Of a stretch of DNA of 64,000 bases, positions 1 through 64,000 are shown in pieces. The DNA comes from Nocardia sp. BMG51109 (lineage in GTDB: Bacteria > Actinomycetota > Actinomycetes > Mycobacteriales > Mycobacteriaceae): the NCBI RefSeq assembly GCF_000526215.1, contig NZ_JAFQ01000004.1, forward strand, positions 3,596,001 to 3,660,000. Direction: 5' to 3'. Positions within the stretch are counted from its first letter, which is position 1, and every line of letters begins with the position of its first letter. Position numbers and translations under genes: made by a program. The notes under the pieces were generated by a model. It was given only the letters and a program-made list of their open reading frames with translations. It was not told where the DNA came from and did no database searches.

Positions 1-189
1 TGCGGCGCAGGAGATTACCGCGTCCACGTCGGGCACGGTCACGAAAAGCCGGTCGATCGAGGCCGGGTCGTCGAGGTCGACATGTATCGGGCCGCGGCGG
101 GATGCCCGGACGACCTCGTGGGCGCGTTCCAATTGCGCCGCGACTGCCGCCCCGATCGTTCCCGTCGCACCGATCACGATGATCCGCAT
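1..189 (-). CDS. Short-chain dehydrogenase/reductase (N-terminal part)
   Basis: The reading frame opens with ATG at 189 and runs off the left edge, leaving 63 residues. The N-terminus MRIIVIGATGTIG has the glycine-rich dinucleotide-binding loop of the Rossmann fold (GATGTIG, residues 7-13), followed by a short basic stretch (residues about 29-32, ASRRG) that often marks NADP(H) preference, and a later VISCAA turn typical of small atypical SDRs. Substrate and catalytic Tyr-Lys pair lie outside the window, so the reaction cannot be named. Confidence 0.85.
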   Translation of the reverse strand, partial: MRIIVIGATGTIGAAVAAQLERAHEVVRASRRGPIHVDLDDPASIDRLFVTVPDVDAVISCAA

Positions 190-424
190 GGATCCCCTTG
201 CTAGCAGGATGATGGTGGTTAGCGCAACGGCAGCGTCCTACGACGGTATTCCTCAATGTCGTTGCCGGGCGTGCCGATCCGGTCGCCGCCCGGTTCGCCG
301 CGCCTGGACCAGCGCAATCGTGTCCGTACGACCCCCTAATGAGGTGTCCGATTTCCGCCGGTATCGGGGAGGTTGCGCGGGCAGATTGGAGCGTGGAACA
401 CCGCGAAACAGGAAAGGAAACTCG

Positions 425-919
425 ATGACCGTGTATACGACGATCGACAGCCCACTCGGCGAGCTGGTGCTGGCCGGCGAGCCGGCGGGGGACGGCGTAC
501 TGCTCACCGGGCTGTCCATGAACGGCGGAAAAGGCGTTGCGGTGCAGGACGAGTGGATCTCGGACCCGGCGCCGTTCGCCGCGGTGATCGCGCAGCTGCG
601 CGACTACTTCGACGGCGAGCGCACCGGCTTCGATATCGAATTCGCCGGTGGCGGCAGCGATTTTCAGCGCCGGGTGTGGCAGGCGCTGGAGCAGATCCCC
701 TACGGCGCCACCGCGACCTACGGCGAGATCGCTGCCCGGATCGGGGCGTCGCGGGCGGCGGTGCGCGCGGTGGGCACGGCGATCGGGGCGAATCCGCTGC
801 TGATCGTGCGGCCGTGCCATCGCGTCCTCGGCGCCGACGGCTCGCTCACCGGCTATGCCGGGGGCGTGTGGCGTAAGCAACAGTTGCTGGAACTGGAACG
901 GGCGCGCCGGGCGGCATGA
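425..919 (+). CDS. ogt: Methylated-DNA--protein-cysteine S-methyltransferase (MGMT/Ogt)
   Basis: A 164-residue suicide alkyltransferase that moves the methyl group from O6-methylguanine in DNA to its own cysteine. The active-site motif PCHRV is at residues 130-134 (Cys131), and the arginine-finger helix motif RAVG is at 114-117. Length matches the Ogt family. The frame is open from 179, but the ATG at 425 is preferred because a purine-rich ribosome-binding site (AGGAAAGGAAA) sits just before it and the family N-terminus begins here. The stop overlaps the start of the next gene (ATGA), and the next two genes are also alkylation-repair-like, so this is a small direct-reversal repair cluster. 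No Ada-type operator was recognised. Confidence 0.95.
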   Translation: MTVYTTIDSPLGELVLAGEPAGDGVLLTGLSMNGGKGVAVQDEWISDPAPFAAVIAQLRDYFDGERTGFDIEFAGGGSDFQRRVWQALEQIPYGATATYGEIAARIGASRAAVRAVGTAIGANPLLIVRPCHRVLGADGSLTGYAGGVWRKQQLLELERARRAA

Positions 920-1641
920 TGGCGACCGGAATGCCGGCGAAGCCGGCCGACCGCGTAGCCCAACAGGAGTGGGCCGTGCTGGCCGACGAACTCGACCAGC
1001 ACGGCCACGCGCTGACCGGTCCGCTGCTGACCGCCGCCGAATGCGGGTCGATCGCCGCGCTGTACGACCGCGAGGAGCGGTTCCGCAGCACCGTCGATAT
1101 GGCGCGGCACCGCTTCGGTTCCGGTGAGTACCGCTACTTCACCCACGACCTGCCGGATATCGTGCGCGAGCTGCGGGCGGCGTTCTATCCGGAACTGCTT
1201 CCCATCGCGCGGGATTGGGCCGGGCGGCTCGGTCGCCCCGGATCGTGGCCGCAGCGGCTGGACGACTGGATTGCCCAGTGCCATCAGGCCGGACAGTCCC
1301 GGTCGGCGCAGATCCTGTTGCGCTACGGCCCCGGCGACTGGAATGCATTACACCGTGACCTGTTCGGCGACATGGTCTTTCCGCTACAGGTCGTCATCGG
1401 TCTGGACGTGCCGGGCGCTGACTACACGGGCGGCGAATTCCTCCTGGTCGAGCAGCGCCCCCGCGCCCAGTCCCGCGGTGCGGCGGCCACCCTGCCCCAG
1501 GGCCACGGCCTGATCTTCACCACTCGCGAACGCCCGGTGCGCGGCGCCCGGGGCTGGTCCGCCGCCCCGATGCGGCACGGCGTCAGCGTCGTCCGCTCCG
1601 GACAGCGCCACACCCTCGGCCTCGTCTTCCACGATGCCTAG
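916..1641 (+). CDS. 2OG-Fe(II) oxygenase family protein
   Basis: A 241-residue protein that overlaps the end of ogt by four bases. The iron-binding facial triad is visible as H146-R-D148 (the HxD motif) and H221 in the context MRHGVS; Arg231, ten residues further in the core VFHDA-ending strand, is the likely 2-oxoglutarate ligand. The fold class is the prolyl-4-hydroxylase/AlkB superfamily. Position after ogt suggests a role in nucleic-acid dealkylation, but this is inference: the AlkB RxxxxxR signature is not clear, and homologues of this size are usually left as generic 2OG oxygenases. An ATG at 919 is an equally possible start. Confidence 0.85.
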   Translation: MMATGMPAKPADRVAQQEWAVLADELDQHGHALTGPLLTAAECGSIAALYDREERFRSTVDMARHRFGSGEYRYFTHDLPDIVRELRAAFYPELLPIARDWAGRLGRPGSWPQRLDDWIAQCHQAGQSRSAQILLRYGPGDWNALHRDLFGDMVFPLQVVIGLDVPGADYTGGEFLLVEQRPRAQSRGAAATLPQGHGLIFTTRERPVRGARGWSAAPMRHGVSVVRSGQRHTLGLVFHDA

Positions 1642-1659
1642 CGTCGAGGAGCGAGTCCC

Positions 1660-1914
1660 TTGACGTACACGCTGCTCGGCGCGGACGGAAAGCCTTATCG
1701 CAGTGCGGTTCCCGGCGCGCTGGGCGGGCATCGGCGGTTGCGGATCTACGGGCGGCTCGATTGCCCGGCCGCGCTGCGGGCCTTGTCGCGTGGGCCGTAT
1801 GCGGCCCATCGGGTCTTCTTCGCCGACGAGCGGACCGCCGTCGCCGCCGGATACCGGCCGTGTGCGGTGTGCCTGCGGGCGGAGTATCTCGCGTGGAAGA
1901 GCGCGCGAGGATGA
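1660..1914 (+). CDS. Ada-type metal-binding small protein
   Basis: An 84-residue protein starting at TTG 1660 behind a GAGGAGCG ribosome-binding site. It resembles the zinc-binding N-terminal domain of Ada: C35 in LDCPAALR and the pair C68/C71 in GYRPCAVC correspond to three of the four Ada ligands. The fourth cysteine is missing; H50 (AAHRVFF) is a candidate substitute. In Ada the first zinc cysteine accepts a methyl group from phosphotriesters. Coming third after ogt and the 2OG oxygenase, it may be an alkylation sensor or DNA-binding helper, but it lacks the AraC and methyltransferase parts of Ada. Confidence 0.75.
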   Translation: MTYTLLGADGKPYRSAVPGALGGHRRLRIYGRLDCPAALRALSRGPYAAHRVFFADERTAVAAGYRPCAVCLRAEYLAWKSARG

Positions 1915-1917
1915 GCG

Positions 1918-2283
1918 CTACTCCGTGATGTCGTGCCCGGCCTCCCGCAGTGCGGCGGCGGCCTCCTCCTGCCGCCGCTCCGGCACCAGCACGAGGTCGG
2001 CGTGGTAAGTGGAGGCCGCGAAGACCGGAATCGAGGCGTCCGCCAGGGGATTCACGAGCGCGGCCAGCGCCTGCGAATCGTCGAGCCCGGGCCCGCCGGT
2101 TCCCGCGTAGAAACCCACCCACACGTCGCCCTGCTCCCACGGCGGCGCCTCGCGCACCAGGGTCAGCCCCTCGGGCGCGCGCACCAGCGCGATCCACTCG
2201 TCGTCCTCGGGAAATGTCGCGGCGGGCAGATGCTCCACCGCGAACCGGGACGGGACGATGTGCAGACGCTGGGACTTGGTCAT
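1918..2283 (-). CDS. ACT domain-containing protein (CASTOR/ACT_7-like)
   Basis: A 121-residue protein convergent with the Ada-type gene. The frame is open further upstream, but the N-terminus MTKSQRLHIV at 2283 fits the family. The sequence has two ACT-like halves: an N-terminal strand set with residues such as WIALVRAPEGLTLV, and a C-terminal half with LVNPLADASIPVFAAST that resembles the amino-acid-binding loop of ACT_7 proteins (aspartate-kinase-like and CASTOR). Such proteins usually bind small amino acids; the ligand and partner are unknown here. Confidence 0.8.
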   Translation of the reverse strand: MTKSQRLHIVPSRFAVEHLPAATFPEDDEWIALVRAPEGLTLVREAPPWEQGDVWVGFYAGTGGPGLDDSQALAALVNPLADASIPVFAASTYHADLVLVPERRQEEAAAALREAGHDITE

Positions 2284-2376
2284 TGCGCCATGATATTCAG
2301 CGCACCCGCGACGGCCGCGCATGCCGTCGCTACCCTGCGAGAGCTGCGAAAATGCCGACCGGCCGCGGGATCTCGC

Positions 2377-2757
2377 TCAGCGACGGGCGCGTGCGCGGCG
2401 CCGGATCGGGGCGGCGTGCGGGGCGAACCGCCGGTGCAGGTATTGCAGCGCCGCCAGTAGCGCCACCGCGATACCCGCCGCCAGATAGTCGCCGGTCACC
2501 ACGCCGACGATGGCCAGCCCGCCGAATACCGGCGGTTCCAGCAGCGCGCACCAGCGCACCAGGCGCAGCCGCGTGGCGTGCGAATCCAGCCAGGCCAGGC
2601 CGTCATCGACGATGTCCTCGGCCGTATCCGGCTCCACCAGACCATCGCCGACCTGCACGAACCTGTGCACGGCCTGGTCGCGGCTGATCCGGCCCAGCCA
2701 TGCCTCATCGATGAGCCGCTTACCTTCTACGGCGACTTCCGTGACGACCGCGTCCAT
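2377..2757 (-). CDS. Small membrane protein, unrecognised
   Basis: A 126-residue protein starting MDAVVTEVAVEG at ATG 2757, behind a GGAAGG ribosome-binding site. The first 80 residues are hydrophilic and helical; residues about 82-112 form one or two hydrophobic segments (FGGLAIVGVVTGDYLAAGIAV and following), and the tail is very basic (RRRARARR), consistent with an inner-membrane protein with a cytoplasmic C-terminus. I do not recognise a family. It is separated from the downstream aminotransferase gene by about 80 bases. Confidence 0.65.
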   Translation of the reverse strand: MDAVVTEVAVEGKRLIDEAWLGRISRDQAVHRFVQVGDGLVEPDTAEDIVDDGLAWLDSHATRLRLVRWCALLEPPVFGGLAIVGVVTGDYLAAGIAVALLAALQYLHRRFAPHAAPIRRRARARR

Positions 2758-2819
2758 AACTGCGGATCCCTTCCGAGTCGGTCCCGGAGATTGTATTCGC
2801 AACGGCCGGCAAGTAAACA

Positions 2820-2853
2820 GCTAACCGCGCAATGCCGCTAACCACGCAATGCC
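2820..2853. repeat. 17-bp tandem duplication at the aminotransferase stop codon
   Basis: GCTAACCGCGCAATGCC at 2820-2836 is followed directly by GCTAACCACGCAATGCC at 2837-2853, one mismatch in 17. The second copy holds the last codons and TAG stop of the minus-strand aminotransferase; the first is the same segment repeated after the stop. It looks like a replication-slippage duplication with no coding effect. Confidence 0.75.
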
Positions 2854-3899
2854 TCGAGGGCGCGGTCGATATCGGCCTCGGTGTTGTAGAGGTGGCAGCC
2901 CAGCCGCAGGCGTCCCGCGCGCACCGAACCCACCACGCCGGCCTCGTCCAGCCTCCGCAGCGTCTCCGGTGGCGCCTCGATCGAGACGATGGCCGAGTTC
3001 CCTTGCGGCAGACCCAGTCCCGCGCGCAACCGATCGGCCAGTGCGAGGTCGTGCCGGTGGATGGCGTCGATTCCGATCGCGGACACCAGGTCCAGGGCGT
3101 GCTGCTGTCCGACCCAGGCCTGCCAGGTCGGCGAGAGGTCGAAACGCCGTGCGTCGCTTGCCAGCCGCAGCGGTGCGTCGTAGCAGGTCTCCCACGGATC
3201 GAAGCCGGCGTACCAACCGGCGGCCAGGGGTCGCAGCCGGGCGAGCGCCTTGTCCGTCCCGGCCAGAAACGCCGTCCCCTTCGGCCCGAGCAGCCATTTG
3301 AAGCCGACGCTCACCACCCAGTCGGCTCCGAGGTCGCGCACCGGATACCAGCCGACGGCCTGGCTGAGGTCGAAAAGCACTTGGGCACCCTGCTTTCGGG
3401 CCGCCGCGACGATCGCCGCGGTATCGGCCACCAGCCCGTCGGCCGACTGCACCACCGAGGCGGCCACCAGGTCGTCGCCCTCGCGTACATCCGCGGCGAT
3501 ATCGGCCAGTGGCGCCGTGCGCACCCGCAGATCGGGCCTGGCCAGGAAAGGCCATAGGACGGAGGTGAATTCGCCCTCCGGGACCACGACCGACGCACCC
3601 TCCGGCAACGCCGTGGCCACCAGCGATACCAGTGGCGACACCTGTGCGCCGACGGCGACCTGTTCGGGCGCGAATCCGGTCAGCTCACCGAAACCGGCGC
3701 GGCACGACCGCACGACCGCATCGACCGATGCGGTGCGGAACGTCCCGTGCAGGCGTTGCGTATCGACCTCCGCCACGGCCGCCGCAACGGTTTTCGGCAG
3801 CAGGCCGTAGTTGGCCGTGTTCAAGAAGGTGACTGTCGGTGCGAAGGCGTCCAGGACGTCGGCGGGCAGCAGATCCGATACCGAGGTGTGCACGGTCAT
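2838..3899 (-). CDS. Aminotransferase class V-fold PLP-dependent enzyme
   Basis: A 353-residue fold-type I PLP enzyme. The likely Schiff-base lysine is in VSVGFKWLLGPKG (about residue 216), preceded by the cofactor aspartate region LFDLSQAVGW, both typical of the class V (cysteine desulfurase / isopenicillin N epimerase-like) group. Start chosen at ATG 3899 (MTVHTSVSDLL); the frame is open 14 codons further upstream but without a clear ribosome-binding site. The active-site cysteine loop of true cysteine desulfurases is not apparent, so a desulfurase assignment is not justified; an aminotransferase or lyase of unknown substrate is the safe call. Confidence 0.9.
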   Translation of the reverse strand: MTVHTSVSDLLPADVLDAFAPTVTFLNTANYGLLPKTVAAAVAEVDTQRLHGTFRTASVDAVVRSCRAGFGELTGFAPEQVAVGAQVSPLVSLVATALPEGASVVVPEGEFTSVLWPFLARPDLRVRTAPLADIAADVREGDDLVAASVVQSADGLVADTAAIVAAARKQGAQVLFDLSQAVGWYPVRDLGADWVVSVGFKWLLGPKGTAFLAGTDKALARLRPLAAGWYAGFDPWETCYDAPLRLASDARRFDLSPTWQAWVGQQHALDLVSAIGIDAIHRHDLALADRLRAGLGLPQGNSAIVSIEAPPETLRRLDEAGVVGSVRAGRLRLGCHLYNTEADIDRALEALRG

Positions 3900-3941
3900 C
3901 GACTCAGCGTGGATCGGAGCACGGCGCCGGGCAAGAGCCAC

Positions 3942-4136
3942 TCACCGCCCGCTGGACCCGCATGCGGCCGGACCGGTCGCCGCTTCGGCGAACTGACCGG
4001 CCCCCGGGGCCGCCACCAGCTCGCCGCCGTCGAGAACCAGCCACCGTCCGCAGACGCAGCGCAGATACCGCACCGGTCCGTGCGACGAGACGACGACCGG
4101 GTCCGGCCAGGAACAGGAAGGGCATATCGCATTCAT
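3942..4136 (-). CDS. Small zinc-ribbon protein
   Basis: A 64-residue protein starting MNAICPSCSWPDPV at ATG 4136. Two cysteine pairs (CPSC at residues 5-8 and CVC at about 25-27) make a compact zinc ribbon; the rest is Ala/Gly rich. It is divergent from the CGNR gene, 25 bases away, and ahead of the aminotransferase on the same strand. Function unknown. Confidence 0.55.
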   Translation of the reverse strand: MNAICPSCSWPDPVVVSSHGPVRYLRCVCGRWLVLDGGELVAAPGAGQFAEAATGPAACGSSGR

Positions 4137-4161
4137 ACGATCAGCGTGCTGTAATGACCTA

Positions 4162-4659
4162 GTGCAGTTCAACCCTTACGGCGGCGCCGCCGCCGAACTG
4201 GCCGCCCGGCTCGTCAACGCCGATTCGGCGGCCGATCTGGTCCGCCTGCTCGACCAGTTCGGCTACCGCCCGATCACCACGCTGAGCGCCCGCCAGACCG
4301 CCGATCTGCGCCGCTGGATCCGCCGCCTGGACGAGGTGTTCGCCGATCCGACGGTCGACCGGATCAATGCGCTGCTGGCCGAAACCACCAGTCGCCCATA
4401 CATTTCCACGCACGACGGCCGCCCGCCGCACCTGCACTACGCGTGGGAGGGCGATCCGATGGACGAGCGCGTGAAGGCATACACCGCCGCCGGTCTCGCC
4501 ACGCTGTTCTGCGAGGACGCCGGCCGCATCGGCCGCTGCGCCCGCGACGGCTGCCGCACCGTCTTCGTCGACACCTCCCGCAACGGCCGGCGGCGGTTCT
4601 GCTCCACCAGGTGCTCCACCCGCGTGCACGTCGCCGAACACCGTCGCCGCGCCGCCTGA
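4162..4659 (+). CDS. CGNR zinc finger domain-containing protein (putative regulator)
   Basis: A 165-residue protein with a GTG start at 4162. The N-terminal part is an ABATE-like all-helical region; the C-terminal 45 residues carry the CGNR-type zinc finger with C-x4-C (CARDGC) and C-x3-C (CSTRC) pairs followed by VHVAEHRRR. The name-giving CGNR motif is replaced here by CSTRVHV. Members are thought to bind DNA and act as stress-related regulators; no target is evident, though the divergent zinc-ribbon gene is the obvious neighbour. Confidence 0.85.
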   Translation: MQFNPYGGAAAELAARLVNADSAADLVRLLDQFGYRPITTLSARQTADLRRWIRRLDEVFADPTVDRINALLAETTSRPYISTHDGRPPHLHYAWEGDPMDERVKAYTAAGLATLFCEDAGRIGRCARDGCRTVFVDTSRNGRRRFCSTRCSTRVHVAEHRRRAA

Positions 4660-4755
4660 GCCGGGTCACGGTCTTCCGGAATCGGGCACAGTCGCTCCCC
4701 GGGCTGGGCCATAGTCGCTCCCGGACCGGTCCTCATGCCTTGCCGCCCCGCGCTC

Positions 4756-4786
4756 TTGACCTCGAGTTCGCTCGAGGGTGTGTGCT
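4756..4786 (+). promoter_or_regulatory. Orphan MerR/SoxR-type operator-promoter
   Basis: TTGACC (4756-4761) is followed by a 19-bp spacer and then TGTGCT (4781-4786). The spacer region contains the perfect palindrome CCTCGAG-TTCG-CTCGAGG (4760-4777). A palindrome lying in an over-long 19-bp spacer between -35 and -10 is the hallmark of promoters activated by MerR-family regulators such as SoxR. No MerR gene and no convincing downstream reading frame are present in the window, so it may be a relic or serve a small untracked product. The -10 match is weak. Confidence 0.45.
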
Positions 4787-5022
4787 GGGTGCATGGCTCC
4801 CACCTGCCGCGACCGCATCTTTTCCAGGTTCCTGGACAGGGCGCGGATACCCGATGCGCGCGCGGCCGCCACTGTGTTCCTGGACACAGCCGACCTGGGG
4901 TGCCGCCTCACTCCTGCGCATAAGGGCATCTCGACCTGCGGGGACGGCTATCGGAAAGTCGCTGTACGGACCGGCGGGGCGGCGGCAGAATCTCCTTGCG
5001 GAGGCACCACCTCCGGTCTGTA

Positions 5023-5056
5023 TAGTTGGCGTCAGCAACTAGTTGTAGCTGCTAAC
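5023..5056. promoter_or_regulatory. Probable MarR operator (TAGTTG / CAACTA repeats)
   Basis: A perfect inverted repeat TAGTTG-N7-CAACTA covers 5023-5041. It overlaps the palindrome CAACTAGTTG (5036-5045), so TAGTTG occurs again at 5040-5045, 17 bases after the first copy, and a related CTAAC half-site ends at 5056. The cluster lies 31 bases before the MarR start codon, the usual site for autoregulation, and would control the exporter encoded downstream. Confidence 0.6.
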
Positions 5057-5086
5057 GAATGTGTGCGGGAACAAGGAAAACGGATC

Positions 5087-5587
5087 ATGGTCGTTGCTGC
5101 CCGTGATCGTGGCGCTACGGCAGCCGAACTCGACGTCGCCGACCAGCTCGGCGCCCAGCTGGTCCGGCTCGTGCGGGCGATCGGTAGGACAAAATCACAG
5201 CTGACCAAGCACGGCCCCGACGGGCTGGAGCGGTTGGCCTACGCCGTGCTGTACTGCTTGGTCCAGGACGGGCCGCAGCGGACCGGCAAGGTCGCCGAAC
5301 TGCTGCATGCCGAGACCTCGACCATCAGCAGGCAGGTCCGGTACCTGGTGTCGCACGGACTGGTGGAACGCCGAGCCGATCCGGTCGACGGCCGGGCCTG
5401 TGTGCTGGCGGCCACCGAGGAGGGGGAGCGGGTGTTCGAGGAGAACCGGAGCATCCGCAACCACCGGATCGCCCAGATGCTGGCCGACTGGCCCGAGGAC
5501 GAGCGGGCGGTGCTGACCCGGCTCGTCGAGCGACTCGTCACCAGCATCGAGAAGACCACTGCTACAGCCGATTCGAATAGGGCCTGA
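5087..5587 (+). CDS. MarR family transcriptional regulator
   Basis: A 166-residue winged-helix regulator. The recognition region LLHAETSTISRQVRYLVSHGLVERRADPVDGR (split here as the ETSTISRQV helix and the ERRADPVDGR wing, residues about 66-95) is typical of MarR proteins that control drug efflux. Start at ATG 5087 is chosen because AAGGAAAA lies upstream and the palindromic operator sits just before it. Its stop is three bases before the exporter gene, so the two are co-transcribed; the expected logic is repression of both, relieved by a small-molecule ligand. Confidence 0.92.
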   Translation: MVVAARDRGATAAELDVADQLGAQLVRLVRAIGRTKSQLTKHGPDGLERLAYAVLYCLVQDGPQRTGKVAELLHAETSTISRQVRYLVSHGLVERRADPVDGRACVLAATEEGERVFEENRSIRNHRIAQMLADWPEDERAVLTRLVERLVTSIEKTTATADSNRA

Positions 5588-5590
5588 TAG

Positions 5591-8200
5591 ATGACAACTT
5601 CGACCACCCAGGCACCGGCGGCGCAGCCGGACCTGGACGCGGGTGCGCACACTTCGCTGTCGCACCGGCAGATCCTGACCATCCTGTCGGGTCTGCTGCT
5701 GGGAATGTTCCTGGCCGCACTGGACCAGAACATCGTGAGCGTGGCGATCGTGCGAATCGCCAACAGCCTGAACGGTTTCGACCAGCAGGCGTGGGCCACG
5801 ACGGCGTATCTCATCACGGCCACGATCAGCACGCCGCTGTACGGCAAGCTGGCCGACATCTACGGCCGAAAGCCGTTCTACCTCACCGCGATCGGTCTGT
5901 TCGTCATCGGCTCGGCGGCGTGCACGTTCGCGACCTCGATGTACATGCTGGCCGGATTCCGGGCCTTCCAGGGCCTCGGCGCTGGCGGCCTGATGTCGTT
6001 GGCGCTGACCATCATCGGCGATATCGTGCCCCCGCGGGAGCGCGCGCGGTACCAGGGCTACTTCATGATGGTGTTCGGCACCTCGACCGTGCTGGGCCCG
6101 GTGCTGGGCGGCCTGTTCTCCGACTACGAGAACCTGTGGGGCCTGGAGGGCTGGCGCTGGGTGTTCCTGGTGAACGTGCCCATCGGCATCCTCGCCCTGC
6201 TGGTGGTCGCCAAGGTGCTCAACGTGCCGCATCAACGGCAGAAATTGCGGGTCGACTGGTTCGGCGCGGTCACGCTGGCCATCTGCGTCGTGCCGCTGCT
6301 GATCGTGGCCGAACAGGGCCGCACCTGGGGCTGGGACTCCAGCAAGGCGCTCCTCTGCTACGGCGTCGGCGCGGTCGGCCTGGTGCTGTTCCTCATCGTC
6401 GAGGCCCTGATGAAGGATTCGGCGCTGATCCCGCTGCGGCTGTTCGAGAACTCGACGTTCTCGGTGTCCATCGTCGGCGGCACCATCGTGGGCGTCGCGA
6501 TGTTCGGCTCCATCACCATGGTGCCGCTGTATCTGCAAGTGGTGCGCGGGTATTCACCGACCGAGGCCGGCCTGCTGATGCTGCCGCTGGTGCTGGGCAT
6601 CATGTCCGGCTCCGTGATCGCCGGCCAGATCACCCGGCGCACCGGCCGCTACAAGATCCTGCCCGTCTTCGGCACCTTCGTCATCACCATCGGCGCCCTG
6701 CTCTACGCCCAGGTGCAGTTCGACAGCCCGCTGTGGCAGCCGCTGGTCTTCGGCGCCGTCATCGGCTTCGGCCTGGGCTTCTGCATGCAGACGCTGATCA
6801 TCGCGGCGCAGAACGCCGGCCCGCGCCGGGATATGGGCGTGTCGACCGCGTCGGCGACGTTCTTCCGGCAGGTCGGCGGCACGCTCGGCGTGGCGGTGTT
6901 CCTGACCATCCTGTTCAACCTGCTCCCCAACAAGATCGTCGATGCCTTCGGCGGGCGGCTGCCCGCCGGGTTCGACACCGACCGGCTCGAGCAGATGCAG
7001 TCCGACACCGCGGGTATCGCGGCGCTGCCGGATCAGGTGCGTGAACCGATTCTGATCGGCTTCACCAACGCGATGCACGGTGTGTTCTTCGTGGCCGCGG
7101 GGGTCGCCCTGCTGTCGTGCATCGTGCTGATGTTCATGAAGGAGATTCCATTGCAGGATGCCCCAGCGTCCCAGCCGGATCCGGAGCCACAGCTGGATGC
7201 GGTCGAATCGGACGACAAGGTGATGAGCAACGCCGATGTGGAGCGGGTCGACGACCGGGTGCCGGCCGGTGCCGCGCCGGCGGTCGCCGAACCGCGGCCC
7301 GAACCCGAGCCCAGGCCGGAACCCGAACCGGCACTGGTCGGCACGGGCGGGCGCCATTCCGCCGTCAACGGCTATGCGGCGCAACGGGTGTCGGCGATGA
7401 CGACGACCCGGGCCGTGGCCTCCACCGGTGGCAGGTCCATCGGCGGACATATCCGGCGGGAGGACGGCAGCCCGGTCCCCGGCGCCGCCCTGACCCTGAT
7501 CGACCAACGCGGACACCAGGTTTCGCGCTCCGCCGGCGACGGCGGCGGCACCTACACCATCGAACCGCCCACGCCCGGAAGCTATGTGCTGATCGTGTCG
7601 GCGAGCGGGCATCAGCCGACGGCGGTGAACGTCAGCGTCGACGGCAGCGCGCAGCAGCTGGACCTGACCCTGCGCGGTTCCGGTGAGCTGTCGGGCACGG
7701 TGCGCACGGCCGGCGGCGAACCGGTGGCCGGCGCCACCGTGACGGTGACCGACCTGCGCGGCGAGGTGGTCGGCGCGGCCGTCACGGCCGGCGACGGCGC
7801 GTACTCCTGCCACGGCGTGGTGTCGGGGACCTACACGCTGGTCGCGGTCGCCGAGCACAAGCGGCCCACCGCGACCACCCTGACCGTGCCCGACAGCGGC
7901 CGGCTGCACTACGACGTCCAGCTCGAGTCGATGGCCGTCCTGTCCGGCACGGTCCGCGCCGAGGGGCGGGTCGTGCCCGACGCGCAGATCACGGTGCTCG
8001 ACCGTACCGGTACCACCGTCGGAACCGCCCGCACCGACGAGGACGGCCGCTACGCGGTGCCGGATCTGCCCGAGGGCGAGTACACGGTCGTCGCGCGCGG
8101 CTACCCGCCGGTGACCGGCGCGGTGACCATCGCCGGCGGCGAGGTGGACCACGACGTCCGGCTCGGCTACGACGTCAACGGTCAGGCGGGGCCGTCGTGA
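5591..8200 (+). CDS. DHA2-family MFS drug exporter with C-terminal carboxypeptidase-regulatory-like repeats
   Basis: An 869-residue protein. Residues 1 to about 517 are a 14-helix EmrB/QacA-type drug:H+ antiporter, with motif A GKLADIYGRKP near residue 87 and the DQNIVSVA segment of helix 1. A Pro/Glu-rich linker (PEPRPEPEP, about 570-585) leads to three tandem beta-sandwich repeats of about 80 residues starting near 613 (GGHIRREDGSPVPGA), 698 (SGTVRTAGGEPVAGA) and 781 (SGTVRAEGRVVPDA), of the carboxypeptidase-regulatory-like (PF13620) type. Ordinary DHA2 exporters end near residue 520, so the tail is an added module. With an even number of membrane helices it would lie in the cytoplasm, which is odd for a domain normally found outside. 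Co-transcribed with marR. Confidence 0.92.
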   Translation: MTTSTTQAPAAQPDLDAGAHTSLSHRQILTILSGLLLGMFLAALDQNIVSVAIVRIANSLNGFDQQAWATTAYLITATISTPLYGKLADIYGRKPFYLTAIGLFVIGSAACTFATSMYMLAGFRAFQGLGAGGLMSLALTIIGDIVPPRERARYQGYFMMVFGTSTVLGPVLGGLFSDYENLWGLEGWRWVFLVNVPIGILALLVVAKVLNVPHQRQKLRVDWFGAVTLAICVVPLLIVAEQGRTWGWDSSKALLCYGVGAVGLVLFLIVEALMKDSALIPLRLFENSTFSVSIVGGTIVGVAMFGSITMVPLYLQVVRGYSPTEAGLLMLPLVLGIMSGSVIAGQITRRTGRYKILPVFGTFVITIGALLYAQVQFDSPLWQPLVFGAVIGFGLGFCMQTLIIAAQNAGPRRDMGVSTASATFFRQVGGTLGVAVFLTILFNLLPNKIVDAFGGRLPAGFDTDRLEQMQSDTAGIAALPDQVREPILIGFTNAMHGVFFVAAGVALLSCIVLMFMKEIPLQDAPASQPDPEPQLDAVESDDKVMSNADVERVDDRVPAGAAPAVAEPRPEPEPRPEPEPALVGTGGRHSAVNGYAAQRVSAMTTTRAVASTGGRSIGGHIRREDGSPVPGAALTLIDQRGHQVSRSAGDGGGTYTIEPPTPGSYVLIVSASGHQPTAVNVSVDGSAQQLDLTLRGSGELSGTVRTAGGEPVAGATVTVTDLRGEVVGAAVTAGDGAYSCHGVVSGTYTLVAVAEHKRPTATTLTVPDSGRLHYDVQLESMAVLSGTVRAEGRVVPDAQITVLDRTGTTVGTARTDEDGRYAVPDLPEGEYTVVARGYPPVTGAVTIAGGEVDHDVRLGYDVNGQAGPS

Positions 8201-8377
8201 ATGGCGGGGTAGTTCGGCAACCGCAGTCGTCACCGGTCCTGGTCGTTCCGGCGTGCGCTCGGCCCGGATCCCGCACCGGCACTCGTGGATTCCGGCCGGA
8301 AGCAGACGGGGGAGTGGCCGCGGTATCAATCGTCTCGACGGTGGCCGGCAGACGATCGGGGGGCTCGAACGAATATC

Positions 8378-8393
8378 GGCACCTGCTGGTGCC
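8378..8393 (+). promoter_or_regulatory. Short hairpin before the YceI ribosome-binding site
   Basis: GGCACC-TGCT-GGTGCC forms a perfect 6-bp stem ending seven bases before the AGGAGGG ribosome-binding site (8401-8407) of the YceI gene. It could tune translation or be fortuitous; there is no T-tract. Confidence 0.3.
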
Positions 8394-8414
8394 GGGAATC
8401 AGGAGGGCGACGAT

Positions 8415-9236
8415 ATGAGTGGGCTGACCGCACAGATTCGGACCGTGGACGGCTGGCCGGTCGCCGGTGCGGTGCTGACCGTCACCAGCCTGGACGGTCG
8501 GCAGCTGGGCCGGGCGGTGGCCGACGAGAGCGGCGCGGCCGGCACCGAGGCGCTGCCCGCGGGCATGCACACCGCGGTCGTGACCGCACCCGGCCACAAG
8601 CCGGTCGCGCAGATCGCGCGCGTCTCGTCGTCGGGCGCCGGCAGCCTCGGCGAGGTCCGGCTCGAACCGGAGGCGAGCTCGATCGAGACGCCGCCGGCGG
8701 GGCCGTGGACGATCGACCCGGTGCATTCGCACGTCGTGGTGACCGCGCGCCACCTCGGCATCGCGAGCATCCGGGCCCGCTTCGACGATGTGAGCGGCCG
8801 CCTCGACGTCGCCGAAAACTTCGAGAAGACAACGGGATACGCCGAGATCAAGGCCGCCAGCATCGACACCGGCGTCGGTATGCGCGACGATCATCTGCGT
8901 TCCGGGGAGTTCCTCGACGTGGAGCGGTACCCGCTGATCGGATTCACCGGCACCGGCCTGAAGCGCACCGGCGCCGACAATTGGTCGATGCCAGGCGAAT
9001 TGGAGCTGCACGGCCAGCGCAAGCAGGTCGAGCTGGCCGTCACCTACGGCGGCTACGGCCCCGACCCCTGGGGCGGCGTGCGCGCCGCCTTCCACGCCGA
9101 AACACTCCTGCGCCGCGACGATTTCGCCATCGACTACAACGCCGTGGTCCGCGCGGGCGTCGCGGCGGTCGGCACCACGGTGAAGCTCGACCTCGACATC
9201 GAGTTGGTGCAGGGCGACCGCCTGCCGCAGATGTAG
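8415..9236 (+). CDS. YceI family protein with N-terminal carboxypeptidase-regulatory-like domain
   Basis: A 273-residue protein. Residues 1-80 (TVDGWPVAGAVLTVTSLDGRQ and following) are one beta-sandwich repeat of the same kind as the three at the tail of the preceding exporter. Residues about 95-268 are a YceI lipocalin-like domain (WTIDPVHSHVVVTARH start, DDHLRSGEFLDVERYP and GELELHGQRKQVEL motifs), a fold that binds isoprenoid quinones or other lipids. No signal peptide is present, so it is predicted to be cytoplasmic. ATG 8415 follows AGGAGGG at ideal spacing; the frame is open from 8253. The shared repeat and the 214-bp spacing suggest it works with the exporter, perhaps as a carrier for a hydrophobic substrate (inference). 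Confidence 0.9.
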   Translation: MSGLTAQIRTVDGWPVAGAVLTVTSLDGRQLGRAVADESGAAGTEALPAGMHTAVVTAPGHKPVAQIARVSSSGAGSLGEVRLEPEASSIETPPAGPWTIDPVHSHVVVTARHLGIASIRARFDDVSGRLDVAENFEKTTGYAEIKAASIDTGVGMRDDHLRSGEFLDVERYPLIGFTGTGLKRTGADNWSMPGELELHGQRKQVELAVTYGGYGPDPWGGVRAAFHAETLLRRDDFAIDYNAVVRAGVAAVGTTVKLDLDIELVQGDRLPQM

Positions 9237-9249
9237 GCACCGGATCCTC

Positions 9250-9282
9250 GCGGCGGCCGCGTCCCCACAGGGGGGCCGCCGC
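9250..9282 (+). terminator. GC-rich hairpin after the YceI gene
   Basis: GCGGCGGCC (9250-9258) pairs with GGCCGCCGC (9274-9282), and CCCC/GGGG inside the loop can extend the stem. It begins 13 bases after the YceI stop and lacks a T-tract, as is common for actinobacterial terminators. Confidence 0.6.
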
Positions 9283-9409
9283 CGCGTTCGGTGATCACTG
9301 CGTGCAGCGTGGTGAGCTGCTGGTTCTACGGTAAGTGAATCGAGTGTGTTCTCGGGGCAGGGTGAATTGGTGCCGGACCGCGGTTACTTCCGCAGTCGGT
9401 GTCCGGCGG

Positions 9410-9943
9410 TCAGGTGTGGGCGACTGTGTAGCGGGCGCAGGCGAATTCGCCGTTGGTGGCGAGTTCGGTGAGTTTCAGTTCGAGGTGGCGGGGGAGTAGG
9501 GGAGCGCCGGTGCCGAGGGTGACCGGGGCGATGGAGACGCAGACCTCGTCCAGGAGGCTGTGGTCGGCGAACTGGCCGGCGAGGTCGCCGCCGCCGACCA
9601 CCCAGATGTGCTTGTCGCCCGCCGCATCCGCCATCTGCTTGTGGACCGCCGGCGCCGAGTCCTGGGTGAAGCGGATGTCGGCGTCGGTGCGTGCGGGGAA
9701 GGTGCGGTGGGTGAACACCCAGACCGGCACCCGATACGGCCACGGCTCGTTGCCCTGGTTGTCGAGGAGCCACTGATAAGTACTGGCGCCCATACAGATT
9801 GCGCCGATATCGGTGATGAACGCCTCGTAGCCCATCGGCCCGTTGCCGTCGATGGTGCGCGAGAGCAGCCAGTCCAGCGAATGATCCGGTGTGGCGATGA
9901 ACCCGTCGAGGGTGGTCGCGGTGTAGTAGGTGGTGAAGGGCAT
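9410..9943 (-). CDS. Dihydrofolate reductase family protein (RibD C-terminal domain)
   Basis: A 177-residue protein of the RibD_C/DHFR-like superfamily, beginning MPFTTYYTATTLDGFIA, the characteristic first strand and loop of this group. The NADPH-binding glycine motif is WVVGGGDLAGQF (about residues 113-124), and the strand VCVSIAPVTLGTGAPLLP follows. Proteins of this single-domain type are often named dihydrofolate reductases without proven activity. It starts two bases after the stop of the AraC-DinB gene, so the two form an operon. Confidence 0.88.
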   Translation of the reverse strand: MPFTTYYTATTLDGFIATPDHSLDWLLSRTIDGNGPMGYEAFITDIGAICMGASTYQWLLDNQGNEPWPYRVPVWVFTHRTFPARTDADIRFTQDSAPAVHKQMADAAGDKHIWVVGGGDLAGQFADHSLLDEVCVSIAPVTLGTGAPLLPRHLELKLTELATNGEFACARYTVAHT

Positions 9944-9945
9944 GG

Positions 9946-10860
9946 TCAGCCTCGCTCTCGGAGCCACATGATGGGGTCGCCGTTGTCGAACTCTGTTGTA
10001 CTGTCCGGGATTTCACTGCGTAGCCAATGCCGGACCAGCTGCCTGCGGTGTGCGGAGAAGGTGAGGACGTGCGCGATGACGCTGCCGACGACGAAGCTTT
10101 CCGGCGGCTCGCACAGCGCGTCGATCAGGGTGTCGCCCCAGCCGTCGCGGCGGTCGATGTCGCGGATCGTGTCGAGCCAGTGCGGGCCGACCTCGTCGAG
10201 CCGGCGCATGAGCGTCGGCAGATCGTCGGGTCGGCGCGGCGGGGTGTCGGCGCCGTCGATCGATGCCAGCCACACCTCCTTCGTCCAGACCAGGTGATCC
10301 AGCGCGGTCGCGATCGAATCGTCCGGGCCGTCCCATCCGAGGACCAGGTGTGCCTCGCGCCCGCGCCGGTACTGCTCCTCGCCGAGGCCGGTCGCCAGTT
10401 TCATCAGTTCCCGGGTGTCGTCGAGATCGTGGTGTACCAGCAGTGAGGTCGGATCCATGTGATGCCTGCCTTTCGGTTCGCTCTCCACCCACAGCGACAT
10501 CGGTGGATGGAAATGAATGCCGTTGGCCGCGGGCAGCCAGTGCTGCTTCGACTCGTCGTCGGCGCTCGGCGGATGCCCGTAGGCTCTGCTGAACGCCCTG
10601 CTGAATCCCTCCACCGAGTCGTACCCGGCCGCGAACGCCACCTCGGTCACCGAGGAGCCGTGCCGCAGCTGCCAGGCCGCCCGCTCCAGCAGCACCCGGC
10701 GCTTGAGGGCGACCGGAGACTCGCCGGTGCCGCGCGAGAACTGGCGAGTGAAATGGTACGGGGAGGCGAAGGCGTCCTGCGCCATCGCGCTCAGCGTCGT
10801 ATTACCCTCCTCGAGCACGGCGTCGAGCAGTTCACGCAGGCGGTCGCGTCCATTGGTCAC
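9946..10860 (-). CDS. AraC-type regulator fused to a DinB-like domain
   Basis: A 304-residue fusion. Residues 1-100 are an AraC-type double helix-turn-helix (AFASPYHFTRQFSRGTGESP and VTEVAFAAGYDSVEGFSRAF are the two recognition regions). Residues about 140-295 form a DinB/YfiT four-helix bundle, with candidate metal-ligand histidines in ATALDHLVW and HVLTFSAHRRQL. DinB-like domains often carry thiol- or metal-dependent transferase activity. The HTH placed N-terminally, rather than at the C-terminus as in classical AraC proteins, is typical of this fusion group. It heads an operon with the reductase downstream. Confidence 0.88.
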   Translation of the reverse strand: MTNGRDRLRELLDAVLEEGNTTLSAMAQDAFASPYHFTRQFSRGTGESPVALKRRVLLERAAWQLRHGSSVTEVAFAAGYDSVEGFSRAFSRAYGHPPSADDESKQHWLPAANGIHFHPPMSLWVESEPKGRHHMDPTSLLVHHDLDDTRELMKLATGLGEEQYRRGREAHLVLGWDGPDDSIATALDHLVWTKEVWLASIDGADTPPRRPDDLPTLMRRLDEVGPHWLDTIRDIDRRDGWGDTLIDALCEPPESFVVGSVIAHVLTFSAHRRQLVRHWLRSEIPDSTTEFDNGDPIMWLRERG

Positions 10861-10952
10861 GGATATCAGTCTGGTATGCGCGGGTGCGGCGGCGCTTGAC
10901 CGTTCTTGCGCAAGTCCGGGGGTCCCCTCCGCTACCGGGCTGCTCTTCGGCC

Positions 10953-10974
10953 GAGCCCCGCGATTGCGGGGCTC
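10953..10974 (-). terminator. Hairpin terminator of the DUF732 gene
   Basis: GAGCCCCGC-GATT-GCGGGGCTC is a perfect 9-bp stem with a 4-base loop, ending exactly where the minus-strand stop codon of the DUF732 gene begins. No T-tract follows on the minus strand. Confidence 0.7.
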
Positions 10975-11379
10975 TCATCCGCTGTACATGGTCGGCCGTG
11001 CCAGCTGGTTCCACGGACAGTAGGCGTCGACGGCGGCATTGAGAAATGTGTACGGATAGTCGACCGAACTCCGCAGATTCTCCGCCAGCGCGATCTGATT
11101 GGCCGCCGAGTTCCCCTTGGCATCGAGCCACGCGCAGTCCGCGTGCGCCAGTTGGATGCCGGCGTCCTGCCGGATGTGGTCGGCGTCCTCGAGATGACTC
11201 TGCTTCAGGAATTGCCGATCGACGGCACTGCGTTCGGGACCGGTATTGCGCGTGGTCGACGTGGCTCCGTCCGGCGTGGCACCGGCGGGCACGCCGAGCA
11301 GGAAAATGACCGTGCCCACGGCACCGGCGGTGGCGACGGCACGAAAAACCTTGTTGTGCATGATTTTTCCGGATTCCAT
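10975..11379 (-). CDS. DUF732 domain-containing secreted protein
   Basis: A 134-residue protein with an N-terminal signal peptide: a basic start (MHNKVFRAV), hydrophobic core GAVGTVIFLLGV and cleavage region PAGATPDG. The mature part has the DUF732 pattern, a helical segment ending in CAWLDAKGN, then IALAENLRSSVDYPY and the C-terminal AAVDAYCPWN, with two cysteines that probably form a disulfide. DUF732 is common in Mycobacteriales and of unknown function. ATG 11361 (MHNKVF) is an alternative start, closer to the signal-peptide core. Confidence 0.85.
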   Translation of the reverse strand: MESGKIMHNKVFRAVATAGAVGTVIFLLGVPAGATPDGATSTTRNTGPERSAVDRQFLKQSHLEDADHIRQDAGIQLAHADCAWLDAKGNSAANQIALAENLRSSVDYPYTFLNAAVDAYCPWNQLARPTMYSG

Positions 11380-12168
11380 ACGTCTTCTACTGGGCTCGGG
11401 TCGGAAACCGAGCGCACCGATCCTCGGGTATCGGCACAGCTACCATCGACCCCCGATCGGTTTCCGACATTGTCGGCGAGTTGTTAGCGGCAGCAACGGA
11501 TCTCGTCACCCGGAAACACCCGCTGGCTTACCATTGTGCGTCGCTTGTTAGCCACCTGTGTGCGGGATGGCCGAGACGGTGACCTTTGGGACCCGTGTCG
11601 GTGACCGGTTGTCGTCAACCGATGCCCTTGTGCCCTAGACGGGCACCGTCTCGAAGGGTGCACCTACCCGACCGCGGCATTCCGAGGTGGAGCCATCGTA
11701 ACCACCCTCCTTGTTCGGATCGATGCGATGAATGGTGTTGCTGCGCTTTACTCGGCCACTCGAAAAATGCGAGTAACCAGCAGGTCGACAAGGGGTCCCC
11801 GGCGGTGAGTTGATGGCCTACGGACGCGATGCGGCCGATTCGGTCCGTTCCTTCTCGGGACGATGGACCCTTGCGCATCGGCGGGAATCGCGCTCGGCCG
11901 GGCCGGTGGCCTTTCCGGTGGCCTTGGAACATCGGCACGACCCGGATCCGTTTTGTCAAGGCCCCCGTGACGGGTCTGGCGGCCGGTACCGCTCGGCGTT
12001 CTAATGTTCCGGTGATTATCTCGTACGACTCGGACGGGAAGTGGTGGGTCGGAAACCGCACCTCTCCCGCGACGAGTGGCCGGCATGCGCGAGCGCTGAC
12101 CTGTGTTCACCCGGCCTTGATATGCGCACGGCGCGAGAGTATTTCGCAGTGGCACGAGGTCGAGGCGT
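11380..12168. other. 789-bp stretch without a supported gene
   Basis: Several open frames exist on both strands but none has a plausible ribosome-binding site, domain or codon pattern. Two short inverted repeats are visible, CGGTTG-TCGT-CAACCG (11606-11621) and ACTCG-N7-CGAGT (11758-11774). The part from about 12010 reads VIISYDSDGKWWVGNRT in one frame and could be the relic of a small gene. This is where ordinary chromosome gives way to accessory content. Confidence 0.5.
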
Positions 12169-13248
12169 ATGCAGTCGGATAAGGCGGAAGCGATCGCCGC
12201 CGCCGAGGAGGTCGTTCGGATCAACTGCCAACGGGCGGCGGGCGATTCGGATCGGATCGAGGAACTGATCGGCAGCTTGCGCGCGCTCGAGCGCGCGCTG
12301 CGGGCCGCACTGCCGATCGTGCAGGCGACCCTGGCGTATCGCAGGGCGTACTCGAGTCTTGTTCCGGCGGAGCTGGTTCGGCAACTGCACGAGGCCCCGC
12401 TCGCCGACTTCGATCTCACGATCTCGACCTACAACACGCTGCGCCGGCTGGGCTGCGACACCCTCGTGGATGTCTCGCAGTCGACCCGCCGCGACATCAT
12501 CTACGCCAGCAGGGCACCGCGCTGGTGCCTCGAGGAGATCGACCTGCGCCTGGAACTCGTAGGTCTCGGACCGATGGAATCCGGTGCACCACCGGATTTT
12601 CCGGAGGCTCCGGTGCAACTGGAGACCACCTTCGGCGCATTGAATCTGCGTCCCCGCCCGCGAGACACCGTCGCCGACATCCGCACCGCCATCATCGACG
12701 CCTATGCGGCCAACGGAGTATTCCCCGTCGCTCCCAGGCACGAACAGATCCTCGACGCTCAGCTGAACACCGACGGATCGCTGGGACCGGACATCGTCTT
12801 GATCGACGAATCCTACGACCCGTGGATCACCATCATGAGCTGCAACTGGGAGCTGACCCCGCTGGGCAAACACCCACTCGCCCTGCGCCTGTCGTCCCGC
12901 TGGCCGATAATCAGCGTGACCGCGATCGAGGACGTCTCCTACGAGCTGTGCCGGTACGACCACGGCGAACCGCAGGAGTACGCGGCGATCGGCCGCCCAG
13001 CGGGCCGGACAGAACTCGACACACCGTTGCGCCCCCTGGATTTCGGGGACCTGACCACCGACAGCGCCGTCGACGCCTCGCCTCCCGAGATCCGCGCAGC
13101 CTTCGGCAACCCCAGGCTGTTCGGCATCCTCACCGGCCTCTCCGCCGGCGGTTTCCGCACAGCATGCGAGGGGATGCTGCTCCAGGACTACCCTGCGGAC
13201 ACCATCCTCTACTTCGACAAGCAGGAAGACGGTAGGCCAAAATCTTGA
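12169..13248 (+). CDS. Hypothetical protein with RNA-polymerase-alpha-CTD-like domain
   Basis: A 359-residue protein of unknown function. Residues about 77-134 match the pattern of the RNA polymerase alpha-subunit C-terminal domain: LADFDLTISTYNTLRRLGC corresponds to the alpha-CTD motif of the form L-x-LS-R-x-NxLkr-x-GI, followed by TLVDV, a helix, and WCLEEIDLRLELVGL in place of the usual SLxEI-x-L-LGL. An N-terminal helical segment (30-70) precedes it; residues 140-359 are not recognised. The alpha-CTD contacts DNA minor grooves and regulators, so DNA or transcription-complex binding is a reasonable inference. It lies directly before a Wadjet relic and an SF1 helicase gene, in an accessory region. 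Confidence 0.75.
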   Translation: MQSDKAEAIAAAEEVVRINCQRAAGDSDRIEELIGSLRALERALRAALPIVQATLAYRRAYSSLVPAELVRQLHEAPLADFDLTISTYNTLRRLGCDTLVDVSQSTRRDIIYASRAPRWCLEEIDLRLELVGLGPMESGAPPDFPEAPVQLETTFGALNLRPRPRDTVADIRTAIIDAYAANGVFPVAPRHEQILDAQLNTDGSLGPDIVLIDESYDPWITIMSCNWELTPLGKHPLALRLSSRWPIISVTAIEDVSYELCRYDHGEPQEYAAIGRPAGRTELDTPLRPLDFGDLTTDSAVDASPPEIRAAFGNPRLFGILTGLSAGGFRTACEGMLLQDYPADTILYFDKQEDGRPKS

Positions 13249-13606
13249 CGCCCCGGACACTGGAGCTGGCTCTGCGTGTCCTGCGGGAATTGCCCGGCGC
13301 GAGGATACCGCTACCGGTTTTCGCGCTCTGAGCGCCATGCAGGATCTCGAGCCGCCCTCCGATGCCCGGCAGGTTCGCGCGCTGTGGGAACGGGCCGGGA
13401 TTACCGCCGCGGCCAGATCTTCGCCCTGCTGTCGGCACTGGACCTGGACCTGCTCCTCACCTCCGGCCACGAGTGGTGCACGTATGCCGAGCTGGATGGC
13501 ATTGCGATACATCAGATTCTGGCCGGGGACGGGGATGATGCCGTGACGACGGCGCGGTTTACGTGGGACGGGGTGGAGCTGGTGGCGGAGCCGGACTGGA
13601 GATCAG
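13249..13606 (+). pseudogene. Remnant of a second Wadjet-type locus (DUF2399 fragment joined to TIGR02680 end)
   Basis: Bases from about 13249 to 13408 match the middle of the intact DUF2399 gene near 24570-24790 (shared text includes GTGCGGGAATTGCCCGG-like and GAGCCGCCCTC-like stretches), with a 67-bp internal loss between two TTCGCGC repeats. At about 13409 the sequence switches to the last 190 bases of the TIGR02680 gene (compare 32236-32425), encoding IFALLSALDLDLLLTSGHEW and GIAIHQILAGDGDDAVTTAR. About 7.4 kb present in the intact locus is missing at the junction. The 67-bp loss is not a multiple of three, so no function is expected. Confidence 0.85.
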
Positions 13607-13861
13607 GTGCTGGCAAGCTGGACCGGTGTGTCCCACGATGCGCCGATTCCGGTACGTGCACTGGGTTCGCCGACCGTAACGCACGAGGCTTGCAACGAAA
13701 GCTCTCCACCCGAGAGGGTGCCGAGGGGCTCTTCCGGCCCGAACTCTATGCACCGAAATAGCGCCGTAGCGGTTGGCTCCTCCACCGGAATGTCATAGCC
13801 GCGGGTCGGCGGCTCGTACTCCCACCGTGCTGGGCATGTGCTGGATGTCGCTGATTCGACG

Positions 13862-13903
13862 ATTCAGATGTTCCCAACATCCGAGTGTTGCTAGCATCTG
13901 AAT
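13862..13903. repeat. Nested inverted repeat upstream of the helicase gene
   Basis: ATTCAGATG (13862-13870) is the exact complement of CATCTGAAT (13895-13903), and inside it CAACA (13875-13879) pairs with TGTTG (13886-13890) around a 6-base loop. The whole 42-bp element is symmetric about one centre and lower in GC than its surroundings. It lies 146 bases before the helicase start, so it may be an operator or an mRNA hairpin. Confidence 0.6.
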
Positions 13904-14048
13904 TGCCCGATCGGCGAGCAATCTGGGATTCAGCTCGGGTCTGCTGTGACGAGGGCGCGGACACCGAGGCCCGGCGATGGGTTGGACAGGCGGGGTTTTC
14001 GACTCGGATCCGATGAGCTGGATGATCGATCACTGGGTTGAATTGGGG

Positions 14049-15998
14049 ATGTGCATGGCCGACATCAGGTTTGAGCAACGTCGTCGGTGGGTGGAGCAGC
14101 AACTGGATGCTCTGCCGTTTCTGACCGGAGCGCATCGTCGCTTCCTGTCCGTGCCGCTGATGCGCAACGGGTGGCATGTGCTGGTCGAGCGCGGTGACGT
14201 GTTCCCGCCACCCGGTCACGCGGGGGCGTTCGCGGTGGGTCCGGGCGGCGTGTTCGCCCTGGTGTTCACCGACAGCGTCCCGTCCGAATCCGCTCTGCGA
14301 CAGATCCGCGCGCACGCCGAGGAGGTGTTCACGAACCTCGTCGCCGGCCGCAGCCGGTACGTTCCGCACATGGTCGAGGTGCTGCTGCTCATGCCGAGAG
14401 CGGACGACACCCCTGCGGAGGCCCGGTACACGACCGCCGATCTGACCAGCCTGCCGCAGTGCCTCTTCGCCGAACCGAAACTGTCCAAACAGGGTGCTCG
14501 GCAGATCGCGATGACCGCCGCCGACCGAAACATCCGGTACGAGCTGATTTCCAGCGACAGCGCACCGGTGCCCGAAACCTCCGTGACAGAAGGGCTTTTC
14601 GCGCCGTCGGCACTGCGCGACGACGAACGCACCCGAGCTCTCGGCCGCCCGTTCGCCGAGTGGATGACCTTCCTGGATCCCGCTCAGCTGGAGTTGGTCC
14701 ACCGGAACTTCAACGGACCCGCCCGGTTCAGTGGCCCAGCAGGAACCGGGAAAACCGTTGTGGCACTGCACAGAATGGCACGTCTCGCGAAACACGAGCC
14801 CGGCCGCCTGCTGTTCACCAGCTTCGTGCGCACCCTACCGGCCTACCACGAGTCGGGGTTTCGCCGCCTCGCACCGAATGCGGGCGACCGCGCGGAGTTC
14901 ATCGGACTGCATTCCTGGACGGTGCGATTTCTGCGAGAACGGGGGTACGAGCCCAGACTCGTCGAGGGCGACAACGCTTTCTCGCGAGCATGGCGGAACG
15001 CACGCAACGTCCTGGGAGCCATCGAACCGAACCCGCACTACTGGAAGGACGAAATCCAGCGCGTCATCAAGGGCCGAGGCATCAGAAAGCTGAAGGAGTA
15101 CAGGGAGATCGACCGCACCGGCCGCGAGCGCCTCGCCCTGGACGGTGACCGGCGCGAGTTCATCTGGAAGCACCTGTACGAGCCGTATCAGGACAACCTG
15201 CGAGCACGCAGGGAGCACGACTTCAACGACGTCATCGACATGGCCATCGCCGAGCTGCGAGCAGCGCCGAGCGACGACCCCTACGCGCTCGTCGTCGTCG
15301 ACGAGGTCCAGGACTTCACCTTGACGGAGCTGATGCTGGCCCACCAAATAGCCGGCGGCACTCCGAACTCCCCGCTCCTGCTGGTCGGAGACGGCCAGCA
15401 ACAGGTCTACCCGGGCGGTTGGCGCTTGTCCGACGCGGGCATCCCGATCGTCGGCCGCGGCGCCGTCCTGCGCATCAACTACCGCAATCGAGAAGCAGTC
15501 CACCACTACGCCGCCCGCATGGACGCCACCAACACCGTCGACGACCTGGACGGCGAACCCGGCTTCGTACTCCGCGACACCGAGGTCGTATTGCCCGGCG
15601 GCACAGCCGAATACGAGATCGTCTCCCACAACGACGCCCATGCCCGACTTGTCCGGGCAGTCTCCGAATGCCCTGTCTCCCGTTCCGACACGGCCGTAAT
15701 CACCTCCACCAACCGGGAAGCCGAGCAGATCCGAGACCTACTGCGCCGCAGTAACATCCCCTCGATGCCCCTCGAATACTACGACGGCACCCACCGAAAC
15801 GAAGTCAAGGTCGGCACCGTCCACCGCGCGAAAGGCATGGACTTCGCCGCGGTATTCCATCTCGTCGAGGAACCGGCCCAATCACTCGGCCGGTTGGCCG
15901 GCGGCGAACGCGATCGCGCGGAACTGACCCTGCGCCAGACCATGGTGGCGCTGACCAGGGCGCGGGATTACGTGTGGATCGGGTTGATGAGAGAGTGA
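14049..15998 (+). CDS. UvrD-like SF1 helicase with NERD-like N-terminal region
   Basis: About 649 residues from ATG 14049 (14055 is also possible; the frame is open from 13977). The Walker A GPAGTGKT in NFNGPARFSGPAGTGKTVVAL is near residue 230, the DEVQD motif (Walker B) near 420, LRINYRNREA is motif IV-like, and VGTVHRAKGMDF plus the final MVALTRARDYVWI are SF1 motifs V and VI. The first 130 residues contain FAVGPGGVFALVFTD, reminiscent of a NERD nuclease-related domain but without the DxK catalytic residues, so it may be a degenerate domain. It is likely a DNA-unwinding ATPase in a defence context; the next gene follows after four bases. Confidence 0.85.
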   Translation: MCMADIRFEQRRRWVEQQLDALPFLTGAHRRFLSVPLMRNGWHVLVERGDVFPPPGHAGAFAVGPGGVFALVFTDSVPSESALRQIRAHAEEVFTNLVAGRSRYVPHMVEVLLLMPRADDTPAEARYTTADLTSLPQCLFAEPKLSKQGARQIAMTAADRNIRYELISSDSAPVPETSVTEGLFAPSALRDDERTRALGRPFAEWMTFLDPAQLELVHRNFNGPARFSGPAGTGKTVVALHRMARLAKHEPGRLLFTSFVRTLPAYHESGFRRLAPNAGDRAEFIGLHSWTVRFLRERGYEPRLVEGDNAFSRAWRNARNVLGAIEPNPHYWKDEIQRVIKGRGIRKLKEYREIDRTGRERLALDGDRREFIWKHLYEPYQDNLRARREHDFNDVIDMAIAELRAAPSDDPYALVVVDEVQDFTLTELMLAHQIAGGTPNSPLLLVGDGQQQVYPGGWRLSDAGIPIVGRGAVLRINYRNREAVHHYAARMDATNTVDDLDGEPGFVLRDTEVVLPGGTAEYEIVSHNDAHARLVRAVSECPVSRSDTAVITSTNREAEQIRDLLRRSNIPSMPLEYYDGTHRNEVKVGTVHRAKGMDFAAVFHLVEEPAQSLGRLAGGERDRAELTLRQTMVALTRARDYVWIGLMRE

Positions 15999-16002
15999 TT
16001 GC

Positions 16003-16485
16003 GTGGTATCCGCCGGCCCCACGGACGCCGTGCTGACAGAGGCGGCGGCGCGGCAACAGGTCGTCGCCTACCTGCTCGATACGCTCCGACAGCTCCCCAC
16101 CGAGATCTCGCTCTCATGGCAGAACCCTCAGTTTCCGCAAACGATGTTCGGTGACGCCACGGTCGTGCCCTGTATCGATGACGACACCGTGCCGAACCGC
16201 CCTTACAACCTCGGTGCAAACTACTGGGTCATCGGTGTACCCGCGGACCGGGGCGGTGAGTACCTGGATCTGTTCGAAGCGGTATGGAAGAGGCTGGGGT
16301 GGAAACCATTCCGTGACAACAGTGACCCTGACATCCCGGAGGTGAAGGCCGGCACCCCGGACGGATATCTGCTGATACTCACCCGGAACCCTCGTGGAAG
16401 CCTGGCCGTCGGAGTGTCCTCACCGTGCTTTCCTCAGAACCACAGGGGCGGCGAGCCGATCCCGAAAACCATTGCGCACCGGTGA
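16003..16485 (+). CDS. Hypothetical protein, partner of the upstream helicase
   Basis: A 160-residue protein with a GTG start four bases after the helicase stop, so co-transcribed. I do not recognise the family. It has a helical N-terminus (VVAYLLDTLRQLPTEIS), a central YWVIGVPADRGGEYLDLFEAVWKRLGW, and a C-terminal strand DGYLLILTRNPRGSLAVGVSSP. No signal peptide or membrane segment. A 70-base fragment of a homologous gene lies at 23417-23486, next to the Rpn and Wadjet genes, so this gene has been duplicated within the island. Confidence 0.7.
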   Translation: MVSAGPTDAVLTEAAARQQVVAYLLDTLRQLPTEISLSWQNPQFPQTMFGDATVVPCIDDDTVPNRPYNLGANYWVIGVPADRGGEYLDLFEAVWKRLGWKPFRDNSDPDIPEVKAGTPDGYLLILTRNPRGSLAVGVSSPCFPQNHRGGEPIPKTIAHR

Positions 16486-16882
16486 ATCAGACGGAGGGCA
16501 GCGAGTGTTCCAGCAACACAGCGAGTCAGGTTAAAGCCCGGGTGGTTTCGACGTATGGGGGACATGACCGAAGCCACCACTATTCCCGCCGATGTGGCCC
16601 AGGCGGCTGGCGCGATGGGTGTCGGTAGGTCGATCGCCGTGTTCCCGCAGGTCTTCGACACGGCCGGGTCGGGAACGGTGCCGCCTGACCTGACGGCGTG
16701 GTTATAACCTGGCCGCGTAACTCCCGGCGAATCCGGCGGAATACGTTTCGATTCGCGCATAACCCGAGCTCCGCGCCCCGCCCCGCCCGCCCGATCCGGC
16801 GTAACCAGGCGAAACGACAGTAGATACCGGGCCGAAATACGCCGCTGTCACCGTCGATCTCACCGCAGCGAAGGGATCGACA
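16486..16882. other. 397-bp stretch between the helicase pair and the nitrogen operon
   Basis: Contains one small possible reading frame (16564-16707). The remainder is presumed to hold the promoter of the permease operon; a TAGATA (16821-16826) could be a -10 element but I cannot pair it with a good -35. Confidence 0.4.
16564..16707 (+). CDS. Possible 47-residue protein
   Basis: ATG 16564 opens a frame MTEATTIPADVAQAAGAMGV that continues with FPQVFDTAGSGTVPPDLTAWL and ends at TAA 16707. Composition is protein-like, with third-position GC as in the neighbours, but the only purine-rich run (GGGGG) is too close to the start, and a second ATG at 16555 is in frame. It could also be the stump of a larger lost gene. 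No known family. Confidence 0.3.
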   Translation: MTEATTIPADVAQAAGAMGVGRSIAVFPQVFDTAGSGTVPPDLTAWL

Positions 16883-18529
16883 ATGGGCTTCACCGACAAT
16901 CCGAAAATGGAGGACTATTCGCTCCGATATACGCCGGCAGCGTTCCGCCGATGGTCCCCCTGGATGGTGTTCCTGTCCTGTCTGGTCGGGATTTCCGCGA
17001 TGGCGGGCTATGCGCTGGACGCGGCGTTCGTGGACGAATTCGGGTTCGGCAGCGCGCTGATCGGCTTCGGCCTGGCCGCGGTGGTGACGATACCGCTGAC
17101 GCTGGTCATCGCGTTCGCCATCGCGCGCCGCCACGTCGACATCGACTTGCTCACGCGCGGTTCGGGTTTCGGCTATCTGGGCTCCACCGTGACCTCGCTG
17201 GTCTATGCCACGTACACGCTGATCTTCCTCGCCTACGAGGGCGCGATCATGGCGCAGGCAGTTACGGCCTTGACCCACATGGACATTCACGCCTCCTACG
17301 TCCTGGTGGCCGTGGTGATGATTCCGCTGACGCTCTACGGCATGTCGTTCAGCGCCAAGTTCCAGGCCTGGACCTGGCCGCTGTGGATCGTGCTGATCGG
17401 GCTCGCGCTGGGAGCGGCGGCCACGGCACCGGACGCCGGGCAGCACATGGTGCATCCGGCGAGTGTGGCACCGGGCGGGGCCGCCGGGGTGACGGTGCTG
17501 GCGGTGTTCGCGATCGCCGCCGCGCAGCTGTCGCTGGCCGCGCAGGTCGGTGAGCAGGGCGACTACCTGCGGCTGATGCCCGATCCGGAGAAGGGCAGGC
17601 TGGGCCGGTGGCGGCTGGCGGTGATCTTCGGCGGGCCCGGGTTCGCGCTGTTCGCCGTGGGGATCTTCTTCGCCTCCACGCTGCTGGTCGGCTATGCCGC
17701 CACGACGCTGGACGCGGACCGTGTCGGCGTGCCGGTCGACCTGTTCACCGTGGTGTACGAGCGGTTGACCGGCAATCACACGTCGGCGTTGATCCTGGCG
17801 GGCGGTCTGGTGCTGCTGTCCCAGATCAAGATCAACATTATGAACACCTATTCGGGCTCGCTGTCCTGGTCGAACTTCTTCTCCCGGGTGCTGCACCGCC
17901 ATCCCGGCCGGGCGGCATGGGTGTTCCTGCAGGTGGGGCTCGCGCTGATCCTGATGGAGATCGGCATCTTCGACCACATCGTCCAGGTGCTGGCCTGGTA
18001 CTCCAACATCGGCATCGCGTGGATCGCCGCCATGGTGTCGGACCTGGTGATCAACAAGCGATGGCTGAAGCTGGCGCCGCCGCAGCTGGTCTTCCATCGG
18101 GCGCACCTGTACAACGTCAATCCGGTCGGCTTCGGGTCGATGATCGTCGCCGGCGTGGTGTCGATGGTCGCCTACTACCGGGTCTTCGGTGACACCGCCG
18201 CGGCGCTGTCCCCGTTCATCGCGCTCGGCATCGCCCTGGTCCTGCCACCGGTGATCGCCTGGGCGACCCGCGGCCGCTGGTACGTCGCTCGGGTCTCCGA
18301 GCTTCCGGAGGGCGCCGATGAACTGCCGTGCTCGGTATGCGAGGGCAGCTTCGACGTCGTCGACATGGCCACCTGCCCCTTCCACGGCGGCACCGTGTGC
18401 TCGCTGTGCTGCTCGACCGAGGGCGCCTGCAAGGACTCCTGCAAACCGCATGCGTGGCGACCACCGAAGGGCCCGGTCGTCCTCGGCATGCCCCGAACCG
18501 AACAACCCGAACTGGAGGTTGCGCGATGA
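16883..18529 (+). CDS. NCS1-family purine/pyrimidine-type permease with cysteine-rich tail
   Basis: A 548-residue membrane transporter with about 12 hydrophobic segments. The start MEDYSLRYTPAAFRRW and the segment RGSGFGYLGSTVTS are typical of nucleobase:cation symporter-1 proteins (cytosine, allantoin, hydantoin transporters). After the last helix (about residue 465) comes a soluble tail with a dense cysteine cluster, CSVC, CPF, CSLCC, CKDSC (about residues 479-515), unusual for this family and suited to metal binding. It is the first gene of a five-gene operon in which every stop overlaps the next start; the neighbours (amidase, isochorismatase-like hydrolase) suggest import of a ureido or cyclic amide nitrogen compound. 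Confidence 0.88.
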   Translation: MGFTDNPKMEDYSLRYTPAAFRRWSPWMVFLSCLVGISAMAGYALDAAFVDEFGFGSALIGFGLAAVVTIPLTLVIAFAIARRHVDIDLLTRGSGFGYLGSTVTSLVYATYTLIFLAYEGAIMAQAVTALTHMDIHASYVLVAVVMIPLTLYGMSFSAKFQAWTWPLWIVLIGLALGAAATAPDAGQHMVHPASVAPGGAAGVTVLAVFAIAAAQLSLAAQVGEQGDYLRLMPDPEKGRLGRWRLAVIFGGPGFALFAVGIFFASTLLVGYAATTLDADRVGVPVDLFTVVYERLTGNHTSALILAGGLVLLSQIKINIMNTYSGSLSWSNFFSRVLHRHPGRAAWVFLQVGLALILMEIGIFDHIVQVLAWYSNIGIAWIAAMVSDLVINKRWLKLAPPQLVFHRAHLYNVNPVGFGSMIVAGVVSMVAYYRVFGDTAAALSPFIALGIALVLPPVIAWATRGRWYVARVSELPEGADELPCSVCEGSFDVVDMATCPFHGGTVCSLCCSTEGACKDSCKPHAWRPPKGPVVLGMPRTEQPELEVAR

Positions 18530-19143
18530 AAGCGCTGATCGTCATCGATATGCAGAACGGTTTCTGCCACCCCGAGGGCTCGCTGCCGCGGCTGGGCATG
18601 GGCCTGGCCGGGAACGACGCGGCGGTCGCGGCCGCCACGGAGGCCGTGGCGCATGCTCGCCGGATCGGCATGCCGGTGGTCTTCACCCGGCACGTGTACC
18701 GGCCCGGCTATCCGGACCAGGGGCCCTGGCTGGCCGGACGTACCCCGGACATCGAGGCCTCGGGCGGCTTGCGGGCGGGCAGCTGGGACGGCGACGTGAT
18801 CGACGAACTCGGTTGCGGCCCCGAGGATCTGGTGGTCGACAAGGCGCGGCTGGATGCCTTCCAGTGGACCTCACTGGAGCCGTTGCTGCGCGGTATGGGC
18901 GTGACCGAGCTGGTGGCGTGCGGCGTCGTAACCAACTTCTGCGTGGAGACCACTGTGCGGTCGGCCATTATGCGTGACTTCCCGGTCACGCTGCTGCACG
19001 ACTGTTGCGCCGCCCAGACGCCCCGGTTGCACGAGATCGGGATCGAGGTCATGCGCGACTGCGGTTTCGCGGAGGTGATCGGGGTCGCCGACTTCGTGAA
19101 CAGCGATGCGGCGGCCGTTCGGGAAGAACCGGCACTTCTATGA
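18526..19143 (+). CDS. Isochorismatase-family cysteine hydrolase (biuret/ureido amidohydrolase-like)
   Basis: A 205-residue enzyme starting at ATG 18526 (ATGA overlap with the permease). The catalytic triad of amide-cleaving isochorismatase-like hydrolases is complete: D8 (VIDMQNGF), K106 (VVDKARLDAF) and C139 (GVVTNFCVETT), with the VVT cis-peptide segment. The DAF-x-T after the lysine and the TNFCVE context are like those of biuret hydrolase, ureidoacrylate hydrolase and N-carbamoylsarcosine amidase. With an AtzE/AtzG-like pair downstream, biuret or a related ureido compound is a sensible guess for the substrate, but the specificity cannot be read from sequence alone. Confidence 0.88.
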   Translation: MKALIVIDMQNGFCHPEGSLPRLGMGLAGNDAAVAAATEAVAHARRIGMPVVFTRHVYRPGYPDQGPWLAGRTPDIEASGGLRAGSWDGDVIDELGCGPEDLVVDKARLDAFQWTSLEPLLRGMGVTELVACGVVTNFCVETTVRSAIMRDFPVTLLHDCCAAQTPRLHEIGIEVMRDCGFAEVIGVADFVNSDAAAVREEPALL

Positions 19144-19958
19144 TCACGCTCGGCCGTAACGCCGGAGTCATCGGCGAGAGATCCGTCAGCAACGGCGAAT
19201 GCCTACCGTCCGGGGGTGTGAGGACTGCCTCCGGGCGGCAACGGGTCCACGAGGTGCGCCGGTTGCGCGACATCCTGCGGGCCACCGTGCGCGGCGGCCG
19301 GTACGCGCACGGCCAGCTGCCCAGCGAGGCCGAGCTGATGGCCTCCTACCGGGCGTCGCGGGCCACCGTGCGGGCCGCGCTGGCGATGCTGCGCACCGAG
19401 GGCCTGATAGAACGGACGCAGGGCGTGGGCACCCACGCCGTGATCGAACCGGTGACCACGTCGCTGCCCGAGGCGCACGGCGTGATCAAACCCACCGGCG
19501 ACAGCATGTTCAACCACCGGATGCGGCCGCGTGAACTGGACCGATCGGTGGTGAGCGCGCCGGGCGCCGTGGCCGAGCGGCTCGAGATCGATCCCGGAAA
19601 ACCGTGTCTGCGAATGGAATACGTGGCGCTGCACGACGAGGAGCCGGTCGCCATCGCGACCAACTACGTGCGCTACCCCCAGGCCGGCAAACTCCGCGAC
19701 ACCCCGTTCGTCTCCGACTGGTACCAGCTGCTCGCCGATGCCGGTGTGGCACTGTCGGATTCGGAATTCATCTTCGACTGCGAGCTGGCCGACGCGTCGC
19801 TGGCCGAGTCGCTGGGCATCAGCGAGGGCGTCCCGCTGATCTCGATGGAACAGATCATCTACGACCTCGACGGCAGACCGTTCGACGTCGCCTACATCCA
19901 CACCCGCGGCGAGCGTTTCCGATTCGTGTCGCGCGGCAGCAGCAAGGAATTGTCATGA
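19140..19958 (+). CDS. GntR-family transcriptional regulator with UTRA domain (HutC subfamily)
   Basis: A 272-residue regulator starting at ATG 19140, overlapping the hydrolase stop. The winged HTH is at about residues 40-105 (LPSEAELMASYRASRATVRAAL is the recognition part; ERTQGVGTHAV the wing). The C-terminal UTRA ligand-binding domain spans about 115-268 and ends with DGRPFDVAYIHTRGERFRF, typical of the HutC group. Encoded inside the operon, so it probably senses the imported compound or its product and regulates its own transcription unit. Confidence 0.92.
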   Translation: MITLGRNAGVIGERSVSNGECLPSGGVRTASGRQRVHEVRRLRDILRATVRGGRYAHGQLPSEAELMASYRASRATVRAALAMLRTEGLIERTQGVGTHAVIEPVTTSLPEAHGVIKPTGDSMFNHRMRPRELDRSVVSAPGAVAERLEIDPGKPCLRMEYVALHDEEPVAIATNYVRYPQAGKLRDTPFVSDWYQLLADAGVALSDSEFIFDCELADASLAESLGISEGVPLISMEQIIYDLDGRPFDVAYIHTRGERFRFVSRGSSKELS

Positions 19959-21379
19959 CAGCAGATATCCCGCTCACCCTCACCGACGCGGCCGCGGCGC
20001 TGCGCGCGGGCACCGTAACGTCCGTCGACCTCACCCGCTCGGCGATCGCCGCGGCCGATCGCCTCGACGACCCCCTGGGCTGCTATCTGAGCCGGTTCGA
20101 CGAGTACGCACTGGAACGCGCCGCCGCCGCGGACGCCGAATTCGCCGCCGGACACGACCGGGGTCCACTGCACGGAATTCCCTTCGGCGTCAAGGACATT
20201 CTCGCCGTCGCCGAGGGCCCGACGACGGCGCAGAGCCTCATCCTCGACCCCGAGTGGGGCGCGGGCAAGGACGCACCGGTGGTAGCGCGACTCAAGGCAG
20301 CGGGCGCGGTGATCACCGGCAAGACGACCACCATGGAATTCGCCTGCGGCATGCCCGATCCCACGAAACCCTTTCCCGTGCCACGCAATCCGTGGAACCC
20401 CGAAACCTGGCCGGGCGGTTCGAGTTCGGGCACCGGGATCGGCGTCGCCGCCGGCATGTTCCTGGCCGGACTCGGGACCGACACCGGGGGCAGCATCCGG
20501 ATACCCGCGGCGTTCTGCGGGGTGAGCGGCCTGATGCCGACGTTCGGCCGGGTGCCCAAATCGGGCTGTGTGCCTTTAGGATACAGCCTCGATCACATCG
20601 GCCCGCTGGCACGCAGCGCACGGGACTGCGCGGTCGTGCTCGAGGTGATCGCCGGCCTGCACGCCAGCGATCCGGACTGCGTGGACGCACCGTTCACCGT
20701 TCCCGGCTGGACCGAGGATCTCAGCGGAGTGCGGATCGGGGTCGTGCGTGAGGGGCACTTCCCCGAGCACAGCGATCCGGCACTGTCCGCCGCATTCGAC
20801 GCCGCGCTCACGGTCCTGACCGGCGCCGGCGCCACCACCACCGAGGTGACACTGCCGTACCGGCAGGAGATGATCACCGCCGACATGATCACCGCGGGAT
20901 CCGAGGCGCTGGCCTACCACCGCACCGACCTGTCCACGCGCTGGGACGACTACTTCGTCGCCACCCGAGCGATGGCGTCGATCGGCGCACAGGTATCCGG
21001 CGCCGATTACGTACAGGCCCAACGGGTTCGCCGAGTAGCCCAGGACGCCCTCGGACGACTCTTCGACACCGTGGACGTCATCGTCTGCCCCACCGCCGCC
21101 GCCGGCGCACCGACCTTCGAATCGCTCACGGGCCCCGGCGGCCAACTCGACTTCGGCAGACTGTTCAGTCTGGTCCACACCCCGTACTGGGACACGGTCG
21201 GCAACCCGGTCCTGGCCGTGCCCATGGGTTTCACCGCCATCGGCCTCCCACTGTCCCTCCAACTAGCGGGCCCCGCCTTCGCCGAGGCCGAAATCCTCCG
21301 CGTAGCAGACGTTTTCCAGCAGTCCACCGATTGGCACCGCCAAGCCCCCACCTCCCTCACCCAAGGAGTGGCCGCATGA
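19955..21379 (+). CDS. Amidase-signature enzyme (AtzE/GatA-like)
   Basis: A 474-residue amidase-signature hydrolase starting at ATG 19955 (ATGA overlap). The Ser-cisSer-Lys triad is in place: K80 (PFGVKDIL), S156 (WPGGSSSGTG) and nucleophile S180 (GTDTGGSIRIPA). Length and the presence of a short AtzG-like gene directly downstream suggest a two-subunit enzyme like 1-carboxybiuret hydrolase AtzE-AtzG, itself related to GatCA. The proposed flow is permease import, cleavage by the isochorismatase-like hydrolase or amidase, and release of ammonia; the order of steps is inference. Confidence 0.9.
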   Translation: MTADIPLTLTDAAAALRAGTVTSVDLTRSAIAAADRLDDPLGCYLSRFDEYALERAAAADAEFAAGHDRGPLHGIPFGVKDILAVAEGPTTAQSLILDPEWGAGKDAPVVARLKAAGAVITGKTTTMEFACGMPDPTKPFPVPRNPWNPETWPGGSSSGTGIGVAAGMFLAGLGTDTGGSIRIPAAFCGVSGLMPTFGRVPKSGCVPLGYSLDHIGPLARSARDCAVVLEVIAGLHASDPDCVDAPFTVPGWTEDLSGVRIGVVREGHFPEHSDPALSAAFDAALTVLTGAGATTTEVTLPYRQEMITADMITAGSEALAYHRTDLSTRWDDYFVATRAMASIGAQVSGADYVQAQRVRRVAQDALGRLFDTVDVIVCPTAAAGAPTFESLTGPGGQLDFGRLFSLVHTPYWDTVGNPVLAVPMGFTAIGLPLSLQLAGPAFAEAEILRVADVFQQSTDWHRQAPTSLTQGVAA

Positions 21380-21570
21380 ACGACGTAGTGAAAACCCTCC
21401 TGGACCTCGCAAGCCTGCCTGCGTCGGAAACCGAAATCGCTGCCTACGCTTCCGGTTTCGCTATCCAGCGGGCCGAGGTGGACGCCCTCTATGCCGTCCC
21501 CGAGGCCCGCTACGTAGACCCGGCACTTCGCTTCCGGGCCGAAGGGCGGATCACCGACTGGGCACAGTAG
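21376..21570 (+). CDS. DUF4089/AtzG-like small subunit
   Basis: A 64-residue protein starting at ATG 21376, overlapping the amidase stop by four bases. Mostly helical (TLLDLASLPASETEIAAYAS, VDALYAVPEARYVDPALRF). AtzG proteins of this length are GatC-like helical subunits that bind and stabilise an AtzE-type amidase, and DUF4089 genes are almost always next to such an amidase, as here. Last gene of the operon. Confidence 0.72.
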   Translation: MNDVVKTLLDLASLPASETEIAAYASGFAIQRAEVDALYAVPEARYVDPALRFRAEGRITDWAQ

Positions 21571-21837
21571 CGCCTCCGACTCCCTATGGCCGTTGTGGCC
21601 GCACCGGACACATTTCGAACGGTCGCGGCCACTGGCCCGGGCAGCGGACTCCGAGGCGGCACGCCGGTCACAAGGTCCGGATCGGCAATGCTGCTCCGGT
21701 GGTCAGCGCGGTCGACAGCCGGGCCGGGCCGCGGGCACGTATCCCGTCCGAACAGGCTGAGGGCCGGGTACACCCGTCCTGGTGGGCGGGCTGTCGGATT
21801 GCCTTCCTGTCGGTGTCCGCCCGTAGTGTCGCCGGCC

Positions 21838-22875
21838 ATGACCGATCAGCGGTTCAACCCGCACGATTCGCTCTTCCGCAGCCTCCTCGCCGACGCCGAC
21901 GACGCCGCCTCCGAATTCCGCCCCGTCGTAGCGGCGCATGCCAGTCCCGAGTTCGCCGGCCGTATCGATTGGCGCCACATGGAGTTGCAGCACTGCAGTT
22001 TCGTCGACCCCGAATTGTCGAACCGCTACGGCGACTTACTGTTCCGCACCACCCTCGACGACCGCCCCGCCTTCCTCTATGTCCTCGCCGAGCACCAATC
22101 CAGCAGCGACCGGTTCATGGCGCTGCGAATGCTGGAGTACATGGTCAACATCTGGTGGCGCTACCTCGACCAGGAGGAGACCGAACGTACGCGTGCCCGC
22201 GAGGCCGGTGAGCCGGTACCGCCCCCGCCGCGGATGCTGCCCGCGATCATCCCCCTGGTCGTGCACAACACCGCTACCGGACGGGCCTGGTCGGCACCGC
22301 TGCAGTTCACCGACCTCATCGACCTCGACGCCGCCGCCAAGACCGCGATAGCGCCGTACATGCCGCAGTTCCGGTTCCTGCTCGATGACGTCTCCCGTCT
22401 CGGCCTGGAAGCACTGCGCGAGCGTGACCTGACCCCCGCGGCCCGGACGGTCCTGGTGTTGCAGCAGATAGTCCCAGGCAACGACCAGGTAGTAGAAGAT
22501 ATCCTGAAGTGGCTCGCAGACGACCTCCGCGCCTTGGAGGCCGGGCCGAACGCGGCGAGGAAGCTACAGATCGTGATCAGCTACGTGATGAAAGTCGGCG
22601 ATCCCGATCCCGGCAAGCTGGCCGCGGGGATGGCCCAGATCGGTCCACGAGCAGAGGAGGCGACGATGACCTTGGCAGAACGACTCGAAGCACGCGGTCG
22701 TGAGGAGGGGCGCGCTGAGGAGCGCGCCGCAGTGCTGATCGAGCTGATGACCGACCGGTTCGGCACTCTGCCCGTCGCCACGATCCAGCGGGTCGAATCG
22801 GCAAGCCCGGATCAGCTCCGCGCCTGGACCAAGCGGGTTCTCCGCGCGCAGACGATCGAAGAGATCTTTGCCTGA
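21838..22875 (+). CDS. Rpn family nuclease / PD-(D/E)xK 'transposase_31' protein
   Basis: A 345-residue protein starting MTDQRFNPHDSLFRSLL at ATG 21838 (frame open from 21586). The N-terminal PD-(D/E)xK fold has the expected acidic residues D66 (YGDLLFRTT) and E85 (VLAEHQSSSDRFM), with Gln at the usual lysine position, as in many RpnA-like proteins. The C-terminal 69 residues (MTLAERLEARGREEG to AQTIEEIFA) are a DUF4351-like helical domain. That domain has its own ATG (22666) behind GAGGAGG, matching the intragenic antitoxin start known for E. coli rpn genes, and is repeated twice downstream as separate genes. Confidence 0.88.
   Translation: MTDQRFNPHDSLFRSLLADADDAASEFRPVVAAHASPEFAGRIDWRHMELQHCSFVDPELSNRYGDLLFRTTLDDRPAFLYVLAEHQSSSDRFMALRMLEYMVNIWWRYLDQEETERTRAREAGEPVPPPPRMLPAIIPLVVHNTATGRAWSAPLQFTDLIDLDAAAKTAIAPYMPQFRFLLDDVSRLGLEALRERDLTPAARTVLVLQQIVPGNDQVVEDILKWLADDLRALEAGPNAARKLQIVISYVMKVGDPDPGKLAAGMAQIGPRAEEATMTLAERLEARGREEGRAEERAAVLIELMTDRFGTLPVATIQRVESASPDQLRAWTKRVLRAQTIEEIFA
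22666..22875 (+). CDS. Intragenic C-terminal product of the Rpn nuclease (RpnS-like)
   Basis: In frame inside the Rpn gene, ATG 22666 is preceded by a near-perfect ribosome-binding site GAGGAGG (22654-22660) with 5-base spacing, which predicts a separate 69-residue product. In E. coli, products starting inside rpn genes bind and inhibit the nuclease; this is known of the family. Two free-standing homologues follow at 22907 and 23156, each with its own ribosome-binding site, which strengthens the case that this segment is translated independently. Confidence 0.65.
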   Translation: MTLAERLEARGREEGRAEERAAVLIELMTDRFGTLPVATIQRVESASPDQLRAWTKRVLRAQTIEEIFA

Positions 22876-22906
22876 CCGGCCGGTTCACGAGCGGAAGGGG
22901 GCGACG

Positions 22907-23128
22907 ATGACCCTGGCAGAACGACTCGAAGCACGCGGCCGTGAAGAGGGGCGCGCTCAAGGACGCACTGAGGGGCGCGCGGCAGTGCTGATCGAGCAGA
23001 TGACCGACCGGTTCGGCACTCTGCCCGGCGACACCATTCAGCGGATCAGATCGGCAAGCCTGGATCAGCTCCGCGCCTGGAACAAGCGGGTTCTCCGCGC
23101 GCAGACCATCGAGGAGATCTTTGCCTGA
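22907..23128 (+). CDS. Free-standing copy of the Rpn C-terminal domain (copy 2)
   Basis: A 73-residue protein starting at ATG 22907 behind GGAAGGGGG. It repeats the last 69 residues of the Rpn nuclease: MTLAERLEARGREEG, a QGRTEG insert, then IEQMTDRFGTLPGDTIQR and LRAQTIEEIFA. It has no nuclease part. If the C-terminal module is an antitoxin or dimerisation partner, this is an extra dose of it or a variant with altered specificity. Confidence 0.8.
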   Translation: MTLAERLEARGREEGRAQGRTEGRAAVLIEQMTDRFGTLPGDTIQRIRSASLDQLRAWNKRVLRAQTIEEIFA

Positions 23129-23155
23129 CTGGCCGGTTCACGAGCGAAAGGGGCG

Positions 23156-23404
23156 ATGATGACCCTGGCGGAACGACTCGAAGCGCGCGGCCGCGAAGAG
23201 GGACTCGCTCAAGGCCGCGCTGAGGGGCTCGCTCAAGGGCGAGCTGAGGGGTGGGCGGCAGTGTTGATCGAGGAGATGACCGACCGGTTCGGCACTCTGC
23301 CCGACGACACTATTCAGCGGATCAGATCGGCAAGCCTGGATCAGCTCCGCGCCTGGACCAAGCGGGTTCTCCGCGCGCAGACGATCGAAGAGATCTTTGC
23401 CTGA
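23156..23404 (+). CDS. Free-standing copy of the Rpn C-terminal domain (copy 3)
   Basis: An 82-residue protein with tandem starts at ATG 23156 and ATG 23159 behind AAAGGGG. Same module as copies 1 and 2, but the linker is longer, with QGRAEG repeated (GLAQGRAEGLAQGRAEG), which probably extends one amphipathic helix. The remainder (IEEMTDRFGTLPDDTIQR to AQTIEEIFA) is close to copy 2. Confidence 0.8.
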   Translation: MMTLAERLEARGREEGLAQGRAEGLAQGRAEGWAAVLIEEMTDRFGTLPDDTIQRIRSASLDQLRAWTKRVLRAQTIEEIFA

Positions 23405-23416
23405 CCGATCGGTTCG

Positions 23417-23486
23417 CCGGCTGCGCTCCAGATCGTCGCTTATCTGATCGACACGCTACGACAGCTTCCCCCTGAAATCTCGAGTT
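23417..23486 (+). pseudogene. Fragment of a homologue of the gene at 16003
   Basis: The frame from 23429 reads QIVAYLIDTLRQLPPEIS, against QVVAYLLDTLRQLPTEIS at residues 19-36 of the protein encoded at 16003. The match covers about 70 bases and then ends; no start or continuation is present. It lies between the Rpn repeats and the Wadjet locus, so it is debris from earlier rearrangement. Confidence 0.75.
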
Positions 23487-23570
23487 CAGCCGCTGTAGCG
23501 AATAGTGTTCTTCCACAAGCGATCACCGGCCAATTCGGCGTCGGGCATGCCAGGCTGCCCCGATGTCGCT

Positions 23571-24035
23571 TCAGCAGAGTTTCCAGCCGTCGCTCTCTCG
23601 GACCACATTGACGGTATTCGAAATCTGCTGGCCGGGTAATTCCGGAGAGTGATGGTGGGTAACAGCTGTCGCGGTGTTGCCGTTGACGGTGATCTCGTCC
23701 ACGCCGTCGAGGATGACACCTCGAAGAACCTCATCGTAAGGGCTGGGTTCTCCCGTACCCTCCGACCTGTAACGTTGACACTGCAACTTGTTGAATGTTG
23801 CGAAATCTCCGGCGTTCAACGATCTGAATGCATATTCGACGGTCCCTCTGATCTGCTCCTCATTGGAAATTATGGTCGGTGGTTCGGAATCGATTGTCGA
23901 GGAAAAGAGATAGAGAAAACCGATCGAGCCAACGAACGCCACCACCAACACCGAGCCGAGGATCAGCACCAGCCGCAACAACCACGATCGGCGGCTTGCC
24001 TGTGCCGACCGGCCTTTCTGTGATCCGTCAATCAA
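23571..24035 (-). CDS. Membrane-anchored protein with Rv0361/DUF4878-like extracellular domain
   Basis: A 154-residue protein from TTG 24035 (GGAG nine bases upstream). A basic N-terminus (RRSWLLR) is followed by one transmembrane helix (about residues 19-46, LVLILGSVLVVAFVGSIGFL) and an external domain that starts IRGTVEYAFRSLNAGDFATF, the pattern of NTF2-like small domains such as those of mycobacterial Rv0361-type proteins. It is divergent from the Wadjet DUF2399 gene, 63 bases away. Role unknown. Confidence 0.75.
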   Translation of the reverse strand: MIDGSQKGRSAQASRRSWLLRLVLILGSVLVVAFVGSIGFLYLFSSTIDSEPPTIISNEEQIRGTVEYAFRSLNAGDFATFNKLQCQRYRSEGTGEPSPYDEVLRGVILDGVDEITVNGNTATAVTHHHSPELPGQQISNTVNVVRESDGWKLC

Positions 24036-24098
24036 CTATCGTTCACTCCGTCCTCTGCTCGGCGTCATGCGAAACACTACGAGCCGTTCGGGCACGAT

Positions 24099-25346
24099 GT
24101 GAGTACGACGCCCATTTCAACCGCGATGGGAGAGGTTGTGGAACGCACCGCTGCCGGTCTCTCGCCGGCCCTCGAGCCGCTGTGGCGAGAGCTGCATCGG
24201 CGTTTCAGTACGGGGTTGCCCGTATCGCGCGTGCGTATCGGTCCACTCGACGAGGAGCAGCGGGGTGCGATCGCCGAACTGTTCGGTCTCGCGCGTGCGC
24301 CCGGCGGCTTTGCCTCGATCACGGTGTCGAAGTTGGATTCGGTGTTGGTGGATACCGTCGGTATCGGTGCGTATCAGGTTGTCGAACAACTTGTAGGGCC
24401 GATCGAGGATCGTGCCGAACAGCGACGAGTGGCCGCAACCGAACGAGACGAACTGTGGCGGTGGTTGTCCGATCATCCTGTTGTGCGGGCGCAACCGGCG
24501 CTGGAAACGTGGGTCACGGCGATGCAGCGGTCCGGGCTGATCGACGGATCGGTGCAACGTACGCGGGGCGAATTGGAGCTGGCGCTGCGCGTTGTGCGGG
24601 AATTGCCCGGTGCGGGGAAACCGCTGCCGGTCTTCGCGCAGGAGGTGCTCGACCGTCCGCACGGTCTGGACGACGGCACCCGCCTGCACACGATGGTCGT
24701 TCGCGCTCTGAGCGCCATTCACGATGTCGAACCGCCCTCGGATGCCTGGCAGGTTCGTGCACTATGGGAGCGGGCCGGAGTAACCGCCGACGAGTTGTCG
24801 TCCACCGTACTGGTCGCCGGCATGCGCTGCGCGGGTGAGGATTCCGTGAGCCGGGTGCTGAATATCGGTGCCGAATCCGGTGAGGCAGCATCGCTCACGC
24901 TTCGGCAGCTTCGGTCCGTACCGGCTCTGGCGCCGGCACCGAGACGAGTGACGGTGGTCGAGAATCCCAGCGTTCTGGCGTTGGCTCTGCACCGGTTCGA
25001 TGATCGTTGCCCGCCCCTGGTATGTATTTCCGGCTGGCCTAGTGGGGCGGGAGTCCTTCTGATGCAGCATCTTTCGGATGCGGGCGTCCGCTTACGATAT
25101 CACGGTGACCTCGACGGCGAGGGTTTGCGAATCGCTGCCCACGTCGTTGCGCGCGTGGGCGCCGAGCCGTGGCACATGAGCAGCGCCGACTATCTGGCCG
25201 CGGTGGGCCGTGGGCCATCGGTCGGCCGTGTCACGCCGGTACCGTGGGACGCCGAACTCGCCGAGCACATGGTGAGTCACGGGACCGCCGTATCGGAGGA
25301 ACGCGTTGCCGAGCAACTCCTCGATGAGTTGGCGGCGGACCGCTGA
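24099..25346 (+). CDS. Wadjet-type JetD-like nuclease subunit (TIGR02679/DUF2399, TOPRIM-like)
   Basis: A 415-residue protein with a GTG start at 24099. The C-terminal DUF2399 part shows a TOPRIM-like catalytic arrangement: the glutamate in VTVVENPSVL (E288) and the DxD in YHGDLDGEGLRI (D337, D339). In Wadjet systems the TOPRIM subunit cleaves closed-circular DNA after it is loaded by the SMC-like ATPase. It is the first of four genes (order D-A-B-C), set off from the next by 286 bp, whereas Wadjet loci usually list the nuclease last. A decayed paralogue is at 13249. Confidence 0.88.
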   Translation: MSTTPISTAMGEVVERTAAGLSPALEPLWRELHRRFSTGLPVSRVRIGPLDEEQRGAIAELFGLARAPGGFASITVSKLDSVLVDTVGIGAYQVVEQLVGPIEDRAEQRRVAATERDELWRWLSDHPVVRAQPALETWVTAMQRSGLIDGSVQRTRGELELALRVVRELPGAGKPLPVFAQEVLDRPHGLDDGTRLHTMVVRALSAIHDVEPPSDAWQVRALWERAGVTADELSSTVLVAGMRCAGEDSVSRVLNIGAESGEAASLTLRQLRSVPALAPAPRRVTVVENPSVLALALHRFDDRCPPLVCISGWPSGAGVLLMQHLSDAGVRLRYHGDLDGEGLRIAAHVVARVGAEPWHMSSADYLAAVGRGPSVGRVTPVPWDAELAEHMVSHGTAVSEERVAEQLLDELAADR

Positions 25347-25632
25347 TCGCTGTCGAAGGAGCCGGACTGATGGTGTCGGCACTCGTCGCCGCGGCCGCGA
25401 TGCCGACCGGGCTCTCGTGTGTTGCCCACTCCGGTGGCCTGGGCCCGCTGGTACTCCTACCAGCCATGACCGTGCCGGACGCGACCAGGCGGCGGGCCCG
25501 AGTGTGACATTCGGCGGACCGTCGACGATCGTCCGAGGTAGCAGCACGCGCCGGTCACCGCCCGTCGGCAGGCCGTTCGTGTCGGTTCCGGCGAGTATGG
25601 TCGGCCACTGAAGCGCACCCCCGGGAGGTTTC
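25347..25632. other. 286-bp gap inside the Wadjet-type locus
   Basis: No supported gene. It separates the JetD-like gene from the three overlapping genes that follow and may hold a second promoter; I could not pick out convincing -35/-10 elements. Confidence 0.4.
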
Positions 25633-27168
25633 GTGGACCCGATTCGTGTCCCGCCTGAAATGTTCCGGTTCGCCACCGCGGACCGGTCGGGGCTCTACGT
25701 CGCTGTCCTGCATGCCTTCGGTGAGGCCAACGAACGGTTGGAGACAACCCTGGGCATCGACGACGTGTGCGAGAGACTGCGTTCGGTCGGCTGGCTGGAG
25801 CCGATAGATCTCGACGACCTCGCCGCGGCCCTTGCGCAGCTGCGCGACTGGAATCTGGTCGACGTCATCCAGAACCATTCCGAAAACTACCGCACGGCAG
25901 TCGAATACGAGCGACGCAATCTCCAGTACTCGCTGACTCGCCAGGGCGAGGCGGCGTTCGCAGGCGTCGTACACGCCATGACGGTGCTGGCGGCGACCGG
26001 CGCGCTGCAGACCGCCGTCCTGGACGCCATCGCCGACCGGCTGCGCGATCTGATCACCGAACTCGAATCCGGCACCGATCGGCGCGTGTTCACGGTGCTC
26101 AGCGAACTGGAGTCGCACCTGGACGCGCTGCGCGCCAATACGAAACAGTTCAACGGAGAGTTGCAGCGTCTGCTACGCGCCGAAGGTGTGGACCTGACCG
26201 TCTTCCATGAGGTCAAGGCCGCGACCGTGGCCTACCTCCAGGAGTTTCTCACCAACATCGAGCATCGGACGCACACCATCGCCGAACGCATTCGGCTCGT
26301 GGCGGAATACGGTGTCGCGCTGATGCATCACCGTGCCCTGGCCGGTGCAGAACTGCCGCAGCTGTCCGGCACCGATCCGTCGATTGCCTGGCTGGAGCAC
26401 CGTCGTGCGCGGTGGGACGGCCTGTGCGCGTGGTTCGCCCCCGAGGACGGTGCCACACCGCGTATCGAACAGCTGAATCTGGTGGGGCGCAAGGCGATCA
26501 TCACCCTGTTGCAGGTACTCGAACGGATAACCGATTCGCGCCGCAGGTCGTCGAGCGCGGCCGCCGACTTCCGGGAACTGGCGCGCTGGTTCACGCTGCT
26601 GCCGAGCCAGGACGACATGCATCGCCTGTGGTCCACCGCGTTCGGGCTCAGCCCGGCGCGCCACACTCATCTGGCGCATCCGGACCCGGAACTGGTGAAT
26701 TCGAACACTTCCTGGCACGAGGCGCCGCCGGTGGAGGTTTCGCCGCTGTTGCGGTCGTCGGGCCGCACCGAACGGTTCAGCCGAACCGGCCGGGTGCGAG
26801 ATGTGGCCGCGCTCAGGGCCGCTCGCGCCGAGCAGGCGGCGACGGAGCGTGCCCAACTCGAGGCCGCATGGGACATGCTCGATACCGGCGGACAAGTGCG
26901 CCTGTCGAGTTTCGGCAGGCTCGACCACACGATGTTCGAGCGGCTACTGGATCTGCTCGGCCGGGCGCTGTCGACCGCACCGGCGGCGGACGGAACCCGG
27001 CGCGCCACCACCGGCGACGGCCGAATCGAGATCGTCCTGCGGAGGCCGGGCGATGGCAGCCGGGCGCGATTGTCGACGCCGCGTGGGCTTTTCGAAGGTC
27101 CGGACTACGTTCTCGACGTCGCAGCCCCCGGTCGGACACCGATGGGGCGGGCAGGGGGAGAGCGATGA
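25633..27168 (+). CDS. Wadjet-type JetA-like kleisin subunit (TIGR02677/DUF2397)
   Basis: A 511-residue protein with a GTG start at 25633 behind GGGAGG. The N-terminal part (RFATADRSGLYVAVLHAF, then a winged-helix-like DDLAAALAQLRDWNLVDVIQNH) and the long helical middle (160-260) match DUF2397 proteins, the kleisin-like subunit that bridges the SMC-like ATPase. The C-terminal segment has PPVEVSPLLRSSGRTERFSR and a terminal beta region. Overlaps the next gene by four bases. Confidence 0.88.
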   Translation: MDPIRVPPEMFRFATADRSGLYVAVLHAFGEANERLETTLGIDDVCERLRSVGWLEPIDLDDLAAALAQLRDWNLVDVIQNHSENYRTAVEYERRNLQYSLTRQGEAAFAGVVHAMTVLAATGALQTAVLDAIADRLRDLITELESGTDRRVFTVLSELESHLDALRANTKQFNGELQRLLRAEGVDLTVFHEVKAATVAYLQEFLTNIEHRTHTIAERIRLVAEYGVALMHHRALAGAELPQLSGTDPSIAWLEHRRARWDGLCAWFAPEDGATPRIEQLNLVGRKAIITLLQVLERITDSRRRSSSAAADFRELARWFTLLPSQDDMHRLWSTAFGLSPARHTHLAHPDPELVNSNTSWHEAPPVEVSPLLRSSGRTERFSRTGRVRDVAALRAARAEQAATERAQLEAAWDMLDTGGQVRLSSFGRLDHTMFERLLDLLGRALSTAPAADGTRRATTGDGRIEIVLRRPGDGSRARLSTPRGLFEGPDYVLDVAAPGRTPMGRAGGER

Positions 27169-28403
27169 GCGATCTTGCCAATCAGCTGGTCATCGCCGAG
27201 CGCGAGGAGATCTCGCGCGGTATCCGGTCACTGCTGGCAGCCCCGCTGATCACCGAATCCGGTGCACCGGACGCCTTCGACACGATCCGCCGCAGGCGCG
27301 AACCGATCGCGAAGTGGTTCGACTACTACTGCGGCTGGACGCTCACCGTGGAACCGCGGCTGGGATACGCGCGACTGACCAAGGTGCGCGTCTGCGACGA
27401 TCCCAGCCGCCCCGCGCGCCGCCCGCGGTCCGGCCGCGCGCCGTTCGATCGCCGTCGCTATGTGCTGCTGTGCGTGGTCGCGGCCGAGCTGTTCGCCGCC
27501 CCGGTCACTACCATCGGCCTGCTCGCCGACCGGGTGAAGGCCGCGACCGCGGCCGACCCCGTACTGGACGCGTTCGACAGCGCCGGCCGGTCCGAGCGCA
27601 TGGCTCTGGTGGACGTACTGCGGTTGCTCGAATCGTTCGGCGTGCTGAAACCGGTGGACGGTTCGGCGGAGATGTATGTGGAGTCTGCGGCCGCCAAGGT
27701 GCTCTATCAGGTCGACACCACGCTGCTGCTGCGGATGCTGGCATCACCGGTCGGCCCCTCGCAGCTTGCGGTGCCTGCCGAAGAGATCGCGCTGCGTGGC
27801 AGAGATCTACTGGCCGGGATCTCGCGGGAGCGCCGTTACGGCTCGACCGGCCGGCACAGGGAGAGTGGGGGCTCGGACGTCCAACGCAACTTATGGTTGC
27901 GGCACAGTATATTTCGGCGCCTGGTAGACGACCCGGTGCTGTACTACGAGGAATTGTCCGCCGACGAGCGCGCCTACGTATCGTCGCCGACCGGCCGCCA
28001 GCTGTTGCGCCGCTGCGCCGAGCAGGGCGGTTTCGTCCTGGAGGAGCGGGCCGAGGGAGCGCTGCTGGTGGATCCCGACGGCATAGCCACCGACAGCCGA
28101 TTCCCCGACGACTCAGGGACGGCGAAGGTGGCCGCGCTGTTGTTGCTGGACGACATATCCGGCCCCACCACTGTGGAGCGGTTGTGGCGCGTGGCCACCG
28201 AGCTGCTGGACAGATTTCCGCGCTGGGCGCGCAGCTATCGTGGCGACGACGGAGTCGGCCGGCTCGTGGCCGACGCGGTCGCGGTTCTGGTCGGCTTCGG
28301 CTTGGTGCGCACAACCGACTCCGGGCTTGTGGTCCCCTTGCCCGCGTCGGCTCGCTACCGAGTGGGCGACATCAAAACCACTGAGCCGAGGGAGGATTCG
28401 TGA
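27165..28403 (+). CDS. Wadjet-type JetB-like subunit (TIGR02678/DUF2398)
   Basis: A 412-residue protein starting at ATG 27165 (ATGA overlap). DUF2398 features visible: EEISRGIRSLLAAPLI at the N-terminus, RRYVLLCVVAAELFAAPVTT in the first winged-helix region, and LWLRHSIFRRLVDDPVLYYEEL in the middle. JetB proteins correspond to the KITE-type winged-helix subunits (like MukE) that bind the kleisin. Stop overlaps the GTG start of the ATPase gene. Confidence 0.88.
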   Translation: MSDLANQLVIAEREEISRGIRSLLAAPLITESGAPDAFDTIRRRREPIAKWFDYYCGWTLTVEPRLGYARLTKVRVCDDPSRPARRPRSGRAPFDRRRYVLLCVVAAELFAAPVTTIGLLADRVKAATAADPVLDAFDSAGRSERMALVDVLRLLESFGVLKPVDGSAEMYVESAAAKVLYQVDTTLLLRMLASPVGPSQLAVPAEEIALRGRDLLAGISRERRYGSTGRHRESGGSDVQRNLWLRHSIFRRLVDDPVLYYEELSADERAYVSSPTGRQLLRRCAEQGGFVLEERAEGALLVDPDGIATDSRFPDDSGTAKVAALLLLDDISGPTTVERLWRVATELLDRFPRWARSYRGDDGVGRLVADAVAVLVGFGLVRTTDSGLVVPLPASARYRVGDIKTTEPREDS

Positions 28404-31400
28404 CCGTAACCGTCCTGTCGCGGAAAACATCCGAGGAGTCCACGGAGAGCGACGTGCGATGGATGCCGTCTCGGGCCGGAATCCTCAATGTGTGGAGATA
28501 CTACGACGAGGTCTTCGAGTTCCATCGTGGCCGCTTGCTGTTGCGCGGACCGAACGGCAGCGGGAAGTCGAAGGCGCTGGAGTTGTTGCTGCCGTTCCTG
28601 TTCGACGCGAACCTGAAGGCCAACCGGCTGTCCACCTTCGGCACCGCCGAGCGCACGATGCATTGGAATCTCATGGGGGAGGGCGCCTCCGGGACCACAC
28701 GTGTCGGCTACGTGTGGCTGGAGTTCCGGCTCGCGGAGTATCGGTGGTTCACCTGCGGTGCCCGCCTGCAGGCCAGCAGCCACACCAGCGCCGTGCACCC
28801 GGACTACTTCACGACAGATCAACGCATCGGCATGCCCGATGGTCTCTATCTGACCATCGAGGGGCGCCCGCTGACTCGCGGCGCTCTCGAGCAGGGTATC
28901 GGAGAACACGGCGATGTGTACTCGACAGCGTCGGAGTACCGGGAGGCTGTGCGCACCACGCTGTTTCCCGAGCTGAACGAGCAGCGTTACGACGCCTTCA
29001 TCACAGCGCTGCTCCAGTTGCGGACACCGAAACTCTCGCAGCGGCTCGACCCGTCTCTGCTGTCCAGCTTGCTTTCGCGGGCGCTGCCTCCGTTGGGTCA
29101 GTCCGAGATCGCCGACCTGGCAGAGGGTTTCGAACGGCTGGATGCGCAGCGGGAGAGGTTGCGGCGCCTCGAGGAGGAGGTCGAAGCCACCCGCGTGCTG
29201 GCCCGTCGGCAGCGGACCTATGCGCAACGCGTCCTGCGCGCCGGTGCGGCCTCGTTGATCTCGGCAACTACCGAACTGGACCGGTTATCCGCTGCCGCAA
29301 AGCAATCGGCCGAACAGTACACCGACGTGGAACATCGCAAGGGCGAGATAGTCGAGCGCATCCAGACCCTGGACAACGAGCACGAGGAGGTCGATGCTCG
29401 CAAAGACGGCCTGATGGAGACCGACGCCTACAAGCAAGGCCAGCAACTGGACAACCTACGGCAGGAGGTCGAGCGGGCGCGAATCCGTGCCGACCGGGCA
29501 CGCCGGGACGCGACTAGTCAACGGGAGCACGCGGACGGGGATGCGGAGCGCCACCGTCGAGCCGAGGAAACGCTGCGCGGATACGAGATCCGCGTCGCGG
29601 CGCTGGCCGAGGAGGCGCGTCAGGCGGCGGCTCGAGTGGCGTTGTCCGGGGTGTATGAGGAGATCGCTTCCGCGGCGGAGTCCGATCGTCCGCGGGGGTT
29701 GTTGCGTGCAGCGGTGCGGAGCAAGCGGCAACAGATCGCGGCGGTCGACCAGGCCCTCAGGGCTCACGAACAGGCAATTGCGTTGCGGCAAAGGGCCGAA
29801 CAGGATCTGGACCGTGCGCGTGAGGAGTCCTCTCGCGCTGGATCACGCCACGAGAAGGCAGTCGCTGATCGCGCCGATGCCGCGGAAGCGCTGCGCGATC
29901 GGCTCCGTGCCTGGGCGGGCGGTTGCCACGAGCTGTCGTTCACCGACCTCGATGCCCTGCTCGAGTCCGCTGAATCGGAATCGGCTCTGGCAGAGCAGAT
30001 TCGGTATGCGTCCCAAGTCGTCCTGAGCGACATCGCGCAGCAGCGGGAACGCGTCGAAGCCGAAACCACGGCGGTGGGAGCGGAACGCGGAAGACTGATC
30101 GCCGAACGTGACGGCCTCGCGGCCGAACACGATATCCCTCCGGCCGCGCCGCATTGGCGGACGGCCGACCGCACTCGGATGGCAGGGGCGCCGCTGTGGC
30201 GAGTGGTCGACTTCGCCGACAACACCACCGAATCCGTCCGCGCGAGTGTCGAGGCGGCCCTCGAGGCTTCCGGCCTGCTGGACGCCTGGCTCGGTGCGCG
30301 CGGGGAGATCGTGGGTCACGACGTGTTCGCCGATCCCGATGCGGTGGCGCCGGTGTCGGGTCGCTCGCTGGCCGAGGTCTTGACGGTGGTCCCGGACGCC
30401 GAGGTGGATTCCGCCGTCGTCGCCAGGCTGCTGGCTGGCATTGCGTTCGGCGACAACCTGCCCGAGGCAGTTGCGGCGATAGCCGCCGACGGCAGCTGGC
30501 GGCTGGGCAATCTGACCGGCAGCGCACACAAGGACGAGGCGTCCTATATCGGTGCCCTGACCAGGCAGCGAGCACGGGAACGGCGTATCCGGGAGTTGAA
30601 CGAGCAGATCGCTGGGCACGATTCGCGGCTGGCGGAGTTGGAGAGCCTGCGCGCCCGTCTCGATATCCGGGAGCAGACGGTCGAGGCCGAACTCGCCAGT
30701 CGCCCCGGTAGCGACGAATTGATTGCGGCACAGCGTGTTCTGGACCGAGCCGAGGCTGATCTCGAGGCAATCGATACCCTGGTGCGCCAGCGGATCGCGG
30801 CGGTCACCGAGCAGGAAGGCAGGGTGCGTGCGGCGTTGATCGAGCTGTCGGGTGTCGCCGCCGACGCCGGCTTGCCTGCCGACGCCGGGGCACTCGATCG
30901 GGTCCGAGAAGGGCTTGACCATTTCAGTGAACATACCGAGAAGTGGCTCGACACCGATGGCGAGCGCCGTTCGGCCGCGGCGGTCGCCGAGGAACGCGCC
31001 GAAAAGTCCGCCCGCTCAGCCGAACTCGCCGTGCAATTCGAACAAGACGCCGAGATTGCCGAGAGCAACCACCGCGCCCTAGCGGCGAAGGCCGACGAGA
31101 TCGATCGGACCGTCGGACTCGACTACCGCGGTGTGCTCGACAAACTCCAGCAGTTCCGCGAGCGACTCCGGGAACTCAACAGACAGCTGACGGCGGCGCG
31201 GCGCGAACAAAACGATCTGGCCAACCAGCTCGGCGGTCTGGCCGCCAAGCAGGAGACCGACATCCAGGCCCGCGACGCCGCATCGACGACCAGAGACGCA
31301 CTCGCGCAACGTTTCCGTCGCCTGACGATCGGCGACTTCCCGACCGACAGCGAAATCCCCGAACTCGACAAGTTCCGGCAAACACTGGCGGATTCGGAGG

Positions 31401-32434
31401 GTGTTCGCGCCGCGCTGGACGCCGCCCGCCTGGTCGCGGCCGCCTGGCCCACCATCCCGTGCGCCCCGAACAATGTGACCGATGCCCTGGGCCGGCTCGC
31501 CGACTCGGTCCACGAAAGCCGCACCGCACTCAGCTCCCGCGCCGACCTGGAACTCGAAACCGACGAGGACGTACAGGTTTTCACCGCCATCATCGACGGC
31601 GTCCGAGTCGGCGCCGCCGAACTGCTGGCAACCCTGCGTCGCGAGGCCGACCAGTCCCGCAACGAGATCACCGAACGCGAGCGCCACCTGTTCGACCAAA
31701 CCCTGACCGGCGATACCCGCCGTCATCTCGCCGCCCGCATCCGCCAGGCCAACGACCTCGTCGACGGCATGAATGCCCGGCTCGAAAAGGTCCGCACCGC
31801 CTCCAACGTCTCGGTCAAGCTGGTCTGGCAGATCGCCCCCGACCTCCCACCCGGCACCAAGGCCGCCCGCGACCTGCTCCTGCGCGACCCGATTCGCTTG
31901 ACCGAGGCCGATCACGAAGCACTGCACCGTTTCCTGCGCGACCGCATCGAGGAGGCCAAGGCGGACGACACCGCCACCAGCTGGGAACAACAACTGGCCC
32001 AAGTCTTCGATTACACGAAGTGGCATCAGTTCGTGGTGAAGATCGACCGGGGAAACGGACAGGGCTACCAGCTGCTCACCAAGAAGCTGCACGGGGCATT
32101 GTCCGGTGGCGAAAAGGCCATCGCCCTCCACTTGCCGCTGTTCGCCGCCGTTGCCGCGCACTATCAGGCATCTCCGCAGGCGCCCCGGGTAATCCTGCTG
32201 GACGAGGTTTTCGTCGGCGTCGACAGCACGAATCGCGGCCAAATCTTCGCCCTACTCTCGGCACTCGATCTGGATCTGGTGCTCACCTCCGACCACGAGT
32301 GGTGCACGTACGCCGAGCTGGACGGTATTGCGATCCACCAAATCCTGGCGGGGGATGGGGATGATGCGGTGACGACGGCGCGGTTCACGTGGGACGGGGT
32401 GGAGTTGCTTGCGGAATCAGGCGCCACGATCTGA
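28400..32434 (+). CDS. Wadjet-type JetC-like SMC/SbcC ATPase (TIGR02680)
   Basis: A 1344-residue SMC-like ATPase with a GTG start at 28400. Walker A GPNGSGKS is at residues 50-57, the ABC signature LSGGEKA near 1234, and Walker B VILLDEVF near 1265, with the D-loop FVGVDS just after. Between them are long coiled coils (about 230-420, 450-530, 740-860, 880-1000) interrupted by a central hinge-like globular part around 560-720. It should form the motor of a MukBEF-like complex that recognises plasmid-sized circles. Complete, with no frame damage. Confidence 0.93.
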   Translation: MTVTVLSRKTSEESTESDVRWMPSRAGILNVWRYYDEVFEFHRGRLLLRGPNGSGKSKALELLLPFLFDANLKANRLSTFGTAERTMHWNLMGEGASGTTRVGYVWLEFRLAEYRWFTCGARLQASSHTSAVHPDYFTTDQRIGMPDGLYLTIEGRPLTRGALEQGIGEHGDVYSTASEYREAVRTTLFPELNEQRYDAFITALLQLRTPKLSQRLDPSLLSSLLSRALPPLGQSEIADLAEGFERLDAQRERLRRLEEEVEATRVLARRQRTYAQRVLRAGAASLISATTELDRLSAAAKQSAEQYTDVEHRKGEIVERIQTLDNEHEEVDARKDGLMETDAYKQGQQLDNLRQEVERARIRADRARRDATSQREHADGDAERHRRAEETLRGYEIRVAALAEEARQAAARVALSGVYEEIASAAESDRPRGLLRAAVRSKRQQIAAVDQALRAHEQAIALRQRAEQDLDRAREESSRAGSRHEKAVADRADAAEALRDRLRAWAGGCHELSFTDLDALLESAESESALAEQIRYASQVVLSDIAQQRERVEAETTAVGAERGRLIAERDGLAAEHDIPPAAPHWRTADRTRMAGAPLWRVVDFADNTTESVRASVEAALEASGLLDAWLGARGEIVGHDVFADPDAVAPVSGRSLAEVLTVVPDAEVDSAVVARLLAGIAFGDNLPEAVAAIAADGSWRLGNLTGSAHKDEASYIGALTRQRARERRIRELNEQIAGHDSRLAELESLRARLDIREQTVEAELASRPGSDELIAAQRVLDRAEADLEAIDTLVRQRIAAVTEQEGRVRAALIELSGVAADAGLPADAGALDRVREGLDHFSEHTEKWLDTDGERRSAAAVAEERAEKSARSAELAVQFEQDAEIAESNHRALAAKADEIDRTVGLDYRGVLDKLQQFRERLRELNRQLTAARREQNDLANQLGGLAAKQETDIQARDAASTTRDALAQRFRRLTIGDFPTDSEIPELDKFRQTLADSEGVRAALDAARLVAAAWPTIPCAPNNVTDALGRLADSVHESRTALSSRADLELETDEDVQVFTAIIDGVRVGAAELLATLRREADQSRNEITERERHLFDQTLTGDTRRHLAARIRQANDLVDGMNARLEKVRTASNVSVKLVWQIAPDLPPGTKAARDLLLRDPIRLTEADHEALHRFLRDRIEEAKADDTATSWEQQLAQVFDYTKWHQFVVKIDRGNGQGYQLLTKKLHGALSGGEKAIALHLPLFAAVAAHYQASPQAPRVILLDEVFVGVDSTNRGQIFALLSALDLDLVLTSDHEWCTYAELDGIAIHQILAGDGDDAVTTARFTWDGVELLAESGATI

Positions 32435-32883
32435 ACGGTCAGAACCCCTGCACCACAATAGTTTTCGATATTGTTTCATCCGGTGATGACTCAGCGTCCA
32501 GCGGCGGAACCGGCCGGCGTCGAGCCGAGACCGGTGTAGGTTCCGGCGCTCACCGTGATCAGCAGCCCGCTGTGGGCGATCGCCTCCATGCTCTGCACAT
32601 TACAACGGCTGGCCCTTGTCCTGCACCGTTCGTCGGGTTCGGCATCGTCCTGGGGCCTGCCAACAGCGGGGCAGGTCCGCGGTTCGGCACGGCACGAGGG
32701 ATCCGAGCGGTTGTGGACGCCGAATGATCAACGGACTGTTCCGGATCCAAGCCCGTGTCTCGGAGAGCCGGGTGGGTGTGGGCGGCAACCATAGATGCTG
32801 TGTTCGAGAGCGAACCGGGGTGTCCGGTTGCGCCGTGTCTGCGTCTTGGCGATGTAGCAGCGACTTCGCCAGACAAATCTTTG

Positions 32884-32944
32884 TACTTGGAGTCTTGAAT
32901 CCAAGTATCAGGCTGCCCGTGACATCGGGACCACGAACGGTCCC
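32884..32944. promoter_or_regulatory. Paired inverted repeats upstream of the RAMA gene
   Basis: Perfect 8-bp arms TACTTGGA/TCCAAGTA (32884-32891 and 32900-32907) are followed by perfect 6-bp arms GGGACC/GGTCCC (32927-32932 and 32939-32944). The first is lower in GC than its surroundings and looks like an operator; the second could be a short terminator for the Wadjet operon or a second operator. Confidence 0.4.
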
Positions 32945-33001
32945 CCGTTCTCTGTTGTTTACGCAACTAGCCTGCGGGATAAGACCGTCGGGGTTGCGGA
33001 C

Positions 33002-33031
33002 TTGACGGTCGCGGCCGATGGAGAATAGTCT
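33002..33031 (+). promoter_or_regulatory. Predicted sigma-70-type promoter for the RAMA gene
   Basis: TTGACG (33002-33007), an 18-bp spacer and TAGTCT (33026-33031), 47 bases before the ATG at 33078. The -35 matches consensus in five of six positions. Confidence 0.55.
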
Positions 33032-33077
33032 TGGAGGTGACAAGACTGCACGATACAAGGTCAGGAGATGTCCCCAT

Positions 33078-33548
33078 ATGAGGCACACGATCGTGGTGGA
33101 GGACGAGGTGTTCAACGTCCTTGTCCAGCACAGGAGGGGTTTCGAGCAACCGAACGACGTCCTGCGTCGGCTGTTGATCACGGGCGATGTCGATCCTGTC
33201 GGCTCGGATAACGGTTCTAACGCGGGAAACACCAGCGACGGCTTCGCTCCGAGCGGCGAATCGAACGTGTATGGGACAGACCCACTGCGTCCAGGCCGTT
33301 TGGCGCAGCTGATCGATGCCGGCCTGATAGCGGCGGGGGACCAACTTCGTCATGAGCGTATTCGAAGGGGGCAGACGTTGGAAGCGGTCGTTACCGCGAA
33401 TGGATGCCTACAGACGAAGCGTGGAGTCTATGAGGCACCGTCTCCGGCTTTGAGGGAGCTCGTCGGCAGTCAGATCGACGGGTGGAAGGCCTGGGTCCAC
33501 GTGCGTTCGGGTAAGTCGCTGCGTGAACTCCGGGACTCGCTGCGCTGA
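33078..33548 (+). CDS. RAMA-domain protein with ribbon-helix-helix-like N-terminus
   Basis: A 156-residue protein starting at ATG 33078 (CAGGAG upstream). Residues 1-33 (MRHTIVVEDEVFNVLVQHRR) resemble a short SeqA/RHH-like DNA-binding unit. Residues about 75-156 follow the RAMA (restriction-enzyme adenine methylase associated) pattern: LAQLIDAGLIAAGDQLRHE, a central VTANGCLQT strand pair, YEAPSPALRELVG, and the closing DGWKAWVHVRSGKSLRELR. RAMA domains are proposed to read modified DNA and occur with restriction and defence genes, which fits the methylase-containing operon 3 kb downstream. Followed by a small membrane-protein gene. Confidence 0.8.
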   Translation: MRHTIVVEDEVFNVLVQHRRGFEQPNDVLRRLLITGDVDPVGSDNGSNAGNTSDGFAPSGESNVYGTDPLRPGRLAQLIDAGLIAAGDQLRHERIRRGQTLEAVVTANGCLQTKRGVYEAPSPALRELVGSQIDGWKAWVHVRSGKSLRELRDSLR

Positions 33549-33581
33549 CCCGGATCTGTTGTCGGAGAGGGGGTTCGGCTC

Positions 33582-33965
33582 ATGAGGAACGGTTTCTCCG
33601 GGTTGTCGATTGGGTCCGGAATCCTCCTGAGCACTGTACTCGGTGCGCCCTGGTGGACCGGGACCAGTCTACTCATGATCGTCGCGGTCGCGCGTGTACT
33701 GACCACCTTTGTACGCGAGATTTTTCCGCAGGAGTCGGCTGATCGGGTACTGGTTCTGCTCGCGTGGTTGATGCGTCCGAGGGGTAAGCCGGCCACAGGC
33801 GAACGACGAGGAGTGCGCTGCGCCGGCCATTCGGCCGGTTGCAAGCCGTACGTCCAGGAGCAAGCGGTGGACCAGCCGCTGCCACGGTCGAGTTTGCTAC
33901 CGCTTGAGCTATGCCGGACATGTGGAGCCTTGCCCGATCTTGCCGGGAAATGCCTATGTGGCTGA
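33582..33965 (+). CDS. Small membrane protein, unrecognised
   Basis: A 127-residue protein at ATG 33582 behind GGAGAGGGGG. One or two hydrophobic segments (residues about 7-43, IGSGILLSTVLGAPWW and TSLLMIVAVARVLTTFV) precede a soluble tail containing two cysteine pairs (CRTCG and CLCG at the C-terminus) that look like a small zinc site. It follows the RAMA gene by 33 bases on the same strand and could be co-transcribed. Confidence 0.5.
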   Translation: MRNGFSGLSIGSGILLSTVLGAPWWTGTSLLMIVAVARVLTTFVREIFPQESADRVLVLLAWLMRPRGKPATGERRGVRCAGHSAGCKPYVQEQAVDQPLPRSSLLPLELCRTCGALPDLAGKCLCG

Positions 33966-34014
33966 ACCCATTGGTGAGCAGGGGGTGGGGATTCCGCGCA
34001 CCGTTGCCAACCGG

Positions 34015-34224
34015 TCACCCTGCACGATTGAACGAACCGGCGGACGCGTAGGCGACGAAGGCATCCCATTCCCCGGCGCCGAAGACGAGCGCCGGGCCGG
34101 CTGGGTTCTTCGAGTCGCGTACCCCGACCTCGCCCCGGTCGAGGAACGCGACTTCCACGCATTGGCCGTTGGACTCGCTGCGGCTGCTCTTGAACCAGTG
34201 TGCGGTGGACAGGTCAACGGTCAC
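34015..34224 (-). CDS. DUF397 domain-containing protein
   Basis: A 69-residue protein with a GTG start at 34224 behind AGGAGA. It has the full DUF397 pattern: WFKSSRSESNGQCVEVAF, then VGVRDSKNP and FGAGEWDAFV. DUF397 proteins are small partners of XRE-DUF5753 regulators in actinomycetes, here encoded just upstream with an 11-base overlap. Known examples act as an antagonist pair that controls development or stress genes. Confidence 0.92.
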   Translation of the reverse strand: MTVDLSTAHWFKSSRSESNGQCVEVAFLDRGEVGVRDSKNPAGPALVFGAGEWDAFVAYASAGSFNRAG

Positions 34225-35113
34225 CGTACTTCTCCTTCGCCACCTGTCGTAGCAGGTCTCGCGTGCTCGTTTCATCGAGTGCTGTCCGCCGGATGCAGTC
34301 GACCATTTCAGTGTATCGCTGGACCAGTTCCTGCTTCTCCAAGTAGAGATCGCTGCTCATGCCGCCGTCGAGGTAGACCACCGGTGGTTCGACTGGATCT
34401 CCCCTACGGTCGGTGCCGAAATCGAGGATGACGAACGAGCCGTGCAGTATGCCGCGAGTGAAACCGGCTGAGTGAGGGTGGATTCGGAGGCTGACGTTCT
34501 CGCGCTTTCCTGCCTCGGTGAGTTGCGCGAGCTGCGCTCGCATCACGCGCCGATTGCCGACGATGCGATGCAAAGCGGACTCGTCGAGCAGAATCTCCAA
34601 CGCGACCGGGCGGGCCTTCCGCGTGACGATCACCTGGCGGCGGAGGCGGATTTGCACGCTGCGCTCGATTTCGTCGTTCGTGCCGTTGTGCAGGAACGAG
34701 CCGATCAGCGCGCGGGCGTAGTCCGCAGTCTGTAGCAAGCCGGGAACCTGCACCTGGTAAGACGTGAGGCGCCGGGCGGACCGCTCCAGACCGACGTACA
34801 TATTGAACGCATCGGAGAACATGCCGCCGAGCGCTATGACATCGTCGTCGCCCCGAGCAGCCGCCGCGCGAGCGGCGAGATCAACCGCCTGCTTCGTCTC
34901 TTCGGCATCGACCTCGTACAGCATGCACAGCTCTCGAACATCCTGCTTGCGCGGGTTGATGGTGCGCCCGGATTCCAAGCGCTGCAACGCGTTATAGCTC
35001 AACTGCACCTCCTTGGCCGCATCCTGGATAGTCAGGCCCTGGCTCTCACGCATCTCGCGAAGAAAGCGACCGAGCTGGCGCCGCAACAGAGTGGGCGACT
35101 CATCGTGGGACAT
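34214..35113 (-). CDS. XRE-family regulator with DUF5753 domain
   Basis: A 299-residue protein starting MSHDESPTLLRRQLGRFLR at ATG 35113 behind GAGGAGG. The helix-turn-helix is at about residues 11-65 (GLTIQDAAKEVQLSYNALQRLE), and the DUF5753 domain covers about 100-290, with the typical VPGLLQTADYARALI and LDESALHRIVG motifs and the C-terminal VVYLDGGMSSDLYL. Forms a pair with the DUF397 gene that overlaps its end. Confidence 0.93.
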   Translation of the reverse strand: MSHDESPTLLRRQLGRFLREMRESQGLTIQDAAKEVQLSYNALQRLESGRTINPRKQDVRELCMLYEVDAEETKQAVDLAARAAAARGDDDVIALGGMFSDAFNMYVGLERSARRLTSYQVQVPGLLQTADYARALIGSFLHNGTNDEIERSVQIRLRRQVIVTRKARPVALEILLDESALHRIVGNRRVMRAQLAQLTEAGKRENVSLRIHPHSAGFTRGILHGSFVILDFGTDRRGDPVEPPVVYLDGGMSSDLYLEKQELVQRYTEMVDCIRRTALDETSTRDLLRQVAKEKYGDR

Positions 35114-35431
35114 CTGTGTTCCTCCTCGACTGAACCCGCATGTCAACTGACCTTGAACAGCTATTGCCGCAATTCCGCACATGCTCCTGGGGCTTTGCAC
35201 CAGTTGGCCTGAACATTCGTTTCAACCTGGTGCGGATATCTGGCGACTGGTGTGCTGAACCAGCGCCCGGCAGGGACGGACAACTTGGTCCGATGCGAGG
35301 TGGAAGTCCCTCAGCCGTACTGCTGATCGGCCGTGGCAGCGTACCGATCAGCCCACCGGAACCGCTTGTGGCGCAAAGCCTATGCCCAAGGGACCGGGAC
35401 CACCCAGACAAACCGATGAGTCGAGGTGTCG
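35114..35431. other. 318-bp divergent intergenic region
   Basis: Lies between the minus-strand XRE gene and three plus-strand genes, so it should hold promoters for both directions. An open plus-strand frame from 35140 spans it but runs out of phase through the next gene and has no family pattern. No clear promoter pair was found. Confidence 0.4.
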
Positions 35432-35914
35432 ATGAGCCATTACGTTACAGGGAAAGTTGCCGAGCCGGGAGAAGAAACTCCGCAATCCCGGGCCGATTAC
35501 TACCGGACCGTGTGCGGGCTCGATGCCAGAGTGCTGCTGTCGTCCGGACGTATCGTCATCCGAGGAGGTTCGATTGCCGCCTTCACGGTGCCGAGCGCGC
35601 TCGGTATGCAGGTGAAGGCCCTGTTGAAGGGCTGTTTCGGCCGTAACGGGCCGATCATCTCCCATCCCCGATCCCACCGTTGGACGTTCTTCGCCGACCG
35701 GACCGGCGTGGACCTCAGTGACCTGACCGTACATGCCCAGCTGTTCCGCCAATGGATTTCGGTGGTTCCGGTGGGCGGTCAGATCATGCTTCCCTCGCCG
35801 GCCGATCTTCAAGTGGCGTACCGGACGTGGAACCTACTCCCGCCCAACGACTTCAGACCTACTGCGGATGCCGTTCTCGATGTCATTCGCAACTGTGTCG
35901 GCAACTCGCGGTGA
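35432..35914 (+). CDS. Hypothetical protein next to XRE/DUF397 regulators
   Basis: A 160-residue soluble protein starting MSHYVTGKVAEPGEET at ATG 35432 with GAGG upstream (GTG 35426 is also possible). Central features are RADYYRTVCGLDARVLLSSG, SHPRSHRWTFFADRTG and SVVPVGGQIMLPSP. Small proteins of this look are common beside XRE-DUF5753 genes in Nocardia and Streptomyces, and the RWTFF ... VVPVG-x-x-LPSP text is reminiscent of small primase-polymerase-like proteins, but I cannot support that assignment. Confidence 0.65.
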   Translation: MSHYVTGKVAEPGEETPQSRADYYRTVCGLDARVLLSSGRIVIRGGSIAAFTVPSALGMQVKALLKGCFGRNGPIISHPRSHRWTFFADRTGVDLSDLTVHAQLFRQWISVVPVGGQIMLPSPADLQVAYRTWNLLPPNDFRPTADAVLDVIRNCVGNSR

Positions 35915-35918
35915 CCCG

Positions 35919-36152
35919 ATGCCCCCGGGGCGTCCCCTGCCGCCCGACGCCGATGTGACGATCCACGTCCACTGGGCCGACATCAACGGCCACAGTCTCG
36001 ACTTGTTCTACCGAGCATGCGCACCGGCGGCCTACCGATTTGCGAACTCTTTCAACGCGACTCATGCCGACGACACCGTGACGGTCGTCGAATCGGCCGC
36101 GCCGGCGCTCGCCCCTCGACTTCCCTGCGAACGAAACTGGTTGGTGCCCTGA
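35919..36152 (+). CDS. Hypothetical protein, 77 residues
   Basis: ATG 35919 follows the preceding stop by four bases, and the TGA at 36150-36152 overlaps the next ATG, so the three genes read as an operon. The product (MPPGRPLPPDADVTIHVHWA at its N-terminus, then NGHSLDLFYRAC) has no recognised family, signal or membrane segment. Confidence 0.5.
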   Translation: MPPGRPLPPDADVTIHVHWADINGHSLDLFYRACAPAAYRFANSFNATHADDTVTVVESAAPALAPRLPCERNWLVP

Positions 36153-36649
36153 TGTCCGAAACAAGACCTCTCGAAATGCCTTTCGTATACTGCCGGATCG
36201 CTCCCGGCCCTACCCCGGAGCGTCTCGGCCGAATGCTGTTGGAGATCCACCACGACTGCGACGAGGCGGTGTGTTGCCCGAAACGCCGTGGGCTGCAATG
36301 CGTTGCCCCGGAGGTCCATTCGTACCCACCGCCGATCTGTCATGTTCCGGACGATCGGATCTCTGCAGCTGTCACCCGATACACACGAGCACAGTCCACG
36401 CTGCATGCGGCCAGGGAGTCTCTACACACTCAACATCAGGACTCGAACCAGAGGATGCTCACGGCCATAGCGGATTTCGCGGCTGCCCGGCGTCGCCGCG
36501 ACGCGTTGTTCCTCCGCGCACTCCCCGACGACGACACCATCCCGGTAGCCACCATCACCAAGTTCGGCATCACCTATGCGGAGGTCTACCGGTTGGTTCG
36601 AGGGCTCGGGTCGGCAAAAGCGACGTGGATCAGTGCAGTCGACGAGTGA
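36152..36649 (+). CDS. Hypothetical protein with C-terminal HTH-like segment
   Basis: A 165-residue protein at ATG 36152. It contains a cysteine-containing N-terminal region (DCDEAVCCPKRRGLQC), a charged helical middle (TRAQSTLHAARESLHTQ, FAAARRRRDALFLRAL) and a C-terminal TITKFGITYAEVYRLVRGLG that resembles a helix-turn-helix. Last gene of the short plus-strand group, convergent with the kinase gene 80 bases away. Function unknown. Confidence 0.55.
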   Translation: MSETRPLEMPFVYCRIAPGPTPERLGRMLLEIHHDCDEAVCCPKRRGLQCVAPEVHSYPPPICHVPDDRISAAVTRYTRAQSTLHAARESLHTQHQDSNQRMLTAIADFAAARRRRDALFLRALPDDDTIPVATITKFGITYAEVYRLVRGLGSAKATWISAVDE

Positions 36650-36729
36650 CACACTGGGCTCGCGTTCGTCCTTCTTGCGATCGGGTTGGATGCCTTTGCC
36701 GGTGTGCGTTCTAGGGGCTCTCGGCGATC

Positions 36730-37626
36730 TCATTCTGGGTTCGGCATTGCATCCAGATACAGATGCACAGGGTCCTCGGACAGGTTGCGGTCGAGCCAGC
36801 CTGGAAGTGACGGAAGGTCGCGAACCCAGGGGATCAGGACGCCATGAACAGCGAGTGCGCTGGGCCGTTGGCTCGCGTCGACAGAAAGTAACTGGCGGAT
36901 GAGTGCATCCAACTCCGTCGGCACCTCGACCAGAGGTTCGAGTTCCACGGTATTGCCGTACCCGATCGGGCCGGGGCCGTAGGCGAAGGGTTTCGATCCA
37001 GTAAGCAGCTCGTGCAGCAGCACGCCGACAGCGAATACGTCGCTGGCCCGGCTCGCGGGCATGGACTCCCAGAGTTCGGGTGCCATGTAGTTCAGCGACA
37101 GCGGGGGTTGGTCATTCTGCGTGATGCTGGAGTACTCGCCGACTCTCAGCGATGTAGCCGCGCCAAAATCGATGAGTTTGATCGTCCCGTTCGGAGCGAG
37201 GACGAGGTTCTCCGGCTTGATGTCGCGATGGATCAAATCTACCGAGTGGGCGGCGGCGAGGACCGCGCAGACCTGAGCAGTGATCGACGCTGCCCAGCCG
37301 ACGGTAAGGCCGTCGTATTCGCCGAGGAGGGTGCCGACGGTCTGCCCGGGTACCAATTCCATAATCAGGAACAGTTCGTCGTCCTCACCGGACTTGTCCT
37401 CACCGAAGTCGAATACCGCAGGCACACCGGGATGGTGGAGCCGTGCGGTGATCCGGGCTTCCCGGTGGAAGCGTCGGCGAGCATCGGAATCCCTCGTGTG
37501 CTCCGATGACACCAGCTTGATCGCCACCTCACGGTTGAGGCGTACGTCGGTTCCGCTCCATACTTCCCCCATGCCACCACGCCCGATGGGGGAGGTGATG
37601 CGGTACCGATCGACCAAAGTCCTCAT
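36730..37626 (-). CDS. Soluble Ser/Thr protein kinase (last gene of the defence operon)
   Basis: A 298-residue Hanks-type kinase starting MRTLVDRYRITSPIGRGGMG at ATG 37626, overlapping the helicase stop by four bases. All key elements are present: Gly-rich loop 15-22, K37 in VAIK, catalytic HRDIKPEN with D135, and DFG at 153-155. There is no transmembrane segment or sensor domain after the kinase (only a short tail ending DAMPNPE), so it acts in the cytoplasm. As part of this operon it probably phosphorylates one of the helicases or methylases, comparable in principle to PglW of Pgl/BREX type 2 (analogy only). Confidence 0.9.
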   Translation of the reverse strand: MRTLVDRYRITSPIGRGGMGEVWSGTDVRLNREVAIKLVSSEHTRDSDARRRFHREARITARLHHPGVPAVFDFGEDKSGEDDELFLIMELVPGQTVGTLLGEYDGLTVGWAASITAQVCAVLAAAHSVDLIHRDIKPENLVLAPNGTIKLIDFGAATSLRVGEYSSITQNDQPPLSLNYMAPELWESMPASRASDVFAVGVLLHELLTGSKPFAYGPGPIGYGNTVELEPLVEVPTELDALIRQLLSVDASQRPSALAVHGVLIPWVRDLPSLPGWLDRNLSEDPVHLYLDAMPNPE

Positions 37627-39704
37627 GGCAGGAATCTGCTCTTCTTCCCGTTCCAGCTGATGACGAGGCTGTCGCGAGCTCGGGTCGCGGCGACGAACAA
37701 CAACGACCTGGCCTGCTTTATTTCCACACGATACCGTGCTGGATCCTGTTGTCTCAGTGCGAGTGCATGGCTGCTCGGTAGTAGACCGTCGGCGACGCCT
37801 GCGAGGATCATGCGCTGGTATTCCAAGCCTTTGAATCGGTGCATAGTGCCGACGTGTACTGCCGCATCGATGTCCCGGGGCCCGTCGGACCCGATGACAG
37901 TAGCCGTAATCCCGCTCTGGGACAGCCTTTTCGCGACAGCAGTTGTCATCCACCGCTCGGGAACTGCGACTCCGATCGACCTGCCGCCCCACTCGTTGAT
38001 CTGGTCGAGGGTTCCGTCGAGTTCGGCCTCCCAAGTGAGGTAGGGTCGTGGCTCGGGTGTCTGGCCGCGCAGCACCGAGCGGTAGCCGACGAGGTCGTCC
38101 TGGCCCTCATCGAGGTCGTCCCATTCCTCCTCGCCGAGTAGTCCTGCTGCCACACTAAGGATTTCGTGCGTGGTCCGGTAACTCAAGGTCAGTTTCGCTG
38201 ACCGGCCTCGGATGTTGATGCCGAGCTGGCCGAGCGATGCGTACTGACCGTAGATCCGCTGGTGAGGGTCGCCGGCAATGAACAGGTCGTTCGGGCTCTC
38301 GGGAACCAGCTGGCGCAGCAGACGCCAGTGAGTGGGGCTGAGATCCTGAGCTTCGTCCACCACGACATGTCGGTAGCGGTCGACCTGGCCGCCTGGCGAT
38401 CCGGCTAGGGTTGCCGCTCGTTCGGCCACTTGTCGAAATGTCCAAACCTGTTGATCATCAAGACGTTTAACGAAACGTTCAGTCAGATTCCAGATCGCCG
38501 CGCGCATGTCACGGCTGATGCGCTGTCCGCGTCCGGCGCGGCGAGCCTTGAAGTATTCCGCCCGCGTAGTCAGTCCTTGTCCGAGGATGACCTGCGTCCA
38601 CTCGTCGTGTAGGAACTGCGGATCCCATTGCCGCTCACTCTGTTCGGCGAGAAGTAGCCGCCACTCTTCGACGGCCTTGGCGTCGTTGATGCGGGTGCGG
38701 GAGTCGACGCCGGAGCCGTTGGCCACCTTGAATGCGAGCTTGTCGATGTTGAATATATCGACGCGAGAAAGAATCTCAGGACCGGCCAGATCGATCAGTC
38801 GTTGGCGCAGATCTGCCGCCAGGTTGGTGTTGAACGTGGTGAGCAGAATGTCCTTGCCACCTCCGGGCTCTAGCCGGTCCGCCAACTGCTTCACTCGGTG
38901 CAACGCGACGATCGTCTTGCCGGTACCGGGCCCGCCACTCACCCGCGCTGGGCCGTTGTAGTTTCGCTCGACGATCGCCCGCTGTGCGGGGTGCAGGAAC
39001 ACCTTCCATCGGCCGAAGTCGCCTTCTTCCAGGATCGCGTGCAGCGCACCGTCTTCGGTGGTCACGGTGGCCGGCCTGGCCAGCGCGGCCCGGTAGTCGC
39101 CGGTATCGACGGCGTCGCTTGCCTTGACGGGGGCTGTGATTTGTTCCAGCACCTCCGCGGGGGTCTTCCCGGAGAAAAGCTCGAGCAGGACCTCACTCGT
39201 GAGCTGTGGCGTATAAGAGATGAGTGCTTCGAGTTCGTCCTCGCTGGTGATTTTCGCGATCAATGGCAGGAGCGGCTCGGCGACACCGAGTTCCATCAGC
39301 GTCTGCTCCGAGTACTGCGCAAACAGCGGCACCGGCCCCGCGCTACCCACGTGTTCCGTCGCGACGGCGGATTCGGCTGTGACCAGGTCGACGAACTCGA
39401 TGCCGCCGGTGACCGGATTGATCTGATGGGCATACTTGTCGAGGTTGTCGTACACCTCTTGGCGCGGCTTGACGGCGACGATCACGTACTCGGAACCTCC
39501 AGCATGGAGCAACAGCGCTCGGTAGTCCAGATTCACCCGAGCCGAGAACAATGTGGTGCCTTGCAGCTGTTTGAACTGCAATCCGGGAGAGTTCGGATTT
39601 TCCCGGAACTTGTGCTGGAAATCGTAGATCGCGCCCTTTACTGCCCGTGGCAGCTTCAGTACTTCGTCGTAAGCCTTGTCGAGCATGCGGAGCTTCGCGC
39701 TCAT
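37623..39704 (-). CDS. SF1 (UvrD-like) helicase with RelE/ParE-like N-terminal domain
   Basis: A 693-residue protein. Residues 1-92 have the RelE/ParE fold pattern: LDKAYDEVLKLPRAVKGAIY, then GLQFKQLQGTTLFSARVNLDYRALL and YVIVAVKPRQEVYDNL, with Arg56 and Arg62 at positions where RelE toxins keep catalytic arginines. The helicase part has Walker A GGPGTGKT (257-264), VVVDEAQDLS (about 430), YRTTHEIL and the terminal LLFVAATRARDSLVI. Overlaps both flanking genes by four bases. It could be a toxin-like sensor fused to a motor, or a structural adaptor; the histidine and tyrosine of active RelE are not evident. Confidence 0.88.
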   Translation of the reverse strand: MSAKLRMLDKAYDEVLKLPRAVKGAIYDFQHKFRENPNSPGLQFKQLQGTTLFSARVNLDYRALLLHAGGSEYVIVAVKPRQEVYDNLDKYAHQINPVTGGIEFVDLVTAESAVATEHVGSAGPVPLFAQYSEQTLMELGVAEPLLPLIAKITSEDELEALISYTPQLTSEVLLELFSGKTPAEVLEQITAPVKASDAVDTGDYRAALARPATVTTEDGALHAILEEGDFGRWKVFLHPAQRAIVERNYNGPARVSGGPGTGKTIVALHRVKQLADRLEPGGGKDILLTTFNTNLAADLRQRLIDLAGPEILSRVDIFNIDKLAFKVANGSGVDSRTRINDAKAVEEWRLLLAEQSERQWDPQFLHDEWTQVILGQGLTTRAEYFKARRAGRGQRISRDMRAAIWNLTERFVKRLDDQQVWTFRQVAERAATLAGSPGGQVDRYRHVVVDEAQDLSPTHWRLLRQLVPESPNDLFIAGDPHQRIYGQYASLGQLGINIRGRSAKLTLSYRTTHEILSVAAGLLGEEEWDDLDEGQDDLVGYRSVLRGQTPEPRPYLTWEAELDGTLDQINEWGGRSIGVAVPERWMTTAVAKRLSQSGITATVIGSDGPRDIDAAVHVGTMHRFKGLEYQRMILAGVADGLLPSSHALALRQQDPARYRVEIKQARSLLFVAATRARDSLVISWNGKKSRFLP

Positions 39705-42700
39705 TGCGTTCCTCCGATCAGATCGGCGAGTTCACTGGCGGTCCAGCCGGCCGCGGTGCGGACTTGCCAGCCCGCCTCCGTATATGCCTTGTCGCGCTTG
39801 GCCGCTTCCGGATCGTCAGCCAGAACTACTGCGGCTTTAGCTGCAGGCCAGGCTAATTCGGCCTGCCACGCGTGGTCGCCAAGCTCGTACCCGACGATCG
39901 GGGCCGGCACGGCGAGCGCAGCCAGATCGTGGGCGAGATCGGCAAGACCGGGCTCGTCGGGGTCGATCTCATCGAGCTTGCGCTGCCATTCTTCAGACGC
40001 CGCACTCGGTTTCGCTGGGCCGGGCTCGGACTGGGGCGAGGGCCGTGGCGGAGGAGGAGGGAGAGTGTCATCGACGAGATCCGTGTCGAGCGGCGCCTGG
40101 CTTAGCATGGTGAGCATGCCGCTACCTCCGGCTGCAGCGAGTGCGGACAGATCGAACTCGTCCAGGGTGGACAGTGCCAGCTGTGCGCTGTCGCCCGTCC
40201 CGAAATCGAGGAACTGCATAAGGTTCCCCCAATACAACCAGCGCATCCACCGCTGCTTGTGGGCGTCGGCATCCAAGACGATGGTCGCATCACGGTCGTC
40301 TATCACCGTGAACGCGCTCCACACGGCACCCGCGCGTTGATCGAGGACCACGGTTGCCGTGTCACCGGCCACGGTCGCTATCGCGCCGGACTGTGCTGCG
40401 GGCAGCGGCAGGCCGCGCACTGCCGCCGATACCCGCTCGGCAACGCCGGCGGTGTCAGAGGTGCTGGGCCGCTCAGTCGCTGTCCTTGTCGCTCCCGCGA
40501 CCACCGCTTCGGCTCGACTGAGCCATACCTGCGGATCGGGATCGGTCAGATAAGCCAGCATAGTGTCGACCGGATTGGTCCACATGGTGGTCACCAACTC
40601 GTCCGGGTTGCGCCCGGTCTGGCCGTAGATCGCACGTGCCGCGTTCTGAGCATTGCCCTGATAGGGGGCGTTGAGCGGCTCCTTCGTGGTGCTCGGCCCA
40701 AAGTTCCGCAACTCCCACTTGTCGATGTCCGTCCAGGTGAACTGGAAGACAAGGCCACGGTGAGCGCGCAACCGGGCGCGTTTGGCGGCGTCGTCGGCGA
40801 GACGGTTGTGTTCCGGCGAGGCGTGGTACTCGTAGCCGTCCAGGTAGACCGAGATCTCCTGCGGTTTGTCGGCCATCAGCCGGAAAACGACGTCCGGCCG
40901 GGTGCCGCGAATGGTGTTCTGCAGCAGCATCTTCCAATGCCGCACCTGGCCATCGGGTCCTTCGACGCGCAGATCGGCCGTGCGTTTGCCGTTGACGCGT
41001 TCACCGCGCGCGAGTGTGCCGGGCGTGTCAGGCCGGGCGGCCCACCGGGTGACGCCGTCGAGGAACCGCGACTCGAGTTCGCTCTCGACCTGGTCCCACA
41101 GCGAGATCTGGTCAGTGGCAGTCACTTCCGCAACCTCCCAGCTGTCGAGTAGCTCGTCCAGCATCTCGACGGCGTCGAGGCGGCTGACCTTGCCGTACCA
41201 GTCGGCCTTGTCGATGGGAATGTGCGCGAGCAGACAATGGTGGCAGGCTGCCTTCGGTGGGGTCTCGTCCCGGCACGGGCAGTTGACGACAACGTCGCGC
41301 GCCGCGATCAGCACATCGCGAAAGTCCTCGGCGCTTGCGAGCCGGTGGAGATAGCCCGTGCCGCCAGGGAGCGTGTCGTGCAGGACCAGGAAGCGCCGTC
41401 GCCGTCCCGTCTCCTGATCGGGCATGGTGGCGGTGACGATCTGCAAATGGGCGGGATCGCCGCCGTACCGTCGCGCAACGCCTGCCATGAGGGCAGTGTG
41501 GAAGGTTGCGGTGCGTTCCTCGGCGTTCAGGGTGGCGATCGGCAGCAGGATGCGCAGTGCCTCGGTGTGGAGTTCGTGGGCCAGGATCACCTTTAGGTAC
41601 TCGGCGTCGCGTGCGGTGCGGCGGTGCGGGCACCAGGGGCGGTGATGCTTACGCGCCGGGTCCCAGATCGAGGGCGTTGTGGTCCCGTCGGAGACCATCG
41701 CCGGTGGTCCGTCGAAGATGGTGCCGCCGCAGACCGGGCAGGTATAGAAGGGATTGAGCCGGACAGTTTCCCCGGCGAAGCTGTCACCGGCGGGGCGATC
41801 GGAGAGCGCGATGCCGAGGTTGAAGCGGCGCACCACCGCGCGGCGGGTGTAGTCCACACCGAAGACGGCGGTGGCGTGTCGCCAGGATCCGGGGTCGATG
41901 TCGGTCGCGTCGATGTCGACGGCCGCGACCGTTTCGTAGTATCGCCGTTGCCGGTCGTCGCGGTCATCCTGGATGCGGACGTCGTCGCGGCGGTCGTGTG
42001 CGGTCACCCGGGTCGGCACCAGAACCTTGTGCAGCGCACCGACTTCCCCGATATCGCGAGCACGGCAGCGTGGGCATGGGGCGGTATCGGTCTCGGCCCG
42101 GAATGTGCGCACGTACCCGCATTCGGGGCACACCCGCCACTGCTGCCAAGCGGGCCGGTTCGTGGTGCCGACATCCAGTCCTGTGATGTTGTGCTGGTAG
42201 CCCTGCATATAGAAGGTATTGCCCGGGGCGAGTTCGGTCAGGGCCGTACGAGCCGAACGGCGGTATTCGCGAACCTCGCCGTGGTACGTGCGGTTGCCGT
42301 CTTCGGATTCCTCCTCCCAGGTGAGTGTCGCTTCCAGCGTGGTGGCGGTGTCGATGAGCGAGTAGTTGGGGAGCAGACCGAGTTCGACCAGTGCACTCTG
42401 CGCGTTCTGGCTGCCGACCTCGTTGATGCGTCGCAGGATTCCCTTGCGTTCACCGGTCATCGCTCGCTTCACGACCCGGTTGTCGGCATCGTCCTGCATC
42501 GTCTCGAGAGCGGTGTCGATGAGCCGCAGGCGATCACGGAGGTCGGCCAGGCGCTCGTCCCACACCACCTCGGCCGCCCGCACCGCGTCGGCGATCCCGC
42601 CGGCAGCGAAGGCGCGCAGGTTATCGGCGGCATCGGCGGTGACGTTGGCGCCGAACAGGTCGAGGAACGGCTCCACTGCGGCGGCGGTCAGCGCGGCGGG

Positions 42701-45700
42701 GACGAAGGTGGCCAGCCAGGCCGTATCGCCGAACAATGCCGAGGCGCGGCGCGGTATCGGCAGCACGCCGGGTAGCCGGTCTCGGGCGGCGAGGTCTACC
42801 AGATGGGCGAAGTATTGCCGATGCAGGATCTCTACGGCCGACAGGTAGCTGCCGGGAGGGATGATCTTTCCATCGATCATCGACAACGGTTGGTCGAGGA
42901 AGTAGAGGTCGCGCGGTCGCCGCCCCACCAGTGTGACCAGGAAAGCGTTGCCCGTCTTGCGGCCGGCGCGGCCGACCCGCTGCACATAGTTGGCCGGGCC
43001 AGGGGGCAACGACGCGAGAACGACCGCCGACAGATCGCCGATGTCGATACCCAGCTCCAAAGTGGGCGTGCAGGACAGCACATTGGGGTCGTTGTAGCGG
43101 GTGCCGTCTTTGAATTGCTGCTCGACCCGCTCCCGTTGGCTGCGGGTCAGAGCGCCGGTATGTTCGGCCGTCACCACATGGAACGGTTTGTCCAGGTAAA
43201 GATTGCGATAGTAGTCGTTGCGGTCGAGCAGACCACGCACGGACAGCGTTCCGCCGCAGCGGTACCGAGGGCAGGGCTGCCCGAACCAGTCGCCGGTCTG
43301 GTCCGGTGGCACCGTCTGCTGCCAGGAACAACGATCGCAGCCGATACCGGCGTCGCGAACCTGCTTGTGGTCGAGGAATCGAACGCGGATGTGGCCGGGC
43401 TGTAGTCCATATATCCGTGTCGTGCTGTCGGCGGCCGTACGTTTCGCAATGACGCCCTGCCCGGCGAGAACCGGAAGGATCCTTGAGAGATATTCTCCTG
43501 CTTGGCCTTTCGGAATACCGAGGCAGCGGGTTGCCCAGTCCTGCATCCAACTCTGTTCAGACTCGATGCCGTCGAAGTCAGACTTGTTCTTGGCGCGGTC
43601 GCGGACGAACGCTGGGGCGGACATATCGCGCGGGAAGGCGGGCATACCTTCCGGGCGCCGTCCCCAGATGGTGCCGAACCGTTTGGTCCCGACGTTGTCG
43701 ATCCACCCGTCCAGCCACTCGTGCTTGATCGCGCCGCGATAGCGCATGCGCTCCAGCAGCCCCCGGATGAAAACCAGATACCGTTGCGGCGACTGGAGTT
43801 CGATGCGGTCGGCCGACAGCCGGGTATGGACGTCGCGGGCGAGATCGGCGATTACTTGGGGATCTACGAGGACGACGTCGGCGGCGGCGGTGCCGGTCAG
43901 TTCGAGCGTTCGGCCTTGGCGAGAACGCAGCCCGAATTCCAAGATCGTCTGGAAGGCCAGTCTCTCTCCGATGAGGTCCCAGGACTTCGCCGTTCCCGTG
44001 GTCTGCTCGGCCAGGATCGCATCGATCTCCGGGAGGTCGTGCAGGTCGGGTGGAACCACAGCTGGCAGCACAGCGGCTTCGGTTGCGGCGGCAACCAACT
44101 CGGCGATCAGGTCGTGCAGCAGCATCGGTGCGCCCAGCGGGTCTAGGCGATCGGTAATCAAGCGGCGCAACGAGAAGGCGTAGGACCGGTTGGCGACGAA
44201 CCCGGCGCGATGCGCGGCGTCCTGCACAGAGTCGTTGAACAGCAGGGTTTTCCGCTGCTCGGGTTCCAACTGGTCGCGGGAGAACAGTTGGGTGATCGCC
44301 ACCGATGCGAGACTGGCCAAGCCGGCACCCAGGAATCGGATTCCTTCGTCCATATCGCAGGCGGGGCACCGATCCTTCTCGGCGTTCCGACTCGACTCCC
44401 GGCTGGTGCCGACATCGCACAACACGTACACAGCGTCGTCGCCGAGGGATTCTTGCGGGTCGAACGGCCGTACCCGGTCGTTGTGAAGTACCAGTAGGCC
44501 ACGTACCCCGGCCTTGACTTCTTCCGGTGTCGCCTGGATCAGGGCCCGGACCCGCTTGTGGTCCGCACCGACGTTGGCCCGATAGATCTTGTCCGGGTCG
44601 ACGACCAACTCGGCGGGATCGCGCTCCGGCGAAAATGCCGCCCACCCGGAGCGGCCGCAATGTCGGCAGTAGATCGCTGGCAGCGCGGTGTGGCCTACCG
44701 GATCCAGCAGCGTGTCCGCGTCGCGGACCGGCGGTTCGCCCTGCCAGGCGAAGGCGGGTGCGGCGTCGACCACCCGTGTTACGCGGGTGACGGCGCGAAC
44801 CCACATGTGTGTTTCGATCAGCAACAACGAACGTTCCGGATCGTCCGGGTCACGGGCCATCGACAGCAAGGCGATGAACCTGGCCAGAGCGATCGCAGCC
44901 TTGCGTGGATTGTCGCGGATCGCCGGACCCCACGTATAGGCACCGCGCTTGGGGAGTAGTTCCAGGAGTTCCGGCATCGTGCGCGGACGAGACTGCGACA
45001 GTGGATCATTGAGTATTTGCAGTACCGCGTGGGTGAGGATGTGCTTGCGCAGACACGCGCCGAGCTCGACCCGACTGAGCGTTGTGGACCCTGTAACGAC
45101 CGCGGCGATCTCGTCAATAGCCGGCTGATAGTGCAGCGGATCCGGACAGGACCACAATTGCTCCGGGCTGGGCAGCGGCAGGCCGTAGTCGAGATTCTCG
45201 TCCATGAACTCACCGACGGTGAGCCGATCTTCGCCGATCACTGACTGCGCCGAGAAGGACACCCCGAAAACCTTCTCGGCAACCGCCCGGATCGTCTCGC
45301 TGTCGCCGCCCTCGCCGAGGGTCGCCGAGGTGGCCACTGGGCAGATGTCACCCAGCGGCTTCCCGGGTCGGGAGTGCCCGCTGGCGGCGGCCAAGCGGCG
45401 CAGCAACATTGCCACATCGGTGGCTTGCGCACCGTCATAGGTGTGGAACTCGTCCACCACGACGAAAGCGATCCGGGCGTCCTCCCACAGCGGCAGATCG
45501 TCGGCCCGCTGCAACAGCAGGTCCAGCATCTTGTAGTTGGTTACGAGGATGTCTGGTGGGTGGCGCCGGATCTCCGAGCGGTTCGTCATCACCTTCTGAT
45601 AGCCGACCTCCGGGGTATCGCCGATGTAAAGGGCTGCGGTCACCTGCTCCATACCGGTTTTCGTCAGGTAATCGTTCAGACGGTTCGCCTGGTCGGTGGC

Positions 45701-46126
45701 CAGAGCATTCATCGGATAGAGGATTATTGCCTTCACACCGTCGTGGCCTGACGCACGCTCCCGTCGGCAGTGGTCCAGGACTGGAATCAGGAACGATTCC
45801 GTCTTACCCGAACCAGTGCCGGTGGTGATCAGCGAGGGCTCCGCCCGCTTGCCCACGGTGCTCAGGCGCTCCCATGCTCGCGCCTGATGTAGATGCGGGA
45901 CGAAACCGGCAGGAGCCCAGCCGAGCGGATTGTGCCAGGTGCGCTCGTCCACCTTCCGGAACTTCGTGCGGATGCGTACGTAGGGACCGCGGAAGATGCC
46001 CTGCTGGGGGTGTTCGAGAAAGCGCTCCAAGGCTTCCCGGACGGTGGGTTCGGCCAGTGCGAATGTGGTGGAGAGGTACTGAGTGAGGCTCTTTCGCAGC
46101 TCCTCTGCCGCGAGGGTCGGCTTCAT
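39701..46126 (-). CDS. Giant DEAD/DEAH-box helicase with DUF1998 region (DrmA/DrmB- or DruE-like)
   Basis: A 2141-residue protein. SF2 helicase motifs: Walker A TTGTGSGKTESFL (about residue 102), VVVDEFHTYDG (about 225), helicase-C with ELGIDIGDLSAVV and VQRVGRAGRKTGN (about 1050). Zinc-like cysteine sets occur at about 475-490 (CRHCGRSGW) and 945-975. Around residues 1540-1640 comes the DUF1998 pattern, LPGGTGYLHRLA followed by CPCRDE and CHHCLLAH. The C-terminus (LAWPAAKAAVVLADDP, GWQVRTAAGW) looks like a small Vsr/DUF559-type nuclease fold, without clear catalytic residues. In DISARM the helicase (DrmA) and DUF1998 (DrmB) proteins are separate; Druantia DruE is also a DUF1998 helicase of this size. 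Confidence 0.88.
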   Translation of the reverse strand: MKPTLAAEELRKSLTQYLSTTFALAEPTVREALERFLEHPQQGIFRGPYVRIRTKFRKVDERTWHNPLGWAPAGFVPHLHQARAWERLSTVGKRAEPSLITTGTGSGKTESFLIPVLDHCRRERASGHDGVKAIILYPMNALATDQANRLNDYLTKTGMEQVTAALYIGDTPEVGYQKVMTNRSEIRRHPPDILVTNYKMLDLLLQRADDLPLWEDARIAFVVVDEFHTYDGAQATDVAMLLRRLAAASGHSRPGKPLGDICPVATSATLGEGGDSETIRAVAEKVFGVSFSAQSVIGEDRLTVGEFMDENLDYGLPLPSPEQLWSCPDPLHYQPAIDEIAAVVTGSTTLSRVELGACLRKHILTHAVLQILNDPLSQSRPRTMPELLELLPKRGAYTWGPAIRDNPRKAAIALARFIALLSMARDPDDPERSLLLIETHMWVRAVTRVTRVVDAAPAFAWQGEPPVRDADTLLDPVGHTALPAIYCRHCGRSGWAAFSPERDPAELVVDPDKIYRANVGADHKRVRALIQATPEEVKAGVRGLLVLHNDRVRPFDPQESLGDDAVYVLCDVGTSRESSRNAEKDRCPACDMDEGIRFLGAGLASLASVAITQLFSRDQLEPEQRKTLLFNDSVQDAAHRAGFVANRSYAFSLRRLITDRLDPLGAPMLLHDLIAELVAAATEAAVLPAVVPPDLHDLPEIDAILAEQTTGTAKSWDLIGERLAFQTILEFGLRSRQGRTLELTGTAAADVVLVDPQVIADLARDVHTRLSADRIELQSPQRYLVFIRGLLERMRYRGAIKHEWLDGWIDNVGTKRFGTIWGRRPEGMPAFPRDMSAPAFVRDRAKNKSDFDGIESEQSWMQDWATRCLGIPKGQAGEYLSRILPVLAGQGVIAKRTAADSTTRIYGLQPGHIRVRFLDHKQVRDAGIGCDRCSWQQTVPPDQTGDWFGQPCPRYRCGGTLSVRGLLDRNDYYRNLYLDKPFHVVTAEHTGALTRSQRERVEQQFKDGTRYNDPNVLSCTPTLELGIDIGDLSAVVLASLPPGPANYVQRVGRAGRKTGNAFLVTLVGRRPRDLYFLDQPLSMIDGKIIPPGSYLSAVEILHRQYFAHLVDLAARDRLPGVLPIPRRASALFGDTAWLATFVPAALTAAAVEPFLDLFGANVTADAADNLRAFAAGGIADAVRAAEVVWDERLADLRDRLRLIDTALETMQDDADNRVVKRAMTGERKGILRRINEVGSQNAQSALVELGLLPNYSLIDTATTLEATLTWEEESEDGNRTYHGEVREYRRSARTALTELAPGNTFYMQGYQHNITGLDVGTTNRPAWQQWRVCPECGYVRTFRAETDTAPCPRCRARDIGEVGALHKVLVPTRVTAHDRRDDVRIQDDRDDRQRRYYETVAAVDIDATDIDPGSWRHATAVFGVDYTRRAVVRRFNLGIALSDRPAGDSFAGETVRLNPFYTCPVCGGTIFDGPPAMVSDGTTTPSIWDPARKHHRPWCPHRRTARDAEYLKVILAHELHTEALRILLPIATLNAEERTATFHTALMAGVARRYGGDPAHLQIVTATMPDQETGRRRRFLVLHDTLPGGTGYLHRLASAEDFRDVLIAARDVVVNCPCRDETPPKAACHHCLLAHIPIDKADWYGKVSRLDAVEMLDELLDSWEVAEVTATDQISLWDQVESELESRFLDGVTRWAARPDTPGTLARGERVNGKRTADLRVEGPDGQVRHWKMLLQNTIRGTRPDVVFRLMADKPQEISVYLDGYEYHASPEHNRLADDAAKRARLRAHRGLVFQFTWTDIDKWELRNFGPSTTKEPLNAPYQGNAQNAARAIYGQTGRNPDELVTTMWTNPVDTMLAYLTDPDPQVWLSRAEAVVAGATRTATERPSTSDTAGVAERVSAAVRGLPLPAAQSGAIATVAGDTATVVLDQRAGAVWSAFTVIDDRDATIVLDADAHKQRWMRWLYWGNLMQFLDFGTGDSAQLALSTLDEFDLSALAAAGGSGMLTMLSQAPLDTDLVDDTLPPPPPRPSPQSEPGPAKPSAASEEWQRKLDEIDPDEPGLADLAHDLAALAVPAPIVGYELGDHAWQAELAWPAAKAAVVLADDPEAAKRDKAYTEAGWQVRTAAGWTASELADLIGGTQ

Positions 46127-49100
46127 GCCTGACTGTCCTTAGTGATGTCATCGTTGGGTACCGGGTAACCGGCCGCGCGTAGGCGATCAGAGAAAACCTT
46201 ATGAGCCTGGCGGTATTCCTTTTCGCGGTCGGCTTTGTAGAAGGGAGCCTGGTAGCCGGCGGGGATCGGGCCGTTTATTTCGGGGTCCAGGTGGGACACC
46301 AGTTGCTGATAGTGTTCTTTGGTTTGGCCGCGACCGAAGGTGTTGAAATTTCCCGCAATCTTCCTGCCGGTATTATCAAACCACATGTTCTCCTCGAATC
46401 CTGCTAGAACAGGGAATCGAGAAAGGTAAATTGCAATTAGCTGCTCAGCGGTCATACCGAGCCATACCGCGACGAGCGCATCGATTTCAACTAGTGCGGC
46501 GCGGCGTTCCTGTTCGGTGCGGAGCGGGGTTTCGTACAACCACCGGGGTGACACATCGCCGAGTGGACGGAGATTTTGCTGCGTGGTAGTCCAGGGCTCG
46601 TCCCTCCAAGTCGAATCGTAGAGTGAGTTCCACAACACTTCGTATGCGTTCGACATGCAGTTGAGTCGAAGTGTGCGAAGCATCAAAGGGGTCGCGAGCG
46701 GGTGGTTCGTGTCGGCCGCGGGCATGGCTCGAGCCTCGGTGTATTGGAGGTGCGTCCGCCCGGTAATGCGGAGTAGGTAGTCCAACGGCAGTGCCGCCCA
46801 GAACCCCGCGGCCAGGACCGTGCGATCATGACTCTTCATCGCAAGTGAATGCACGGCGTGCACATGAGCAGGCCCCGGCGGGATAAGTGCTGCAAAGAGC
46901 GATCTTTCCATGCTTTTCGCGTCTATCATGGCCCGCCAGGCGAGCCGATAGAACTCCGTGTATAGACGATTCTCGTTGCTATTTGAATTCCAGCGGTCTT
47001 GAGAAGATTGAAAATTCCCTAGATCGCTTGCTCTTTGATAGTTAGTAACCGGTACTACAGATTCACCCAGGCTGGTTGCATCGAATGCAACCCAATCGCG
47101 ATTCGTGTTGCAGGGTATGTTCGGCTGTTTATTGAAAGGAGTAGCGATACCGAAGTGCGGGCCTTGAAGTATTACGTCTGTCAGCGATTCCGGTCTGCAT
47201 GTATCCCATCTGATCAAGCCCGTTGATTTTGCCCCAGCCTCATCGAAGCCACGGCTAATTCTTGGCTGGTCGACTCCAAGTCTGCGTCCAAAATTCGACA
47301 AGGCCTCCATAGCGCCTGCTTCTGCTGTGCTAATTGGGTAAAGTAGTGGCGTTTGATCTACGGGAGCACTCCTTGTGTCAAGTAGTCGTTGCCAGTCGCC
47401 CAGCAGTGCGCTGTTTACTCGAATAATTCGCGCACGATGTGGTCGGGTATCCCATCGGCCACCATGTTTGATTGCAGGTATCGGACCCTTTCCATTGTGT
47501 TTCAATGACTGGGGTATAGCATCAGCATTGTACAGGTCGCTGAAGTGGACAAATGATATCTCGCGTGGTGAACCATAGATATGCAGACCGAACTCTTGTG
47601 TTCGGCTCAGATCTTCGAATGCCCAGTTCGCGGCATTGATAAATTTAGCATGCAAGTGGAGGTGGTGATACGCGGCCGCTCGCAGACACCCTTCTCGTGC
47701 TCCGCCGAAATGAGAATCTGGGTGAATTAATCCAACGGTGCCATTCGTTCTATTGTTCCCCCAGGAGCGGATCATGAAACCTCTATACAGGTCGGGTTGT
47801 GTGCCAACCAAGGTTGGGTAGGCAATTCCTTTTCCGAGATACTCGACAACTGCCATTACAGAAGAGAGTTCGTTCGCGAGATACGTATGGTTGCCGCTAC
47901 TCTTGAGTGCCATACTTCTGCGCAATTGAATCTCTGAGGGGTCAGGTCTCTCCGCCAACATGAACCAAGGATCAACCTCTGCAAGAATAGGAGCTTCTTC
48001 CCAGCGCGGGCGAACCCATGGCGGGTTCCCTACCTGAAGATCGAATCCACCGCCGCTGAAGATCTGCGAGAACTGTAGTTCCCAGTGGAAGAATGCCTCG
48101 TCTTCCACGATCTTCTGTACCCTCCATAGCCAGGGAAACCTCTCGTCCAGTTTCAGCCACGGATCCATGCCCATCCACGTTGGCAGGTCGTCCTCATACG
48201 GCTCAAGGTCGGCTAGGCTCGCGAAGTTGGTAACAAGCGAGTCCTCAGGTACGTCTGCTCGCCCCACGACGGCTTCCGCGAAATCTAGCCAGTCGTCCAG
48301 ATTCTTCAGAGGGATGATTTCGCGGACCGGTTCAAGTTTGCGTCGCGCAGTCTTGGGCTTCGGGCTCGAGGTTAGCTGCGACTGGGCGTAGTCCGCGAGG
48401 TCGAGTTGTTCGTCTCCGAGGCTGAACAGGGACTCGGTGACGTAGACCTGTTCGAACCCACTGGATTCGAGGCGGAGTGATTGCTCGGCATGGCCGGATG
48501 CCGGTGCAAGCGAATCCAGTGGCGATTCTCCGATGTGCTCCTGCGCGTACGCCTCGTCGGTACCGTCCAACAGTCCGGCTTTATCCAGCGGCCAGAACCA
48601 TAGTGCACACCAAGCATCCATGACCTTCTTCAACCGCCAGTACGGTGTGCCCGGTGCGGTGAGATCCTGGAAGACCTTCTCCTTGGAGATCGATTCCGTA
48701 GGCTGGGTGATCCAGTCGGCACCCCACACGTCGATCCGTCGGCTGATCTCCCGCTCCGACATCTCCAGTCGCTTGATTACCAGATCCCACAGGTACTCGA
48801 CGCGACCCGAGAGCGCTTGTAGGCGCTGGACTTGGGAGAGCTTGCGCCCGTTGATCTTCTTGTCGGAGACCCTCCTCTTCATGCCCTTACGCCAGTCGCT
48901 CAGCTGTCTGGCCTGTTCCGGCGCAAGAGCCTTGGCTTCCTTGACGCCCGCGACTGCACCCCAGCCATCGGCGGGCAAAAGGAAGTGGTGGATCTTCCCG
49001 GAGGGCAGCGCCCCGGCCGAGAACGGCAGGTCCTCCGGTGCCTGCTTCAACCATTCGCCCGAGGTCAGCTGCTTCGCGGTGTACACCTTCCGCCCCGCAC

Positions 49101-51252
49101 CGATCAGCGAGTTACCCCGCCGCAGGTGCAGCCCGAACCACGGCGCCTGCAACCCCGGGTGCATGACGTTCAGCCACAAGGACACCTCGGCCAGCTCGAC
49201 GGCGGTGTCATTGAGGTCCACACCGTACGAGTTGTGTAGCGCGATATATGCTTTCGTCTTCTGCAGCTCGAATTCGTACTGTTCCGGGTCGATGTCGACG
49301 CCGAGTTCCTTCTGTCGCCGCTTCAGATACTCCGCAGCCACCTGGTTGATTGCTTCGTTGAGGAACGCCCCTGAGCCTAGGGCCGGCTCACAGATCTTCC
49401 AGCCGAGGATCTCTTGAGCGGTGGTGGTCGTATCCTCTTGATCGAGGCGGTATTTCAGGGCGAGCTGGACAGTGACGCTGGTCAGCGATTCGGGTGTGTA
49501 GTAGGAGGCGCTGGTCTCCCGGTCACGCCCGGCGAGCCGGTAAACAAAGGAACCCTCCGGATACCGCATGTACTCTCCGGTTTTCGTGCCGTCTTCGTCG
49601 ACGCGGCGGACGAAGACATCGGAGGAGTACTCGTCTTCCTTGGACGCGGGGATCATCCACGACCCGTCCTTGGGGTCACCATTCTTGGCGACCTCCAGCA
49701 GTTCCTCGGTGGCGATGAAGCCCGTATAAGACATCAATCCCTCGTACACTGCGCCCAGCTGGTTGATACCCAGCTGGGCGTATGAGATGAACCCGCCGCG
49801 CTCCCTGCGTCGGCCCTTGGCGAGCATCAGTTTGCGCAGCACCTGGTACAGGCAGGTGTTGCGCAGCCGGGTGTCGACGGTGACGCCTTCGTCGTCATCG
49901 ATCAGGAGTTCTCTGCTGATCAATCCGATTGCTTGCGGCTCGAACAAGTCCGAGCGCATCGGCTCGAAACGCAGGCCTTCGCCGTCGGATACCTCGTCGC
50001 CTCTGCGGGGTCGATGTCCCAAGTTGACCAGCCGGAACAGCAGATCCAGCGACTCATACAGGTGGAAACTGTTGCGCGCCTCCTCACCGCTGAGATCCCG
50101 CCACACCAGGTCGCCCAGTCGGGCGAGGCCGTAGCCACTGCCGTAGTCCTGATCGTCGGTAGGCAGGATCCCGAGTTCCGGGCGTGCTTCTGCGTACAGC
50201 AGGAATAGGATTCGATACAGGTAGCGCAGAGCTTCTCTGCTGAGTTCCTTCGCCAGGGCTGTCGGCTCCATGATGTCGTCGGGACGGATCCCCTGTGCGC
50301 GGAGCCTGTCGAGTACCTCGTTGGCGATCAGTTCGACCGAGTCCTTCAATCCGTCCCGCAGCTCCTTGGACACTCCGACTGCGTGATTGCGCGACTTGGT
50401 GAGTAGCTCCGCGAGTGGTTCGGTGCCGCCCTCGGCGGGCGGGAGCAAGGCGCCCGCGCCGAACAGCGCCCCGATGATCGAAAGTTCCTCGATGTCATTG
50501 CGGCCCAGGGCGACATCGAGGCTGACACCCAAGTAGCGGCCCTCACCCCAAGCGGCGCGATCGGCAAGAATCAGCACACCACCGGCCAGCATCAGCACGT
50601 AACGGGGCGGTTTCTCGATGGCGAACAGCCACTTCGCCAGCTTCGGGCCGGAGCTGATCTCCTCCCGGTTGTCCAGCGTGACCGGCGTCAGCAGTCGTCC
50701 GGCTTGGTCGTCATCGAGCGCGGCATCCACATCCACGGCCCAGCCGCATTCGATCGCCATGAGATGGTCGTCAGCATAGGCGACTGCAACAGTGTGCTCA
50801 CCTCCCGCGCGTTCGACGGTCAGCTCCCGTGGCTGCGCGTCGAAACCCAACGCGCGCAGCACATCGCCGTGCAGTTCGCCGAGTTTCTTATGGAGTTCCG
50901 TCAACTCGACGGTGGTCAGGGGGTCTCCGTCCCGGCGACGGACGTCGAGGTCGGCGAAGTACGGGCGGTCCGCGAAGTATGGTTTGCCGAGTGCCCGCAA
51001 GCCTTGCCGCGGCGTCACCGGGATTGGGGGCTGCTGCGATTCGGTCGCCTGGTCCGAGCCTATGTTGTCCTCCGACTCGGCGGGTTCGGCAGTCTCGGCC
51101 GATGCCGTATCGGTTTGCTGTCGGTGCTGTTTCTCCAGCTCAGTCCACTGGGCGAACGTGCCGTCCTTCTTCTTCAACTCCTTGGGCAAGACCTCGGCCA
51201 GGTAGTGCGCCGAGAAGTAATCGCCGCGATTCACCAGGGAGTCGAGCCTCAT
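46123..51252 (-). CDS. Large Eco57I/PglX-like N6-adenine DNA methyltransferase (DrmMI-like)
   Basis: A 1709-residue protein. Methyltransferase motif I is CEPALGSGAFLNEA (about residue 622) and motif IV is VGNPPWVRP (about 1079), the N6-adenine class. The N-terminal 500 residues are helical and may hold nuclease or scaffold functions; the part after motif IV is the presumed target-recognition region. That region, roughly 46300-47970, is clearly poorer in GC than the rest of the gene (two 60-base rows at 47521-47640 contain 27 and 31 G+C), with many A/T-ending codons, suggesting exchange of the specificity part. Overlaps the genes on both sides by four bases. Confidence 0.88.
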   Translation of the reverse strand: MRLDSLVNRGDYFSAHYLAEVLPKELKKKDGTFAQWTELEKQHRQQTDTASAETAEPAESEDNIGSDQATESQQPPIPVTPRQGLRALGKPYFADRPYFADLDVRRRDGDPLTTVELTELHKKLGELHGDVLRALGFDAQPRELTVERAGGEHTVAVAYADDHLMAIECGWAVDVDAALDDDQAGRLLTPVTLDNREEISSGPKLAKWLFAIEKPPRYVLMLAGGVLILADRAAWGEGRYLGVSLDVALGRNDIEELSIIGALFGAGALLPPAEGGTEPLAELLTKSRNHAVGVSKELRDGLKDSVELIANEVLDRLRAQGIRPDDIMEPTALAKELSREALRYLYRILFLLYAEARPELGILPTDDQDYGSGYGLARLGDLVWRDLSGEEARNSFHLYESLDLLFRLVNLGHRPRRGDEVSDGEGLRFEPMRSDLFEPQAIGLISRELLIDDDEGVTVDTRLRNTCLYQVLRKLMLAKGRRRERGGFISYAQLGINQLGAVYEGLMSYTGFIATEELLEVAKNGDPKDGSWMIPASKEDEYSSDVFVRRVDEDGTKTGEYMRYPEGSFVYRLAGRDRETSASYYTPESLTSVTVQLALKYRLDQEDTTTTAQEILGWKICEPALGSGAFLNEAINQVAAEYLKRRQKELGVDIDPEQYEFELQKTKAYIALHNSYGVDLNDTAVELAEVSLWLNVMHPGLQAPWFGLHLRRGNSLIGAGRKVYTAKQLTSGEWLKQAPEDLPFSAGALPSGKIHHFLLPADGWGAVAGVKEAKALAPEQARQLSDWRKGMKRRVSDKKINGRKLSQVQRLQALSGRVEYLWDLVIKRLEMSEREISRRIDVWGADWITQPTESISKEKVFQDLTAPGTPYWRLKKVMDAWCALWFWPLDKAGLLDGTDEAYAQEHIGESPLDSLAPASGHAEQSLRLESSGFEQVYVTESLFSLGDEQLDLADYAQSQLTSSPKPKTARRKLEPVREIIPLKNLDDWLDFAEAVVGRADVPEDSLVTNFASLADLEPYEDDLPTWMGMDPWLKLDERFPWLWRVQKIVEDEAFFHWELQFSQIFSGGGFDLQVGNPPWVRPRWEEAPILAEVDPWFMLAERPDPSEIQLRRSMALKSSGNHTYLANELSSVMAVVEYLGKGIAYPTLVGTQPDLYRGFMIRSWGNNRTNGTVGLIHPDSHFGGAREGCLRAAAYHHLHLHAKFINAANWAFEDLSRTQEFGLHIYGSPREISFVHFSDLYNADAIPQSLKHNGKGPIPAIKHGGRWDTRPHRARIIRVNSALLGDWQRLLDTRSAPVDQTPLLYPISTAEAGAMEALSNFGRRLGVDQPRISRGFDEAGAKSTGLIRWDTCRPESLTDVILQGPHFGIATPFNKQPNIPCNTNRDWVAFDATSLGESVVPVTNYQRASDLGNFQSSQDRWNSNSNENRLYTEFYRLAWRAMIDAKSMERSLFAALIPPGPAHVHAVHSLAMKSHDRTVLAAGFWAALPLDYLLRITGRTHLQYTEARAMPAADTNHPLATPLMLRTLRLNCMSNAYEVLWNSLYDSTWRDEPWTTTQQNLRPLGDVSPRWLYETPLRTEQERRAALVEIDALVAVWLGMTAEQLIAIYLSRFPVLAGFEENMWFDNTGRKIAGNFNTFGRGQTKEHYQQLVSHLDPEINGPIPAGYQAPFYKADREKEYRQAHKVFSDRLRAAGYPVPNDDITKDSQA

Positions 51253-54026
51253 CGCACTGCCTCCTGCTCCGGGACGAGAACGGCCAGCACCCGCAGTAGG
51301 GGAGAGCCGGTGGTCTGCATGGCATCGAGCAGCCGCTGCTGGCGCTCGACGGTGTCATCGATGTGCTGCTGTCCGCGACTGCGGTGGGCGACGGGCATGC
51401 GGTCGAGGCTGAGCTGCTCCCACGTTTGCAGTCGGTCTCGGTATTCGTTCAGTGGTGCAGCGACCTCGGCGTCGTAGTCGCTGCGGCGGCTCTCCAGGAG
51501 GCGGCGGGCAACAGCGACTACCTCTGGCACCTGAGCTTGCAAATCCGTCAGGTCGCGGGCTCGGCCAGTATTGGTCATGCCAGGCCCCACCTTTGCCGCA
51601 TCCAGTACCTCGGTCATCCGTTTCGGTAGCACACCGTCACCAGTCACGGCCATCCATTCCACGACCGTGGGCTGCCCCAGCTTGTTGGAGTAGATGCCTT
51701 GGATCAGGAATGTCGGCTCCGGGACATCGGCGACGATCACCGGTGCCTTCTGCCGGCCCAATCGGACCAGCACCTTGTCGGTGACCCAGTCCACCAGTGG
51801 GTGCAGGTCCGACAGGTATGCGATCTCCGGCCACATGGTTTTGGTGGCGTGGGCCTCGGACAGCTTGCGGTCCGCCAGCTCCTTGTCGAACGTCACTTTC
51901 ATACGGTCCCGTAGCTTGTGCCGGCGCAGGTACTCGGCGGGCAGTGAAGACAGTCGGTGCACCAGATCCGGCGGTGGCGTGAATGCCAGCATCGCCCCAT
52001 CGTCCTCGAGGTCGTCCAGCAGCCTCAAAGCGTCGATCGCCTCCCGCACGAACATCTGCGTGCTGTCGAACAGATGCGGGACGTCGGCGCAGGCCGGGTC
52101 GGCGTCCTGCGCGTCGGTACCGATCGATCCGAGTAGATCCGACAGCAGGTCTTCGGGCGGTGCCGCCTCGAGTGACTCTTCGACGGTCTTGCCCTCCAGC
52201 AGATCCTGGACCAGCCGCCGCTCCTCGCGTTCGGGGCGGAACTGGCCACTCACCGCCTCCGCGGTGCCGATACTCCGGTGCGCGGACTCCTCCTTCGTTA
52301 GCAGCTTCTCGGCCACCGTGCGGTCGTCTTTGGCGCCGTCGACCTCCGAAGTGAGGATCAGCGCCCGGAATTGCGGTTCGAACCGCTGGCCGTAGCGGTC
52401 GATACGGCCGTTGCGCTGTTCGATCCGGATCAGGCTCCACGGCACATCCCAATGGATCAGATGGTGACACTGCCGATGCAGGTTGACACCTTCGGATGTG
52501 ACGTCGGTAGTCACCAATACCCGAACCGGGCTGTCGGACAAGCCGAATCGTTCGATGATGCCCTGCTGGGTGGTATCCGACATGCCGTTGCCGAGCAGTT
52601 TGTCGACAGCGTCGCTCGGCAGGCCCATTGCGCCGGGCAGCAGCGCATGCAGCCAGTTGACGGTTTCGATGCTCTCGGAGAACACCACCGCACGGGTAGT
52701 GCTCTTCTTGCCGATTCCGATTTCTTTCAACTCGCGCAGCAGTGCGTCCAGCTTCGCCGAATCGGCATCCGAGATCCGAGAAGTCAACTGCAGCAGCGTC
52801 TTCAACGCATCGACCTCACGCTGTTCAGTGGCGGACTTCAAACGGTTGGCAACCGTCTTCGCCAACGCCTTGTGCGAGGACAAGAACGACTTCAACAGCG
52901 TGTACGGGAACAGGCGGTTCGAGGAACCGACCACGGGGTGATCGGTACGTTCGTCGCTGGCCAACCAAACCTGAGTCAGCTCGGTAAAGACCTTCTCTTC
53001 CGCCGGTGTAGCCACACACCGGATCGGTACCGACGGGCCGCGATCCGGCCACTTGGTGCCGATCTGGTTGCGCACCTCGGGATCGGTCTTGGTGCGGCGA
53101 ATGTACAGGTGCGCAATGTCGCTCGCCTCGTACTTGGTTCTGTCGGCAATCGCCGCCGGATCCAGCATCCGTATCAGTTCCGCGAACGACTCACTGTTCC
53201 CGTTGTGCGGCGTGGCGCTGGCCAGCAGCAGCGCATCCGTCTGGCGGGCGAGAAGTTTGGCCAACCGGTTACGGAGACTGGTCTCTCCGATCAGGTTGTG
53301 CGACTCGTCGATGACCACCGCGTCCCACTGCATCTTCTCCAGGTGCTGTCCGTACTTGCCCTCGTTCTTGAGGGTGTCGATGGAGACGATGATCCGTTTG
53401 TAGTAGGTGAACGGGTTGCGTCCGGCGGGGATGTCGCGCTGGATACGCTCGATGCCCACGGAGTCAAGGCGGATCAGTGGGATAGCAAAGCGGGTCCACA
53501 ACTCGCGCTGGAACTGCTCCAACACCTGCTGGGGGGTCACCACCAGAATCCGCTCGCCGCGGCCCCGTCGGATCAGTTCCGCCAGAATCAGACCGATCTC
53601 CAGGGTCTTCCCCAGACCCACCACATCGGCGAGCAGTATGCGCGGGCGCAGTGCCTGCAATGCCTTGATCGCTGGACGCTGCTGATAGATGTTGGTGTCC
53701 AGCAGGAACCGGTCGGCCAGCGCGAGCCCCTTCTCAGTCTGCGGCAACGGGGTGCGCCGCAGCACTGCCTCGAGGAACAGCCGACTCTGGGCGAATCGCT
53801 TCGTCTCGTCGAGTTCGAGGACGGTGTCCTCGGGCTGCAGCAGGCTCACGATGTCCAGCTCGGTGAAGAAGACCGCTTCCTCATCGCGTACGAACTCGGA
53901 GGCGCCAACTGCGGTTACTCGGTAGGTGGTTTTTTCCGCGCGCGTAATCGGCGCGCACGTGCGAACGATCCACTCGGCATCGCGAACCTCGATGCGGGCG
54001 CCTGGTGGAAATGCGGTCTCGGCCAC
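51249..54026 (-). CDS. SNF2-family helicase (DrmD-like)
   Basis: A 925-residue SNF2/RapA-type ATPase starting MAETAFPPGARIEVRDAEW at ATG 54026. The N-terminal 90 residues are a small beta domain as in DISARM DrmD proteins. Motifs: Walker A LADVVGLGKTLEIGL (about residue 135-149), VVIDESHNL (about 237), SATPHNGN, TTDVTSEGVNLH and RIEQRNGRIDRYGQ (about 533-546). DrmD is the class 1 DISARM marker and is normally followed by the adenine methylase gene, exactly as here. Starts 19 bases after the kinase stop. Confidence 0.9.
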   Translation of the reverse strand: MAETAFPPGARIEVRDAEWIVRTCAPITRAEKTTYRVTAVGASEFVRDEEAVFFTELDIVSLLQPEDTVLELDETKRFAQSRLFLEAVLRRTPLPQTEKGLALADRFLLDTNIYQQRPAIKALQALRPRILLADVVGLGKTLEIGLILAELIRRGRGERILVVTPQQVLEQFQRELWTRFAIPLIRLDSVGIERIQRDIPAGRNPFTYYKRIIVSIDTLKNEGKYGQHLEKMQWDAVVIDESHNLIGETSLRNRLAKLLARQTDALLLASATPHNGNSESFAELIRMLDPAAIADRTKYEASDIAHLYIRRTKTDPEVRNQIGTKWPDRGPSVPIRCVATPAEEKVFTELTQVWLASDERTDHPVVGSSNRLFPYTLLKSFLSSHKALAKTVANRLKSATEQREVDALKTLLQLTSRISDADSAKLDALLRELKEIGIGKKSTTRAVVFSESIETVNWLHALLPGAMGLPSDAVDKLLGNGMSDTTQQGIIERFGLSDSPVRVLVTTDVTSEGVNLHRQCHHLIHWDVPWSLIRIEQRNGRIDRYGQRFEPQFRALILTSEVDGAKDDRTVAEKLLTKEESAHRSIGTAEAVSGQFRPEREERRLVQDLLEGKTVEESLEAAPPEDLLSDLLGSIGTDAQDADPACADVPHLFDSTQMFVREAIDALRLLDDLEDDGAMLAFTPPPDLVHRLSSLPAEYLRRHKLRDRMKVTFDKELADRKLSEAHATKTMWPEIAYLSDLHPLVDWVTDKVLVRLGRQKAPVIVADVPEPTFLIQGIYSNKLGQPTVVEWMAVTGDGVLPKRMTEVLDAAKVGPGMTNTGRARDLTDLQAQVPEVVAVARRLLESRRSDYDAEVAAPLNEYRDRLQTWEQLSLDRMPVAHRSRGQQHIDDTVERQQRLLDAMQTTGSPLLRVLAVLVPEQEAVR

Positions 54027-54044
54027 AAGAATTCCTTCTGACAG

Positions 54045-55055
54045 TCAGAAACGGGCGGTGGCGGCGTAGTTCTTGCGAAGACGCTCGGCGAGCCGATGGA
54101 TCACCGAACCGGGCGGAGCGACGTGAGACAGGTCCTTACGGGCCGGGCGTTGCTGAGGGGTCGGGTCCTCCGGATCGGATTCTCGCTCCACATAGGTCGT
54201 CACAGCCAGATTGCGGATCGACGCGGGCAACTGACCTCCGATCAATCGCTCGAGCAGGTTGTGCACCTCGGTGATGGTCGGTCGGGCGATGGGATCGGAG
54301 GCCACCATGCGCTGCAGGATCGGCACGAACGGATCCGGGACGCCACCCAGATCCGGCGGGATTGTCGGATTCGAAATCTTCAGCATCAGCATCGGGCCGG
54401 CGGGAGCTTCGTACGGGAAGTGTCTTGCCAGCGAATACAACAAGGTAGCGCCGAGACCGTAGATATCTGTGGCTGCGGAAACCTGCTTCGGTGAGTCCAC
54501 CTGTTCTGGCGACATGCAGACCACAGTTCCCAGCGGAATGCCACTGGACGTGAGATCGGTGGGTCCCTCCGCGAGAGCCACCAATCCGAGGTCGATCACT
54601 TTCGGGCCCTCCGGGCCCATCAGGATGTTGCCCGGCTTGAGGTCTCGGTGCAACAGACCGGCAGCGTGAATGTCGGCCAACGCCTTTGCGATCAACAGAC
54701 CGAGGGTTGCGGTCTGCTCCACTGTAAGCGGGCCGTGGGCATCCAGATATTCCTTGAGGCTGAGGCCGCGGATGTATTCCAGCGCCATCCACGGGCGCTC
54801 GTCGCTGTCCTCCGACGAGGCCAGGAGAGCGGCGAGGTGCGGGCTCGAGACCGATCGCAGTGCGTCCATTTCGCGGACGAAACGGGCATGAATGTCGGCC
54901 CGGTCTGCGAGGTCGTCGCGAATCACCTTGACGGCCACCGCTTCCCCGTCGTCTGTGACGCCGAAGTACACCGTGCCCATTCCGCCTCGGCCGAGTCGAC
55001 CGCGCAGCGTGACCGTGCCGAGCCGCTTCGGGTCGGCGTCCTTCAGTCGTTCCAC
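54045..55055 (-). CDS. Soluble Ser/Thr protein kinase with DLG in place of DFG
   Basis: A 336-residue Hanks-type kinase at ATG 55055, overlapping the upstream methylase gene by 13 bases. Gly-rich loop GRGGMGTVY (22-30), K43 in VAVK and HRDLKPGN (136-143, D138) are intact; the metal-binding motif reads DLG at 155-157, a substitution tolerated in active bacterial kinases. After the kinase domain (about residue 275) comes a 60-residue charged tail with no membrane segment. Second kinase of the operon, only distantly like the one at 36730, so not a recent duplicate. Confidence 0.9.
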   Translation of the reverse strand: MERLKDADPKRLGTVTLRGRLGRGGMGTVYFGVTDDGEAVAVKVIRDDLADRADIHARFVREMDALRSVSSPHLAALLASSEDSDERPWMALEYIRGLSLKEYLDAHGPLTVEQTATLGLLIAKALADIHAAGLLHRDLKPGNILMGPEGPKVIDLGLVALAEGPTDLTSSGIPLGTVVCMSPEQVDSPKQVSAATDIYGLGATLLYSLARHFPYEAPAGPMLMLKISNPTIPPDLGGVPDPFVPILQRMVASDPIARPTITEVHNLLERLIGGQLPASIRNLAVTTYVERESDPEDPTPQQRPARKDLSHVAPPGSVIHRLAERLRKNYAATARF

Positions 55056-57043
55056 CGGATGCTCCCCTCGTCATCGTCAGGTGGGGTCATGGCACCGGCG
55101 GTCAGGCTGGCGGACATGAGTCCAATCAGTTTGTCAGCAGACTCGGAAGTCTGTCGTGCGGCACACCGCATCGCATTGATGCGGCGGAACGCCGCACCAT
55201 ACTGCTGCTGTTTGTGCAGCGGCAGTATCGGTACCCGGATCCGATTCGTTTCTGTGCGGGCCGTGGAACCCGTTGTGTGACCGGCATTGTCCGCATAGGC
55301 CGCGAAGCCGGCGAGGAACCAGGAGTCGAGGCGTTCGCGATCCGGGCGTAGTACGACAACGCCGGGACCGGCCGCTACTCCGGCGTCGGCTTCGTCGGCA
55401 ACCCGGAGGGTGAGGAGGCTTCGCTGGGCGCGAACGGCTGGGAGAACGACATCGCCGACAGCGATCACGATCAGTTTCGATGAGATTGCCAGCTCTCCGG
55501 CGGGTGTGGAGGCCCTGGTGTCCGAGATGACATCTTTGCTGGTCAGCACGAGCAATGATGAATCTCTTACGGTGTCGGGCGTTTCCTCCGGCCGCGATAC
55601 CGTTCGCAGGATCTGAAGGGCACCACCTTGAGTAAGGCTCGACAGAGTTGCGGTGCGCCATGCTGCCGAATGCGTTACCGGCCAGCCACGGAAAATTCCC
55701 GCATGTGTACGTATTTCGTCGGTCTGAGCCGAAAGATTGGCCGCAAGCTCATCGACTCGGGCCGACAGCATGTGCGGATCCAGCGGTACGTGTGTGTGGC
55801 GGGCAGGCGTGAGATCGACCAGATCGTCGAGCAGGGTGACCACGGGCACCGATTCCGCAGCATCGGGGACCGGTTCGAACGATTCCGGTGTGGTGCCGAA
55901 CGCATGCCACAACTTCACTACTCGGCCGGCAAATACGTCGAGTGACTCTCGCTCGGGTGGGGCATCCACGAAGAGCACTCGGTCGGGGACCACCGCGCCC
56001 ACCTCCGGTCGGCGTAGCACCCACAGATGCAGCCCGATCGACATAGACGGGACGGAGCCTGTGGGAAGCGCGATCACTGAGCGGACTGTGCCGGCTCGGA
56101 GCAGGGCCGCACGAATCCGGCGCCCGGAGTTGCGGGCAGCCACGGCAGGCGGTAACAGAAATACGGCGGTGCCGCCCGGACGGAGATGCGCCAGGCCGTG
56201 TTGTATCCACGCGAGTTCGGATTCGATGCGCGGCGGTTGCCCGTACTCCCAGCGTGAGTCGAACGCCAGCTGATCGATGCCCCAATCCCGTTGTCCGAAA
56301 GGCGGATTGCACAGCACCGCGTCAGCTTGCAGAACGGGGAAACCATCATCGCGGAGGCTGTCGCCGGTTCGAACCTCGGGATCAATGTCGGTATCCAGGC
56401 CAACCGTCAGCCGGGCCAGCTCTGTCTGCGATGCGATCAGGTCTTGTCCGTACAACTCGGCTGCACCTAGGCGCGCTGCCTCGATCAATAAGCCCCCGCT
56501 GCCACATGCAGGATCGAGAACACTGCGCGGGTAGTCGGTGCCCGGTATCGCGAGCAGATCTGCCATCAACCGGGCAAGTATGGGTGGAGTCCAGTACTGA
56601 CCGGACTCGAGCGAGCCTTGTAGGGCTCGCTCGGCCGCGATCTCCAGGACCATGCGCGCGCCGTTGGCGGTAGCCACTTCCCGAATCGCTGCGGATAGCT
56701 CGGGTGACAACCGGTGTGGTGACTCGGAAACCTTTAGCCGTCCGGAGTCGACGCGGATACCGGCAAGAGCAGGCGCGATGTCTTCCGGTCGTACCTGAGT
56801 TTGAAGAAGCGTCCGTAGCTCGGACACGGGGGACCGGGCCGATTCATAGCCATGCGTGGCGAGCCAGGTCCTTACCTCGCCGAGATCGAAGAGGGGGCGT
56901 GCCTCGGTGCCGGCCGTCATCGCCGGGAAGTCGGCGTGACGGCGGCGCCAGTTGCTCACCGTTGCGCGAGTGACACCCGCATATCGAGACACCTCTGCCG
57001 CGGTCACCAGTAGCGGACCGTCCGGGCTGCCCGTTGTCTTCAT
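55043..57043 (-). CDS. HTH-containing N6-adenine DNA methylase (HsdM-like) with S-like C-terminus
   Basis: A 666-residue protein. Residues about 11-37 are a helix-turn-helix (AAEVSRYAGVTRATVSNWRRR). The methylase has motif I DPACGSGGLLIEAA (about 175) and motif IV NPPFGQRDWG (about 247). The last 200 residues, with LLVLTSKDVIS, VGDVVLPAVRAQ and RIRVPILPLHKQQQYGAAF, read like half of a type I specificity subunit ending in the usual conserved helix. No HsdR or separate HsdS is nearby. ATG 57043 is chosen over the longer frame (57109) because a predicted promoter overlaps the longer start; the mRNA would be almost leaderless. First gene of the operon. Confidence 0.9.
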   Translation of the reverse strand: MKTTGSPDGPLLVTAAEVSRYAGVTRATVSNWRRRHADFPAMTAGTEARPLFDLGEVRTWLATHGYESARSPVSELRTLLQTQVRPEDIAPALAGIRVDSGRLKVSESPHRLSPELSAAIREVATANGARMVLEIAAERALQGSLESGQYWTPPILARLMADLLAIPGTDYPRSVLDPACGSGGLLIEAARLGAAELYGQDLIASQTELARLTVGLDTDIDPEVRTGDSLRDDGFPVLQADAVLCNPPFGQRDWGIDQLAFDSRWEYGQPPRIESELAWIQHGLAHLRPGGTAVFLLPPAVAARNSGRRIRAALLRAGTVRSVIALPTGSVPSMSIGLHLWVLRRPEVGAVVPDRVLFVDAPPERESLDVFAGRVVKLWHAFGTTPESFEPVPDAAESVPVVTLLDDLVDLTPARHTHVPLDPHMLSARVDELAANLSAQTDEIRTHAGIFRGWPVTHSAAWRTATLSSLTQGGALQILRTVSRPEETPDTVRDSSLLVLTSKDVISDTRASTPAGELAISSKLIVIAVGDVVLPAVRAQRSLLTLRVADEADAGVAAGPGVVVLRPDRERLDSWFLAGFAAYADNAGHTTGSTARTETNRIRVPILPLHKQQQYGAAFRRINAMRCAARQTSESADKLIGLMSASLTAGAMTPPDDDEGSIRWND

Positions 57044-57050
57044 GTGAGCG

Positions 57051-57078
57051 ATCGTAACCAAGTCGGTGTCAAAGTCAA
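57051..57078 (-). promoter_or_regulatory. Predicted promoter of the defence operon
   Basis: On the minus strand TTGACT (57078-57073), a 16-bp spacer and TACGAT (57056-57051). The -10 ends only eight bases before the ATG at 57043, so transcription would begin at or very near the start codon. A second TTGACA follows the first at once, giving a direct repeat. Confidence 0.5.
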
Positions 57079-57093
57079 CTAAGGAGATGATGA

Positions 57094-57122
57094 TTGACAA
57101 TGTTTTCATGCTTGCCTATGGT
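57094..57122 (+). promoter_or_regulatory. Predicted promoter of the PD-(D/E)xK gene
   Basis: TTGACA (57094-57099) is a perfect -35, followed by a 17-bp spacer and TATGGT (57117-57122). It is divergent from the operon promoter, with -35 elements 15 bases apart, so both could be covered by one regulator. The start codon lies 100 bases downstream. Confidence 0.6.
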
Positions 57123-57222
57123 CGCTGTTGGTTGATCGCTTGTAGTCAGGGCTCCTGTCAGCCCGGCCGACACAAGGACTCGGGGTCCCGGTCCGAACTT
57201 TCATCGAATTTCAGGAGGAAGC

Positions 57223-59145
57223 ATGACGGTCACAACCACATCGAACGTCGACGAAAACGGTCCTGAGGGCGGCTCGGAGTTGCCTGCTCTCTTGCCCTGG
57301 GGCGACTTGCAGCCGTCCTTGTCGCTGATGGTCCTTCAAGCCACGGAAGGTGACATCGACTCCGGCTTCACTGCTCTCGACCAGTTCTTGCTGCGCGGCA
57401 GTGCGAATCGTCGAGGTGCCGATGTTCGATTGACGGCGCGGAATTCTTGGGTATCCGGCGAAAAAATCTCGCCGGATCTGGATGAGGCACTGGCCGAGGC
57501 GGGGGTTGACCGGATGGCGAGCTTCGTCGTAGAGAAGAACCGTGCGGCCGGCTGGCTGTGCAAGGACTCCGGCCTCTGGTCGGATTATGTCGGGCGGGAG
57601 TTTCCGCTCGTCGTTCTCTTTCGTGTGGGGAGGTTCGCGGTAATCCATGCTTGCCCCACAGAGATGGACCGTCTGAAGCGGTGGCTTCGGCAGCCGCTGT
57701 GCCGATGGAAGATGGTTACTGCAAGCGTGCTCGAAAATGCGCTACTTCAGGATGAAATCAAAGCTCTGTGGCTGTACGGTGTGCATCGGCCGAGGCGAAA
57801 TAAGCCGGACTCGAAAATGATCAGTGGAACGAGTGTCGGCGAAGCTCTCGACCGTGCGGGCGATGCGACATTCGCGCTGGGGTCCGGGCGGGCTTCGCTG
57901 CCCGACGATCCGGAGCGTGTAGCCCTGAAGGGAAAGATCGGAACGACACCGCGGAACTCTCGAGTCTGGTCATCGCGCCGGCTCGAGTTCGCCGTGTTCG
58001 TGCAGGCAGTCGGTGAGCTGGTGCGAATGATCGAAAAGCAAATGGCCGATACGGCCACCGCTATACCGGTGCTATCGCAGCTGGCGCAGCCGACGACCGA
58101 GACCGACGGGATTTTCGGCGCCATCGATATGGTTCCCGTCCTCTTCGATGAGCCTCCCGACATCGCGGAATCGGATGCCGACCGCGCGGCGGCCGTCGCG
58201 GTGCTCGAGCATGCGACCTTCGTGGTTACCGGCCGCCCAGACTCCCCCGATTTCGTGGTAGAGGCCGGCATCGACGGAACGATCGGCGGCTCGTTGACGG
58301 TTGCGCAGCGATGGGAGGGCGGTAGGCACTCGTTGAAAGTTGGCCACATGCCAGGCAAACAGCCGAGTCGGGAAGACTTGGTCATACCGGTCAAGAATGC
58401 GATCGGCAGCGGCGAACTCGTGCGCGTGTACTATCGATCGGGCCATATGCTCTATGACGGCCATTTTTACAAAGATCAGGTTCCGGACGTGCATTTTCCG
58501 AAATGGGATTGGAAGAGCTTCGAAGGCTATCGGATCGATCTTGAGAAGCCGGATACCAAGAAGCCGCAGGAGATACACGACAGAATTGGTCTGGAGGATG
58601 ACAGATCGCTGTTCGGCTGGGTTTGCCGTCGCTACGGAGAAGGGTGGTTGACATGCGATGACGGGTCGAGAGAAGCTGCCGACTTCATTCACATCGACAC
58701 TGATGGCAAGTTGCGGCTGATACATGTCAAGAAGGCCGAGAACGCAGGATCGGGCAGGCGTATTGCCGTTACACCCTACGAAGTGGTGGTCAGCCAGGCC
58801 CTCAAGAACTTGGTCTACACCGACGTCGAACGGCTGCGTCGACATCTTGAACGTCCCAGCGTTGCGCGGCCTGCGACATGGAACAACGGCGTACGTGCTG
58901 GGGATCGGTGGGAGCTGCTGGAGATGCTGGACAGCCGCAGTCCGACCGACGGTTTCGAGATCGTTATCGTGCAGCCGCATCTGAGCGAGGTCCAGTATCG
59001 CGCCCATGTGGGGCTGTCGTGTGGTGCCGGAGCGTCCGATGATACTTTTCGGCTTCGTCTATTGGAACGCTTGCTGCACAGCGCACGCCAGGAAGTAATC
59101 GGCGGCACATGCGAAGAACTCGTGGTCACCTCGAGTAGGACTTGA
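57223..59145 (+). CDS. Protein with PD-(D/E)xK-like motif, divergent to the defence operon
   Basis: A 640-residue protein starting MTVTTTSNVDENGPEGG at ATG 57223 behind AGGAGG. The first 470 residues are not recognised. Residues about 478-506 read CDDGSREAADFIHID then LRLIHVKKA, which fits the D-x(n)-(D/E)-x-K core of restriction-type nucleases (aspartate in ADFI, HVK as the last motif). The part after it (YEVVVSQALKNLVY) also resembles such proteins. As the only nuclease-like gene next to an operon of methylases, helicases and kinases, it is the best candidate for the DNA-cleaving effector. No signal peptide or membrane helix. Confidence 0.75.
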   Translation: MTVTTTSNVDENGPEGGSELPALLPWGDLQPSLSLMVLQATEGDIDSGFTALDQFLLRGSANRRGADVRLTARNSWVSGEKISPDLDEALAEAGVDRMASFVVEKNRAAGWLCKDSGLWSDYVGREFPLVVLFRVGRFAVIHACPTEMDRLKRWLRQPLCRWKMVTASVLENALLQDEIKALWLYGVHRPRRNKPDSKMISGTSVGEALDRAGDATFALGSGRASLPDDPERVALKGKIGTTPRNSRVWSSRRLEFAVFVQAVGELVRMIEKQMADTATAIPVLSQLAQPTTETDGIFGAIDMVPVLFDEPPDIAESDADRAAAVAVLEHATFVVTGRPDSPDFVVEAGIDGTIGGSLTVAQRWEGGRHSLKVGHMPGKQPSREDLVIPVKNAIGSGELVRVYYRSGHMLYDGHFYKDQVPDVHFPKWDWKSFEGYRIDLEKPDTKKPQEIHDRIGLEDDRSLFGWVCRRYGEGWLTCDDGSREAADFIHIDTDGKLRLIHVKKAENAGSGRRIAVTPYEVVVSQALKNLVYTDVERLRRHLERPSVARPATWNNGVRAGDRWELLEMLDSRSPTDGFEIVIVQPHLSEVQYRAHVGLSCGAGASDDTFRLRLLERLLHSARQEVIGGTCEELVVTSSRT

Positions 59146-59171
59146 GGTGACAACTCTGGCAGTCGGGTCGA

Positions 59172-59546
59172 TCAGGCTGCCACGGTGGTGAATTCTCCGG
59201 CGGTGATGCCTGCTGTGAAGGCGTTCCATTCGCGGAACGTGTAGGTGAGTTCGGTGCCGACCGCATCCCTGGCGATGACAGTGCCTGTGGTGGAGTCGAT
59301 TTCGGTCGTCGGGATGCCCAGTTCGGAACCGAACCCAATAGGTCTCGCCGCGATCGTGAGAAACTCGGCCCAGTGGCGGGCGGGGATGACGATCACCGGC
59401 TGATCGGCCGGCGGCCCGTCGTACTTGCTGTCTCGCATGAGCACTACGTCTCCGTCGAACCGGACCTCGACACAGCTGGTGGTGTCCTTGGAGAAGCTGG
59501 ACTTGAACCAGTCTGTTCGTACCGAGGTGGCCTTGGAAGTGCTCAT
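59172..59546 (-). CDS. DUF397 domain-containing protein, extended form
   Basis: A 124-residue protein at ATG 59546. Residues about 11-62 have the DUF397 pattern (DWFKSSFSKDTTSCVEVRF, VLMRDSKYDG, IPARHWAEFL). The second half (ARDAVGTELTYTFREWNAFT) ends with a partial repeat of the DUF397 end (FREWNAFTAGI), so it may be a degenerate duplication. Lies four bases after the stop of the XRE-type gene. Confidence 0.88.
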   Translation of the reverse strand: MSTSKATSVRTDWFKSSFSKDTTSCVEVRFDGDVVLMRDSKYDGPPADQPVIVIPARHWAEFLTIAARPIGFGSELGIPTTEIDSTTGTVIARDAVGTELTYTFREWNAFTAGITAGEFTTVAA

Positions 59547-59550
59547 GGAG

Positions 59551-60411
59551 TCAGCCTAGCCGACGTATTTGCTCCTGGACCAAGGCATTTGAGTCGTCGC
59601 GGCTGAGTGCGTACTGCTGGGCGAGTTCGTGGGTAACCTCAAGGGCCTGAACGGAGTTCGGGTCTTCGATCAACCCGGACGGTCCTGGCGACTCGTACCA
59701 GCCCATGGTGGGCAGGATCGTGCTCGCGAAATCGAGCAGGTGGAACGTCGCGCCGGAGTGCATGCCGCCGGTTGCGTCGAACGGGATGAAACGGATGTCG
59801 ATGCTCGGATGCTGTTCGATCAAGTCCGCCAGGTGCCGGAGCTGACCGCGCAGAACATCCTCGCCGCCGATCTTCTGGCGAAGCGCAGCCTCACTGACCA
59901 CCGCGGTTAGCTGCAACGGGTCGTCTTTGTCGGTGAGCCGCTGCTGGCGGCGCATCCTCACGTCCACACGCTGCTTGACCTATGCCTTCGGAATGAACGT
60001 CGTGTCGGAGGCGATCAGGGCGTGGGCGTAGTCGGCGGTCTGCAGGAGTCCGGGGATGAGGACGCTGTCGTAGGTGCGTACCAGTTCGGCGCCGTATTCG
60101 AGGCCGTAGAAGCGGAGTAGTTCGGTGGAGAACAGGGCGCTGTAGTCCTGCCACCAGCCGCGCTGCTTGCCGGTGGCGCGGAGTTCGAAGATCAGCTCGC
60201 GCTCGGCGCCGTCGATTTCGAGCAGGTCGCACATGATCTGCAGTTTCTCTTCGGTCAGCATGCGGCGGTCGGCTTCGACGTGGGACCAGTTGGCCGGCGA
60301 GATGGAGACGGCCTTCGACACGGCCGCGGCGTCGAGGCCGAGCTGCTGACGGCGTTCGCGCAACCGGCGGATGAGTTCCCAGCGGGCGACTGTCGGTGAT
60401 GTCGGTGTCAT
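59551..60411 (-). pseudogene. XRE-DUF5753 regulator interrupted by an in-frame amber codon
   Basis: Translated in one frame from ATG 60411 (MTPTSPTVARWELIRRLRER), this gives a 285-residue XRE-DUF5753 regulator with HTH (LGLDAAAVSKAVSISPANWS), LIPGLLQTADYAHALI and the C-terminal MGWYESPGPSGLIED. The frame is broken by TAG at 59982-59980 after residue 143 (TTFIPKA), and continues without shift as VKQRVDVRMRRQQRL. Intact homologues read through this point. It may be a point-mutation pseudogene (one base from CAG or AAG), a sequencing error, or two polypeptides if GTG 59967 is used for reinitiation. Confidence 0.85.
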
Positions 60412-60465
60412 CGGTCCTGCCGTTCGTCTGGATGTTGCACGGAATCTACACCATTGCCTCGTCTA

Positions 60466-60484
60466 GACAGTTGTCAAAACTGTC
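60466..60484. promoter_or_regulatory. Palindromic operator candidate upstream of the XRE gene
   Basis: GACAGTT-GTCAA-AACTGTC, perfect 7-bp arms, is 55 bases before the XRE start codon. Within it, on the minus strand, is TTGACA (60477-60472), a perfect -35 element for that gene, so a protein bound to the palindrome would block transcription. Confidence 0.5.
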
Positions 60485-60600
60485 GTTGGAGCTTATGTTG
60501 TTGTGGCAACAGTCACAACGCGGGGGTTGGTGCACCGCTCAGGCGCTCCATCTGTCCTTGTCTCGAACCTCCGCGGCTATCGATAGGGCAGGTGGTCGCT

Positions 60601-60912
60601 ATGCAGCTGGTGTCCGGTACCGATGCCGAGGGACTGTCGGCGTGGTACATCGGGCCGGAGTCGTGGACGCCGCCCTGGTTGCCTGGCCGCACGCTCACCA
60701 CGCAGCAGGCGATCGCGGCAGTCTGCGCCGGTGAGGCACTCCAGCGTCGGCCGCCGAAGGGCGATCCGGTCTGGCGAACGATTCACGCCGGGGCGTACCT
60801 ACTCGGGCTGACTGTTGGTGATCTCGCCGGGGTTCTCGATGTCGACTGCGAGATTCCGAAGCCGCCTTCGCTTCCGGCCCGGCCACGATTGTGGCTGCCG
60901 GGGCGGGTATAA
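60601..60912 (+). CDS. Hypothetical protein, 103 residues
   Basis: ATG 60601 with GGCAGG upstream. The protein (MQLVSGTDAEGLSAWYIGPE, then RTLTTQQAIAAVCAGEALQRR and YLLGLTVGDLAGVLDVDCEI) is soluble, with no recognised domain. It is divergent from the broken XRE gene and close to the next gene (12 bases), so probably co-transcribed with it; small genes in this position often accompany XRE/DUF397 pairs. Confidence 0.6.
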   Translation: MQLVSGTDAEGLSAWYIGPESWTPPWLPGRTLTTQQAIAAVCAGEALQRRPPKGDPVWRTIHAGAYLLGLTVGDLAGVLDVDCEIPKPPSLPARPRLWLPGRV

Positions 60913-60924
60913 GGGCCGACCACC

Positions 60925-61230
60925 GTGACTATGCGGGCGTACGCGATTGTGCGACAGGATATCTCGGGAGAATCGACGGATCTTCACATCGAACGGATAC
61001 GTGAACTCGCCAAGCGTCGACACTTCGACCTCCGCGGTGTCCTGGAGGCGACTAGCGACGCTGACTTCGCGCTGCTCGTGGCCTCGTTCGAGCCATCCCG
61101 GATCTCCACATTGTTCGTTCCATCGATTACGCACATCGTCGGCTGGCTCGACGTCATCAGGCATGAGGTCCACGTGTGGACGCTCGAGCCGCTGAAGCTC
61201 TGGCCGCGGTTGACCGCGCCAGATGGCTGA
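60925..61230 (+). CDS. Hypothetical protein, resolvase-N-like
   Basis: A 101-residue protein with a GTG start at 60925. The text RAYAIVRQDISGESTDLHIE, IRELAKRRHFDLRGVLE and STLFVPSITHIVGWLDVIRH follows the strand-helix order of the serine-recombinase catalytic domain, including the alternating region before the conserved arginines, but the catalytic serine and arginines are not clear. Best seen as a small protein of resolvase-like fold, not an active recombinase. Confidence 0.55.
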   Translation: MTMRAYAIVRQDISGESTDLHIERIRELAKRRHFDLRGVLEATSDADFALLVASFEPSRISTLFVPSITHIVGWLDVIRHEVHVWTLEPLKLWPRLTAPDG

Positions 61231-61398
61231 TGGTCCATGTGTGTCAGAGATCGCGAAGTCTCGTGTCCGCGATCTTGTCCGAAATCTATTGAACAGAGCA
61301 GATATTCGAGCAGCAAAGGATCAATGAGACATGAATACATCGGCACTTCGCATCCATCCGGTCGGCAACGATTTCACCTCGCGAACCGTGGTCGACCG

Positions 61399-61869
61399 AT
61401 GGTGAAACTTCCCTCGAAAGACCAGCTCCTGGATGCCTGCACAGGAACGGGTCTGTTGGACCATCCTGTTCTGCACGACGCCTGCGAGTTGGCGAGGCTA
61501 CACGCGACGAGACGCGCCGACGATGTTCACGGCGCTGACGAAACAGATTGTGCTCGTGCGGAATTGGTGTACCATATCGACCGCTGGGTGACGACTCATA
61601 TGCCCCGGCCGATCGGTGCGGCCTATCTGCACTCCGAATCGGTGGGGATGATCGTCGACCGCTTCGCCGAGTACTGCGTAGCTGCCCTCGCCGCCCTCGA
61701 GGATGACGCAACGGAGCTGCATCGGCACTTTCTCTGGCAACGGCTCGGCGAGCTTGCCGTCGCCTACACCGATCTCGCCGTCGAGATCACGGCCGGCCTG
61801 CGGAAACTGCCGAACCTCGTTTACCCGCCGCCCGATCACGACCAGATGCGAGCAGGAGCTTCGCGATGA
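61399..61869 (+). CDS. DUF4254 domain-containing protein
   Basis: A 156-residue helical protein starting at ATG 61399 (MVKLPSKDQLLDACTGTG). The helical text LARLHATRRADDVHGADE, ELVYHIDRWVTTHMP and HFLWQRLGELAVAYTDLAVEI matches the DUF4254 family. An overlapping short frame from 61866 (MNDTVGIGGLLGDIRRIGAC, 33 residues) is probably the stump of a lost neighbour. Function unknown. Confidence 0.7.
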   Translation: MVKLPSKDQLLDACTGTGLLDHPVLHDACELARLHATRRADDVHGADETDCARAELVYHIDRWVTTHMPRPIGAAYLHSESVGMIVDRFAEYCVAALAALEDDATELHRHFLWQRLGELAVAYTDLAVEITAGLRKLPNLVYPPPDHDQMRAGASR

Positions 61870-62136
61870 ACGACACGGTGGGGATCGGCGGTCTGCTCGG
61901 AGACATCCGGCGCATCGGAGCGTGTCGCCAGGGTCGCCGCGCACATCGCCTTTCGGGTGGGCAGTAACAACGGGCTGCCGTTGCCGGGGACGTTGCCCTG
62001 CAACGGAACCGATCAGACAACCCGGCCGATTCATCGATTCGGCGCGGCAGAACGGGTGTGGGTGATCGGTTAGACTCGATGATTGCGTGCAGTGGTCTGG
62101 AAAGCATTCGACTTGTGATCCGGAGGGGGAGTCACT

Positions 62137-63111
62137 ATGGAGACGCCGAGCTTGCTGTCGGCCAACTGGCTCGACTGGTACTACAGCCGCCATCTGGTGG
62201 CCTGCGCTCGGTCGGGTACGCCGTTCGAGCAGTATGTGGAGGGGGTTCTCGGACGCTTCCACGATGATTTCCTCAATCCGGCGCCAACGGGGCGATGGGG
62301 TGACGGTGGGTGTGACGGGGTGGCCGAGGCCGGAACGATCGCCTATGCCTGTTACGGCCAGCGGCCGGGGCGCAACGCCGAAGATGAGCTGGTCAAGAAG
62401 ATCGGTGGGGACTTCGCGCGAGTGTACGACCAGTGGCCCGCGTTCCATACCTGGCGATTTGTGACCAACGCGCCCATGGGGCCGAAGGCGACGCAGACGA
62501 TTGTCGATCTCCAGCAGGCACACGGCCCGGAGTCCGTACGCCCGTTGACGATTCGTGCGTTCGGTACCGACAAGCTATGGCGCGAGATCGTCGTGAAGCT
62601 GGGCATGGACGTCCTGAACGAGCTGTTCCCCGGGGCGCCGGGGATCGCCCACGTCGAGCTGGAAGACCTCATTCCCTTGCTGGACACGCTGGGTACCGAT
62701 GGCGAGGTGGTCGGGTCGATCAGCGCCGTGTCGCCCATACCGGCGACCAAGATGGACTTCAACGCCCTGTCGGAGGCGAGCCGGACAGAGTTCAACTCCG
62801 GCCGGCTCCTGGCTCCGCAAATCGATCGGTGGTACGCGGAGTCGTCGGATCCCGGTCTCTACGACGCCCACGGCGAACGTTTTCGTGGTCTGTACCAGGA
62901 GATCCGCGCTGTTACCGAGAGTCCCGGCGAGATCCTCGAGCGGCTCTACGTCGCGGTGGCCGGGCCCAACGTGCGCATGGACGGCACAAGAGCCAACGCC
63001 GCATTCGCCGTAGTCTCCTATTTCTTCGACTCGTGCCATATCTTCGAGATGCCGCCCGATGAGGAGGCCACGACGTCGACTGTGGAGGTGCCCGATGCTT
63101 TTGCCCACTAA
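62137..63111 (+). CDS. ABC-three component (ABC-3C) effector protein with PD-(D/E)xK-like N-terminus
   Basis: A 324-residue protein starting at ATG 62137 behind GGAGGGGGAG. The N-terminal 110 residues look like a restriction-type nuclease: FEQYVEGVLGRFHDDF provides the conserved Glu, GDGGCDGVAEAGTIAYACYGQ the DxG and xxQ core, and DELVKKIGGDF the next helix. The remainder (LEDLIPLLDTL, then DFNALSEASRTEFNSGRLL and AVVSYFFDSCHIFE) matches the C-terminal domain of ABC-3C effectors. Such three-gene units are predicted conflict systems in which a small middle component and an ABC ATPase control the effector. Confidence 0.85.
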   Translation: METPSLLSANWLDWYYSRHLVACARSGTPFEQYVEGVLGRFHDDFLNPAPTGRWGDGGCDGVAEAGTIAYACYGQRPGRNAEDELVKKIGGDFARVYDQWPAFHTWRFVTNAPMGPKATQTIVDLQQAHGPESVRPLTIRAFGTDKLWREIVVKLGMDVLNELFPGAPGIAHVELEDLIPLLDTLGTDGEVVGSISAVSPIPATKMDFNALSEASRTEFNSGRLLAPQIDRWYAESSDPGLYDAHGERFRGLYQEIRAVTESPGEILERLYVAVAGPNVRMDGTRANAAFAVVSYFFDSCHIFEMPPDEEATTSTVEVPDAFAH

Positions 63112-63349
63112 GGGTGTATCGCCGGAACGTGCCCTTCTCACGGTCGGGTCGGAACTGCTCGAGGAGCTTCGCAGCCCGATGTCGGTGTCGGCGCTGTGGG
63201 AGCGCTACAGTGACCGCCAGCGCGCGGCGGTGAGACCACGTCGGATCACTTTCGACTGGTTCTCCCTGGCGCTGGCATCTCTGTACGCGATGGGCCTGAT
63301 CGACGCATTCGACGACGGCCGGTTGAGGCGTGCACATGTTCCTCAATGA
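63095..63349 (+). CDS. ABC-3C middle component
   Basis: An 84-residue protein starting MLLPTKGVSPERALLTVGSE at ATG 63095, overlapping the effector gene by 17 bases. The start PTKGVSPERALLTVG and the winged-helix-like end (FDWFSLALASLYAMGLID) are typical of ABC-three-component middle component 6. It should link the effector to the ATPase. Overlaps the ATPase gene by 14 bases. Confidence 0.82.
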   Translation: MLLPTKGVSPERALLTVGSELLEELRSPMSVSALWERYSDRQRAAVRPRRITFDWFSLALASLYAMGLIDAFDDGRLRRAHVPQ

Positions 63350-64000
63350 GATTTCCGCATCGGATCATCGTTTCAAAACGTTGTACTTCCGAGAGGGACT
63401 CAACATACTTCTCGCCGACCGCACTGCGCGGTCGGAACAGGGGGAGAGCCGTAACAGCAGTGGTAAGACGAGCTTCGTCAAGATCCTCCGCTACCTTTTC
63501 GGTGGTGAACTGCCGCCGGAGTTCAAGGCGGCCGAACTAACCGAACATTGCTTCCATGCCCAGCTCACCCTCCCGGCGTCGACTTCGACTGGACAGGAAG
63601 AGGTATCGGTGGACCGGGCGGTATCGCCCAGCAGTAAGGTGCAGGTCCACGGTTGGTCCGCGACCGTCGGCGAAACGAAAATGAAAGTCGACGAGTGGCG
63701 GGAGCTCTTGTCACGCCGGGTATTTCGCATACCCGAAGGCGTTGCTCGTCCCACGGTAGGCCAGCTGTGGGCGCAGCTGATCAGAACCTCGTTCCTCAAC
63801 CCCATCAAAGGTCATCAGGCGGAACCGGACTGGGAATCCGGTGTGAAACTGGGCTTCATGCTGGGCCTGTCTCCTGAAATTCTCGGCAAGGCCGGCGAAC
63901 TGGACCGGCTCACCAAGCAGAGCAAGGCAATTCGTAAGGCGGTTCAGGAGGGCGCACTCGCACACCTGTCACTCGACGAGTCGGCACTGCGCGCAGGTGT
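63336..64000 (+). CDS. ABC-3C system ATPase, DUF2326-like (N-terminal part)
   Basis: ATG 63336 opens a frame (MFLNEISASDHRFKTLYFRE) that is intact to the window edge, 221 codons. The Walker A is RNSSGKTSFVKIL (about residues 39-51), preceded by the GLNILLADRT strand, as in DUF2326/SMC-type ABC ATPases. The segment FLNPIKGHQAEPDWESGVK and the start of a coiled coil (LDRLTKQSKAIRKAVQ) follow. Walker B and the signature lie outside the window. Confidence 0.85.
   Translation, partial: MFLNEISASDHRFKTLYFREGLNILLADRTARSEQGESRNSSGKTSFVKILRYLFGGELPPEFKAAELTEHCFHAQLTLPASTSTGQEEVSVDRAVSPSSKVQVHGWSATVGETKMKVDEWRELLSRRVFRIPEGVARPTVGQLWAQLIRTSFLNPIKGHQAEPDWESGVKLGFMLGLSPEILGKAGELDRLTKQSKAIRKAVQEGALAHLSLDESALRAG

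Follow-up and report, generated by a model that had tools for sequence, protein, structure and literature searches.

The operon examined here sets two Ser/Thr kinases and a methylase with a helix-turn-helix (HTH) domain beside helicases and a methyltransferase of restriction type, and the question that it raises is which defence system it encodes and what the kinases do there. It lies in a stretch of 64,000 nucleotides from Nocardia sp. BMG51109 (hereafter the window), to which all coordinates refer; every feature given with coordinates is on the minus strand. The seven ORFs, of 666, 336, 925, 1709, 2141, 693 and 298 amino acids, were confirmed from their coordinates as one operon, as a sequence-only reading had proposed. 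Successive overlaps are of 13, 4, 4, 4 and 4 bases, in agreement with that reading, while the sole gap, between genes 2 and 3, was found to be 18 bases rather than 19. Pfam searches upheld the domains assigned to the proteins, in order HTH_17 and N6_Mtase; Pkinase; SNF2 and Helicase_C; Eco57I; DEAD, Helicase_C and MZB (DUF1998); UvrD; and Pkinase, with HTH_17 at 20 bits, short of its curated threshold of 27.

A promoter-like site (TTGACT-16-TACGAT; 57051..57078; a consensus match only) was identified directly before the start of the 666 amino acid protein. With 7 bases between the end of the site and the start codon, a near-leaderless transcript is predicted. Use of an upstream ATG at 57109 would give gene 1 a product of 688 amino acids instead. 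A second promoter-like site (TTGACA-17-TATGGT) faces the divergent gene on the opposite side; shuffled versions of the upstream region contained a mean of 0.1 such sites.

Genes 3 to 6 almost certainly form a complete ARMADA type II system, published tests of which used the E. coli strains NCTC 12900 and ATCC 8739 (Bell et al. 2025, PMC12458937), and the proposal that the operon is a defence system held. The genes occur in the strict order armA-armB-armC-armD (BrxHII/RapA-like, PglX-like, YprA-like and GajB-like), joined by 4-base overlaps, and each best matches its ATCC 8739 counterpart among the compared proteins of that island. Gene 3 (51249..54026), a SNF2/RapA-type helicase, matched E. 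coli ArmA with 508 bits over residues 1-918, and gene 4 (46123..51252), a PglX/Eco57I-type methyltransferase, matched ArmB with 411 bits over residues 205-895 as at least one aligned segment. Gene 5 (39701..46126), a YprA-type helicase with MZB/DUF1998, matched ArmC with 619 bits over residues 1-1808; by these pairwise and model scores it is nearer to ArmC than to E. coli DruE (126 bits) or to the DISARM_DrmAL model (23 of 999 bits). Gene 6 (37623..39704), a UvrD/GajB-type helicase, matched ArmD with 360 bits (residues 17-692 against 20-701) and belongs to the ARMADA core; the earlier reading had placed it outside DISARM. Its description as a RelE-UvrD fusion was supported by Pfam for UvrD; the RelE-like N-terminus (residues 1-115) gave no Pfam hit, but is supported by the alignment to E. 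coli ArmD. The best PADLOC models were DruE for gene 5 (321 bits, in pieces) and a type IIG enzyme for gene 4 (926 bits), which we attribute to the 2023 library predating ARMADA.

The core had first been read as DISARM class 1 in a hybrid with BREX. The SNF2 protein does resemble DrmD and ArmB resembles DrmMI, and at loci elsewhere (L133, L136, L137, L185) genuine DISARM stands beside a kinase and an HTH-methylase of this family. The DrmD score, however, is 304 bits against a cut-off of 610, DrmB, DrmC, PglZ and BrxC models gave no hit among the seven proteins (the absence of DrmC had been correctly noted), and DISARM has DrmA and a separate DrmB, whereas gene 5 holds helicase and MZB in one protein. 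A DISARM/BREX hybrid is consequently very improbable.

ArmC of ARMADA type II has been described with a BrxA-like insert, a beta-barrel zinc module, a MarR-like insert and a C-terminal Vsr-type nuclease (PMC12458937). In the window protein, a putative nuclease-like domain at approximately residues 1681-1809 (40700..41086) was recognised from conserved residues (D/DG/H/D/R, common to E. coli ArmC) and a weak PD-(D/E)xK match. The last domain, at approximately residues 2038-2140 (39707..40015), is possibly a second, degenerate nuclease domain. For the tail, VIA-align gave weak PD-(D/E)xK matches, with no Vsr entry among the matches listed, and Foldseek gave no match at E<=0.001.

The remaining three genes, rightly placed outside the textbook set by the earlier reading, encode the HTH-methylase (gene 1, 55043..57043), kinase A (gene 2, 54045..55055) and kinase B (gene 7, 36730..37626), both kinases being of Hanks type by domain search and alignment. 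No single named system accounts for all seven genes, four of which match ARMADA type II. The arrangement is not due to chance, since 5 of 44 related loci (L009, L016, L020, L028, L029) have all seven genes in exactly this order, and six more genomes have the same gene content with the HTH-methylase at the other end. On sequence comparison, the three genes are additions to ARMADA type II in one actinomycete branch. The operon is probably a kinase-controlled variant of ARMADA II, comprising armABCD, kinase A, kinase B and the HTH-methylase.

Kinase A is very probably a functional part of the system, judging from its conservation. It is immediately upstream of ArmA on the same strand in 49/49 loci of one actinomycete clade, namely 43 from genome contigs, the window, two from Streptomyces plasmids (drawn from some of 31 plasmid records with ArmA) and three from a phylum survey; L043 is outside the count, its sequence being missing at that position. 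The beta-3 lysine, HRD, the lysine that follows it, the asparagine, the aspartate and glycine of DFG and a later glutamate are invariant in all 49. In the window copy K43, HRD138, N143 and D155 are intact and DLG replaces DFG, the phenylalanine being leucine in 12 of the 49 sequences. No kinase ORF was found at any of 11 other ArmA loci fetched (two kinase-bearing loci served as positive controls). In an ArmA tree (a quick tree with SH-aLRT support only and long-branch warnings) which took in 24 of the 49 kinase-bearing rows, all 24 fell on one side of a branch with SH-aLRT 100; the very long outgroup branch makes the root a weak guide to gain versus loss of kinase A. Distances between kinase A sequences correlated with those between ArmA sequences (r = 0.94), a value reached in 0 of 2000 permutations. 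Such a correlation and a one-clade pattern are also expected from simple co-inheritance.

Kinase B retains VAIK, HRD and DFG, and its catalytic residues are intact in 20 of 21 sequences. It lies directly after ArmD at 20 of 30 loci; among the ten lacking an adjacent copy there, two are at contig ends or close to them (L060, L081) and another is a second ArmD copy preceded by kinase B (L076). The HTH-methylase is present at 22 of 44 ARMADA loci, and the indispensability of neither gene follows from these counts. Intact catalytic residues would also suit kinases acting as back-up suicide effectors, which phosphorylate host proteins if restriction fails, as has been proposed for PglW (PMC12839542). 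This explanation is improbable, as E. coli ARMADA is non-abortive and the cell is not killed (PMC12458937), and the two kinases here are separate small proteins without the second half of PglW.

The product of gene 1 comprises an HTH domain (residues 12-63; 56855..57010; HTH_17-like, with the recognition helix VSNWRRRH), an HsdM-type N6-methylase domain (residues 145-366) and one HsdS-type target-recognition domain (TRD) at approximately residues 460-650 (55094..55666, approximate limits). The family profile matched HsdM structures and, at positions 512-627, the S subunits 5ybb_D and 3okg_A. Such an M.S fusion could be a second, self-protecting adenine methylase, in which case the kinases would be incidental or serve general signalling. 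The window copy, with DPACGSG and NPPF intact, may simply methylate, which counts against a reader role, and motif IV is canonical in 18 of 20 copies found beside DISARM, type I, kinase-YprA or ArmD-like genes or alone (non-canonical in two); in DISARM loci the HTH-methylase may replace the usual methylase. Of 24 ARMADA-linked copies, however, 19 have a broken motif IV but keep the HTH and motif I, a count in which the rows are not independent (a single Micromonosporaceae clade supplies 12 of those with HPPF), and a kinase A intact at all of its loci is hard to call incidental. The loss of motif IV is not peculiar to ARMADA, since the motif is canonical in only 3 of another 13 copies from other settings. 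An extra methylase with incidental kinases appears unlikely, and that the protein is chiefly a reader or controller in the ARMADA setting is a suggestion held at slightly less than even confidence.

HTH-methylases of this family, in many cases together with a kinase, are also found beside bona fide DISARM, type I restriction genes and a kinase-YprA helicase fusion. One such fusion, of 2090 amino acids, follows a family member, and a kinase is fused to the YprA helicase at L130-L132. At the type I locus (L138), HsdR scored above its cut-off and HsdM just below (234 of 242.75), while HsdS had no NCBIfam hit and was named by position and appearance. A quick tree of the HTH-methylase, likewise with SH-aLRT support only and long-branch warnings, showed at least six label changes for ARMADA between settings (starred branches). 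A kinase was found within two genes downstream of the HTH-methylase in 18 of 31 loci and within four in 20 of 31, these loci having been chosen partly because a kinase was present; in the fairer set of ten non-ARMADA loci from the phylum survey the figure was 5/10. At five loci a protein of approximately 240 amino acids lies between the two; Pfam searches of two copies gave no hit, nor did a PADLOC search of one.

This mobility could indicate a portable transcription controller, in which HTH-methylase and kinase regulate the adjoining restriction operon with little effect on the machine, like CapK+CapS, CapW and CapH+CapP, precedents described in PMC13373217. VSNWR is kept in 56 of 57 aligned family members, the gene swaps between settings and promoter-like sites precede it. 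Against this, kinase A adjoins armA with no HTH-methylase in view in approximately half of loci, and the fusion of a kinase to the YprA helicase favours action on the machine over control of transcription. A purely transcriptional role is therefore also unlikely, to about the same degree as the extra methylase. A broader proposal is offered tentatively, with less assurance than the reader role: that a Hanks-type kinase and an often catalytically dead HTH-methylase form a portable signalling cassette of actinomycetes, found on ARMADA II, DISARM, type I, kinase-YprA helicase and ArmD-like helicase loci, which would act as a phosphorylation- and DNA-reading controller timing these machines, the methylases having turned into readers after recruitment to ARMADA.

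In the preferred reading of a kinase-controlled ARMADA II, the ArmA-D assembly would detect unprotected invading DNA and destroy or block it, with survival of the cell, as for the E. coli system. Kinase A and kinase B would phosphorylate core proteins, the HTH-methylase or both, and phosphorylation would either restrain the nuclease-helicase machine or arm it; that the kinases serve as on/off control of the core is plausible, though put at a little under an even chance. The HTH-methylase may bind its own site through the TRD and probably operon DNA through the HTH, acting chiefly as a reader or controller of site or methylation state; with NPPF intact, the window copy may also methylate. As the tested clusters of one actinomycete clade all have an intact kinase, phosphorylation gating of a restriction machine becomes testable by a single point change. 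The kinase/HTH-methylase pair beside DISARM, type I genes and the kinase-YprA fusion points to a shared control layer over defence systems, and the old puzzle of Pgl, why a restriction system should contain a kinase, gains a simpler model.

Compared with known systems, the operon shares with DISARM class 1 a SNF2 protein, a PglX-like methylase and a DUF1998 helicase, and DISARM of some actinomycetes is accompanied by a kinase and an HTH-methylase of this family. The suggested likeness to BREX type 2/Pgl stands insofar as a Ser/Thr kinase accompanies a PglX-like methylase, but did not extend to PglW, which scored 49 of 990 bits, or to PglZ and BrxC. MADS, with MAD1 (HTH), MAD2 (methylase) and MAD6 (kinase), has the same theme of HTH, adenine methylase and Ser/Thr kinase; the hits were below threshold (MAD2 33 of 720, MAD6 95 and 144 of 460; NCBIfam) and no other MADS model was hit. 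Druantia type III also has a YprA-type helicase, of the same larger branch (PMC12458937), and DruE was the best PADLOC model for gene 5, with no match to DruH in any of the seven proteins. CapK+CapS likewise pairs a kinase with a DNA-binding partner beside different immune operons, although that pair consists of a GHKL kinase (CapK) and a STAS-wHTH protein (CapS; PMC13373217), while the pair here is a Hanks-type kinase and an HTH-methylase. In its main text the ARMADA preprint (PMC12458937) does not use the word 'kinase', and ARMADA-linked kinases were not found in the main texts of the literature searched. The closest likeness is to ARMADA type II itself, in the armA-D order, the homology, the RelE-like N-terminus of ArmD and a YprA protein with a C-terminal nuclease-like region. 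That system is described as four-gene and kinase-free, and its four genes suffice in E. coli (PMC12458937); the operon in the window differs by the addition of two kinases and an HTH-methylase.

The seven minus-strand genes proposed by the sequence-only reading are solidly present at 36730-57043, with overlaps of 13, 4, 4, 4 and 4 bases and one gap of 18 bases at their junctions. From gene 1 to gene 7 their products carry HTH and N6-methylase domains (the HTH-methylase), a Ser/Thr kinase domain (kinase A), an SNF2 helicase domain, an Eco57I-type methylase domain, DEAD/Helicase_C/MZB helicase domains, a UvrD helicase domain and a further Ser/Thr kinase domain (kinase B). A promoter-like site lies 7 bases from the gene 1 start that yields the 666-aa product, and a second such site, facing the opposite way, precedes a divergent 640-aa gene (57223-59145) which shares the intergenic region with the operon; this gene is a weak PADLOC candidate (PDC-S71), and no Pfam or NCBIfam family was found for it. 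At 0.54-0.67, G+C in the operon region falls below that in the window's left part, where it reaches 0.70. A DUF5753 HTH regulator and a DUF397 protein flank the operon at 34214-35200 and 59172-59546, and DUF5753-family regulator genes recur near many related loci, including positions between ArmB and ArmC.

Based on protein comparison, genes 3-6 were assigned to the core of ARMADA type II, a system defined in a 2025 preprint (PMC12458937). That source describes a strict order of BrxHII-like ArmA, PglX-like ArmB and YprA-like ArmC (assigned a C-terminal Vsr-type nuclease), nearly always followed by a GajB-like ArmD that carries a fused RelE-like domain. It also describes assay of the E. coli ATCC 8739 locus by whole-system deletion, and non-abortive defence by E. 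coli ARMADA II that requires all four core genes, the Walker motifs of ArmA and ArmC, the Walker A motif of ArmD and the NPPW motif of ArmB (PMC12458937). Against the ATCC 8739 proteins, gene 3 scored 508 bits (ArmA, nearly end to end), gene 4 scored 411 bits (ArmB, residues 205-895, best segment only), gene 5 scored 619 bits (ArmC, residues 1-1808) and gene 6 scored 360 bits (ArmD, nearly end to end), whereas the neighbouring Druantia helicase DruE of the same strain scored only 126 bits. In the aligned tail of ArmC, a putative nuclease-like domain, W, Q, D, DG, H, D and R residues are common to the E. coli protein. Fold searches with the model of this tail gave no Foldseek match at E<=0.001 and only weak PD-(D/E)xK matches in VIA-align, with no Vsr entry among the matches listed. 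The 2023 version of PADLOC labels gene 5 as DruE (321 bits) and gene 4 as a type IIG enzyme (926 bits). The DISARM hybrid originally claimed is replaced by ARMADA type II, as DrmD scored 304 bits, below its cut-off of 610, and the DrmB and DrmC family models had no match among the seven proteins.

A Wadjet type II operon occupies plus-strand positions 24099-32434, with JetD at 434 bits, JetA at 870 bits and JetC at 1373 bits; JetB was not identified in the single frame examined. Together with ARMADA, it gives the region the look of a defence island. The window also encodes a protein with the CTD10 C-terminal domain of ABC-three-component systems (62137-63111) and a UvrD-type helicase (673 aa, 13977-15998) beside a divergent 498-aa frame (12016-13512) in which no Pfam family was found; the latter two are a possible further defence pair.

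ArmB was used as a query against genome_contigs (84,980 species), a scan which detects close relatives only, and 44 loci were recovered, all from actinomycetes to judge by record titles. A kinase lay immediately upstream of ArmA in 43 of the 43 loci that extended far enough; adding the window itself, three loci of the phylum survey and two Streptomyces plasmids brings kinase A to 49/49, and a third Streptomyces plasmid, outside the 49, has an annotated protein kinase at this position. The beta-3 Lys, HRD and the next Lys, the Asn, the DFG Asp and Gly and a later Glu were unchanged in all 49, with the DFG Phe replaced by Leu in 12, the window's copy included. Kinase A and armA overlap by 4 bases at the closest and are 283 bases apart at the most (gene starts as assigned in this analysis), and kinase A and ArmA distances were strongly correlated (r = 0.94; 0/2000 permutations as high). 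No kinase reading frame of at least 80 aa was found in 11 other fetched ArmA loci (Tsukamurella, Mycobacterium riyadhense, four Actinomycetota, Microvirga, two cyanobacteria and two E. coli records), using a search that did find two kinase-bearing controls. In the ArmA tree a branch with full support sets the kinase-bearing rows apart, so that kinase A is fixed in one clade and its single acquisition fits these sequences best. Of 396 Actinomycetota genomes drawn evenly, 8 had ArmA (E<=1e-60), counting the window's own, and 4 of these 8 had the kinase. In one kinase-less locus (L123, 6506-7696) a TIR-domain protein directly before ArmA occupies kinase A's usual place; large divergent genes lying ahead of ArmA or kinase A in other clusters encode a DUF4011/MTES_1575 helicase-nuclease (L007, L124) or an 1881-aa protein with an nSTAND match (L008).

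Kinase B directly followed ArmD in 20/30 loci. Of 21 kinase B sequences, 20 had intact catalytic residues and one was cut short. The HTH-methylase precedes kinase A in 15/44 loci, lies approximately 6 kb upstream in L186 and directly follows kinase B in six genomes (L002, L004, L006, L008, L019 and L033), so that at least 22 of the 44 loci carry it, at either end. The window's exact gene order was repeated in five loci (L009, L016, L020, L028 and L029), and many loci have extra genes between ArmB and ArmC, or ArmD at a greater distance. That content is kept while order changes argues for the seven genes forming a functional set, which kinase B and the HTH-methylase would complete, yet these two vary between loci.

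The HTH-methylase family profile matched HsdM structures (7vru, E 8e-50), and the end of the profile matched HsdS chains (5ybb_D and 3okg_A, E 1e-8). The AlphaFold model of the HTH-methylase (mean pLDDT 84.6) matched the type IIG enzyme BpuSI as well as subunits of type I methylases; the protein thus combines an HTH, HsdM and one recognition domain. Motif IV ([NDS]PP[FYW]) was canonical in only 5/24 ARMADA-linked copies, the window's NPPF included, compared to 18/20 of those that are orphans or accompany DISARM, type I, kinase-YprA or ArmD-like genes, and 3/13 of the remainder (kinase-240, kinase-only and other). Among the copies of the clade that has this gene after kinase B, the motif begins with V, G, G, S, A and T, a pattern resembling free drift; in Micromonosporaceae it begins mostly with H, inherited within one clade. 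The recognition helix VSNWR was kept in 56/57 family members and motif I nearly always. Loss of motif IV beside these retained elements suggests that in ARMADA the HTH-methylase may be a reader, binding DNA, and perhaps SAM, instead of methylating.

Outside ARMADA, the HTH-methylase was found behind DrmA, DrmB and DrmC and before a kinase, in the same order, in 4 loci; the three Drm proteins exceed curated cut-offs in L133, L136 and L185 and were called in L137 by similarity to these. It occurred with HsdM in 7 loci (HsdS-like in 5, HsdR in 4 and a kinase in three) and with ArmD-like helicases in 5. In L131 (8954-15226) a 2090-aa fusion of a kinase (14-275) and a YprA-type helicase with MZB, having close homologues in L130 and L132, is encoded with the HTH-methylase on one side and an SNF2 helicase on the other, in what seems to be a distinct YprA-based system. 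Five further loci (L172, L173, L174, L176 and L178) combine an HPPF/HPPY HTH-methylase with a kinase and an approximately 240-aa protein, two copies of which were scanned and gave no Pfam match. None of the helicase or nuclease references compared was matched in these loci, which are a possible stand-alone system. In the even phylum survey, 5 of the ten loci outside ARMADA had a kinase at most 2 genes downstream of the HTH-methylase, and there were no kinases among 146 genes more than 4 genes away (whole set, 31 loci). Counting only starred branches, the ARMADA label changes at least 6 times on the HTH-methylase tree, where one ARMADA copy, one type I copy and three kinase-YprA copies, each from an Actinomadura species, sit close together. 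The window's HTH-methylase has a long branch and groups, within a starred set of 11, with two further ARMADA copies and with type I and kinase-YprA copies; it is placed apart from the copies of its ArmA relatives, which fits its acquisition by a swap. Judged from these settings and this tree, the HTH-methylase/kinase cassette looks portable between restriction systems.

Phosphorylation control may have been added to the core in actinomycete ARMADA II. Kinase A, because its position is fixed, would act on ArmA or ArmB, kinase B might act on ArmC or ArmD, and the HTH-methylase would be a DNA-binding controller. Relative to the four-gene ARMADA II, this kinase and HTH-methylase layer is an addition, and is the part worth pursuing. 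Precedents are PglW, the kinase of BREX type 2 (PMC12839542), and CapK with CapS, a kinase and DNA-binding partner found beside different immune operons (PMC13373217), although the protein families described there differ from those of the actinomycete kinase and HTH-methylase.
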